In this document: positions 1-64,000 of the stretch, piece after piece
Position numbering within the stretch: the stretch's first letter is position 1
How the letters are laid out: the number at the start of each line of letters is the position of its first letter
Origin: Owenia fusiformis
Taxonomy: Eukaryota; Annelida; Polychaeta; Sabellida; Oweniidae
Assembly (NCBI GenBank): GCA_903813345.2
Contig: CAIIXF020000009.1
Location: 18,379,759 to 18,443,758 of the forward strand
Length of the DNA stretch: 64,000 nucleotides
Reading direction: 5' to 3'
Program-made: the position numbers and the translations under genes
The notes under the pieces: generated by a model
Seen by the model: only the letters and a program-made list of their open reading frames with translations
The model's database searches: none
What the model was told of the DNA's origin: nothing

Positions 1-780
1 GCGCCATCTGTGTTGATTCAGCTGCTTTGACAGACTACAAGAATTGCGAGATTAAATCTCAATTATTGAAATACAAAAGCAACGTTTGGAATTTTTGGGG
101 TTTTCCTATCGTAAATGGGAAATCAGAGGACAATGTATCAATATGCAGAACCTGTAGGAGGTCATGAAGTAAATTTTTTCCTCAAGTTACTGCTCATAGC
201 TAGGTCCGGGAAAACGTATAATAAAAAAGATGAGTTGAATACACCAAAAAGAGATCTCTTTACTTGGTGTATTTGACTTGATCTTTTTATGCATTTTCCT
301 GGTGCTGGTTACTGCTTGTGCTACATGTAGATCTCAGCTCTTATCTGACAGAAATCTTATCAAGGACAGAAAAATCTAAAGTTTAAAATTTAAAGTGGGC
401 CACTAGGCCAATAAACTTTGGTTTGTCAAGTCAATTTAATAAAAAAGGATAGTGGGACCAGAAAATGACCAACTTGGGCAAGGCTAGAAAGAAAGCTAAA
501 ACCTGTTTTTTTATGAGCTGTCTTTACAATTTTATAAGGAAATATTACCAATTTACGAGACCCGCGAGAACCGTGAAAGAACCGAACCGTGAACCTAAAA
601 ACCGTGACCGAACCGAACCGTTGGAATTTTGAACCGTTTGACCCCTAATAAGTCAGTATTTAAGAAAAAGCAAAAATATATTGTGATTTAAGCATGAAAA
701 CAGATGCAAAATTCCTCAAAAACAACAGACAATTTTGGTGCAACTTGAGAAAATTCTCTGTAGGTTGGTGTTAATGAAAC
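1..780 (+). pseudogene. broken BED zinc-finger (ZBED/hAT-like) remnant
   Basis: From about 55 to 168 one frame reads like the start of a BED zinc finger: the segment SNVWNFWGF is followed by a C-x2-C pair (CRTC) and then a stop. BED fingers start with S-x-V-W-x-x-F and need two later histidines; none follow here, so the finger is truncated. BED fingers are typical of hAT transposases and the ZBED genes derived from them. At 546-640 there are several short repeats of the type gaaccgaaccgtgaa, which resemble hAT-type terminal or subterminal sequence. The rest of the interval shows no gene. The reading is a decayed hAT-type transposon; a real ZBED exon cut by the window edge is less likely because of the stop. 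Confidence 0.4.
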
Positions 781-3700
781 CCCAGAGCATATTCATTTAA
801 ACCATATATATATAGTTGATATATATTATGGCGATTGACACTCTGTATCTGTAACAATTAATATACTTCTGTCACCATCTCCAATAACTTAGGGGTTGAA
901 AACATTAGCAATCGGTCCATTGCCACAAAGGCAGCTCATTTTTCCAAGTTTATTGCCAAATAATGCAGAAAATAATTTGCATTGGCAGTCAGTGTTTCAA
1001 AGAGCAGTTGCCAGCTGCTTAGAACAGTTCCAAACAGTTAACAATTCAACATGATCTTCATTTGGGATTGAATTAATTTTTTCCTGTGTGTATTTTAGGG
1101 CCAGTATAAGTGAGCATCCATTCTATCACATGTTAGCTACACGACGGAAGAAGGCAACTCACCATAGCACCTAGATGTACTGATCAACATTTATTATGTG
1201 GAGACTAGTAGATCAACATCAAAAAACAGGACACCTGTCTGGGACTAGTCAATCAACATCAATAGATATGAGACTAGTTGATCAACATTATTCCATATGC
1301 ATTTAGGTTGCGTCAACATCGGTTCATACTGCAAAAAATATATGAATTATGCCAAACATTTTATGGATTTGCATAACCAAGCATTATTATGTATTTCAAA
1401 GCACCTGAATGCACATCCCAAAACAAAAAGGAGCATTTATACATTATTTGAATACAGTTATCAGAGAGTGCACATGGATTGTACCCAGTTATAATGCAAA
1501 ATTATTGATGAAGTCAGATGTAGCAAATTGTACAGACACTTGAATGTGCGTAATGTACATACATACTCAGCTGTGCATTTAAGATTGTACAGTCAAGCAA
1601 ATGCGGCATAACTTGTACATATGTGTGCATATAGACACACCATAGTTTATCATAAGGAAACATATGTCAAATTGCACGGAATAATTAACAGTGCAATGAT
1701 GTTTTTGAGTGAGTGATGTTTCAATGCATCATTTGTAGATTTTTTACAATTTTTGAAATATTGAGTGTATTAAATATTCAAAAGTTTGGAATACTATATT
1801 AATTTAAATATTAGCACAAACTTGTAAATGATATTAGAGAGGAATTGAGTTGGATCAGTTCAATCAGAGTGAATTGGGTGAATTAAGCAAGCTACACTGT
1901 GTATCACCTTGTGTTTGTACATGGTATGGTTTTCTAGTGTGATAGATGTCACTGTAGTCTTCATATTGTTACCTCAACATTGTGTTTGCAAAGTGAATTG
2001 AAGTCACTGAAGTTCATGGATATTTCTCTTCTTTTCTCTTTTTTTCTCTCTTCAATGAAACTGGCCTACATGAATTCCTCTAGAGTGAGTGTCCTTAAAG
2101 TGGGTATGCTTTCAGTCCAACATTATAGATATAACATAGACTTGCACATTCTCAGGACTTCTTATAGTGAATACTTTGAAATTATGTGAGTCCTTTCATT
2201 CAGTCTCAGTAGTATTAATTTAACACAGGTTTAACTTTATGAAATTTCTTGGATTTCTATAAAATAAAATTTTGGTTACATGTGTTTTTATGGTGTAGAT
2301 CATGGGGATGTTCAAAATATTAAATGAAAATAGGAGAACAAACAATGAAACAAATCGCTGAACATTTACATTAGTTTAAAATCTGAATTGTATAAAAATA
2401 CAAGGGAATAAGAGAAATGGAGTGGAATAACCATGACTTGGTTTGTCAATGTTCTGACAATGTGTACATGTATGAGTCAAGATTATTAAGACTTTGTAAA
2501 TATTATATTTAGTGCAATGAAATTGTGTAAATATGTCAACTGTAAATTAACATACCTGAATCTATTAAACATGACTTATGGATTTGTGTAATACCGAAGA
2601 AAATAGGTTTTGGATTAGTTGCCAACGAAAATGTTTTAGATGTGTTACCATTGTAATAGTGAGACAAGTCATTATTTTCAATGATCTGAATTAGAAGAGT
2701 CTAACTGCAGTTTTCTTGATAGTCTAATATAGAAATCCCTTCATGTCTTAAACGTATTGATCTAGATGTCATTGCATTAATACATGTTAACCTTTATAGA
2801 AATGTGTGTCATTGATTTTATATTATTCTTCAGAGTTACCTCATTTTTTCAGAAATCTATTTCATCAAGTTTGAATAATTTTTTATAAATAGCTTCAATG
2901 TCAAAAGAATTTTAGTTGTAGAAAGATGGAAAGTACCTGTGTAGTTACAGTTCTCAATTTTAGGTTAGAAATGTATTTTTATTTTAAGTACCTATTCAGA
3001 ATACAAACATTTTGTTATGAAGTCAATCCAAGATCCTCTTTATGTGGTGAATAAAAATATATATAGATAGTAACTTTCATGATTTGTAAACAAAGTGAGA
3101 AATCACTTGCAAGAATAAAAACAATGGTACAGTATTTGAAGCTTGTGTTTGTAAATGTTCTAAAATGATAATTCATGTGGAAATAATAATCAATTATTTT
3201 AGTTCCATCTAAGTGTAGGGGGACATTTTGTATTCTGGAGACTCGCAGATATTAAATGTAGTTGTTCATATTTTTGTGGTACAGTTATACACCCATATGG
3301 TGATTTGTACAAATGAATATAATTATTATATGATTATTGTGTATAAATATACTTCTGCCAAGTATACTCAGTATAAACTATTGCTTTCTGTTTTGATCGT
3401 AGTACACACTTGTGAAATAACAGTTCATTTTTGGAACAAAATGCCCACACAACAATGATACACATTTGCTTACACTTGGAGACCCATAGATCAAAATTAG
3501 AGCACCAAAATTTCCTATTTAGCCCTTTCCCCATAATGGAAGGGGTGGGGATGAACATCTACATCAATTTGTTTCTAAATTATATTCATACTTCCTATTA
3601 TAAATCAAAGATTGCAATTTTTAAGAAAAATGGTGGCCATTTTGAATGAGTGGCCATATCGAAAATTCCTTCATGAGCAGAGGTCCTACACCCATAAGGT

Positions 3701-4798
3701 ATAAGACTATAAAGTTTAACCCAAGAAGCCCCAAGGTAAAACAAGTTACACAAACGCTTGAATGGGGGGTGAAAATGACACCTACTTGTAAAATCTTTAT
3801 TAGTAAAGCTAAGATGTCCAAACTTTCCCCCAAATCTACTTCATTCAATTATCTACAACATGGTGTAATAACTTTAACAATTATCATGGTGTAAGATTGC
3901 ATAATTTTATTCCTAAGACAACACATATGGACTGGAATTAGTGATTTTCCCAGTTGATGTTGTCTCTTGGAGTTGATGATTACATCATAACAAATTAATA
4001 ATAAATTAGTAAAGCTAGGATGTTCAAACTTTCCCTAAACATACTTCATTCAATTATCTAAAACTTGGTTGAATAACCTTAACAACTATGATGATGTAAG
4101 ATTGCATATTTTTTTCTAAAGACAACACATAAGTCCTAGCATTACCTGATGCCAATAAAAAGTTATGGGGAAAAACTTAACTTGGGGGGTCATTTTGACT
4201 TCTAGGTTTAAACCAAATCTGGCAACCTGTATTTGAGATGGACAGCTTCTTTAAGGTCAAATCTAAAAGTTTAAGTCAGATTTGTACTCCTGAGAACTTG
4301 CAGATGATTCTTTTTAAAAATTGGTAAGTTTGAAGAAGGTTGAAAAATGACCTATTTTTAACATTTTTTGACATCAAATTTTAAAAAACTTAAACGTAAC
4401 GTATTGCTGACATATACAGTATTTAGCAATTTGATGATGTATATCTGAGATGTTATTGACTTTCTAGTAATCTTATAGCAGTGAGTACAAGCTAAGTATG
4501 GTAAGGTATCCCAAGTAAAAGTTAAACAACAATTATACTTGTACATAACATTAAAAACATTAAATACATAACAACATTGTAAGGTATATGTTATAAAATA
4601 TTTATTTCTAAGTGTTTATCATGTTACCTATATCTATGAAATATCTAATTTTAAAATGTACATGTATTTTTCTCTCCTTAAGGTAGTTACTTCAGTGTCC
4701 ATTGCACAGTCAGTTCATGCATATCTAATCCCAAAAATAAAAACTGAATAAAACATTGATGTTTGTTGATTTGAAGAATTTCCTTTGATTATACAAAT
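781..4798. other. AT-rich intergenic stretch, no gene seen
   Basis: No open frame here has the composition or splice context of a real exon. Short structure only: four loose copies of a motif ending in gatcaacat (1178-1290), and a tandem duplication with an offset of about 206 bp (roughly 3789-3960 and 3996-4150) sharing tagtaaagct and a later gtaagattgcata block. The interval may hold the 3' flank or long UTR of a neighbouring gene, but nothing supports this directly. Confidence 0.5.
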
Positions 4799-4838
4799 GC
4801 CGCGTGGCGCAATCAATTAAAGCGCTGGTTTTTAAAGT
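4799..4838 (+). repeat. possible tRNA-like A-box fragment (SINE remnant)
   Basis: The stretch contains tggcgcaatcaattaaagcg, which resembles the D-arm/A-box half of a tRNA. No B box or acceptor-stem partner follows because a terminal-inverted-repeat element starts immediately after it. It may be a tRNA-derived SINE or tRNA relic cut by that insertion. Confidence 0.25.
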
Positions 4839-6124
4839 TCTATGTGCAGTATGGCAAGTGATTTTAGATAGTCATCTTAAACCATGAGTACTTTCTGGGC
4901 ATAAATACAGTGGTTTTTATTAAAACAATATGTTTTCTTTCAAGTGACGTACCCATAATGATAAAAATATTGATCAAACAATTCGAAAAATTATGAATAG
5001 GGACCCCATGTCAAAATTTTCTCAAAATGTTGAACCTATTAACTCAAAAGAGGATATTCTTTTTCTGCTTTTTATACCATGAAAAGATTATTCAACAAGG
5101 GGTCTAAAACGTCTTCAAAAGTAGAATGGTATTGGAAGTCTAGTTTTGAAGATATCCATTTTTTGATGACCAAAATTATGCTGAAAACAATGGATAGCAC
5201 GTGTTTCCCTATGGGAAAATAACATTGGATATGTGGTTTTTAACTTTAACACATTTCAATACACATCCCTTTTCAGAAATAGTTAATATAATATAGTGTA
5301 GAAGAAACTTTCGATATGTTCAAATTGAGAAAAACAAGATCCTCTTTATAGAAAATGAGCCTAACATTTTGAAACAAGGCATTAACATGAAAAAAATGTC
5401 ACCACTTAATTGCTCACAATATCATTAGTTCAATCTTAAGTCAGCTTTGAATTCTGAGAACTTGTAGATGATTTTGAAAAAAAGGTCAATTTGAAGCAAG
5501 TTGAAAAAAGACTTTTTTGACCTTTTTTTAAACTTTTTTGGACCTTGAAAAGGTCATTGAAGGTCAAATCTTAAATCTTATGTCAGATTTGAACTTCAGA
5601 GAAATAAAATTGAAGTCAGTCTATTTGTTAAGTTATTAAGTTATTGGACTTTTTTTGTTACAGACGCCAACTGCAGCCTGCCGATCGCCATCCAACAACC
5701 ACCAACCACCGCCACAAAAAACAGAGACCATAAAAATGATAAAAATCAGATTTGAACTTTTGAAAACTTGTAGATGATTTGGAAAAAATTGAAGTCAGTC
5801 TAAACAGTATTTGTTAAGTTATTGAACTTTTTAAGAATTTGTAGCAGATGCCAACCGCCACCCGCCGATCGCCAACCACCAACCGCCGCCACAAAAAAAT
5901 AGAGACCATAACAATATGTCACCACTTCTTGGTGGTGACAAAAAGTGCCAAGATGGGGTTCTAATCCATAATTTTTCAGGGAGTTGGATCGCTATTTTAC
6001 TACCATGGAGACTTCACTTGAAAGAAAACATATTGTTTTAATAAAAACCACTGTATTGATGGCCAGAAAGTACCCATGGTGAAAGAAATGACCGTCTAAA
6101 ATCACTTGCCATACTGCACATGGA
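4839..6124. mobile_element. non-autonomous DNA element with ~110-bp TIRs
   Basis: The left end (about 4840-4947) and right end (about 6010-6122) are reverse complements. Shared landmarks are tgtgcagtatggcaag, a tagtactttctgg-like block and caatatgttttctttcaagt. The inside has no coding frame but carries two diverged copies of a module with a gccgatcgcca block (about 5666 and 5859) and a small hairpin, gtcaccacttcttggtggtgac (5919-5940). A second partial copy lies at 54601-55172 in the intron of the small minus-strand gene. The size and lack of coding capacity fit a MITE-like element; I could not identify a clean target duplication. Confidence 0.7.
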
Positions 6125-6399
6125 CCAATTTTTTACCTGTCCACAATACATTTCTTGATCTTTTTTTATATGAGGCACTCATGTTGATCTATCAAGACAT
6201 TTTTGGCAATATGAGTCATTATATGATGGAATAATGATATTTTCCCACTGATTTATATTATTCAAAGTTATTTCTTTTCTCAAGATCCAGATGGTGAATT
6301 TTCATGAATATTACCATAAATACTTTTCTATTCCCATAGAATCATTAAGATTTTTTGAAGAAACTCTAAATTGTGCAACTTTTAAATAAAGAATTTCTA
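6125..6399. other. spacer, nothing recognised
   Basis: AT-rich spacer between the TIR element and the following tandem array. No frame, RNA gene or repeat was recognised. Confidence 0.5.
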
Positions 6400-8165
6400 C
6401 TTTAAGGAGATAATGGGATGTTTTTATGGTAGCGCCACATAAACAACCACATTTCACACATAATTTACCATGTTTAATTTAATTTAAAGACCAAGAATAT
6501 AATCATGGACAACTGAGAACAATGCCTGATAGGTTTCTCCTTTAGGAGACAATGGGATGGTTTTATGATGTGGCTACTTTATTGTGGCATCACATGACAA
6601 ACCCGTTTTACATGTTATAATATGTTTGAGTTAGTTTGAACACCAAGAATATAATCAAGGAGAACTCTTGTAGTTTTATGAAGTCCATTATTACAAAGAC
6701 TGACTGATTTCTCCTTAAGGAGACATTGGGATGCTTTGATGAGGCTAGTTTATAAAAGTATTACAAGAGCAAGCAACCTCATTTCACGTGTAATACCTCT
6801 TATGAATAGGTTTGAGTTACTTTGAACACGAATATATTCAAGGAGAACTCTTGTAGTTTCATAAAGTCCATTATTACAAAGTCTGATAGGTTTCTCCTTA
6901 AGGAGACAATGGGATGCTTAATGTGTCTACTTTATCATAGCATCACATTAAAAACCCCATTTTACATGTAATGTATATGTTTGAATTAGTTTGAATTAGG
7001 AGAACCCTTAATGTTTATTGAAGTACATTATCACAAGACTGATATGTGTCTCCTTAAGGAGACAATGGGATGCTTAATGTGTATATTTTATTGTAACATC
7101 ACATAAACAACTCCATTTTACATGTAATGTATATATTTCAGTTAGTTTGAACACCAAGAATATATTCAAGGAGAACTCTTGTAGTTTTATGAAGTCCATG
7201 ATTACAAAGACTGATAGGTTTCTCCTTAAGGAGACAATGGGATGCTTTAATGTGTCTATTATAGCATCACATAAGCAATCCCATTTTACATAAACAATTC
7301 CATTTTACATGAAATGTATAGATTTGAGTTAGTTTGAATGCCAAGAATATATTCAAGGAGAACTCTTATTGTTTAAGAAAGTCCATTATCACAAAGACTG
7401 ATAAGTTTCTCCTTAAGGAGACAATGGAATGCTTTGATGTGGCTACTTTATTATAGCATCACATAAACAACCCCATTTTACATTTTATGTATAGGTTTGA
7501 GTTAGTCTTAACACCAAGAATATATTCAAAGAGAACTTAAATTGTTTAACAAAGTCTGTTATCTCAAGACTGATAGGTTTCTCCTTAAGGAGACAATGGG
7601 ATGCTTTAATGTGTCTATTATAGCATCACATAAGCAATCCCATTTTACATAAACAATTCCATTTTACATGAAATGTATAGATTTGAGTTAGTTTGAATGC
7701 CAAGAATATATTCAAGGAGAACTCTTATTGTTTAAGAAAGTCCATTATCACAAAGACTGATAAGTTTCTCCTTAAGGAGACAATGAGATGCTTTATTGTG
7801 GCTACTTTATTGCAGCATCACATAAACAATTCCATTTTACATTTTATGTATAGGTTTGAGTTAGTTTGAACAAGAGAATATAATCAAGGAGAACTCTTAT
7901 TGTTTAACAAAGTCTGTTATCTCAAGACTGATAGGTTTCTCCTTAAGGAGACAATGGGATGCTTTATTGTGGCTACTTTATTGCAGCATCACATTTATAT
8001 TAACAACCCCATTTTACATGTAATGTATACGTTTGAGTTGGTTTGAACATCAAGAATATATTCAAGAACTCTTATAAAGGAGAACTCACTGTTTCATAAA
8101 ATCTGATATCACAAAGTCTGATAGGTCTCTCCTTAAGGAGACAATGGGATGCTTTGATGTAGTTT
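6400..8165. repeat. tandem array, unit about 170-190 bp, ~10 copies
   Basis: The phrase tccttaaggagacaatggga (or close variants) recurs near 6407, 6537, 6713, 6896, 7052, 7222, 7411, 7581, 7770, 7940 and 8132, each time followed by catcacataaacaa, ccattttacat, gtttgagttagttt and aagaatatattcaaggag. The units near 7222 and 7581 share an extra internal block (cccattttacataaacaatt), so a two-unit segment was itself duplicated. The core ctccttaaggag is a perfect 12-bp palindrome. No coding potential. Confidence 0.85.
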
Positions 8166-8189
8166 ACTGTGATGTCACATGACCAATTA

Positions 8190-8812
8190 TTCCTAGAGCA
8201 ATAAGGCTATGTGAAACATGCGGTTTAGTGGACGATGAATTACATTTTGTTTCAAAATGCCACAAATACATTTACCAGAGAGAATTCTTAAAATTTATGC
8301 TAGAAAAGACGGCCCCCGAATGCTCAAAACTTGACAATTTTAATTTCTTCCTTTATTGTATGACTTGTGAAGGTACCGAGATAAACCTGGTCGCAAAATT
8401 TATTTCATCGTGCGATGTAACTTAAACAAAGCCAGTTTATTAATAATATGTCATGACCCTTGGTAGTCTTAACGGACACTACTTAGTATAATCTACTGTA
8501 CTAAAGCTAGTAATATTTAGACTATGACCATCTATATTCTTTGTCATGTTGTGTCTACTAGCCACATATATATACTAGTATGTATTTATTCACATATACT
8601 AGTGGGTCTAGTGGCATTATTACGGATGGTGGGAGGTCCTCCACCTATCTAAGTAATATATGGAGGACTTCCCACCATCCGTGGGCATTACACATTTATA
8701 TTTCATTTTTGTACTTAAGTAGTTTGTAGTTATTTGTATGCTTTGTATATGACCCCTGATGGGGATTGAAATACAATAAAGCTAATAAATTTGAATTTGA
8801 CACCATTGTAAT
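8190..8812 (+). mobile_element. 5'-truncated LINE (non-LTR retrotransposon) 3' end
   Basis: From about 8190 one frame reads through 8422 and ends in a stop. It contains a C-x2-C pair (CETCG), then DELHFVSKC, a pattern typical of the zinc-knuckle-like region at the extreme C-terminus of LINE reverse-transcriptase ORFs. The downstream ~390 bp is untranslated and ends in an AATAAA-type signal near 8776 (caataaagctaataaattt), consistent with the 3' end of an inserted retrotransposon. The sequence upstream is the tandem array, so the element is strongly 5'-truncated. The clade (CR1, Jockey or other) cannot be decided from this piece. Confidence 0.65.
8622..8682. repeat. 22-bp-arm hairpin inside LINE 3' region
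   Basis: Arms 8622-8643 (acggatggtgggaggtcctc...) and 8661-8682 are reverse complements with one mismatch around a 17-nt loop. It could be a structured part of the LINE 3' UTR or a small inserted palindrome. Confidence 0.7.
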
Positions 8813-9693
8813 TTATAAGATTTTGTATTCCCTTCTCAAGATATGAAATTTTGTAATTTTAAACCTAAATCTAAAAATAGGTCATTAGTTGTTTCAATAG
8901 ATCTCATTCTTTATCTTTTTAAGTTTTGGAAAGATAAACCAACATTCACCAGTACTTTATAATTCTTTTCCATTTTAAACCGAATTGTTCAGGTCTGCCC
9001 TTGGACTTTCTCACTATTATTTGATTTGATATTAAGAATTTAGTCAGTGATATAGTTCGAAACATGCATACAAAGTGATGGCTAAAATCAGGATTGAAAA
9101 TTGTTTATTAAGTTTGAAAATGTGAAACTTATTTGAAATTGTGATTTAGATTGCCAAGTTACAAAGTTATCTGGTGGAGAAGTTGTGAACTAGCTAATGG
9201 CACCTTGGGAAATAAAGACAAACTTTGAAAAGAAACGAATCACTGTTGTAAGACAGGACAAAGTGCAGGCAAAGGCCAATGCATTCTTAGAGTTCCTGGT
9301 TTATATCTAAATGACCCCTTCATTTTGAATTTTAAATTTTCTCTGATTTAACTTAATTAATCTCAAGTTTTGACTTTAAGACCTTTCACCTTTTAATCAC
9401 AATCAAGTAAAACAGATACCCTTTTCTTCAGATTTCAGCAGTAAGTCGACTTTTCAGTTACATGTACTTTTATTGCACATTTTTCAAAGTTTGGCACAAT
9501 TAGTAAGTTCTCCTGATTATATTAATTGGAAGCAATAATATACATTAAACCATTCATGTACATATATATTCGTATAAAAGTTCATTCAATTAACCATATT
9601 CTTTCTTTACTTTTGATTTACTTTTACATTCCTTGTTTTTAGGAAATGACATGCATTAAGATGCTCATGCTCTCTCTGATTATAGTAATATAC
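8813..9693. other. AT-rich spacer, no gene seen
   Basis: No exon-like frame, RNA gene or repeat recognised. Confidence 0.5.
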
Positions 9694-9868
9694 AGTTAAC
9701 CCTGCTTTAGTGAAAACCTCTCGATAGTGAACACCTGTGTTTAGTGAACACCAATTCAAGACGCATTTTACATTGAATACATTTAAAATCCCCTCTGTAG
9801 TAAGTATCTACATACAGTGAACACTTTATGAATTTCTATAGGTGTTCACTGTATACAGGTTTTACTGT
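9694..9868. mobile_element. pogo/Tigger-like MITE (~175 bp)
   Basis: The ends are imperfect inverted repeats (left cagttaaccctgctttagtg, right reading caggttttactg). Inside are several copies of the motif agtgaacacc in both orientations. TIRs of the CAGTnnAACC...AGTGAACACC type next to a TA are characteristic of pogo-group MITEs in invertebrates. The family call is by pattern only. Confidence 0.55.
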
Positions 9869-11021
9869 GTTAGAAAAAGTGAGTCTTGCACACAACCCAA
9901 TTAATGTTGCTCATTTCTAAACAAGGGTGGTGGCTTAAATCTTGTACAAATAAGGGAATAAGACTAGACTTTTATGAAAAAGATCGCAGCCTGTGCCCAC
10001 AGTAGATAAGAAACCACTTCAACTTGAGCTACATCTAGGATATGTGTGTTTTGACTTTACAAAGTTTGGATTGTACATTAAGTTGCATTTAAATTTTTAA
10101 TATACATCTACATTCTCATTTATAGTTCACAAAGGGCCTATATGTGTGTATTTTACAAATATGTGTAATTTACATAAGATATGCATAATATAACAATTGG
10201 CAGAGAATAATATAACAGTTTGCTGAAGATAAAGTCAAATTCTACTAAATATACAGAGGTAAATTAGACGTGACTGCCTAACTTTCCAGGATATTTTATT
10301 ACAAATGTAAAAATTACATTTTCATGGATATGTTTCATTAGAATTTGATTCAATAGTTTTAGGCCTAAACAATATATGATATTTAGTTTGATATTAAAAT
10401 GACAATTTCTACAAGAGGAATAGAAGTAAAATACAAAAATTTCACTAAATAATAGTAGAATTGAATTTTAATTACCTTTTTTTGGTTTAATTATATCCAA
10501 ATATCCATGAACTAATAGTTCATTTTGTTTTCATATCCTTTTATTTTAATTATCCAGAATATTTTGTATTGATATTCAATTGCAGTTCGTTTGCAACTTA
10601 TTTTGTTATATTTTGAAATCCAGTTTTAGATTTTAATTCCTAGATTTCCACAAATCTTGAGTTTTGTTCATTTTAAACAGAGTTTCTGCTACATTAATGC
10701 TTAGAATTCTTCTTGTTTGTAATTTCTAGTTGTTGTTGTAGAATTTGTTATTGTTTTTGTCAGTGTTTTATTTGTAATAGTTGTTGTTTACATCTTATTC
10801 CTCACATCAGGATGCTGGGCTGAAACATAAACAAAGTTGTAAAATAAATCATTCCATTCATTTTGTTGTTTACAGAAGAATATATGCTAAAATATTACAA
10901 TTATTCTACTAAATAATGATATCTAGTTGACAAATATTATATTAAAACATTCTACTTGAGCTAAAATATCTTGTAAAATGTAATAAATCATTTGTTGTTT
11001 TGTTTTTGTTTTCTATTTACC
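9869..11021. other. downstream flank of the giant gene; candidate poly(A) signal
   Basis: Very AT-rich, no coding frame. On the minus strand, downstream of the NHL stop codon, an AATAAA hexamer lies at 10767-10772, about 250 nt past the stop, and is a reasonable but unproven polyadenylation signal for the giant gene. Several TTTATT hexamers exist in this AT-rich stretch, so the choice is uncertain. Confidence 0.3.
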
Positions 11022-11867
11022 TCACTTCCTGTATGTGACAGTGAACATTTTGCCGTTTATGTCTCCTACAATCAGCTGACCTTCTTGATGGATTGCAACT
11101 GAGTATGGCCTGTGCAAACCATCTTTCTCTTCAAGAAGGTAGCCATTGAATCTACCTTCAGGGGTCAGGAGATGAATCCTGTGGTTGTTATAGTCTGCAA
11201 CCATGATATTGTTGGCGCTATCTGTGCAGACACCTCTGGGTGAATCTAACTCTCCCTGACCCCTGCCTTCCTTCCCATAAGTAAATGCGACACTTCCGTC
11301 TCTCTCCAAACCTTTGATGCAATGAGCACCATTGTCACTGACTACAATGACACCATTTGTGGTTGATGCCACGTAGAAAGGGTTCTTAAATGTACCTGGC
11401 TTGGAGAGAGCTCTGCTGTCTCCAGTGGATGGATCAACGCAAAGGACTGTCTTGGTGGCGTAATCAATCACCAGCAGGTCTCCTGCAGAGGATGTTGTAA
11501 TACCACGTAGCTGTAGATTTGTTGCAGGTTTTGTTTTACCCCATAGCTTTGGCTTAGCTGTAGCTGCAGGTGCTCTGCAGGTGATGTCACGTCTGTGTGT
11601 TCCATAAACACTGAAGACACTTATGGTGTTTGTTGTGTCAGTAAATAGCAACTCTCCATCTGGAGTGAGTGTTACATAGAAGAAGTCCTGGTCCAGGTCT
11701 TTCACCAGTTGGCATTTGTTGTCATAGATCCTTGTTGTAGTAGAACTATTTACACTTGTTGCAACATAACCTCCAACTGGAGTGACTGTTAGATCAAATA
11801 TACCATTTGGATGTAGTTCAGTCTTCCTCACAATTGGCTCACACAGTTTCATTCCTGCAAACTTGGC
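11022..11867 (-). CDS. last exon: NHL beta-propeller
   Basis: Terminal exon with 281 codons and a stop, acceptor TTTCAG at 11868. The protein has repeated NHL-type blades; the clearest is GQGELDSPRGVCTDSANN followed by IMVADYNNHRIHLL, matching the classic G-x-G-F/L-x-x-P-x-G-V...V-x-D-x-x-N-H-R-I motif. Earlier blades (FDLTVTPVGG, LRGITTSSAGDLLVID, PFYVASTTNGVIVVSD) are more diverged. The length fits a six-blade NHL domain like those of TRIM2/3/71 or Brat, used for RNA or protein binding. It has no upstream start codon in a promoter context, so it must be spliced to upstream exons; the phase-0 acceptor fits the 18131-18199 exon. Confidence 0.85.
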   Translation of the reverse strand, partial: AKFAGMKLCEPIVRKTELHPNGIFDLTVTPVGGYVATSVNSSTTTRIYDNKCQLVKDLDQDFFYVTLTPDGELLFTDTTNTISVFSVYGTHRRDITCRAPAATAKPKLWGKTKPATNLQLRGITTSSAGDLLVIDYATKTVLCVDPSTGDSRALSKPGTFKNPFYVASTTNGVIVVSDNGAHCIKGLERDGSVAFTYGKEGRGQGELDSPRGVCTDSANNIMVADYNNHRIHLLTPEGRFNGYLLEEKDGLHRPYSVAIHQEGQLIVGDINGKMFTVTYRK

Positions 11868-14800
11868 CTGAAATTACAAAAAATAAAACATTCTATTAGA
11901 ATTTAGCATCACTCTTTTGAAATAAAACATTGTAAATATGATAAATTGATCTAATAAACAAATTAATTGGATCATTCTGCAAACTTGGCCTGAAATTACA
12001 AAAAATAAAACATTCTATTAGAATTAAGCATCACTCTTTTGATATAAAACATTGTAAATATGATAAATTGATTTAATAAACAAATTGATTGCAACAATTT
12101 TGTAAAAATAATTGAATTATTGCTTCTTATGAGTAAATAAAGTAGATAATTGAAACATCTAGGCCTAATGTGAATATTTTGATTTTAATGGAACTACTAA
12201 AGATAATTTTGATAAAAGTGATTTAATGAAACTTAGAATACAAACGGTTTGTTTATAAATAAATAGATCTAAGCTTATAAATGAGTTGTTTGTATGAATT
12301 TATTTTCAATTGTTTTTATAAGTAAATAAAATAGATACTTAAAACATTTAATGAGAATATTTTGATTTTAATTGAATTACAAATATAATTTTGATAAAAG
12401 TGATTTAATGAAATTTAGGATACAAACAGTTTGTTTATAAATAAATACACGTAGATCTATAAATGTATTGTTTGTATGGATTTATTTTCAATTGTTTTTT
12501 ATATTACCTGATTCCGAGTGTATGTGTTCTTTAGTGAACTGAATAAACTGAAGAACTGAGTTTTAGAATAAGTTCTGTGCAAACTCTGCACCTGGTGGAT
12601 TTATCATTTTTAGAGAAAGGGGTAATTAGGAAGTTTTGTTTACATTTTGTTCTATTGATCCTGTATTGATTTTTTGGTTGACACCCCTCTCTAATAATTA
12701 AGCTAGCCACAAGTGGCATCTGTCAATCAAAGTAAAAAGTTTATTAGATTTTATTTCTAGATCATAGACAAGCCAAGCCACCTGGCCATTTTTATGTCCC
12801 TTGCAACAAATTTCAGCGGGGTATACAGAATGCCTCTGTCCATCTGCCTGTGCTTATAACTTTATCACTTCATCCTATTATATACCATCTTCGTTCACTC
12901 GGCTCCCGTCGGTCGATGAATGTAGTGAAGACCAGAGTGTGCGAAGATGATTATATACTGATACATGCCCGTAGCCAGCTTTTTGTAAGGGGGGGGGGGC
13001 TTGAACCCCCCCAAAAAAAAAAAATTCACCGTGCTAAACCATGCCCCTTTGTATTGTAAAGGACAGTGGCGGATCCGGAAGCTAACAAGGGGGCCCACAC
13101 TTCAAGTCAGGAAAGAACACCCGTGCTAGCGCGGAAAAACTTTTTAGGGCCCTAAACCAAAGTTTGGACCAAAAATTAGAAAATCTTTGGCACGCACGCA
13201 AAAACGTCAAGTAATGCCCAAAAAGGCCCACTAAAGAGGCCCTACAATATTTTTCTGTGTCCATCCTATGGCCGCGTGGAAAACTTTTTAGGGCCCTAGA
13301 ATCAAAATTTAGAAAATTATGGCCCGTTTTTCGAAAATTTGGCCTGAAATTGAAAAAATTAAAGCCCAAAAGGTCAAGTAAAAAGGTCAAGTAAAAGCCA
13401 ACTAAAGAGTCCCTACAATATTTTTTGCCCAACATTTTTTTAGGCCCATCCTAGGCCTGCGCGAAAATTTTTTAGGGCCCTTAAACCAAAATTCGGGCGA
13501 AAATTCTGAGAATTTATGGCCCGTTTTCAGAAAATTTGGCCTTAATTGAAAAAAATAAAGCCCAAAAAGGAAAGGTCAATTAATGCCCTACAATATTTTT
13601 GGGCCAACATTTTTTTCTGGGCCCATCCTATGACCGTTGGGAAAACATTTTAGGGCCCTTGAACCAAAATTTGGGTCTAACTTTTGAAGATTTATGGCCC
13701 GTTTTTAGAAAATTTAGCCTAAAATTGAAAAAATTCGACCCAAAAAGGTCAAGTAAAGGCCAACTAAAGAGGCCCTACAATATTTTTGGCCCAACATTTT
13801 TTTCTGGGCCCATCCTAGAGCCGCGCATAATTTTTTTAGGGCCCTAAAACCAAAATTCGGGTCAACATTTTGAAAATGTATAGCCTGTTTTTGAAAAATT
13901 GGCCTAAAATTGATAAAAGGCTCAAAAAGGTCAAAAATTGGGCCAAATTTTGAAAAATAATGCCCAAATTCGAAAAACAATGCACAGTAATGCCAGTTTT
14001 TTTTATCTTAATTGCCCAGTGAATGTGGGGAAAAGCAAGTTTTTCTCCAAGGAAGCAAAAAGGTAGGTCCACATTTTTTTAGGAGATATCAGGGGGGGCT
14101 CGTCCGAGCCCCCAGAGCCCCCCCTGGCTACGGGCCTGTGATATCCAAAAATAATATATCAATTGCTTGGAAATATTGTCAATTGACAGTTTGACTTTAG
14201 ATCTGACTTTAGATTTAAGATTTGACCTTTGGTTGACCTTCATACAATTGTTACACTTTTGTAATAATTTGCAAACTTGCTTCAAATTGACCAATTTTAA
14301 GATCTGACCTTCTTATGTAAGAATTGTTTTGCTAATTGCTTCAAATTGACCATTTTTTCAAAATCATTACACAAATTCTCAGAAGTTCAAATCTGACTTT
14401 TGATTTAAATTAAGATTTGACATTTTGTTTACCTTAATCTGTAACAATTCTGTCATCATTTGCAACTTGCTTCAAATTGACCTTTTTCCAAATGGTCATA
14501 AATTCAAATCTGACTTCAGATCTTACCTTCGGTTGACCTCTGTGAAACAATTGTTACACTTTTGATTTGAGATTTAACTTTGGTTACTCTTCAACTGTAA
14601 CAGTTGTTCCACTTTTGTAACGATTTGCAACATGCTTCAAATAGACCAAATCTTTTTTCAAAATCATCTACAAGTTCTAAGAAGTTCAAATCTGACTATA
14701 TATTTTGACTTTGGTTAACCTTCATTTGTAACAATTGTTACACTTTTGTAACCATTTGCAAGTGATGACATTTTGTCACATTAATGCCTAATATGTGTCA

Positions 14801-17800
14801 TTTTGTAATTTAAAATTTAAAAGTAACATAGGAATTTTTATTGATCTATCATACATAGAAATATAATAATGTACTTGAAATCATAACATATCATTTTTTG
14901 AAAATTTAGTAAGTAAGGCAGTCATGTAAATGATTGTGATAATATATAATTCTTATGTTATCTTTAAACAATTTGTCTTATAGTGCAAATGGTGGCTATT
15001 TTGCGTTTTGTTTAATTTTATGTTAACATTTGTCTTTTTTGAAATAGCTCCAGAATTATCAGAGAGATTTGATTGATATTTCAAACAAATACTCATAAAG
15101 CTAGCGTGACATATTATGTCTGGATAATTATTTTAAAAAGGCAGTCTCATTTAAAAAAATGGCAGCCATTTTTGTGTTTGGTTTAAATCCGAAAGCAATA
15201 GCCTTGATCACGAGGGGAAAGTGTACCCGTGTATATACAACCTACCACCGAGCAAGACACGCATATACGGCCTATCAAATGTTTGGTTAACTACATCTCA
15301 TAGGAAAATGGACAATAAAGGTAATATTGGACCTCTGTCAATTCCCTTGAATGGTTAGAATCGTTACTAAGATGTTCTAGCAGGCTGAATTGGCCTAGAA
15401 TTATAGTTGAAATATATTTGTTATGTCCAAATTAAGAGATAAGTTAAACGTATAATGGTTTTCGATTTGTTTTTCTCATTTATACTCGCTTTAATTGATA
15501 ATGAGCCATACATAAGACATACTTGGGCCGGTAAATGTATGTCATATGATGTATAATATATTAAGTGTCAAAATATTAGGTCAAAATAGCACTTTTGAAG
15601 AGGAAAATCTTCACATAAACTTTGTCCTAAAAGATCCAATGTTATCGGACATCGGACCCGATGTGATCGACGAGTAATATTATAAAGATCCGAAAATATC
15701 TTGAGTAAATGATCTCAGAATCCGAACATTAATTGAGTAAAATCTGTTGAGATCCGATTATATCGTCGAGTCTATGACATGCTGATGATGAAATAGTGTT
15801 AGTGTTACTTGTGGGAGTTTTTTGAGACCTTGATTTAATTGCCTTTATTAGAAGGGTTACTCGTTATTAATGTTACGCGGTATATGGCATACATTCATGG
15901 TTGCGCCGTATTTGTGATACGGGTGAATATGCCATACTCACCTGCGGTATATGGCATATTCCGCAGGTGAGTATGCGATATTCCGCAGTGAATATGCGAT
16001 ACATTGATTTCAGTACCCTATACTCACCTGCGGAATATGTCATACTCACTTGTGGTATATGCCATATACCGCAGGTGAATATGACATATACCGCAGGTGA
16101 AAACGTGATACAGAAAGCCTCGATTTGATTGGTTGCGAGAATCGACTCTAAATGCAAAACTACGCTGGATTACCAATATAGTTAGTGCGTTGAGTACTAA
16201 TATATGAATCCCAGATTGATTGAGTAAGTCTATTACATGAGATTGGTGACTGATACTTCTGCTAAGTTGATATATTCGATACACAGGACTCTTGATTCAG
16301 TAAACATTATAATAATTTATAACGTTTTACTTGTTCGTTTAATCGATGCGATTGACAATTGCATACTTCCGTATCACGTTCTCATTGGTTAGTGTGTATG
16401 CCATATAACGCAGGTGAATCTGTCATACACTGCAAGTGAATATGCCATATACGTTGCGGAATATGACATATTTTAGTATCGTGTTTACCGCGTAACAATT
16501 AATACTATTGTAACATTTTGACCCAGACTGACACAACAGAAATTAGGCTATCAACATTGGAGGATAGGAAAAGCGCGGAATTGCGTTTAAATCAATTATG
16601 AAAATGATCTTTCTTCATTTTAGGAGCCGTTGTACTGATATTTTAGTCAAACTTGAGAGCGAATGAATTGCATTTAAATCAATTATTATCCATATTTATG
16701 GATAAAAATGAATATGTGTCACGTTCCTAATCTCTACTGGTCAATCTTTTTTCATTTTAGTAGCCTTTCTACTGATATCTTATTTTATTCAATATTGAGA
16801 TCGAATGAGCGTAATGGGTAAACTTTGCACATTTTAGACCAATCAAAATATATAACTATTTTTTCATATGTTTACCGTCTTGGTAGATACAAAATAACAC
16901 GTACCAAACTCATTGGATTATGAGCATAGTCAGATAGAAGTGGTGATATCATCAACAATGAAAATTATGGTGATTCGAGTGAAAGCATGAATTCAATGTT
17001 TTAAAGAACTTCGCGGGACGCAGACGTTGACGTATAGTGATGCGAGAATTATATCATATTAACAGGAATATTTGATATACGTACTTCATGTTATTATATG
17101 ATCATTCGAAAGCTTACTCACTACCTCATCGGATTTTACTCACAGTATAATCGGAATACTCAGGCAGTAGCATCGGGTCCTATTGAATCGTACTTGTGGT
17201 ATAATCGGGTCTTTCATTTTCAACTTTCACCGGTGATTTCAATGATATGCAACGTATGGCAGTGAAACAAATGTAATATATTTGCACCTATTGTATCTTT
17301 GAATCAAATGGAGTAAATACAGCCATGGTTCTTACTTATTTAAGATGTAAAACATCATTCTAATATTTAGAAGTTGAATTTAGCGCTTTGATAGTAAATA
17401 TTGCATTAAGTACTCATTATTCTCTAAACATGAGTGCCTGGAACAACAATTATATCGGTTACAAACAATTCTGTGTTTTATCTATTTCTCATATTGAGAA
17501 ATTCAATATAAAAAAGGAGTTTATTAACTTATCCCCTACATTTTCAGACATCTTCGGGTCTTTGCTCGGCGGTAGGTTGTATATACACAGGTACACTTTC
17601 CCCTAGTGTAGATGGGAGTAGAAATAATCTTGATTTACGTCATTAAATATTCAAAATTCAGTCAAAGTGATGTCATATTTTTCATGTTAAAGTACATCTA
17701 TAAATATGTTTTTGAAAATTGATTATGAAAGTGTAAGAAATGTTACAGGCTTAACAAGATGTTTCATGAGATTTACTTTTCTAGTAAGCTTACTATTTAC

Positions 17801-20800
17801 TGCAACATGAGTTAAATCTGAGTTAACTTTTTAATTTTAAAATGATTTCAAGTCCCTAACTACATGTAAGGTATCATGAAAAGTGAAGATTCATGTAAAT
17901 GAATATTGCAAAGTTACAAACATTTCGATCATCTTATGATTGGATGGTTTGTTTAGTTGAGGCCATGGAAAATCCAAACCTACAGATTCTATAGACCAGC
18001 CTGTAAAGCTTACAATGCTGTTGACATTTATATTTCACAATATTGGTTTAATCAGATTTTAAACTGACATTCTCAGTTTGTTTCACTAACATTACATGTC
18101 TAATCTATATAACTGTAAGATAAAAGGTACCTGTTTTTCTGCCTGAGGTTTTATATAATCCAGTCGTGCTGGGGGAATGACAGCTTGAAGCATCCTAGCC
18201 TAAAAATAAAATTGTGAAAGAGACATGAAGTGACAGATAAATTGCCAAAAGGTTAATTCGTCTACACTCCTTTCAATAAATTTGGAATCTATAGGCCCTC
18301 CTCCCCATATTCATGGGTATAAGATAAATTGCCAAAAGGTTAATTCATCTCCACTTTCAAGGAATTGGAAATCTAGAGGCCCTCCACCCCCATATTCATG
18401 GATATCAGATAAATTGCCAAAAGGTTAATTCATCTCCACTTTCAAGGAATTGGAAATCTAGAGGCCCTCCACCCCCATATTCATGGATATCAGATAAATT
18501 GCCAAGGTTCATTCATTTACAATCCCCTCAATAAATTTGGAATCAAAAGCCCCTCCTCCCCAATATTTATGAATATCAGATAAATTGCCAAGGTTAATTT
18601 ATTTACAATCCCCTCAATAAATTTGGAATCAAGAGGCCCTCCTCCCCAATATTCATGAATATCAGATAAATTGCCAAGGTTAATTCTAAACACCCATCTC
18701 AATAAATTTGGAATCAAAAGGCCCTCCTCCCCAATATTCATGGATATCAGATAAATTGCCAAGGTTAATTCATTTACAATCCTCTCAATTAATTTGGAAT
18801 CTGGAGGCCCTTCTCACCCATATTCATGGATATCAGATACATTGCCAAGGTTAATTCATTAACAATCCTCTCAATTAATTTGGAATCTGGAGGCCCTTCT
18901 CACCCATATTCATGGATATCAGATACATTGCCAAGGTTAATTCATTTACAATCCTCTCAATTAATTTGGAATCTGGAGGCCCTTCTCACCCATATTCATG
19001 GATATCAGATACATTGCCAAGGTTAATTCATTAACAATCCTCTCAATTAATTTGGAATCTGGAGGCCTTCCTTCCCCATATTCATGGATATCAGATAAAT
19101 TGCCAAAGTTAATTCCTTTTTATCAACGAGCTGATATTGATATCTGCATGAGAGAGCAAAGCGAACGAGTGCATATATCAATATCACCGAGTATCCTACA
19201 CTTAAAAGGAGTGTACTAAATGTTTAATAACATTGAAAATGAATTTCATGCCAAATAGAGTTAATATGGCGGAAAATCAACAAGCGGAGTACATCGTCAC
19301 AATATCCTCCGCATATTGGGTTTTCCGGAGTATATCGTCACGATATCCTCCGCATATTTGTTTTCCGGAGTATATTGTGGCGATATCCTCGGTTTATTCA
19401 TTTTGCCAATAGATTTCAATTTTTTTTTAATGTTATTATACATTTAGCACACTAAGTGTAGGATAAGCATGGATATTAGATAAATTGCTGAGGTTAATTC
19501 ATCTTCACTCCTCTAAATAAATTTAAAATCAAGAGGTCCTCTCCCATATTCATGGATATCAGATAATTTGCCAAAGTTAATTCATTTATAAACCTCACAA
19601 TAAATTTGAAATCAACAGGCCCTCCTCCCCTGTATTCATGGAAATCAGATGAATTGCCCAAAGGTTAATTCATTTACAATCCCCTCAATAAATTTGGAAT
19701 CAAGAGGCCATCCTCCGCAATATTTATGGATTTCAGATAAATTGCCAAAAGGTTCATTCATCTACACTCCTCTCAAAAAATTTGGAATCTAAAGGCCCTC
19801 CTCCCCCATGTTCATGGATATTAGATAAATTGCCAAGGTTAATTCATTTACAATCCTCTCAATTAATTTGGAATCTAAAGGCCCTCCTCCCCTGTATTCA
19901 TGGAAATCAGATAAATTGCCAAAAGGTTAATTCATTTACACTCCTCTCATAAAATTTTGAATCAAAAGGCCCTCCTCCCCCATATTCATGGAAATCAGAT
20001 AAAATGCCAAGATTAATTCATTTACAATCCTCTAAATAAATTAATAGCCCCATATTCATAGATATTTCAGATTAACTCCCAAGGTTAATTCATGCACAAT
20101 CCCCTCAATGAATTTGAAATATAGAGGCCCTCTTCCCCATATTCATGGATATCAGATAAACTGCCAAGGTTAATTCATTTACAATCCCCTCAATAAATTT
20201 GGAATCTAGAGGCCCTCCTCCCCCATATTCATGGATATCAGATAAACTGCCACGGTTAATTCATTCACAATCCTCTAAATAAATTAAGAGCCCCATATTC
20301 ATGGATATTTCAGATTAACTACCAAGGTTAATTCATGTACAATCCCCTCAATGAATTTGAAATCTAGAGGCCCTCCTCCCCCATATTCATGGATATCAGA
20401 TAAACTGCCAAGGTTATTTCATTTAAAATCCTCTCAATGAATTTGAAATCTAAAGGCCCTCCTCCCCATATTCATGGATATCAGATAAATTGCCAAGGTT
20501 AATTCATTTACAATCCCCTCAATAAATTTGGAATCTAGAGGCCCTCCTCCCCCATATTCATGGATATCAGATAAATTGCTAATCCATGTACAATTCTCTA
20601 AATTTTAAAATCAAGAGGTCCTCCCCCATATTCATGGATATTAGATACATTACCAAGGTTAATTCATTTACAATACTCTCAAATCATTTGGAATCTAGAG
20701 GCCCTCCTCACCCATATTCATGGATATCAGATAAACTGCCAAGGTTTATTCTTTACATTCCACATTAGATTTGGAATCTAGAGGCCCTCCTACCCCATAT

Positions 20801-23800
20801 TCACAGATATCAGATAAATTGCCAAGATTAATTCATCTACACTCTTCTCAATAAATTTGGAATCAAAAGGCCCTCCTCCCCAATATTCATGGATATCAGA
20901 TAAATTGCCAAGGTTCATTCATCTACACTCCTCTCAATGAATTTGGAATCTAGAGGCCCTCCTCCCCCATATTCACAGATATCAGATAAATTGCCAAGGT
21001 TAATTCATCTACACTCCTCTCAATAAATTTGGAATCAAGATACCCCTCCTCCCGCATATTCACGGATATCAGATAAACTGCCAAGGTTAATTCATCTACA
21101 CTCCAAAACAAAAATATATTTTTCTTAAATATATGGGATATTCTGATAAAGAATGTTTTCTCATTTTCTCTATTTCATCATTAGACTTAACAAGTTCTCC
21201 AAGGATTGTGCTTCTGATGAATTTTCAACACCCTAGAATAAAATATTACTACAAAAATAAATGTTCCTTAAATATCTGGGGATTATGATAAAGAATAAAA
21301 AATGATATCATTATGCACCTTGTCTAGATACAGAAATCTGATTGGTTCTAAGCTACTGGTAATTTGGCAATATCTGGCTTTTTTAAAAAACTGCCAAATA
21401 TTTTTTTGAAACTGCCCAATATTTTTTGCAATTGGCCAATATTTTTTTCAATGTTTTTGCAACATTCCCCACAAGAGTTTTATTTCTCAATAACTTGAGT
21501 TCTACTAAAGCTAACAGCAGAATCTGATGGCAAACAGAAGGAAAAAAGTGTACTTAATCAATCACAAGTACCCTTATCATTCAAATATTACACATAATTC
21601 TGCAAGAACGCCTCAAATGAATGTAAATTAAATCCCGGGACAAGACAACGCTTTTTCATTTAGTGTATAGCTAGCGGGAAGTTCAAGTTTTCAGAAAAAT
21701 CAAAAGTTCTAAATGTAAGTACATCGTAGCACACTCAAAAAGATTGATTGAGAAGATGCATAATAAAACAAATACTAGATGATCAGGAGCTGGATATGGC
21801 CAGAATACCTATCCTTGAAAAAATATAAGGCTCGGCCCAATATTTCCTACTCTAATAGGTATTCTGCCATATCCAGCTCCTGATACCAGTATTTGTATAA
21901 TATCTAATCATTTTCTCTTAATACCTCTGCTGCATGTTGGTTTCTCAATTTCTCCATATCTTCATGAGACTTTGCCAGTTCATTCTCCAAGGATTGTACT
22001 TTTGCTGAATTTTCAACCGCCTAGAATGAAATATTACAACAAAAATACATGTTTCTTAAATATTTGGGGATTCTGATAAAGAATGAATGATAAGTTCTTG
22101 GTGATGACAAATGATTAGGTGACCTGAGGTTAACATCAACTTTATGGGTCAAGGTCATTCCAAGGTCAAAGGTCAATATCTTGGTATTTTGAGTTTTAAT
22201 GAATTTGGGGCTGTTGTGATTCTTAGCTATCCATGATTAGGTTACCCGAGGTTAAGGTCATTCTGAGGTCAAATATCAATATATAGGTATTTGTTGATTG
22301 AAAGTCCTTTGGGCGCAGTTACCCTTGGCGACCAATGATTAGATGACGTGAAGTCAAAGTCAGCTTCATGGGCAAGGTCATTCTAAGGTCAACATTTTGG
22401 TATTTGGCATTTTAATGCATTTGGGGCCTGTTGTGACCCTTGGTGACCCATGATTAAGCGACCTGGGGTCAAGGTTATTCCTAGGTCAAAGGTCAATATT
22501 TAGGTATTTGATGATTTAAGGTCCTTGGGGCTGCTCTGACCCTTGGCGACCAATGGATAGGTGACCTGAGGTCAATGTTTATGAGTAAAGGTAATTTCAA
22601 GGTCAAAAATCAATATCTAAGTATTTGGCGTTTTAAGGACTTTGGTTGCTGCTGTAACCTTTGGCGCCGATTATAAAGTGACCTAGTGTCAAGGTTAAAT
22701 TGGTTAAGGTCATCTCCAGGTTATAGGTGTGTACAGGGTGTCCTTAAAAGCCCTTCAAATAGAGATGTGGAATTGTATAACCCTCTTAAAACCTGTTAAG
22801 GGACTTTAGAAGAGTTTCCTAGAGTTTCTACCCTCATTGTTCTCTTTTTCCACTCAATATTCATCCGAGCCGAAAAGAATTGCTGCTGTTAAGATGGCCC
22901 GGGAGGACACACTGACTAGTGATTTGGTGTTAAATTGAACTTTATTTTGACCAAACACTAAATTTTGAAATGCTTGTAATTTTTTCACATTTGAGAGTTG
23001 AACCATGATATTTGGTGAATCAATGTAACTTTGGATAAGCTTTAAAATGATATATGACACATACTATGACGACACTGGTATATGTCTGCCTAGGGGGAGC
23101 CCCATACTTTCGGGACACCCTGTATATAAGTATTTGGCATTCTAAGGCACTTGAAGAATATTGTGACCATTGGCAACTCATGATGAGATGACCTGGGGTC
23201 AAAGTCAATATTTATGGACCAAGAATCAGTCAAGGTCAAACAATCAATATGCAGGTATTTAGCATTTTATGGGGTTTGCTGCCATTTGGGGGTGATGTGA
23301 CCCTTAGTTACTCACTCTAATGGGTAGATTTGCTAGTTCTGATAAAGAATGAATGACAAGTTCTAATCATTTCTTATAATACCTCTGCTGCATGTTGGTT
23401 TCTTATTTTTTCCATATCTTCCTGAGACTTTGCCAGTTCGTTCTCCATGGATTGTACTTTTGATGAATGTTCAGCAGCCTAGAATAAAATGTTAAAATAA
23501 AAACATGTGTTTCTTAAATATCAGGTGATTCTGAAAAAGAATGAATGACAAGTTCTAATCATTTCTTATAATACCTCTGCTGCATGTTGGTTTCTCAATT
23601 TCTCCATATCTTCCTGAGACTTTGCCAGTTCATTCTCCATGGATTGTACTTTTGATGAATGTTCAAGAGCCTAGAATAAAATGTTAAAATAAAAACATGT
23701 GTTTCTTAAATATCAGGTGATTCTGAATAAGAATGAATGACAAGTTCTAATCATTTCTTATAATACCTCTGCTGCATGTTGGTTTCTCAATTTCTCCATA

Positions 23801-26800
23801 TCTTCCTGAGACTTTGCCAGTTCATTCTCCATGGATTGTACTTTTGATGAATGTTCAAGAGCCTAGAATAAAATGTTAAAATAAGAAAATGTATTTCTTA
23901 AACATCAGGTGATTCTGATATAGAATGAATGACAAGTTCTAATCATTTCTTATAATACCTCTGCTGCATGTTGGTTTCTTATTTTTTCCATATCTTCATG
24001 AGACTTTGCCAGTTCGTTCTCCATGGATTGTACTTTTGATGAATGTTCAGCAGCCTAGAATAAAATGTTAAAATAAAAACACGTGTTTCTTAAATATCAG
24101 GTGATTCTGTGTAAAGAATGACAAGTTCTAATCATTTCTTATAATACCTCTGCTGCATGTTGGTTTCTCATTTTCTCCATATCTTCATGAGACTTTGCCA
24201 GTTCATTCTCCATGGATTGTACTTTGGTTGAATGTTCAACAGCCTAGAATAAAATGTTAAAATGAAAACATGTGTTTATTAAACATCAGGTGATTCTGAT
24301 ATAGAATGAATGACAAGTTCTAATCATTTCTTATAATACCTCTGCTGCATGTTGGTTTCTCAATTTCTCCATATCTTCATGAGACTTTGCCAGTTCGTTC
24401 TCCATGGATTGTACTTTTGATGAATGTTCAGCAGCCTAGTATAAAATGTTAAAAATAAAAACATGTGTTTCTTAAACATCAGGTGATTCTGATAAAGAAT
24501 GAATGACAAGTTCTAATCATTTCTTATAATACCTCTGCTGCATGTTGGTTTCTCATTTTCTCCATATCTTCATAAGACTTTGCCAGTTCGTTCTCCATGG
24601 ATTGTACTTTTGATGAATGTTCAGCAGCCTAGAATAAAATGTTAAAATAAAAACATGTATTCCTTAAACATCAGGTGATTCTGATATAGAATGAATGACA
24701 AGTTCTAATAATTTCTTATAATACCTCTGCTGCATGTTGGTTTCTCATTTTCTCCATATCTTCATGAGACTTTGCCAGTTCGTTCTCCATGGATTGTACT
24801 TTTGCTGAATGTTCAAGAGCCTAAAATAAAATGTTAAAATGAAAACATGTGTTTATTAAACATCAGGTGATTCTGATATAGAATGAATGACAAGTTCTAA
24901 TCATTTCTTTTAATACCTCTGCTGCATGTTGGTTTCTCAATTTCTCCATATCTTCATGAGACTTTGCCAGTCCGTTCTCCATGGATTGTACTTTTGATGA
25001 AAGTCCAACAACCTGGAATAAAATTTTTAAATAAAAACATGTATTCCTTAAACATCGGGTGATGCTGATATAGAATGAATGACAAGTTCTAATCATTTCT
25101 TTTAATACCTCTGCTGCATGTTGGTTTCTCAATTTCTCCATATCTTCATGAGACTTTGCCAGTTCGTTCTCCATGGATTGTACTTTTGCTGAATGTTCAA
25201 GAGCCTAGAATAAAATGTTAAAATGAAAACATGTGTTTATTAAACATCAGGTGATTCTGATATAGAATGAATGACAAGTTCTAATCATTTCTTATAATAC
25301 CTCTGCTGCATGTTGGTTTCTCAATTTCTCCATATCTTCATGAGACTTTGCCAGTTCGTTCTCCATCAATTGCGCTTTTGCTGAATGTTTAAGAGCCTAG
25401 AATAAAATGTTAAAATGGAAACATGTGTTTCTTAAACATCAGGTGATTCTGAATTCTGATATAGAATGAATGACAAGTTCTAATCATTTCTTTTAATACC
25501 TCTGCTGCATGTTGGTTTCTCATTTTCTCCATATCTTCATGAGACTTTGCCAGTTCGTTCTCCATGGATTGTACTTTTGCTGAATGTTCAGCAGCCTAGA
25601 ATAAAATGTTAAAATGAAAACATGTGTTTATTAAACATCAGGTGATTCTGATATAGAATGAATGACAAGTTCTAATCATTTCTTATAATACCTCTGCTGC
25701 ATGTTGGTTTCTCATTTTCTCCATATCTTCATGAGACTTTGCCAGTTCGTTCTCCATGGATTGTACTTTTGCTGAATGTTCAGCAGCCTAGAATAAAATG
25801 TTAAAATAAAAACATGTGTTTCTTAAATATCAGGTGATCCTGATATAGAATGAATGACAAGTTCTAATCATTTCTTTTAATACCTCTGCTGCATGTTGGT
25901 TTCTCATTTTCTCCATATCTTCATGAGACTTTGCCAGTTCGTTCTCCATGGATTGTACTTTGGTTGAATGTTCAACAGCCTAGAATAAAATGTTAAAATA
26001 AAAACATGTGTTTCTTAAACATCAGGTGATTCTGATATAGAATGAATGACAAGTTCTAATCATTTCTTATAATATCTTTCAAAACTTGTGAGTTTAATTG
26101 AAGAATGACAGTAATAAAGTTTATTATATAATACCTCTGCTGCATGTTGGTTTCTCATTTTCTCCATATCTTCATGAGACTTTGCCAGTTCGTTCTCCAT
26201 GGATTGTACTTTGGTTGAATGTTCAACAGCCTAGAATAAAATGTTCAAATAAAAACATGTGTTTATTAAACATCAGGTGATTCTGATATAGAATGAATGA
26301 CAAGTTCTAATCATTTCTTATAATACCTCTGCTGCATGTTGGTTTCTCAATTTCTCCATATCTTCATGAGACTTTGCCAGTCCGTTCTCCATGGATTGTA
26401 CTTTTGATGAAAGTCCAACAACCTGGAATAAAATTTTTAAATAAAAACATGTATTCCTTAAACATCGGGTGATGCTGATATAGAATGAATGACAAGTTCT
26501 AATCATTTCTTTTAATACCTCTGCTGCATGTTGGTTTCTCAATTTCTCCATATCTTCATGAGACTTTGCCAGTTCGTTCTCCATGGATTGTACTTTTGAT
26601 GAATGTTCAAGAGCCTAGAATAAAATGTTCAAATAAAAACATGTGTTTATTAAACATCAGGTGATTCTGATATAGAATGAATGACAAGTTCTAATCATTT
26701 CTTATAATACCTCTGCTGCATGTTGGTTTCTCAATTTCTCCATATCTTCATGAGACTTTGCCAGTTCGTTCTCCATCGATTGCGCTTTTGCTGAATGTTT

Positions 26801-29800
26801 AAGAGCCTATAATAAAATGTTAAAATGGAAACATGTGTTTCTTAAACATCAGGTGATTCTGAATTCTGATATAGAATGAATGACAAGTTCTAATTATTTC
26901 TTTTAATACCTCTGCTGCATGTTGGTTTCTCATTTTCTCCATATCTTCATGAGACTTTGCCAGTTCATTCTCCATGGATTGTACTTTTGATGAATGTTCA
27001 GCAGCCTAGAATAAATGTTAAAATAAAAACGTGTGTTTCTTAAATATCAGGTGATTCTGTGTAAAGAATGACAAGTTCTAATCATTTCTTATAATACCTC
27101 TGCTGCATGTTGGTTTCTCAATTTCTCCATATCTTCATGAGACTTTGCCAGTTCGTTCTCCATGGATTGTACTTTTGCTGAATGTTCAGCAGCCTAGAAT
27201 AAAATGTTAAAATAAAAACATGTGTTTCTTAAATATCAGGTGATCCTGATATAGAATGAATGACAAGTTCTAATCATTTCTTTTAATACCTCTGCTGCAT
27301 GTTGGTTTCTCATTTTCTCCATATCTTCATGAGACTTTGCCAGTTCGTTCTCCATGGATTGTACTTTCGTTGAATGTTCAACAGCCTAGAATAAAATGTT
27401 AAAATGAAAACATGTGTTTATTAAACATCGGGTGATTCTGATATAGAATGAATGACAAGTTCTAATCATTTCTTATAATATCTTTCAAAACTTGTGAGTT
27501 TAATTGAAGAATGACAGTAATAAAGTTTATTATATAATACCTCTGCTGCATGTTGATTTCTCATTTTCTCAATATCTTCATGAGACTTTGCCAGTTCGTT
27601 CTCCATGGATTGTACTTTGGTTGAATGTTCAACAGCCTAGAATAAAATGTTAAAATAAAAACATGTGTTTATTAAACATCAGGTGATTCTGATATAGAAT
27701 GAATGACAAGTTCTAATCATTTCTTATAATACCTCTGCTGCATGTTGGTTTCTCAATTTCTCCATATCTTCATGAGACTTTGCCAGTTCGTTCTCCATGG
27801 ATTGTACTTTTGATGAATGTTCAGCAGCCTAGAATAAAATGTTAAAAATAAAAACATGTGTTTCTTAAACATCAGGTGATTCTGATATAGAATGAATGAC
27901 AAGTTCTAATCATTTCTTATAATACCTCTGCTGCATGTTGGTTTCTCAATTTCTCCATATCTTCATGAGACTTTGCCAGTTCGTTCTCCATGGATTGTAC
28001 TTTTGATGAATGTTCAGCAGCCTAGAATAAAATGTTAAAATAAAAACATGTGTTTCTTAAACATTAGGTGATTCTGAAAAAGAATGAATGACAAGTTCTA
28101 ATTATTTCTTATAATACCTCTGCTGCATGTTGGTTTCTCAATTTCTCCATATCTTCATGAGACTTTGCCAGTTTGTTCTCCATGGATTGTACTTTTGATG
28201 AATGTTCAGCAGCCTAGAATAAAATGTTAAAATAAAAACATGTGTTTCTTAAACATCAGGTGATTCTGATATAGAATGAATAAGTTCTAATCATTTCTTA
28301 TAATACCTCTGCTACATGTTGGTTTCTCATTTTCTCCATATCTTCATGAGACTTTGCCAGTTCATTCTCCATGGATTGTTCTTTTGATGAATGTTCAAGA
28401 GCCTAGAATAAAATGTTAAAATAAAAAAAATGTATTTCTTAAATATCAGGTGATACTGATTAAGAATGAATGACAAGTTCTAATCATTTCTTATAATACC
28501 TCTGCGGCCTGTTGGTTTCTCAATTTCTCCATATCTTCATGAGACTTTGCTAGTTCGTTCTCCATGGATTGTACTTTTGCTGAATGTTCAGCAGCCTAGA
28601 ATAAAATGTTAAAATGAAAACATGTGTTTATTAAACATCAGGTGATTCCGATATAGAATGAATGACAAGTTCTAATCATTTCTTATAATACCTCTGCTGC
28701 ATGTTGGTTTCTCATTTTCTCCATATCTTCATGAGACTTTGCCAGTTCATTCTCCATGAATTGTACTTTTGATGAATGTTCAGCAGCCTAGAATAAAATG
28801 TTAAAATAAAAACATGTGTTTCTTAAATATCAGGTGATTCTGAAAAAGAATGAATGACAAGTTTTAATCATTTCTTATAATACCTCTGCTGCATGTTGGT
28901 TTCTCATTTTCTCCATATCTTCATGAGACTTTGCTAGTTCATTCTCCATGGATTGTACTTTTGATGAATGTTCAGCAGCCTAGAATAAAATGTTAAAATG
29001 AAAACATGTGTTTCTTAAATATAAAGAGATTCTGATAAATAATGAATAATAAGGTCTAATTATTTTTTATAATACCTCTATTTCATGTTGTTTTCCCATT
29101 TTCTCCATATCATCATAAGACTTTGCCAGTTCATTCTCTAAGGATTGTACTTTTGATGAATGTTCAACATCCTAGAATGAAATATAAGTACAAATTTTAG
29201 TAGAAGAATGGTAGCAATAAACATTTTAAAAATTGGCAAAAAAACACTTAAATATCAAGTGATTCTGATAAATAATGAATAGATAGATAGTATTATACAC
29301 GGCTGCACATTGTTTTCTCCTTTCCTATTGTTATAAAAATACTTTGTGAGTTTATTTTATAAATACCTCTGTTTTGTATTTCATTGTCATTTTCTCCATA
29401 TCTTTTTTAGACTGTAACAGTTCATTCTCTATTGATTGGTTTTGTTTCTTCTCTTTTTTGACGTTGTTTTGTGATTTTGATAACTGTTCCTCTATGGATT
29501 GTATTCTTGATTTGTACTGTTGAGCCTATAATGAAAGACATTTTGATAAGACTTCTTCACTTGAACATTGATCTCACTGGTTGATTTCGATATAAATCCC
29601 AATTTCAAATTTTTTAAAAGTACCTCTGTTTTGTGTTTTTCTATTTCTTCTTTGTCTTTTTTAGACTGTTCTCTCACTTTTTTGAGGTTGCTTTGTGATT
29701 TTGATAACTTGTCTTCAGCGGATTTCATTTTTGATGTGTGCTCCTTAGCCTACAATAAAATACATTCTGATAAGTGTAGATAAGCTACACCTACTCTTAA

Positions 29801-32800
29801 ACAGCAGTAGGTGCAGTTTGTCCTATTTTTGATTGGAGAAATTGTGATCTACAATAACTAACACCATCAATCTAACCTATATCATAGATTTTCCAAAAGA
29901 TGGCAGATTTTATTGGAACAGTCTATTGTAAACAGTTGTCTAGTTATCAATAGTAATTCCTTTTCACCTCTGTTTTGTATTTCATTGTCATTTCCTCCAT
30001 GTCTTTTTTAGACTGTACCAGTTCATTCTTGATAGATTGGTTTTGTTTCTTCTCTTTTTTGAAGTTGTTTTGTGATTTTGATAACTGTTCCCCTATGGAT
30101 TTTATTCTTGATTTGTACTGCCTTGCCTACAATAAAATTCTATTATTATATCACTGTCATATTCTCCATTCTTTCATTGGTCTATACATTACATGTGACA
30201 TAAAAAGAGGTATTCAATGGCCATGCCTGTGACATCAAAAAAGGCATATTCAACTGGTGTATTCACCAGTTGCATCATTTGGTCCAGTGTAAATCTGAAA
30301 GTTATACGAAAAAATCTGATAATTCATGTTCTTACAAGACATTCCAAACAGTAAGATTGGCGAATATAACAATGAATAGTATATGATTCCGCAAGGTGTA
30401 TTCCTCTGGTTCTTCAGACTTTGGGAATACACCTTGGAAGAATCATTGAAAGATGAATAGGTATTCACCTCAATAGTATGAAATATTTGTATAATATTAA
30501 TATCATACCGATACCTGTAGATAAGCTAAGGTCTATAAGTTTTCAGATAAAAATGACAGATCACAAATGAATACCTTAGATTCAAATTGTTCTAGATTAT
30601 CATTGACATTCTTTATGTCTGGACTTCAGATGAATGTTCATGAAAGATACTTTCAGGCATTCACGACGTTTAATTTGAAACATGGATCAGATTCTATGCT
30701 AAGGGCTGATGTAAAAATCCCTATACCTTGCATGGAAATTGAACCATCAACCTCAACTGTCTAGGTAATGAGGCAGTATCAAGACATTTCACCCTCTGGA
30801 CACCTCACCCCCTAGACATATCACTCCTAGAAGTTTCATCCCCTAGACATTTCATTCTCTGGACATTTCACTCCAAGATATGTTTTACCATTTGGACATT
30901 TCACCCCTTGACAATCCACCCTCAGTATTTTACTCCTTCACAGTTTATTTTAGCATTCATCATAATTAAAGCTGAATATCCATAGTATAAATGGTATTAC
31001 TCCCGATATTACGCTACACCACACAAAATAGAAAATTCTGAGGTTTACAGAAAATTCCAAAGTCAAACATGCAAATGATGCATAATATTTAACAATAAAT
31101 GGCCTCCAAACCTCCCCTCACAGATATCTGTTTCACACCATTCTGTTACCCTTTTCTGTTTTAAACATTAAAGATTATACATATCAGAAATTACACGTCA
31201 TCAGAAGCTTGACATATAAAAGTATGAAAAAATCAATTTAACTTACACGCAACTGTTTTTTTTTTTTTTAACACAAAACCCTTTTTATGATAATGTGCAT
31301 TAATGTTACTTGGAGAAGAAATCAAAGACTCAAATTCAGTCAAAATTTACCAATAACTCAACATTCAGCGGTGAAATATCTTGGGGTGAAATGTCTAAGG
31401 GGTGAAATATCCATGGATAGAAGCGCCGCCCTAAGGGGTGAAAAGTCCAGAGGTGAAAAGTCCAGGGGATAAAATGTCTTAATACTGGTAATTAGTATAT
31501 GAGTAACACTACTACTAGCCTAGTACTTATTATCCCCACAAACAAAGTTTGGTGTAGGGATATTGTGATCAGTGATTCCCCCAAAGCAGGAAATACAACC
31601 CTTAGACAGAGAATAGGTATACCAATGAGAATCGATCCAGCTCCATTTATGGCAAATCTATACTAATATAGCTATGAGTTTCAAGCTATAGAAAAGATGC
31701 TCAAGAAGGACTATTCAAAAATACTTAAATACACAAAAACCACAAGGTTAATAGATAACTTATGTAGCATGAACAATGATGGAGAAATGGAGAAAGACAT
31801 GAAAGAAATATATCCCAAAGAAAAAAGGAAAAACAACAAGATTCATGCCTCGAAAAACTTAGAAATGGCCACTTGGATTTTAGAATACACAGTCATTTGA
31901 GATATGTGCAAGGTAATTTACCCCCATCTCTGTATTTTAGGATATATCTGAATATTTACCAAACACTGAAATTTACACTTTACATAGTGCCTAAAATTTT
32001 TCATTCGAAATTGCAACTCATAACCTATCAATATAAATAGTTTAATTGACTGATATGAATGATATACTATACCTCATTTTCAGCTTCTTCTGTAACAATA
32101 TTATGGGATTTCTTTTCTTCAGCTAGATCATTCTCAAGTTCTGCAACTTTTCTAGTTAACCTGTCACACTAGAATAATATATTCATAGAGTGTTTTTATG
32201 GCAACAATGATCAATTATGTCATTAATTCATTACATTTTTCAGACTGTTTTTTTATTAGCCTCTTTTACAAGTTCTAATTTAACCTGTGTATGTTCATTT
32301 GTACCTAGTGCCTTCCACTAGTACATCTATATAACATTTATTTCATTGAATTTCCTTGTCAAAAAGAATTTCAATGTGTCGGTCCAAATCTGCCTTACTT
32401 TTTAAATAACTAGAGATGTTTGCTTGATTTGGTAGTATCGTTTTATCTCTTTCTGGATACTAATTATTTTGTCTGCAAGTTTAAAAAAATAAAAAAAATA
32501 TCGCACTTTGAAGAGCAAACTGGCCACCATGCAATTCACCCAGCATGGCCAAAACCTAATCAGACCTTGGCACTAGTCTGCTCTTGCATCTGTAAACATT
32601 TCAAGTTGACAAGGTTAGCGGTTTTCCTGCAATTTTGATGACAAGAATTTATTTGTAGTCTTGAACTTTGGGAAAATTTAGATAACATTGTTTGTGACCT
32701 AATTTGATGACCTTCGACCTTGAAAATTTAACTTTTTCAGACCTCAGTAAGTGTTTTGTAATTAAGCTGACCTAAATTTAAATCGAAAATATCAATTTAG

Positions 32801-35800
32801 AAAATCAACTTTTTGACCTTTTCAAGGCCACTGAAGGTGAACGAAAGGTCAAATCTGAAATCTAAGGTCAGATTTGAACTTCTGAGAACTTGTAGATGTT
32901 TTTTAAAAAAAATTGGTCAATTTGGAGCAAGTTGAAAAATTCAAAATGGCCGCCAAATTGAAAAATTCAAAATGGCCACCATGTAATTCAGCCAGCATAC
33001 CCAAAACCTAATCAGATCTTGGCAATAGTCTGCTCTTGCATCTCTAAAAATTTCAAGTTGAACGGATAAGTGGTTTTCCTGGAATTTTGATGACAAGATT
33101 TGTTGAAAAATTCAAGATGGCCGCAACATAGTTTACCCAGCATGCCCTAAACCTAATCAGATCTTAGCACTAGTCGGCTATTGCATGTGTAAAAATTTCA
33201 AGTTGAACAGGTTAGCGGTTTTCTTGGAATTTTGATGACAAGAATTGATTTGTAGTCTCAAACTTTGAGAAACTTGGATAACATCATTTGTGACCTAGTT
33301 TAATGACCTTGACCTTCGACCTTGAAAATTTCACTTTTTCAGACCTCAGTAGGTGTTTTGTAATTAAGCTGACCTAAATTTAAATCCAAAATATCAATTT
33401 AGAAAATCAACTTTTTTGACCTTTTCAAGGTCACTGAAGGTGAATGAAAGGTCAAATCTGAAATCTAAGGTCAGATTTGAACTTTTCGGAACTTGTAGAT
33501 GTTTTTAAAAAAAAATTTGGTCAATTTGGAGCAAGTTGAAAAATTCAAAATGGCCGCCAAATTGAAAAATTCAAAATGGCCACCATGTATTTCAGCCAGC
33601 ATACCCAAAACCTAACCAGATCTTGGCAATAGTCTGCTCTTGCATCTGTAAAAATTTCAAGTTGAACGGATAAGTGGTTTTCCTGGAATTTTGATGACAA
33701 GATTTGTTGAAAAATTCAAAATGGCCGCCACGTAGTTTACCCAGCATGCCCTTAACCTAATCAGATCTTGGTACTAGTCTGCTCTTGCATCTGTAAAAAT
33801 TTCAAGTTGAACAGGTAAGCAGTTATCCTGGAAATTTGATGACAAGATTTGGTTTATGTCCCGCCCGCCCGCCCAACAGCACAAGACGACGACAATATAG
33901 CACTTTTTCAAAGTGCGATAATAAAAACAAATGCAGACTACCTCTTTTTCTGCATTCTGCGTTCTGCGATTTCTGCATTCTGCGAGCTTTTCCTCCAGTG
34001 TATTAATGAGTACAGACTGTTTCTGGCCCTATATATTTTTCAAAACAAAAAAACACATTAATTCTTTGGTTGTATCATGGGCTTTCAGTTTATCTAAATA
34101 AATTAGTTGCTGAAAAGTGCATAGTGAATGATAAAAAATATACAATCACATATTACTGAACATTAATATTTTTAACTAAGAGATTTAATTACCTTTCCAA
34201 TTTCTTCTTCCAATAGTGCCTTTTTTTCATCAAGTGCAGACCTCAGATCTTCTATCTGCAATTATAACAATATCTTACATCATTCACAATTCTTCATCCA
34301 TGTGAACATTTGAAAATAAACAAAAATTGACTGGTATATCAATAAGTGAGTGACATGCATGTTTTTTCTAATTTAATGTTAAGTATGATGTACTCACTTC
34401 CTTGATTTCTGGATGCTCTTTAAGGAAAGTTTCATATTTTGTGGGATCATCCCTCTCACTATAGGCTGTTGCTAACAGGGTCAGTGATGTTATTTTTCTA
34501 GCATCTTTTGCTTCATGTACACTTTCCTCTAGTGCCTCTGTTGCATCCTCAATTTCTCCTTGTTGCAAACATGCATTTCCATAAGTATTCAGTGCATCAA
34601 TGTCTTTATCTTGAAGCACTCCTGTTTTCAGACTGTCCAGAAACTGTTTGCTTATATCTGTGTCCTTTATATACACATTGCACAGAATCTGCATTATTAG
34701 CTCTGTTGTATTAGTGTATTTGTACTCATCATTTGCAGCCTTCACCCATTTCTTGGCTTGATCAAGTTTCTGCATCAATATATAGGCAATTGCATGGTTC
34801 AGATTGGAAGGATTGTAAAGAGATATTTCGACAAGGGATTCAAGAGCATTTCCTTTCGGTCTTTCCTTCTCTATAGCATGAGCTAAAGGAATCACAGTTG
34901 TAAAGTATCTCAAAATGGCCTTTTCAGTGATTTTTGCAGCGGCAGCATCAGCTATATTCTTCCCAACAAATAACTTTGGCAAAAGTTGGCCCTTTTCCTC
35001 ATCAACTTGCCCATTGATTTGAACATAACCCCTGAGTCTCAGCTCTGCTGCTGTTGATAGTACCATCTTCAAATGGTGTACACCTTCACTTGTCAGTCTC
35101 TTTAGGCTCTCAACATCCCATATGCAATTTGCATCACTCTTTAGTAAGTGAAGTAGGTTGTTGATTACCACACTTGGCAGGCGATATAGCTCCTTTTTGA
35201 TGTGGAAAGAGTCCTTTTCTATCATGTGTCTCTCATATTTCCCATTATACATCTTTTTGACACAGGAGTACTTCACAAGATCTTCTTCCAACTCTTTTTC
35301 AATTAAATCAGATATGACTTTCCATTGTGTAGGGTCGGCTTTAAAATGCTCTTTCATTTCAGCACCCAAAGATTCATTTCCAAAAAGAGTTGTAAAATCT
35401 CCCTTGAAGAAATATAACAACGCTTTCAATTCTTTTTTGTTCATCTTGGGGTACATTTCAAAAAATGCTGTCTTTGTATTTATCAAGCGAAACTTGTTGT
35501 TATGGGGATAAACAAAGTATGGTGTTTTATTTGCACCTTGCATTAATCCATCAAATGAGATTCCCTGCTTTACAGTGACGTAAGAACGTAAGTCTAAGTA
35601 CCAGTCCTTTGTTTTATCACTTGGATCAGTGTTGTCATTTAATGAAGAAATGGCCATTGCTGGAAGGACTGTTTCCCCAAATGATATTAGTTTGAGATGA
35701 AGAATCATGATCATTTTCTCCAAGTATTCCCTATATTCAGGTTCCATTTCACTTTGACTAGAATCTTGTACTGCAGCAAACTCAACATCTGAGAATGGAG

Positions 35801-38800
35801 TTGTTTCCTTCCTTGAAAATGACCCAAATGCTATGAGAGCAAAGTCAATGGGATGGAAGTCTAGTAAATCTTGACATTGTTTTACTAAGTCTGACATGAA
35901 TTCTTTAATCTCGCTATGGATCCATTTAAAAATGTCTCCAATTTGTTTTATTCTTTTTTTCTCTTGCACTATTCTTTCATCATTCCCAAGCTTTTCCTCA
36001 TAACAATCACAATCTCTGTTTTCATCCAGTTCTTGGATTTTGACTTTCAAGTCTCTCCTGATAGTATCAAGTTTTGTTTTATTGCTCTTTTCATCTTGAA
36101 AATAGCTTTCAGGGGCTTTTTTCCCAATACAGTGTTGAAAGAATAAGTTCAGTGCCTGCCTTTTTGCAGTGTTATACATAGTTACTTCATCTTCCAACTC
36201 ATCACTACACTGCACTATTCCACATTCGTAAACTGCTATGGCTTTAACAAACTGCATCGGTTCTTTATCAATTTTACCAATATCCCTAATAATATTGCCA
36301 AGTTTGAGTAGCAGCTCTACATGCTTCTTCCTGTTGGCCCTCCATTCAACCTCGGAAATGCTACCTTTGATCTTATTCTTATTGATAGTTGGGATTTCTT
36401 TTAAGTCATTTGTTATTTGTTGTTCTTGTTTACGGAGGTATTTAAGTTTTGTATCGAAATCTGAATATTCAGGCTTCAGAGATTTGAGATCTTTTCGTAT
36501 TTGATTGATTGTGGCTGCTTCCTCAGAAAACTACAATACAATATGATTAAGGAATAAAAAATGCTGTATCATTCAATCTATATTGGGAATATAAAAACAT
36601 GAGTGTATGTACTAACTAATACACATAATGCACAAAGTTGAAGCAAATGTAAATGGGTTAATTAATATTCAATATTTATTAAAAATACATCACAGAAAAT
36701 TCATGATGGGAAAAGTATTCACAATTGTGTATCCTTTAAACTATACAGTAGTTCTCACCCCGGGGTTCACTCTAAATAATTTGGGTAGGCATGTGCAGCA
36801 GGGGTAATTTTGGCTTGGGGCATAAACCATGGAAGCTGGCCACTCTGAGAGGAAAAAAAACATGGAAAATTTGTCGAAGAGAGAGCCTTTTTTAAGTTAA
36901 AAATCAATTTTTCTACAAATAATGGTAATAAATCGGTAAAATCAGTTGGCGAGGTCTAGGATAAATCACCTAAAAAGTGGATTTTATAGTTAAACACATA
37001 TATTTCAGGAAATTTACTCCCTTTTATAAGTCCGAGAGGAAGTATGCATGGAAACGTTCAATCTTGGGAGGAAATTGACATGGAATAAATGCTCAAAAAG
37101 GGGGTTTTTGGCGTAGGTAATTAAGAGGTGTATTGGAGTGAACCCTCCGGGGTTCTCACACATCACCATTTTTGTTGGATGATGGGAAATCAGGTAATTG
37201 AGTACTACAAGAAATTAGTTCTCAATATCTTTTATCTTATTCCAGATCACCCTGTAAAAGCCAAAAACAGCACCTTAACTACCCACAGCAAGTTAATATA
37301 ACTTTGTCCTACGATGACAGAGAAATAGTATATTTTAGTTTTAAAAAAATATATAATATTTTGAAAAGCAGCTGTCAATGAGTCAGATTAGCAACTGCTT
37401 ATATTAGATAATTCAATTAATTTATATATTTACTATCGATCAAAAACATAACCCTCAGAAATTGTTTGCAATATTTTACATGTACATGCCTCTCTCTTGA
37501 CGTGATGTGTTTTCTTTTGTTAGATTGCTGTTTTTGGTTGCTTAATTGTGTATGAGTTTCTGTTCTATTTTTTTAAAGTTTGAATTGGAGTAAAAATGAT
37601 TTTTCTTACATCTTCTTCAGCTCTTTTTGCATCTTCCTCCGCCCTCTTTGCATCTTCCTCAGCCCTCTTTGCGCCTTCTTCAGCCTTTTTTGCCCTTTCC
37701 TTAAGCAGCTTACTGACTACATCATCCACGTTTCGTATGGTAACAGGTTCATACTATAAATGAGTATGATAAAACATCAATGCACAACAATGTTTAGGGG
37801 GACTATAGTTTGCCATTGTATTACACTGTTAACCAAGTGAGATAAAGTGAGATGGATGTGAGACAACGTGCCAATTAATAGAATTAATGAATATTTATAG
37901 AAAAAAGAAATTCCTGGATTCAGACATGAGAAGGCTGGAAGTCTATAAGACACAGTTGAACAACTCTTGTCATTTTATCGGCTTTGTATAAAAACCTCCT
38001 ACCTCATACCCACCTACCCACCTATGTGGGGCATGATACAGTCATTTTTAAATCTCAAAATAAATAGCTCTTATTATTAACATTTTTACAATAGACTAGA
38101 TGCGAGTAGAAATGATATTGATTTACGTCATTAAATATTCAAAATTCAGTCAAAGCGATGTCATATTTGAAATCTACATGTAAAAATACATCTAAAAATA
38201 TGATTTAGAAAATTGTATATCAACTTTAAAAATATAATCTTTTTTGAAAATGTGACTTCTAGTTCGGGTTGATTCCCAATAGACCCCATATTAAAAAATC
38301 ACAAAAAGTGAAATATCTTTTCTTGTACTAGACATATAACATTTTCTTTTACTGGACATACTTAAATTTGCATAACTATTCGATACATAAGGGCTATATG
38401 AAAATTGAACCACTAAAACAGATGTAATTTAAGTTAAAGGGAACTTTCTACTATACCCGCCATGCTATCTGACCCGAGCGAGCCACCTGGTGGTGAAACT
38501 GGTAACTACCTACTCGCATTTGCGTTATTCCGGCTTTATTTTATGACTAGACGGATGACAGATCCATAAATAAAGGCATATGGGTGCATTGTAATGTGTA
38601 ATGACCTGAGGGCGCCCCGGGGGATAACTAACAAGCGACCACGAGCATAGGTCCAACAAGCCAGATAAAGAAATTGAAAGAAGGTGTGCTAAATCCAATG
38701 CCCTGAATGGGAATCAAACCCAGCTGGGCTGTAGTAGCGACTTGCTATCAAGGGTAATTACAAATGCATCTATAATTCATCTTAAACTAAGATTTAATAA

Positions 38801-41055
38801 ACTAAGATCTTAAAAATTGAACCCTTCAAAGACTGTATCATGTCCAACATACGTTGGTAGGTGGGTCTTAGGTAGGAGGTTTTTTATACAAAGCCCATTT
38901 TATCTGGCACTTTTATCATTATATTGCATCATGTCAATACAAATGTTAGTGAGAAAATTCCCAAGTTAGAGTCTGCTTTATTGTGTTTCAGTTTTCAGTT
39001 TCAGTCTCCTTTATTGTGTTGAACATGCATAAATAATTTTTTTACAATCAAATTTATTTCATTTGCTTATGTCTCAGAGCCCTTTTGAGAAAGTTACATT
39101 AGGTGTGCACATACCTCTCTAAAATCTCTAATTAATTTATAGTTTATGGCAGATCGCCAAAGCACTTCATGAATACAAATTCATAAAATACAGTTTTTCA
39201 AATTAATGACTATCTTGTTTATCTAGACTCAGCTGACATGACTGAACAAACAATATCTTGTAAAAATGCCATTTATATTTAGAACATTTTTGAGAAAACA
39301 GTGCAGCTCATATCCAAATATGGTGCGACGGGCCTGTGGTACTTTAATAGTCTTTATCATTTTTTGAAGTTATCGGTGTCATTTAGACACATGTTTACAA
39401 CTCAAATCTGATAGAGAGATGTTTACGACTCAAATCTGACAGAGGCCTCTTCATTTGAAAAGGCCTCTGTCACTTTCAACACTTATAGCGATTATCAATT
39501 TTGTTTTCTCAAGATCATGATGAATATACCAGTCAGTCTGTCTTATCTTATCTTTTGGCTAGTAGTAAAGTTGAAATAAAATTGAAAAAAAAACTGGTCC
39601 AGTTTGCTCCAATCTGATTGGCTGACTGAGTTCAAGAAACGTGATGCATGTTTCCATTTATAACTTTCAAGGGTTTTGAAATGTAGAAAAACAGTTGTAT
39701 GTTGCTTTGGCCTAATTTTCTCAATATATCGGCGATGCTGTGTCTTTAATTTATTCTCAAGATATATTATATTTTAGGCATGTAAGATATGATATTATGA
39801 GGTTATATAATGGTTGATTCCGTATATCGTGTTTATACTCAAATGATATATATCATATACTCACGAGAGTATAGCGATTTACAGAATCAACCATTATATG
39901 ATCTTATTATCCCACCCAAATCTTTAATCAATTAAAAAGGTTAATCTAAATTCAGCAGTTGTATATCAAGTCGAAGAGTTGTATTCGCTGCCCAGGAGTT
40001 GTATACGCTATCCAGGAGTTGTATATCGTTCTCAAGAGTTGTATACGATGAGTGTTGGTTTTATATTGCAGATATACAATGCTGTTATACAATCATATAA
40101 AGCACTTAGGGTGGGATAATTGGTGATATCCCATTATAATTGCTCAAACTCATGTCATTCAGCATGGGTTTGGAATGGGATAGGAATATACCTCCTTCAA
40201 CCTTTTATCTTACCAATCATTTTTTGACCAAAAATGGTAAAATAAAGATAAAGCACTTTGTCTATGAACCCGATGAAAGCTGAATGTTGTTTTTAAAATA
40301 CATTTCCCATGTAACACAAACAAATGTTTAAAACTCAGTCATTCAGCGTGGGTTTGAAATCACATATGGCAAATGTTCTATGTTCTTTCATTCTTAGACT
40401 ACCGAGTTGCATTGGTCTATCCCAAAAATTTCCGGTAAAGTTGATCACTACACAAGCACAGACATATTGTGCAATGGCTCACATCATTCTCCTTATTTTT
40501 GTTTCAATTTTCCAAGCTGTTAGTATAGACATTATTCCCACAGATAAAAACCTGGGGTATTTCATGCTTATAGTGATTGTGACCCACTTTGGCATTTGGA
40601 GCATGTTTTATAAATGGCCATAAAATCGTAACTGTTGGGGACCAATAAAACCATGACCGAGGGAAATATGATATTGACCGAACGAGCGTAGAATGAAATA
40701 ACATTGAGCAAGGTTTAATTATGCCAAATATGACTTTAAGACCATGCTGAATGTCTGAGTTATAAAAATACATTTGATTGGGTTACCTGTTTTGGCTCAT
40801 CTTGTATATAAATGAATGTATAATCTTAAAGCTTACCTGCAGCTCTTCAACCTCCCACTCCAGTGGCACGTGACATTCATGTTTGCACTCTGGGCAGTTG
40901 AATGATCCACCACTCAGTTCACTTTCCACTACAAGTTTCTGAATACAAGTAATACAGCAACGGTGCCTACATTGCAATTCCTTCAATGATGTATTGGTGC
41001 GATTGTCCTTACATAATACACAAGACTGCAGAGACCCTTCATGGCCATCCTCCAT
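11022..41055 (-). CDS. giant RING-nucleotidyltransferase-coiled-coil-NHL gene
   Basis: Predicted by joining 41 exons by hand: 41055-40837, 37753-37610, 36530-34398, 34255-34193, 34028-33942, 32168-32073, 30126-29968, 29749-29624, 29525-29367, thirty-one 96-bp exons between 29171 and 21925, 18199-18131 and 11867-11022. Every internal exon is a multiple of three and every junction is phase 0, with CAG/TAG acceptors and GT donors. The product would be about 2,358 residues: RING (1-61), charged coil (74-121), nucleotidyltransferase and helical tail (122-832), coiled-coil rod (833-2054), linker and NHL propeller (2078-2358). The RING suggests ubiquitin E3 activity, the NHL suggests RNA or protein substrate binding as in TRIM-NHL proteins, and the nucleotidyltransferase-like core is unusual there. 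The ATG at 41055 is the first in frame just before the RING; a 5' untranslated exon upstream is likely. A two-gene split is possible, but the shared phase, single strand and absence of another start or end argue for one gene. Confidence 0.7.
11868..12520. repeat. tandem duplications in the intron next to the NHL acceptor
   Basis: A ~122-bp segment is duplicated directly: tgcaaacttggcctgaaatt at 11856 reappears at 11978, followed by the same aaaataaaacattctattag. The copy therefore includes the NHL exon's acceptor and first codons. A further ~180-190-bp duplication (about 12110-12300 and 12300-12500) shares ttttgataaaagtgatttaa and caaac-gtttgtttataaa. Confidence 0.75.
12967..14135. mobile_element. 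TIR element with internal ~190-bp tandem units
   Basis: The left end starts gcccgtagccag and the right end finishes ctggctacgggc, exact inverse of each other, and each is followed inward by G/C homopolymer-rich sequence (ggggggggggcttgaaccc; ctcgtccgagcccccagagc). The interior has about five diverged units (phrases tagggccctaaaacca, tatggcccgttttt, ggccctacaatatttttg, ggcccatcct). It has no transposase frame. This end type is widespread in marine invertebrate genomes as non-autonomous DNA elements. The open frames inside are repeat artefacts. Confidence 0.75.
14170..14765. repeat. diverged tandem repeat (~110-140-bp unit)
   Basis: About five imperfect units with the blocks gacttt(a/t)gatttaagattt, cctttggttgacctt, caattgttacacttttgtaa, gcaaacttgcttcaaattgacc and tcagaagttcaaatctgac. 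The same phrases occur, scattered, near 5415-5640, 32830-32945 and 33450-33545, so this is a dispersed family in local tandem form. Confidence 0.65.
15209..17608. mobile_element. 2.4-kb TIR element with nested palindromic core
   Basis: The ends are ~50-bp inverted repeats: left cacgaggggaaagtgtaccc then tgtatatacaacctaccacc, right its complement with three or four mismatches (reading in reverse cactaggggaaagtgtacct). CAC(G/T)AG ends are compatible with a CACTA-like element, but I see no identical 3-bp flanks and no transposase. Inside, 15861-16505 is a second element or palindromic core. Confidence 0.65.
15861..16505. mobile_element. nested palindrome-rich element
   Basis: Ends are inverse: left ttaatgttacgcggtatatg, right accgcgtaacaattaata. 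Between them, a ~20-bp phrase (cacctgcggtatatggcata or its variants) occurs about eight to ten times in both orientations, so the DNA can form many small hairpins. Frames on both strands (15873-16157, 15901-16128) read the same motif (CGIWHIPQVS, CGICHIPQV) and are artefacts of the palindromes. Confidence 0.65.
18131..18199 (-). CDS. linker exon before NHL domain
   Basis: Twenty-three codons (ARMLQAVIPPARLDYIKPQ...) flanked by TTTTTAG acceptor and GTACCT donor. It is phase 0 at both ends and joins the end of the coiled-coil array to the NHL exon. Proline-rich and unlike the coil, it plausibly forms the hinge between rod and propeller. The large introns on both sides (3.7 kb and 6.3 kb) are filled with repeats. 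Confidence 0.6.
19118..19191. repeat. short palindromic flank shared with 55430-55505
   Basis: Contains gatatctgcatgagagagca, and then agcgaacgagtgcatatatc; the flanks are inverse of each other around a ~20-nt loop. The same block precedes the related element at 55551, but with about 45 extra bases in between, so it may be part of a larger composite element. Confidence 0.55.
19194..19463. mobile_element. 270-bp MITE with TA target site
   Basis: Starts tcctacacttaaaaggagtg and ends with the inverse (cactaagtgtagga), TIRs of ~37 bp, flanked on both sides by TA (19192-19193, 19464-19465). The interior has two tandem copies of a ttttccggagtatat-cgatatcctccgc block. It inserted into the 86-bp minisatellite. 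A longer relative lies at 55551-56173. TA duplication suggests the Tc1/mariner-type group, on pattern only. Confidence 0.75.
21157..21233 (-). pseudogene. decayed copy of the 96-bp coiled-coil exon
   Basis: On the minus strand the sequence begins after ttctag with gtgttgaaaattcatcagaa and reads VENSS-AQSLEN, matching the array unit, then has a net 4-base deletion that shifts the frame, and lacks the normal GTATTATAAG donor. It lies about 690 bp beyond the last intact copy (21925), on the NHL side. It is a dead exon and should be skipped. Confidence 0.65.
21768..21896. mobile_element. near-perfect hairpin beside the last array exon
   Basis: The 31-bp arms at 21782-21812 (atcaggagctggatatggcc...) and 21855-21884 are inverse of each other, and the inversion continues weakly outward (acaaatact). 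The loop is ~42 nt. It ends 28 bp from the exon at 21925, on its donor side in minus-strand terms. Size and form fit a tiny MITE. Confidence 0.65.
21925..29171 (-). CDS. exon array: 31 copies of a 32-residue coiled-coil exon
   Basis: Thirty-one exons of exactly 96 bp. Plus-strand start positions: 21925, 23383, 23575, 23767, 23959, 24148, 24340, 24533, 24725, 24917, 25109, 25301, 25500, 25692, 25884, 26135, 26327, 26519, 26711, 26910, 27098, 27290, 27541, 27733, 27926, 28118, 28307, 28500, 28692, 28884, 29076. The usual unit is 192 bp (96 exon plus 96 intron). Each exon reads as a variant of AAEHSSKVQSMENELAKS then HEDMEKLRNQHAAE, with acceptor CTAG and donor GTATTATAAG or GTATTAAAAG. I saw no stop or frameshift in any copy I translated. 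The unit is 32 residues = 3 heptads + one 11-residue hendecad, so coiled-coil register can continue across units with a stutter. Variation is concentrated at residues 2, 3, 6 and 7. Because all exons are symmetric (phase 0-0), any number may be skipped without breaking the frame. Confidence 0.85.
22085..23330. repeat. diverged ~115-bp tandem repeat split by a mariner-like element
   Basis: Repeated phrases are gtgacctgaggtcaa, aaggtcattccaaggtcaaa, ggtcaatatttaggtattt and gttgtgacccttggcgacc; roughly seven units before 22730 and two after 23124. It fills the longest intron within the exon array (22021-23382). Confidence 0.7.
22734..23122. mobile_element. 389-bp mariner-like MITE, TA target site
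   Basis: Left end cagggtgtccttaaaagccc and right end gggacaccctg are inverse, each next to TA (22732-22733, 23123-23124). TACAGGGTGTCC termini are typical of mariner-type elements. No transposase is present; the frame at 22854-23060 is not conserved-looking. Confidence 0.7.
24917..27636. repeat. higher-order duplication: 7 exon units copied once
   Basis: Exons starting at 24917, 25109, 25301, 25500, 25692, 25884 and 26135 match those at 26327, 26519, 26711, 26910, 27098, 27290 and 27541, with offsets 1410, 1410, 1410, 1410, 1406, 1406, 1406. Private variants are shared: VVGL at the start of the first exon with a CCAG acceptor, the A-x-K-H-S-A-K-A-Q-L/S type third exon, the extra gaattctgat in the fourth intron, and a ~59-bp insertion (aaaacttgtgagtttaattg...) before the seventh. 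This added 224 residues in one step. Confidence 0.85.
29367..34255 (-). CDS. exons 4-9: coiled-coil linker modules
   Basis: Six in-frame exons: 34255-34193 (21 codons), 34028-33942 (29), 32168-32073 (32), 30126-29968 (53), 29749-29624 (42) and 29525-29367 (53). All are rich in E, K, Q and L with heptad spacing and no domain signature. The two 53-codon exons are clear duplicates of each other (both carry QYKSRI, EKKQNQSI and MTMKYKTE) and end like the array exons (KTE or xxE before the donor). The 32-codon exon has the same length as the array unit. This suggests the whole rod grew by stepwise exon duplication; the 53-codon exons equal one 32-residue unit plus three heptads (21). Introns here contain repeats, including a 1.42-kb element ending about 21 bp from exon 33942-34028. 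Confidence 0.75.
30575..30645 (-). pseudogene. second decayed coiled-coil exon
   Basis: The minus strand reads gaacattcatctgaagtcca, translating EHSSEVQT before a stop, like EHSSKVQS of the array unit, and ends at a plausible GTATTC donor. It is shortened and in a broken frame. It sits among the older coil exons, so the array unit once had a copy on this side too. Confidence 0.5.
30774..31487. mobile_element. 714-bp TIR element
   Basis: Left end cagtatcaagacatttcacc and right end (inverse) cagtattaagacattttatc; subterminal regions hold five to six copies of a ccctggacatttcac-type motif pointing inward from both ends (30788-30940 and 31370-31470). Middle AT-rich, non-coding. Simple non-autonomous DNA transposon. 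Confidence 0.7.
32499..33920. mobile_element. 1.42-kb element with internal ~600-bp direct duplication
   Basis: Left end tatcgcactttgaagag and right end inverse (tttttcaaagtgcgata). The interior contains two long direct copies: phrases ctagtctgctcttgcatctg, aaaatttcaagttgaac, gttttcctggaattttgatg and ttttgaccttttcaaggtca recur at ~600-bp spacing. Near the right end is a C-rich tcccgcccgcccgcccaac. The right end is only 21 bp from the donor end of exon 33942-34028. Confidence 0.65.
34398..36530 (-). CDS. exon 3: DUF294/GlnD-like nucleotidyltransferase with helical tail
   Basis: A single 2,133-bp open exon (711 codons), with acceptor TTGTAG at 36531 and donor GTGAGT before 34398. The first ~220 residues are charged and helical, with a coiled-coil. 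At protein residues 357-371 lies AFGSFSRKETTPFSDVEFA, the GS...D-x-E signature of the polymerase-beta nucleotidyltransferase fold as seen in DUF294 and GlnD-type uridylyltransferases. G, S and the first two acidic metal ligands (D369, E371) are present; a third acidic residue could not be assigned. The C-terminal ~150 residues look like helical TPR-type repeats (for example LLATAYSERDDPTKYETFL). Related RING or TPR nucleotidyltransferases are known in invertebrates, but substrate and activity are unknown. The frame reads past the donor for a few codons to a stop (34368), which would give a truncated isoform if the intron were retained. Confidence 0.85.
36759..37151. mobile_element. 393-bp MITE with 8-bp target duplication
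   Basis: Ends are inverse (ggttcactc near the left, gagtgaaccctccgg right) and the 8-mer gttctcac flanks both sides (36751-36758 and 37152-37159). An 8-bp duplication fits hAT. Non-coding. It lies in the intron between exons 2 and 3 of the giant gene. Confidence 0.6.
37610..37753 (-). CDS. exon 2: charged heptad-repeat coil
   Basis: Forty-eight codons with acceptor TTTATAG and donor GTAAGAA. After YEPVTIRNVDDVV and a leucine/lysine-rich stretch, the exon ends in heptad-like tandem copies of AKRAEED, a strongly predicted single helix or coiled coil. The DNA is itself repeated (tcttcctcngccctctttgc). It links the RING to the nucleotidyltransferase exon in phase 0. Confidence 0.8.
37980..38895. 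mobile_element. 916-bp TIR element with 9-bp target duplication
   Basis: The ~68-bp ends are inverse: left ggctttgtataaaaacctcc then tacctcatacccacctaccc, right the complement ending ttttttatacaaagcc. The 9-mer cattttatc is present at 37971-37979 and 38896-38904 exactly. It contains a nested piece (about 38097-38540) whose relatives are at 17605-17700 and 63705-64000. Nine-bp duplications are characteristic of Mutator-like (MULE) elements. Confidence 0.8.
38695..38750 (-). repeat. tRNA-like B-box fragment (possible SINE)
   Basis: The minus strand contains gggtttgattcccattcagg, similar to the tRNA T-arm (B box). No full cloverleaf could be folded. Possibly a SINE piece within the 916-bp element. 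Confidence 0.25.
38906..40782. other. intron of the giant gene with small palindromes
   Basis: No exon seen. A hairpin with arms tataatggttgattc / gaatcaaccattata lies at 39803-39900; another, gacagaggcct / aggcctctgtc, at 39438-39470. Short repeats gttgtatacg occur at 39958-40060. The block around 40145-40380 (cattcagc(a/g)tgggtttg) is duplicated with an offset of about 180 bp and appears inverted near 40745. Confidence 0.5.
40837..41055 (-). CDS. exon 1: C3HC4 RING finger
   Basis: Seventy-three codons from ATG 41055 to a GTAAGC donor. The cysteine/histidine pattern is C12-x2-C15-x13-C29-x-H31-x2-C34-x2-C37-x16-C54-x2-C57, a complete RING-HC finger as in TRIM-family E3 ligases; all eight zinc ligands are present. 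After the RING comes an acidic stretch (EWEVEELQ) leading into the splice junction. Two ttgcag sequences sit just upstream of the ATG, so the coding start may lie within an exon spliced to a further upstream 5' UTR. An upstream in-frame GTG extends the frame but is not needed. Confidence 0.85.
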
Positions 41056-41239
41056 TGTGTGCTGCAAGCCTGCAAGTGACACCTCTCAGTCTTGTACTTT
41101 GGTAAGGCCCATATATCGTTCGACTCTGATTCCAAAGTCTCAACTTGTTTTTGAATACTTAAATATCTATAAATTAAAGACAATAATCATGTTGAATATT
41201 AACAGACATGTAAAAGATAAGTGTTTATGAGTGACCCTT

Positions 41240-41520
41240 TTGTTGGATTTGCTACATGCTCAAAATTTTATGAAGAGGTATTCTACTTAAAACATACAAC
41301 TTACAGCATTCTCTCTAGGATTTTTTGTCAAGTTGGTGCAAAATTCTCATTTTCACAATTCATACCAAAATTGGTCAAAATATGCCAATTTTCATGGTTT
41401 TTCTTATTTTAAAGTGGGTGCAAATAGATTTCCAAGTGGGTTCAAGCCTATTTTTTAAAATCTCAGGTGGGTGCTGTGCCCACTTGGTATAATGCTGGGG
41501 AGATCACTGACTTACCTCAT
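41240..41520. repeat. dispersed repeat, inverted copy at 60800-60990
   Basis: Phrases attttcacaattcataccaa, ggtcaaaatatgccaatttt and gtgcccacttggtataatgc recur, reverse-complemented, in intron 4 of the USP36-like gene. Both copies share the edge aatgctggggagatca. Non-coding dispersed family. Confidence 0.6.
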
Positions 41521-41529
41521 ACCCAAAAA

Positions 41530-43135
41530 CAATGAATAAGCATGACTGACATGATTTCCAAACATAATCAGCATGATTGCATCATTTCCAAACTAAATCA
41601 GCATGACTGACATGATTTCAAAGCACAATCAGCATGACTGACATGATTTCAAAGCACAATCAGCATGACTGACATGATTTAAAAGCACAATCAGCATGAC
41701 TGACATGATTTCAAAGCACAATCAGCATGACTGACATGATTTTTAATCACAATCAGCATGACTGATATGATTTCCAACCACAAACAATCAGCATGACTGG
41801 TATGATTTCAAAGCATAATCAGTATGACTGGGATGATTTCCAAGCACAATCAGCATGACTGATGTGATTTCCAAGCATAATCAGCATGACTGATATAATT
41901 TCCAAGCATAATCAGCATGACAGACATGATTTCCAAACGTAATCAACATGACTGACATGATTTCAAAGCACAATCAGCATGACTGACATGATTTCAAAGC
42001 ACAATCAGGATGACTGACATGATTTTTAATCACAATCAGCATGACTGATATGATTTCCAACCACAAACAATCAGCATGACTGGTATGATTTCAAAGCATA
42101 ATCAGTATGACTGGGATGATTTCCAAGCACAAACAGCTTGACTGACATGATTTCCAAGTATAATTAGCATGACTGGCATGATTTCCAGGCTCAATCAGCA
42201 TGATTTCCAAGTATAATCAGCATGACTGGCATGATTTTCAAGCACAATCAGCATGTCTCACATGTATTCCAAACATAATCAGCACTGACTGGCATGATTT
42301 CCAAGCACAATCAGTATGACTGGGATGATTTCCAAGCACAATCAGCATGACTGATATAATTTCCAAGCACAGTCAGCATGACTGATATGATTTCCAACCA
42401 CAAACAATCAGCATGACTGGTATGATTTCAAAGCATAATCAGTATGACTGGCATGATTTCCAAACATAATCAACATGACTGACATGATTTCAAAGCACAA
42501 TCAGCATGACTGACATGATTTCAAAGCACAATCAGCATGACTGGCATGATTTCCAACCACAAACAATCAGCATGACTGGTATGATTTCAAAGCATAATCA
42601 GCATGACAGACATGATTTCAAAGCACAATCAGCTTGACTGACATGATTTCCAAACATAATCAACATGACTGACATGATTTCAAAGCACAATCAGCATGAC
42701 TGATATGATTTCCAACCACAAACAATCAGCATGACTGGTATGATTTCAAAGCATAATCAGTATGACTGGCATGAATTCCAAGTGTAATCAGCATGACTGG
42801 CATGATTTCCAAGAACAATCAGCATGACTGGCATGAATTCCAAGTGCGATCAGCATGACTGGCATGAATTCCAAGTGCGATCAGCATGACTGGCATGAAT
42901 TCCAAGCATAATCAGCATGACTGACATGATTTCCAAGTATAATTAGCATGACTGGCATGATTTCCAGGCTCAATCAGCATGATTTCCAAGTATAATCAGC
43001 ATGACGGCATTATTTCCAAGCATAATCAGCATGACTGGCGTGATTTCCAAGTATAATCAGCATGACTGGCATGAGTTCGAAGTGCAATCAGGATGACTGG
43101 CATGAGTTCCAAGTGCAATCAGCATGACTGGCATG
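41530..43135. repeat. 31-bp satellite, about 50 copies
   Basis: Unit aatcagcatgactgacatga + tttcaaagcac (31 bp) with variants (tggcatgatttccaagcat, and a longer unit with accacaaacaatcagcatga). Groups of units recur in the same order, so there is higher-order duplication. It ends in plain sequence near 43140. Lies just upstream of the giant gene's first exon and before the foldback element. Confidence 0.9.
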
Positions 43136-43485
43136 ATTTCAATGGATGGCGGAGATGGAGGAAGGTCTTCACTATATCCCTACTGAACTTTGTTCATTGG
43201 GATAGCAACTTATATCAATATGTTCTGACATTTCTGACAACAGGATGAAGGCATTGTCCATACAAGATGTTATCTTGACATACTTCTTGACTGTAACTGA
43301 GTGTGCTTAACATTCAGAATTATTTTGAAAACTGTTTATGAAAGGTTTGTATCATATCAAATCCAGGATGTTAAAAAATAGTGAAATTCATTTATTCAAT
43401 TTACCAAGATATAACAGAACTCTGATATGATATATGTTGGTTACATGATTTACATTTACAAATAGAGTTAGTACTATCTAATTAT

Positions 43486-46400
43486 AAGTGAGTAAAGTTG
43501 GCTGCATATTGGTATTGGGATTGAGATTCAAAATGACCAGCACCTGCTGGTGAGCTTGAATGTCAATACCAATACAAATATGATCTCATATTAGGTTTCA
43601 TATCTTCTATTTGAATGCCAATTTGAATCCTAATATGAATTTTATGTCACTTGAGCGATTTTCTGCAGCAAATGTAGTCGAATGTCAATCCCAATACAAA
43701 ATATGAGCTCATATTAGGAGGCGCTTTCTCTGTTTGAATCCTAATACGAATACTAATATGAGTCCTAATATGGTTGTTTATATAATTCTAGCAAAGAAGG
43801 ATGATTTTTCTGCAGCAAATGTGGTCGAATGTCAATACCAATACAAATATGATCTCATATTAGGATTCAACAAATATGTTTGAATACTTTTATACGAATA
43901 CTTAATTATGAATGCTAACATGGTTGTTTACATCATTCTAGCAAAGAAAGACGACTTTTCTGCAGCAAAATGTGGTCGAATGTCAATACCAATACAAATA
44001 TGAGCTCATATAAGCATTCACCAACTATCTTTGAATCTTAATACGAATACTAATATGAATCCTAATATGGTTGTTTATATCATTCTAGCAAAAAAAGATG
44101 ACTTTTCTGCTGCAATTGCGGTCGAATGTCAATACCAATACAAATATGAGCTCATATTAGGATTCGCAAAGTCTGTTTGAATACTAATACGAATACTAAT
44201 ATGAATCCTAATATGGTTATCTATATCACAATAGCGAAGAAACACGATACTTCTATAGCAAATGTGGTCGAATGTCAATACCAATACAAATATGAGGTCA
44301 TATTAGGATTCGCAAAGTCTGTTTGAATACTAATACGAATACTAATATGAATCCTAATATGGTTGTTTATATCATTCTAGCGAAGAAAGATGACTTTTCT
44401 GCTGCAATTGCGGTCGAATGTCAATACCAATACAAATATGAGGTCATATTAGGATTCGCAAAGTCTGTTTGAATACTAATACGAATACTAATATGAATCC
44501 TAATACGGTTGTTTATATCATGCATTCTAGCGAAGAAGGATGACTTTTCTGCAGAAAATGTGGTCGAAAGTCAATACCAATACAAATATGAGCTCATATT
44601 AAAATTCGCATACTCTGTTTGAATCTTAATATGAATCCTAATATGAATACTAATATGGTTATCTATATCACAATAGCGAAGAAACACGATTATTCTACAG
44701 CAAATGTGGTCAAATGTCAATACCAATACAAATATGAGCTCATATTAGCATTCACAAACTATGTTTGAATCCTAATACGAATACTAATATGAATCCTAAT
44801 ATGGTTGTTTATATAATTCTAGCCAAGAAGGATGATTTTTCTGCAGCAAATGTGGTCAAATGTCAATACCAATACAAATATGATCTCATATTAGGATTCA
44901 ACAAATACGTTTGAATCCTAATACGAATACTAATATGAATGCTAATATGGTTGTTTACATCATTCTAGCAAAGAAAGACGACTTTTCTGCTGCAAATGCG
45001 GTCGAATGTCAATACCAATACAAATATGATCTCATATTAGGATTCAACAAATATGTTTGAATCCTAATACAAATACTAATGTGAATGCTGATATGGCTGT
45101 TTACATCATTCTAGCAAAGAAAGATGACTTTTCTGTTGCAAATGCGGTCGAATGTTAATGCCAATACAAATATGAGGTCATATTAGGATTTGCAAAGTCT
45201 GTTTGAATACTAATACGAATACTAATATGAATCCTAATATGGTTGTTTATATCATTCTAGCGAAGAAGGGTGACTTTTCTGCAGGAAATGTGGTCGAAAG
45301 TCAATACCAATACAAATATGAGCTCATATTAAAATTCGCATACTCTTTTTGAATCTTAATACGAATCCTAATATGAATACTAATATGGTTATCTATATCA
45401 CAATAGCGAAGAAACACGATTATTCTACAGCAAATGTGGTCGAATGTCAATACCAATACAAATATGAGCTCATATTAGCATTCACAAACTATGTTTGAAT
45501 CCTAATACGAATACTAATATGAATCCTAATATGGTTGTTTATATAATTCTAGCAAAGAAGGATGATTTTTCTGCAGCAAATGTGGTCAAATGTCAATACC
45601 AATACAAATATGATCTCATATTAGGATTCAACAAATACGTTTGAATCCTAATACGAATACTAATATGAATGCTAATATGGTTGTTTACATCATTTTAGCT
45701 AAGAAAGACGACTTTTCTGCTGCAAATGCGGTCGAATGTCAATACCAATACAAATATGATCTCATATTAGGATTCATCAAATATCATTGAATCCTAATAC
45801 GAATACTAATATGAATGCTAATATGGTTGTTTACATCATTCTAGCAAAGAAAGACGACTTTTCTGCTGCAAATGCGGTCGAATGTCAATACCAATACAAA
45901 TATGATCTCATATTAGGATTCATCAAATATGATTGAATCCTAATACGAATACTAATATGAATGCTAATATGGTTGTTTACATCATTTTAGCTAAGAAAGA
46001 CGACTTTTCTGCTGCAAATGCGGTCGAATGTCAATACCAATACAAATATGATCTCATATTAGGATTCATCAAATATGATTGAATCCTAATACGAATACTA
46101 ATATGAATGCTAATATGGTTGTTTACATCATTCTAGCAAAGAAAGACGACTTTTCTGCTGCAAATGCGGTCGAATGACAATACCAATACAAATATGATCT
46201 CATATTAGGATTCGCAAAGTCTGTTTGAATACTAATCAAATACTAATATGAATCCTAATATGGTTATCTATATCACAATAGCGAAGAAACACGATACTTC
46301 TATAGCAAATGTGGTCGAATGTCAATACCAATACAAATATGAGGTCATATTAGGATTCGCAAAGTCTGTTTGAATACTAATACGAATACTAATATGAATC

Positions 46401-49400
46401 CTAATATGGTTATCTATATCACAATAGCGAAGAAACACGATACTTCTATAGCAAATGTGGTCGAATGTCAATACCAATACAAATATGAGGTCATATTAGG
46501 ATTCGCAAAGTCTGTTTGAATACTAATACGAATACTAATATGAATCCTAATATGGTTGTTTATATCATTCTAGCGAAGAAGGGTGACTTTTCTGCAGGAA
46601 ATGTGGTCGAAAGTCAATACCAATACAAATATGAGCTCCTATTAGAATTCGCATTCTCTGTTTGAATCCTAATACGAATCCTAATATGAATCCTAATATG
46701 GTTATCTATATCACAATAGCGAAGAAACACGATTATTCTACAGCAAATGTGGTCGAATGTCAATACCAATACAAATATGAGCTCATATTAGCATTCACCA
46801 ACTATGTTCGAATCCTAATACGAATATTAATATGAATCCTAATATGGTTGTTTATATAATTCTAGCGAAGAAGGATGATTTTTCTGCAGCAAATGTGGTC
46901 GAATGTCAATACCAATACAAATATGATCTCATATTAGGATTCAACAAATATGTTTGAATCCTAATACGAATACTAATATGAATGCTAATATGGTTGTTTA
47001 CATCATTCTAGCAAGAAAGACGACTTTTCTGCTGCAAATGCGGTCGAATGTCAATACCAATACAAATATGAGCTCATATTAGGATTCGCTTTCTCTGTTT
47101 GAATCCTAATACGAATACTAAAATAAATCCTAATATGGTTGTTTATATCATTCTAGCGAAGAAGGATATGACATTTCTGCAGGAAACGTGGTCGAATGTC
47201 AATACCAATACAAATATGATCTCATATTAGGATTCAACAAATACGTTTGAATCCTAATACGAACACTTATATGAATGCTAATATGGTTGTTTACATCATT
47301 CTAGCAAAGAAAGACGACTTTTCTGCTGCAAATCAATCAAATGTCAATACCAATACAAATATGATCTCATATTAGGATTCAACAAATATATATGAATCCT
47401 AATATGGTTGTTAATATAATTCTAGCGAAGAAGGATGAATTTTCTGCAGCAAATGTGGTCGAATGTCAATACCAATACAAATATGATCTCATATAAGGAT
47501 TCAACAAATATGTTTGAATCCTAATACGAATACTAATATGAATGCTAATATGGTTGTTTCCATCATTCTAGCAAAGAAAGACGACTTTTCTGCAGCAAAA
47601 TGTGGTCGAATGTCAATACCAATACAAATATGAGCTCGTATTAGCATTCACCAACTATGTTTGAATCCTAATACGAATACTAATATGAATCCTAATATGG
47701 TTGTTTATATCAATCTAGCGAAGAAAGATGACTTTTCTGCTGCAATTGCGGTCGAATGTCAATACCAATACAAAAATGAGCTCATATTAGGATTCGCAAA
47801 GTCTGTTTGAATACGAATACTAATATGAATCCTAATATGGTTGTTTATATCATTCTAGCGAAGAAGGATGACTTTTCTGCAGAAAATGTGGTCGAATGTC
47901 AATACCAATACAAATATGAGCTCATATTAGAATTCGCATACTCTGTTTGAATCCTAATACGAATCCTAATATGAATACTAATATGGTTATCTATATCACA
48001 ATAGCGAGGAACACGATTATTCTACAGCAAATGTGGTCATATGAGCTCATATTAGGATTCATATTAGGATTCGTATTAGGATTCGAATACAATTTGGCGA
48101 ATCCCAATATGAACGCATAGTTGTATTGGTATTGACATTCGACCACATTTGCTGTAGAAAAGTCGTGTTTCTTCGCTAAAATGATATAAACAACCATATT
48201 AGGATTCATATTAGGATTCGTATTAGGATTCAAACAGAGTGTGGGAATTCTAATATGAGCTCATATTTGTATTGGTATTGACGTTCGACCACATTTCCTG
48301 CAGAAAAGTCATCCTTCTTCGCTAGAATGATGTAAACAACCATATTAGGATTCATATTAGGATTCATATTAGTATTCGCATTAGGATTCAAACAGAGTAA
48401 GTGAATCTTAATCTGAGCTCATATTTGTATTGGTATTGACATTCTACCGCATTTGCAGCAGAAAAGTCATCTTTCTTTGCTAGAATAATATAAACAACCA
48501 TATTAGGATTCAAATTAGTATTCGTATTAGGATTCAAACATAGTTGGTGAATCATAATATGAGCTCATAATTGTATTGGTATTGACATTCGACCACATTT
48601 GCTGTAGAAGTATCGTGCTTCTTCGCTATTGTGATATAGATAACCATATTAGGATTCATATTAGGATTCGTATTAGGATCCGAACACAGTTGGCGAATCC
48701 CAATATGACCGCATAGTTGTATTGGTATTGACATTCGACCACATTTGCTGTAGAAAATTTGTGTTTCTTCACTAGAATGATATAAACAACCATATTAGGA
48801 TTCATATTAGGATTGAAATTGGGATTCAAACATAGTTGGCGAATCCTTATATGAACTCATTTTTGTATTGGTGTTGACATTCAACCACATTTGCTATAGA
48901 CAAATCGTCTTTCTACGCTATTGTGATATAGATAACCATATTAGTATTCATATTAGGATTCGAACACAGTTGGCGAATCCCAATATGAACACATAGTTGT
49001 ATTGGTATCGACATTCGACCACATTTGCTGTAGAAAAGTCGTGTTTCTTCGCTAGAATGATATAAACAACCATATTAGGATTCATATTAGTATTCGTATT
49101 AGGATTCAAAAAGACCTGGCAAATCGTAATATGACGTCACATTTGTATTGGTATTGACATTCGACCACATTTGCTATAGAAGTATCGTGTTTCTTCGCTA
49201 TTGTGATATAGATAACCATATTAGGATTCATATTAGGATTTGTATTAGTATTTAAACACAATTGGCGAATCCCAATATGAACGCATACCTGTAGTTGTAT
49301 TGGTATTGGCATTCGACCGCATTTGCAGCAGAAAAGTCGTCATTCTTCGCTAGAATGATATGAAAAACCATATTAGGATTCATATTAGTATTCGTATTAG

Positions 49401-50797
49401 GATTCAAACATAGTTGGTGAATGCTAATATGAGCTCATATTTGTATTGGTATTGACATTCGACCACATTTTCTGTAGAAAAATCGTGTTTCTTCGCTATT
49501 GTGATATGGATAACCATATTAGGATTCATATAAGTATTCGTATTGGGATTCAAACATATTTGGTTAATCCTAATATGAGCTCATATTTGTATTGGTATTG
49601 ACATTCGACCACATTTGCTGTAGAAGTGTCGTGTTTCTTCGCTATTGTGATAACCATATTAGGATTCATATTAGGATTCGTATTAGGATTCGAACACAGT
49701 TGGTGAATCCCAATATGAACGCATAGTTGTATTGGTATTGACATTCGACCACATTTGCTGTAGAAAATTTGTGTTTCTTCACTAGAATGATATAAACAAC
49801 CATATTAGGATTCATATTAGGATTGAAATTTGGATTCAAACATAGTTGGCGAATCCTAATATGAACTCATATTTGTATTGGTGTTGACATTCAACCACAT
49901 TTGCTATAGACAAATCGTCTTTCTACGCTATTGTGATATAGATAATCATATTAGTATTCATATTAGGATTCGTATTAGGATTCGAACACAGTTGGCGAAT
50001 CCCAATATGAACGCATAGTTGTATTTGTATTAACATTCGACCACATTTGCTGTAGAAAAGTCGTGTTTCTTCGCTAGAATGATATAAACAACCGTATTAG
50101 GATTCAAATTAGTATTCGTATTAGGATTCAAAAAGACCTGGGAAATCTTAATATGACCTCATCTTTGTATTGATATTGACATTCGACCACATTTGCTGTA
50201 GAAGTATCTTGTTTCTTTGCTATTGTGATATAGATAACCATATTAGGATTCATATTAGGATTCGTATTAGGATTCGAACACAGTTTGCGAATCCCAATAT
50301 GAACGCATAGTTGTATTGGTATTGACATTCGACCGACCGCATTTGCAGCAGAAAAGTCGTCTTTCTTTGCTAGAATGATGTAAACAACCATATTAGGATT
50401 CATATTAGTATTCGTATTGGGATTCAAACATATTTGGTGAATCCTAATATGAGCTCATATTTGTATTGGTATTGACATTCGACCACATTTGAAGCAGAAA
50501 ATCGTCATTCTTTGCAAGAAGGACATAAATAACCATATTAGGATTCATATTGGGATTGAAATTGGGATTCAAACATAGTTGGCGAATCCTAATATGAGCT
50601 CATATTTGTATTGGTATTGACATTCGAGTACATTTGATACATAAACATCAAGATTCATTGGTATAATGATATACTTAACCATATTTTGATTCATATTAGG
50701 TTTCATATTTGTATTGGTATTGACATTCAAGCTCACTAGCTGCTGGTCATTTTGAATCCCAATCCCAATACCAATATGCAGCCAACTTTACCCACTT
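43486..50797. mobile_element. 7.3-kb foldback element with 9-bp target duplication
   Basis: The ends are inverse over a long stretch: left aagtgagtaaagttggctgc then atattggtattgggatt, right its complement (…gcagccaactttacccactt). The 9-mer tctaattat flanks both ends exactly (43477-43485 and 50798-50806). The left arm (to about 48036) is ~30 copies of a ~146-bp unit (tggtcgaatgtcaatacca, caaatatgagctcatattag, gaatactaatatgaatccta, tggttgtttatatcattcta, gaagaaagatgacttttctg); the right arm (48037 to 50700) is ~18 copies of the same unit inverted. The whole thing can fold on itself. It has no transposase, so it is non-autonomous. The duplication length suggests a MULE-type mobiliser. Frames reading NPNTNPNMNPNM are artefacts. 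Confidence 0.88.
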
Positions 50798-51154
50798 TCT
50801 AATTATGATATGTTAGTTTGCTTATATTTTACAGATATTTTCATGTTTAAAATCCCTTTGATGCCTGAATTTTACCATCAACATAAAGATGGCAGTAGAG
50901 GTCATTGGAATGGGATGGACCTAAAGATTGCAGTAGGGGTCTATCTATTCATACCTTCCATAAATGACAATGGCTGAAGTGTTTATCTCAACCTAGTTCC
51001 TATGGAATTTATATTGTCAAAAAGGTGTTGGAGGTACGTGAAAATAATGGGAGAATACTAGTACCTCAGATAAACAAGATCTGCAATGGCTGATTTGAGG
51101 TGAAGTGCACTGACTACAGAATGTCTAAAGATTTGGGCCCAAAATTTCTTACTG

Positions 51155-51571
51155 GATCCACGCGGTCCTAACTTCGACTGTTATTTTGAATTTTTGACCT
51201 ACCGGATGTTTGAAAATCAAGGATTACGAGTCTCATACTGCACCGTTTTTCTTCAAACTTGTTCCATTCAAAGCATAACAAAAATCCTTTTCTGATGGTA
51301 CATTATTCTCTTAAACAGAGTCCCTACTTCCAGCGGCATTTTGGTCCCCGGCTGTAAGAAGGCCTTCTAACAGCTGGGGACCAAAACGCAACTAGAACAA
51401 GGGACTCTTTACAATAAAGTAATGCACCGACAGAAAGGCAATTTTGTTCTGGTTTTAATGGTATAAGTTTGAAGAAAAACGGTGCAGTATGAGAGTTGCA
51501 ATCCTTGATTTTCAAACATCCGGTAGGTCAAAAATTCAAATTAACGGTCGAAGTTAGGACCGCGTGGGATC
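51155..51571. mobile_element. 417-bp full-length-hairpin MITE
   Basis: Left half from gatccacgcggtcctaac through accggatgtttgaaaatcaa and accgtttttcttcaaactt is mirrored by the right half (51460-51571), and even the middle is self-inverse (ggtccccggctgtaagaagg / cttctaacagctggggac). Nearly the entire element is one inverted repeat, as in snapback MITEs. Non-coding. Confidence 0.8.
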
Positions 51572-53177
51572 TGCCAGTGTGTGATAAATCTACAATGCCT
51601 ATCTGAGAGGCACCAGACCGTTGCCCTGATTTAAGACCAATGCTCCCAATTTGATAATAATCATCTTATCTTTGTATTCCAACAAAATTATTAAAGGAAT
51701 ATAGAAATCAGTCAATGTCGTGATACATGCATGATACTTGTGTAACTCTAGGCATTGCTCAACAATATAAAACAGGGAATTAACATGCAAAATGTCACCA
51801 CTTGCCATTTGTTACATACAGGATACTGTCCATAAAAAAGTTGGAGACTATAACAATATATCACCACTTCTGGTGGTGACATAAAAATGATGTTGAAATC
51901 TTGGTTGCATCTCATTTTTGTCATTACAACCCACAGATATTAGTCCTTACAAAAAGTTCTAAAAAGCAAGCCTGTTTAAGAACCCCTATTCTTACTACTG
52001 TACTATTGAAAATGGATTCTAGCAAAACTATCCAACATGAATGTACTTGTTGAGATTCGATCAACTTGTGTTCTTATGAGAAAATGAGGATTTCAGCAAG
52101 GGTACATTGACTTAACATGGGGTTCACAATTGACTTATCATCGGGATGCCATCATGTGTGTTACGAAGGAGATAGATGCAAAATTTTCTAATTAAGAATA
52201 CGGGTTCTTAAACAGGACATTAAAGCTAAACTAAGGCCTTTTTGAAATTTTGGGTTAGCACTATATGGTTAAAGAAATATAAAACATCTTTAAAGATTGA
52301 AATAATACACTTATCATCTCTGAAGTGTTTGCCTTACGTGAAAGTTCCATATTTTGTCATAGTATATAATATAACATGTCAATAAATTTTTGACCTTCAA
52401 AATATTAGAAAATATATTCTAGTGTTCGCGCTATTCCAACATAGCTATGGAAGAATTTCCTACTTCTTTGTCAAGAGTAAACAATTCATTTTCACTTCTA
52501 TTTTATGATGCTTTAATTCATGATCTCACATAAAAAAAGGAAAACTACATTTATTGAGTCAACAACAATGTTTTATATTTTCAACATTTACAGAAAGGAA
52601 GATATATCCTCATCTATTGGCAGTACAAGTTGCGGACCATAATGAACAGTTGCATAGTTCACTAACTACAAAATCTATTTATCTATTTCATGATCTGGTA
52701 AACACATCCCATTTAAAAGTTGATACATACAGTATACAGTATAACATTACCCTGTTTTAATAAGCCTTTTTTATGTTCATGAAATAAAGGGATGTTTTAA
52801 TAAGAGATTCTTATGATAAAACCCATTTTAGTTAACACAGACTCAACATTAAAAAAACTTTAAATCCATGGGTATGTAGGCTTATGGGTATACTTGTGAT
52901 ATCCAACACAAATCTATTAATATCTCAATCATAAGTTCAGATTTCGATTTGCATTAAAAATGTTTGGTATAAATAAAAAATATTTGCATCAGTACAACGA
53001 CAGTTTATTTGTATTTTAAATTACTTGCAGTATTACTATTGGCTTGATAAATACAAACTGTACTCCTACTTTCTAACCTACTGGAAATTTCCCTTTAGTC
53101 CAACTATTTTGAATTCATTGTGTAAAGGTTTTCTCAAATTAACGCCAAGTGGAAAGAACATTCTGAGTCTCTTTTAG
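51572..53177. other. intergenic stretch, 3' flank of the small gene
   Basis: No gene recognised. A short hairpin tcaccacttctggtggtga at 51864-51882 repeats the one inside the 4839-6124 element, so a fragment of that family is present. TTTATT (minus AATAAA) hexamers occur below 53177 but cannot be chosen between. Confidence 0.4.
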
Positions 53178-56100
53178 TTAGTCTTTGATTTGGTCATAGA
53201 TCATTGCCATATGTCCCTTCAGTTCTTCCATTTTAAGGCCCATTATCTGAGTAGCTTGTATTCTCTGTTCCTCACCACATTTCTCCAGTAAGTCCTCATA
53301 TTCTTTGATTGTGTCTTTGACAGCTACTTCTGCTTCTAAAAGGTCATCACTGAAGTATACAGTTCCTATGCTTTCTTCCTGAAAAAGTATAAAATTGATA
53401 TTTAATATGATTAAAAAGAACAACTGAGGCTCTCTAAATGTGAGTATAGACCACAAATCGTAATGGTTGTGATACTTCCGTGACGAAGCCAAACTATGTA
53501 CCGTATACTTAGCCTTGCCCAAGTCGGTATTTTTTACTTATCTGATCTTGAATTATTACCGCCTTGTACAATCCAATACATCTCCGCTGATATTATGCTG
53601 AGATATTCAACGGTTTCGAGATTTCCATAATACCTACGCTATCAGGGGTATCGCGAAACCTTATGGATTGACAGGTATACGCGTGGACACGACGTGTGAC
53701 TTCAGGCTGATTGACCAATCAAAACGTTATCAGGTTGACCTGCATAAGCAAAGCAATCTTCCCATCTACGACTTAAAATTCAATGATCTGATCGATCGTT
53801 TCTTTAGAGTTACAATATATTATGTAGTTAAATGTACATAGGGAATGTAAGAGTCATTAATATAAATTAAATCATGCAATAGATTTAAAACTGATTTCGC
53901 GATGAAAATGCAAGACCTAGTCCAATGTAGCGGGTCATGTAGTCGTCGGTCAGTGATTGAATCTCAGCATACATGTTCATTTGAATTCAGCGATCGTTTC
54001 AACGTTTATTGTTGAAATCTTCTCACCTCCGGTTACCGATCGAGGTCCCGCATCCACTAAACTCTGATTGATATTTATCTGATAAAATATTTGTATTTTC
54101 ATGAAGAATTCATGCAAGATTTGTTCGTGAAAAGTCCCAGCGAAAAGTGTACTTGTTTTTGACCGTGCATAATAATGAGCTAACGCTGCAGGGCCGTCGT
54201 TGATTGGTCAAATTTTACCGACATAAACATTGAGTCGGTAAAGCATGTGGCTTTCTCTTTGGTACAAGGCGGTCATAATAGAAATCAAGATAGTAAAAGA
54301 GACCGACTTGGGCAAGGCTACCGTATACTAATCATAACTAGAAATCTGCAACTCCATGGAGCAGCAAATCCGAACAATGATATTAATAATATTCATGAAT
54401 CTGTAAATGTCACAATGTAATATCAACCATCTCCTCTACCCTTGAATAAATTGGCGGATATTGAAAGATATACAGTAGATATATATTATAATCCATCAAT
54501 TTAAGCATTTGGGTGACCAATTATTAGTTTCAATATGAGACAATCCAATATTTCTAATGTAGTACATGTATCGTGTGTTCATGCTGTTGATATAGTAAAA
54601 TACAACACTCTGAAAAAGTATGGATAAGGACCCCACCTTGTCACTTTTTTGAAAATGTCAGGCTTATTTTCTAAAAAGAGGATCTTGATTTTCTCAATTT
54701 TTTCTTCTACACTATATTAATAACTTCTGAAAAGGGGATGTGTATTGAAATGCGATAAAGTTAAAAGCCACATACCCCATGCTGTTTTCCCATAGGGAAA
54801 CTCATGCTATCCATTATTTTCAGCATAAGTTTGGTCATCGAAAATTGATATCTTCAAAACTAGACTTTCAATACCATTCTACTTTTGAAGAAGTTCGAGA
54901 CCCCTTGGTGAATAATCTTTTCATACAATAAAAATTAGAAAAAGATCTTCTTTTGAGAAAATAGGTTCAACATTTTGAAAAAATTGTTGACACGGGGTCC
55001 CTATTCATGATTTGTTGAATTGTTTGATTGATGTTTTTATCATTATGGGGACTTCACTTGAAAGAAAACATATTGTTTTAATAAAAACCACTGTATTGAT
55101 GCCCAGAAAGTACTCATGATGAAAGATGTGACCGTCTAAAATCACTTGCCATACTGCACATAGACCTCTGGGATGATTGAAAAATATTTGTTTACATAGG
55201 AAGTGCCGTTCAAAATGGCCAATGGAGTAAATTAATTTGCACATTTTTTTTCCCACAGGAGGGACATGATGATCAATAGACCGAATTTTCAAGATATTCA
55301 GTCTATTTGATATCGGGTACAATGTCGTGCTTGGATGAGTTTCACAATGTAACCTAGGAAGAGAGAGGACATAGAACATACTGGTAAGTAGATAATTATA
55401 GGATATCCTATGATTTTGAGGAATATCCTTTTTATCTACGAGGTGATATATCGATATCTGCATGAGAGAGCAAAGGGAACGAGTGCATATATCAATATCA
55501 CTGAGTAGATTTAAATGATATTCTGAAAAAATCATATGATATTCTTATTATCCTACACTTACAAGGAGTGTACTAAATGTATAATATCATTGCAAAATGA
55601 ATTTCATGCCAAATAGAGTCAATTTGGCGGGAAATCAACGTTACAAGCGGAGTATATCGCCACAATATCCTCCGCATATTGGGTTTTCCGGAGTATATCG
55701 TCACGATATCCTCCGCCCCAGGCCTCAAAATTAGCATTGCTAAGGTAGCGATTTGCTACCTGTTTTACCCAAAACACTACTTTTTATTTCCTCCAGTTAG
55801 CTAACTTAGCTCCTCACCTAATTACTCTCCATGCAAAAATGCATGGATTCGATTGATTTGTCGATCAGCTGATCTTTGTTGTTTCTTGTTTGAACTGACT
55901 CACAACTTTTACAATTAAACCAAAGCAGACCAATCATAATCGACTTCAGTTTTACTATCAATGAAATGTATATGCAAATCATCACAGTGAATCATAGTAA
56001 TATCCGGGTAAGTAAGTTATACAGTGTAATATCTAATTATTGCGCTGGTAAGTCATAAGAATAAAGATCACTCTCATCAAAATCATCACTACTTGCTCCG

Positions 56101-56775
56101 GTTATTCATTTTGCCAATAAATATCAAATTCATTTTTTAATGTTATTATACATTTAGTACACCAAGTGTAGGATAAGTGGTTATATAACATCATTTCATT
56201 ATGTTTATCATTCAAACTTACAAACATTTTGACTTTAGTTGGACTGCTGTGATCATAAGAGGGAAAGAAGTGCAATATTTAAGTATGATTTAAGTTTAAC
56301 CTACCAAATCATCTAGCATTTCACGGGCCTCCATAAACTGTTCTGTTATTCTTTCTATCTCTCGCTTCAGAGCAAGTCCAGGGTCAGTTGAATAATACAT
56401 GTAATGATTTGCAGATAGATGAGAGGGTATGTTTTTGCATGCATCATCAACATGTTTATTTCTAAAGTTCAACACTCTGCAATTTTTAAGATAGCCTTTA
56501 CAATTTGTATCAGTAGTGTACTCCGCTTCGGATAGTCGACCTAATGGAACAAAGTTCCTGAAAAAAGGTGAATTATTTACTCTTCCAAAATTTGAAAAAC
56601 TTGAATATCTCTGGATGCTTTGATTGTCATGTCTTGAGATACCAGCATCTTCTTTAAATATACTACATATAGTTGTTGAGTATAATGATTGTCCAGAATA
56701 AGGTTTTACACAATGAGTAATACGATTTTTCGAAAAATATTTCAAACTTGGAAATATTTTGATGGAAGCGGTCAT
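53178..56775 (-). CDS. small protein with mitochondrial-type N-terminus, unknown function
   Basis: Two exons: 56775-56305 (157 codons, donor GTAGGT) and 53378-53178 (66 codons plus stop, acceptor TTTCAG), joined in phase 0, giving 223 residues. The first 24 residues (MTASIKIFPSLKYFSKNRIT) are basic, amphipathic and free of acids, as in mitochondrial presequences. A low-complexity Ser/Asn/Arg stretch follows. The conserved-looking part is the C-terminal ~90 residues, a helical hairpin crossing the splice site (LKREIERITEQFMEAREML, then IGTVYFSDDLLEAEVAV and MGLKMEELKGHMAMIYDQ). I do not recognise the family. An in-frame ATG at 56799 would add eight residues. The frame of the second exon runs back into the intron, but the splice site gives the better protein. 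Confidence 0.65.
53511..54319. mobile_element. 809-bp TIR element with 10-bp target duplication
   Basis: Left end agccttgcccaagtcggtat, right end (inverse) ending gaccgacttgggcaaggct; similarity extends ~60 bp inward (gccttgtac). The 10-mer accgtatact lies at 53500-53509 and again at 54320-54329 (one extra base on the left). A 9-11-bp duplication again suggests the MULE type. In the intron of the small minus-strand gene. Confidence 0.75.
54601..55172. mobile_element. partial copy of the 4839-6124 element
   Basis: Ends at the same terminus (ttgccatactgcacatagac) and contains the same interior blocks (gaaagaaaacatattgtttt, ataaaaaccactgtattgat, cccatagggaaa, ccattattttcagcataa) mostly in inverted order relative to the left half of the first copy. 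Only one terminus is recognisable. Confidence 0.65.
55551..56173. mobile_element. 623-bp relative of the 270-bp TA-target MITE
   Basis: Same TIRs as 19194-19463 (tcctacacttacaaggagtg ... accaagtgtagga) with TA on both sides. It has the ttttccggagtatatcg block but carries ~370 bp more (about 55727-56097, including caaaattagcattgctaagg), so one copy is internally deleted or the other has an insertion. The gatatctgcatgagagagca palindrome precedes it at 55447-55500. Confidence 0.7.
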
Positions 56776-56799
56776 CTTGAAAATTACCCGGATGATCAA

Positions 56800-58580
56800 G
56801 ATAACGCATGCGTATAGGAAGTGAATTCGTTAAAATACCCGGATGAAAAGAATTGTGTTCTGAAAAATTTGAGTAACATATTTGGTAAGTAATACAGTAT
56901 TATACATTCATAATTCTTTAAATTGAGTTTAAACAATAGTTTAATAGCTTGCCCATAATATTAATCAAGAAATATATGGTTCTATGTTGGAATTCTTCTC
57001 AAATGTGACCTCACAGAACCAGCGTTTTTTCAAACTACTTTTCTTCAATGCAGCACGCAGGAACGAGAACATGCTCTTTTTGTGATCAGATCAGATAATG
57101 CGTTAATCCTAATTCTGTGTACAAATTGACTTTTCTTCTACGATACTGTCTAAATATTGTCTCTATATGGCTTACCAATCAAGATTACATTTACAGTGCT
57201 GATATATAATAATATAGGGTGCGTTTTCAAACCAAAAAGAGCGTTCCTACCAAAATGAATTTGCCTACATACCCCTGAAACTCTTATCTGATAGATAGAA
57301 TGCACAAATAAAACAAAAGTTTTGCAATTATAGGTAAAAAGTTCTCTTGAAATTTCGAAGTGATTTTACCTGTTAATTCTGTCCATGGTCGGCCATTTTT
57401 GCGGAAGTTACACTGAAACGCAAACTCCATGAAACGAAACGAAATCACTAGAAAAAACATGGCACACATTGTGCGCATGTGCAGCAAAGTTTAGACCAAT
57501 TAGATTATTTGATTATTTTGCGCACGTGAATTATTTGCTTCCGAGCACTTACAAGCTTACCACAATAAACAAACCTGGCAGAGACTACCCTTAGCCTACT
57601 TCATTTTGGCGAAATTTCAGCTCAAACTCGTGAAAAATGCATTATGCAAACGCTGATGTGAAGCCTTGGAGACACTCATTTTGGTAAATATGATTTATGG
57701 GGTATACTTTTCTGCAGTTTGTGGGAGTTTGGGACATTAAATGTTAAAATTCAAGAAAATATGCCAATTAAACGACTGATCAATTAATATATACCAGCAC
57801 TGTACAAATTATGATCCCATCACACTGGATTGATTGGAACCAATTTTCTTCGATATCATATGCGACAGATATGTGACAATAACATAGAAACACCTACTAC
57901 ACTACCACCTACTGAAATGTTAAGTGCTGACGAAAAATAATCATGTAAACTTGATTTCATGGCCTGACTGTGTCGGTAGAACTTGAAAAATAAGACTTAC
58001 CTGAAGATTAGGAGTCTTACTTACCCTCTAGAGGTAAGAACACACATTTCAATGAAACCATATCAGCTTTGTTTTGTTCATGATGAAGCATAAGCACAGC
58101 TTTTTGGACTTTTCCATTTTCCTCGTGTTAACTTCCGGGATGGCGTTGCTTCTATCACGAAATAATGTATTGACATTGAACTTAATTTTGTGACATGTCA
58201 TCCAACCATGTCTGATGTAAAAATGATTAAAATATTAGAAAAGAATGTTTTGTGGTCTTTTGCAGATGAATTTAGGACAGGGCAGAGGAGGATGGCCTGT
58301 TCTAAGATAGAAAAAACTGCATGATCTGCAGTTGAACTATAGTCTATACAAATCTTTTGTTGCATTTATGGTGTTTTTACATGTGAGTCAATGGGTGGGA
58401 ACAAATTTTGAACCAAGAAAAATTGAGAGGTGTCCAGATTAGAGAGTTATGCAGATATACAGGTTTCACTTTACTTTGTTTGCGCTCTCTGTTTGAATAC
58501 TTTTGATGGGTTCCAGCATCATCTTCATTCATTATAGCCCTATTTTAGCCATATATTAAATAATTTTTGTCTTTTTCAGA
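56800..58580. promoter_or_regulatory. divergent promoter interval between the small gene and USP36-like
   Basis: The two genes start 1.85 kb apart and point away from each other. On the small-gene side, acgcatgcgta (56804-56814) and tgcgcatgtgc (57472-57482) resemble NRF1 sites, common in promoters of nuclear genes for mitochondrial proteins. On the USP36 side, acttccgggatggcg (58131-58145) combines an ETS core (CCGGAAGT inverted) and a YY1-like ATGGCG, a common housekeeping promoter pair. A tttcag acceptor ends at 58579, so a 5' UTR intron is likely. No TATA-type evidence. Motif matches only. Confidence 0.35.
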
Positions 58581-58628
58581 GAATTCTTACGCACTCTACA
58601 TTCATCATTATGGCTACATTGTATCGAT

Positions 58629-63062
<4,434 letters not shown>

Positions 63063-64000
63063 GTAATATACAATATTATATCAGTGTTGCTATTCTTCAA
63101 TGGAAAGTAACAGGTTTCTGTCATATTTGTTCATTTGAGAAATATCTATTTTTGCATAACGAATGCAAACACTTGAATGAGCCAGACATGCTGGCCCTAT
63201 ATCTACTTATTCCATCTATTTGCTGAATTTATAATAATGGTACTTGGCACCTTGTGTTGGCTCTGACAATATACTAATATATGTATCTTGGACTGAGTCT
63301 GATGACCTGTAACCTGGGGTCTTTCTGAATATTGTCTTGCTCGTATCACTGGTCGTGTTAAATGGTTATATATTTGATTTTAAATTATATTGTTTGCACA
63401 CTGACCATGAAAATCAACTTGAATAATATTTTCAAGTGAAAGGATAAATAATGCTGGAAATTGGTTATAAGTGATAATACCAAGAATATAGTTCATCTTG
63501 AGTCGAACTACAAAACAAGGACAATACAATTGGCATTTCTGCTCTGCCATGACATCATAATTTAGTATCTGTCATTAAGTAAATAAGACCAGACTTGCAT
63601 ATTTCCTATTGTATTGTAATCATTGATTATTTATCTGAAATGACATTCGTATATTCAAAGTATGGTAAAAGACCCTTTGGTTGTTACATGCACGAGACAC
63701 ACTTCCAATTACCCAAATGCGAGTAGGTAGTTACCAGTTTCACCACCAGGTGGCTGATTCGGGTCAATTAACATGGCAGGTATATGAGAAAGTTCCCTTA
63801 AACTTGAATATTATCAATTTAAGTGGCTCGATTTTCATATAACCCTTATGCGTCTGATACTTATACTAATGAAAATATGTCCAGTGAAGCAAAATATTAT
63901 CTGTCCACTAAAAGAAAATATATTTCATTTTTTGTGATTTTATAGCATGGGGTCTATGGGGAATCTCCCCGAGCTAGAAGTCACATTTTCAAAGAAAATT
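63063..64000. other. USP36-like intron; dispersed repeat at right edge
   Basis: No further exon of the USP36-like gene was recognised. From about 63705 to the end the sequence is the inverse of 38220-38520 (gcgagtaggtagttaccagt, tcaccaccaggtggctgat), a dispersed repeat cut by the window edge. Confidence 0.6.

Follow-up and report, generated by a model that had tools for sequence, protein, structure and literature searches.

A Minus-Strand Locus of Owenia fusiformis with RING, Nucleotidyltransferase, Coiled-Coil and NHL Exons, and Its Paralogs

The window, a 64,000-nucleotide stretch of the Owenia fusiformis genome, carries on its minus strand a RING finger, a nucleotidyltransferase (NTase), a long coiled-coil rod and an NHL propeller in succession. 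This raises the question of whether one gene encodes all four parts and, if so, what kind of protein it would make. The DNA displays this domain order, a family of paralogs, an array of rod exons and a conserved catalytic motif. The initial annotation had proposed a single phase-0 minus-strand chain from 41055 to 11022, and its coordinates, strand and domain order are correct. The window gene, as modeled, comprises 42 exons that join into a 2,358-residue chain of 269 kDa with zero internal stops. In all 42 exons the length is a multiple of three, the phase is 0, and the inner borders are AG and GT, giving GT-AG introns. Because the exons were selected by these GT-AG and phase-0 borders, this regularity taken alone is partly a product of construction. 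The chain consists of a RING exon (residues 1-73), a charged helix (74-121), the NTase exon (122-832), the rod (833-2077), and the NHL exon (2078-2358).

The RING, charged helix and NHL ends

The terminal domains are those that the initial annotation had described: a complete N-terminal RING, no B-box, and a C-terminal NHL propeller. Exon 1 (40837-41055) contains the start ATG and a C3HC4 RING finger matched by Pfam zf-C3HC4 (E 1.3e-5, 25.4 bits, cut-off 21). Exon 2 (37610-37753; phase 0, GT-AG) encodes the charged helix with its KRAEED repeats. A RING exon with a phase-0 donor and a related charged exon are present in both paralogs that were read upstream, C7 and C413. The tblastn matches between the charged exons are weak (E 0.002 and 0.028); those of C7 and C413 end in ...QED before GT, in the same frame and context as ...EED in the window. 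Exon 42 (11022-11867) encodes the NHL propeller and the stop codon, with a Pfam NHL match of 59.8 bits (E 1.6e-16) and TRIM71/TRIM3 as its nearest relatives among solved structures (7.5e-40).

Neither tblastn with three TRIM-like ORFs as queries nor a pattern applied in all six frames found a B-box in the window gene. As a control, the open frame L024 carries a RING and two B-boxes by Pfam. L024 is a TRIM-like frame of 633 residues in the same genome and the top-scoring RING relative outside the family, with a RING 48% identical to that of the window gene, and it also matches the window NHL domain by tblastn. Most of the better RING matches outside the family lie in open frames of ~600-650 residues, many of which also hold NHL matches at 40-50% identity among the matches listed. 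The window gene may thus derive from a TRIM-NHL-like one by loss of the B-boxes and fusion to an NTase.

Judged by the features of TRIM (RBCC) proteins, the window gene has the RING, lacks the B-box, and has a coiled coil as indicated by hydrophobic period; it also ends in an NHL propeller of the TRIM type. TRIM-NHL E3 ligases (TRIM2, TRIM3, TRIM32, and TRIM71; TRIM subfamily C) share the N-terminal RING, the coiled coil and the C-terminal NHL propeller, whereas the window gene lacks the B-box and adds a 711-residue NTase exon and, from there to the NHL exon, a stretch of 1,245 residues. NHLRC1/Malin, which is derived from TRIM, also combines RING and NHL without a B-box (PMC3503706). Unlike the window gene product, Malin is short and carries six NHL repeats alongside its RING, and neither a rod nor a nucleotidyltransferase is mentioned in the part of that article available to us.

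The nucleotidyltransferase and possible activities of the protein

Exon 3 (34398-36530) encodes 711 residues that include a DUF294/GlnD-like NTase, flanking regions, and a terminal TPR-like repeat. The initial annotation had recognized an NTase core of this type with a GS...D-x-E motif and named DUF294 and GlnD as the families to search. Pfam DUF294 matches exon 3 with 25.0 bits, only 4 bits above the cut-off of 21 (E 1.9e-5), whereas the GlnD matches of NCBIfam are weak and fall far below their cut-offs. DUF294 also matches all 10 members of alignment A1, which comprises 10 of the 22 close NTase places in the genome, at E up to 0.01. The motif reads G357-S358..R361..E363..S368-D369-x-E371 in chain numbering. 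In exon numbering, G236, S237, R240, E242, P245, S247, D248, E250, and D327 are invariant across the 10 aligned members. The last of these, D448 of the chain, is only a candidate for the third catalytic carboxylate.

Bacterial GlnD/DUF294 nucleotidyltransferases share the pattern G-[GS]-x2-R-x-E-x2-P-x-S-D-x-[DE] with identical spacing. The exon-3 family differs in that the motif ends in D-x-E rather than the D-x-D of GlnD; moreover, Pfam matches no HD or ACT domain in exon 3, and the NTase is fused to a RING, a rod and an NHL propeller. In hhalign comparisons, the 10 aligned members place DFALIAFGSFSRKETTPFSDVEFA against the motif of E. coli GlnD (E 7e-5, probability 63%), and eight close members align with seven GlnDs at E 1.1e-4. 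Controls gave 0.13 for NHL, ~0.5 for reversed GlnD, and 0.07 for TRIM, and the distant NTase-TPR set alone aligns only weakly with GlnD (E 0.007, probability 5.5%). The comparisons with the seven GlnDs and with the distant set used 8 close and 10 distant sequences, with L002 and then L006 (another exon), L018, and L020 left out. Pfam, the motif, the paralogs and hhalign together support exon 3 as a DUF294/GlnD-type nucleotidyltransferase at the level of sequence.

A point against this assignment is that a PDB profile search with A1 returned no nucleotidyltransferase; most of its matches were to TPR, PPR, and designed repeat proteins, alongside a few other weak ones. A single-sequence PDB search gave five weak matches, including the guanylyltransferase MJ0488 (E 0.47), which lies outside the NTase core. 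Single-sequence AF2 modeling of exon 3 (pLDDT 38.7) is uninformative on its fold. The terminal TPR-like repeat is below cut-off in the window gene; TPR_2 is matched in 8 of the 10 A1 members, with a best value of 8.9e-8. Viral and GTDB scans with A1 found no relatives, which is weak evidence of absence because each scan rests on two short patterns.

The reading that we tentatively favor, at a little under an even chance overall, is a TRIM-NHL-like RING E3 ligase with the NTase standing where the B-boxes would be. Dimerization through the coiled coil of the rod, which would reach ~185 nm if fully helical, would pair RING with RING and NTase with NTase at one end, and one NHL propeller with another at the opposite end. 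A ligand, RNA or protein, may be bound by the propellers, and clustering could then allow modification of a bound protein or of the complex itself: ubiquitination by the RING and addition of a nucleotide (AMP or UMP) by the NTase. Gain and loss of near-identical 96-nt phase-0 exons would tune the length of the rod. Should both catalytic domains be active, ubiquitin and nucleotide marks would be written by a single protein. To our knowledge, no TRIM relative is known to write both.

It is also conceivable, if somewhat unlikely, that the same gene carries a catalytically dead NTase, serving a structural or nucleotide-binding purpose in what would be only a long RING-NHL ligase or scaffold. Such a loss would fit the replacement of the D-x-D of GlnD by D-x-E, the candidate status of D448, and the distant member L007, which has G-D in place of G-S and lacks F-D-G. 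It fits less well with motif residues that are invariant in all 10 aligned members. In addition, kanamycin nucleotidyltransferase is among the active relatives that have D-x-E.

An active NTase within the same architecture could instead make a nucleotide second messenger or modify RNA, as do OAS/cGAS-type enzymes and terminal transferases, with the NHL propeller sensing RNA and the RING being regulatory. The resemblance of the NHL domain to TRIM71 and TRIM2/3, the binding of RNA by the NHL domains of some orthologues (in the available text of PMC9634614), and a family expanded as sensors would be are all compatible with this activity. However, the sequence kinship of the NTase is with GlnD/DUF294, and the NHL domain has a net charge of only ~+2, making a messenger- or RNA-directed function unlikely. 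E. coli glnD is annotated as a protein-modifying enzyme, and GlnD generally modifies a protein; for this reason, protein modification is favored over messenger synthesis.

The favored ligase may also have a role in defense, as the initial annotation had suggested. Expansion of the family would fit a part in biological conflict, the case that PMC8195603 makes for other multidomain families in marine invertebrates; the main text of that article, as far as available, mentions neither DUF294 nor NHL. The proteins could then be lineage-expanded innate sensors in which the NHL ends capture a ligand, the dimerized RING and GlnD-like NTase heads mark it with ubiquitin and nucleotide, and rod length varies among alleles and paralogs as copies of one 32-residue exon come and go. 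This extension is a doubtful one.

Paralogs, the wider NTase family and the one-gene question

A genome search with exon 3 gave 68 rows that correspond to 62 places, of which 22 are close (43-100% identity, window included) and 40 are distant (25-36%); the 21 close paralogs are 43-57% identical to the window NTase. All 62 places entered the neighborhood count, the six omitted rows being second pieces of places already counted. Domain lists are lower bounds, as 63 of 103 NTase, 92 of 92 RING, and 137 of 318 NHL candidates were scored. In at least 7 of the 21 close paralogs, and hence at no fewer than 8 of the 22 close places once the window gene is included, the NTase is preceded by a RING and followed by an NHL on one strand within 60 kb. 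Among the matches listed, the other close places have an NHL only (three, with C29 at a contig edge), a RING only (two) or neither (nine), so that RING, NHL, or both go undetected at 14 of the 22. One RING match near the 22 close places lies in the reverse order. None of the 40 distant places has a RING or NHL nearby among the matches listed.

These sister genes of the same layout point to a genuine protein family that seems not to have been described, and they provide a ready comparative set. The initial annotation had called the system previously undescribed. The architecture is indeed absent from the literature matches listed, and it may already carry an annotation somewhere that no paper discusses; the RING-NTase-NHL fusion is not shown in the available part of PMC3710099, an article dealing with DUF294_C and the helical domains of GlnD. 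The window gene is not alone, however, as the same genome holds at least seven further genes with the RING-NTase-NHL order and at least three with NTase and NHL, and the NTase family is larger still.

DUF294 is matched at no fewer than 53 places (E up to 1e-3) in the 498-Mb genome, and this expansion within one animal genome has the look of a multigene family yet to be charted. The genome also has NTase-TPR open frames with a homologous NTase (25-36% identity); they differ from the window gene in the TPR arrays of the two checked by Pfam (L003 and L039) and in having no RING or NHL nearby among the matches listed. The L003 frame matches DUF294 at 4.8e-11 (Pfam). L039 combines an NTase with 31 TPR_12 stretches in a single 2,205-residue frame. 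In L037 (1771-5001, minus strand), the NTase is preceded by a long N-terminal tract of STNTPVLPQKVHTSTDT-like repeats. L038 has a different architecture, with the NTase between charged, coil-like stretches; read whole, it gave no DUF294 match at 0.001.

Three paralogs were read for their exons, with C413 followed as far as position 59090, before its NHL exon is reached. All three (C413, C9, and C7) have arrays of 96-nt coiled-coil exons. The 21-residue helix of exon 4 (34193-34255), with which the rod begins, has a counterpart of equal length and similar sequence between the NTase and NHL regions of each. A second, partial RING-like copy (L122, ~9-68) adjoins the RING exon of C413. Because the paralogs share exons, borders, and order with the window gene, the model does not rest solely on the chosen splice sites. 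With their conserved domain order and a number of conserved exon lengths and borders, the paralogs are also the main support for a single gene that includes the NHL exon, as the initial annotation had it; its exons would be spliced into one mRNA.

The least secure joins of the model are the introns 21925-18199 and 18131-11867, which flank exon 41 (18131-18199). This final rod exon of 23 residues is the weakest of the model and has reasonable splice scores. In C7 and C9, an exon opening VQ[RK]LQN precedes the NHL exon, with a TAG or CAG acceptor and a 23-residue stretch, the same length as exon 41. A tblastn search of the window region with these comparably placed exons did not recover exon 41.

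A division into two neighboring genes, one encoding RING, NTase, and coil and the other encoding NHL, would accord with the 3.7- and 6.3-kb introns and the weakly supported exon that precede the NHL exon, and with an in-frame ATG near the start of the NHL exon in the window, L028, and L029. Against this, C9 has no ATG at the corresponding start, and the NHL exon is entered through a phase-0 CAG acceptor in all four, the letters directly before the NHL frame being TTTCAG in the window, L028, and L029 and TTGCAG in C9. NTase and NHL also follow each other on one strand at 11 of the 22 close places, window included, among the matches listed. With these shared acceptors, the co-occurrence of NTase and NHL, and the paralog arrays, a two-gene arrangement was judged the less likely reading and appears very improbable.

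The rod and its exon array

Within the gene model, the rod spans 1,245 residues (833-2077) between the NTase and NHL exons, mostly coiled coil judged by hydrophobic period, in agreement with the more than 1,200 coiled-coil residues initially annotated. Of nine periods tried, hydrophobicity is strongest at 3.56, near 32/9, and we read the 32-residue unit as three heptads plus one hendecad. After exon 4 come coiled-coil exons of 29 residues (exon 5, 33942-34028), 32 residues (exon 6, 32073-32168; a 32-residue exon is comparably placed in C413), 53 residues (exon 7, 30126-29968), 42 residues (exon 8, 29749-29624), and 53 residues (exon 9, 29525-29367), all of them phase-0 exons with GT-AG borders; exons 7 and 9 seem to be duplicates of each other. 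Exon 10 (29076-29171; phase 0, GT-AG), a diverged 32-residue exon, marks the 5' end of the array. It is followed by exons 11-39 (23383-28979), 29 near-identical 96-nt exons of 32 residues in a repeat of ~192 bp. Exon 40 (21925-22020), the second related 32-residue exon, is 87.5% identical in protein to the array unit. The rod is thus an expandable exon array, a feature beyond the earlier reading.

Array introns are 92-155 nt long, mostly 96. Exon identity (94.7%) and intron identity (94.0%) indicate a young or homogenized array; being nearly equal, they leave room for no more than mild constraint on the protein that it encodes. The pN/pS ratio, which points to such mild constraint, is 0.64 for the window array (29 units), 0.42 for C9 (19 units), and 0.44 for C7 (11 units), with first, last, shorter, or outlying units omitted. 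When nine units of C413 are also compared, window units are 88% identical to those of C413 and ~50% identical to those of C9 and C7, and C9 and C7 units are 82% identical to each other. Identity within each array is 90-95%, higher than between arrays, suggesting that the arrays grew or were homogenized gene by gene. A genome DNA search with one unit, which skips common words, gave 49 matches, all in the window gene or C413. By eye, from exon coordinates and intron lengths, a seven-unit block seems to be present twice at an offset of ~1,406-1,410 bp. Units are also lost, as shown by a decayed, frameshifted rod-exon copy at 21154-21284 on the minus strand.

That the locus is a pseudogene or an assembly artefact, its array a collapsed or chimeric satellite, is highly improbable, since the very high unit identity and the one decayed copy must be set against frame and splice sites intact in all 29 array exons, arrays in three paralogs each with its own consensus, and a chain free of internal stops.

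Chicken BG genes offer a parallel to the exon array of the window gene, as they form an expanding and contracting family in which many tiny repeated exons encode a presumed coiled coil; in the part of PMC4046983 available, they differ in having 7- (or 8-) residue exons, a butyrophilin-like membrane protein, and other domains. The array in Owenia fusiformis offers a natural test of rod-length evolution in a putative coiled-coil ligase.

Other repeats lie upstream of the window gene. About 52 copies of a 31-bp repeat (41535-43140) start 480 bp upstream of its ATG. Farther on, two large arrays of ~146-bp repeats (43659-50709), whose consensus units look mutually reverse-complementary, meet near 48040 as an inverted satellite pair. 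An ORF on the plus strand (59196-59573) is presumably the start of a ubiquitin-specific protease.
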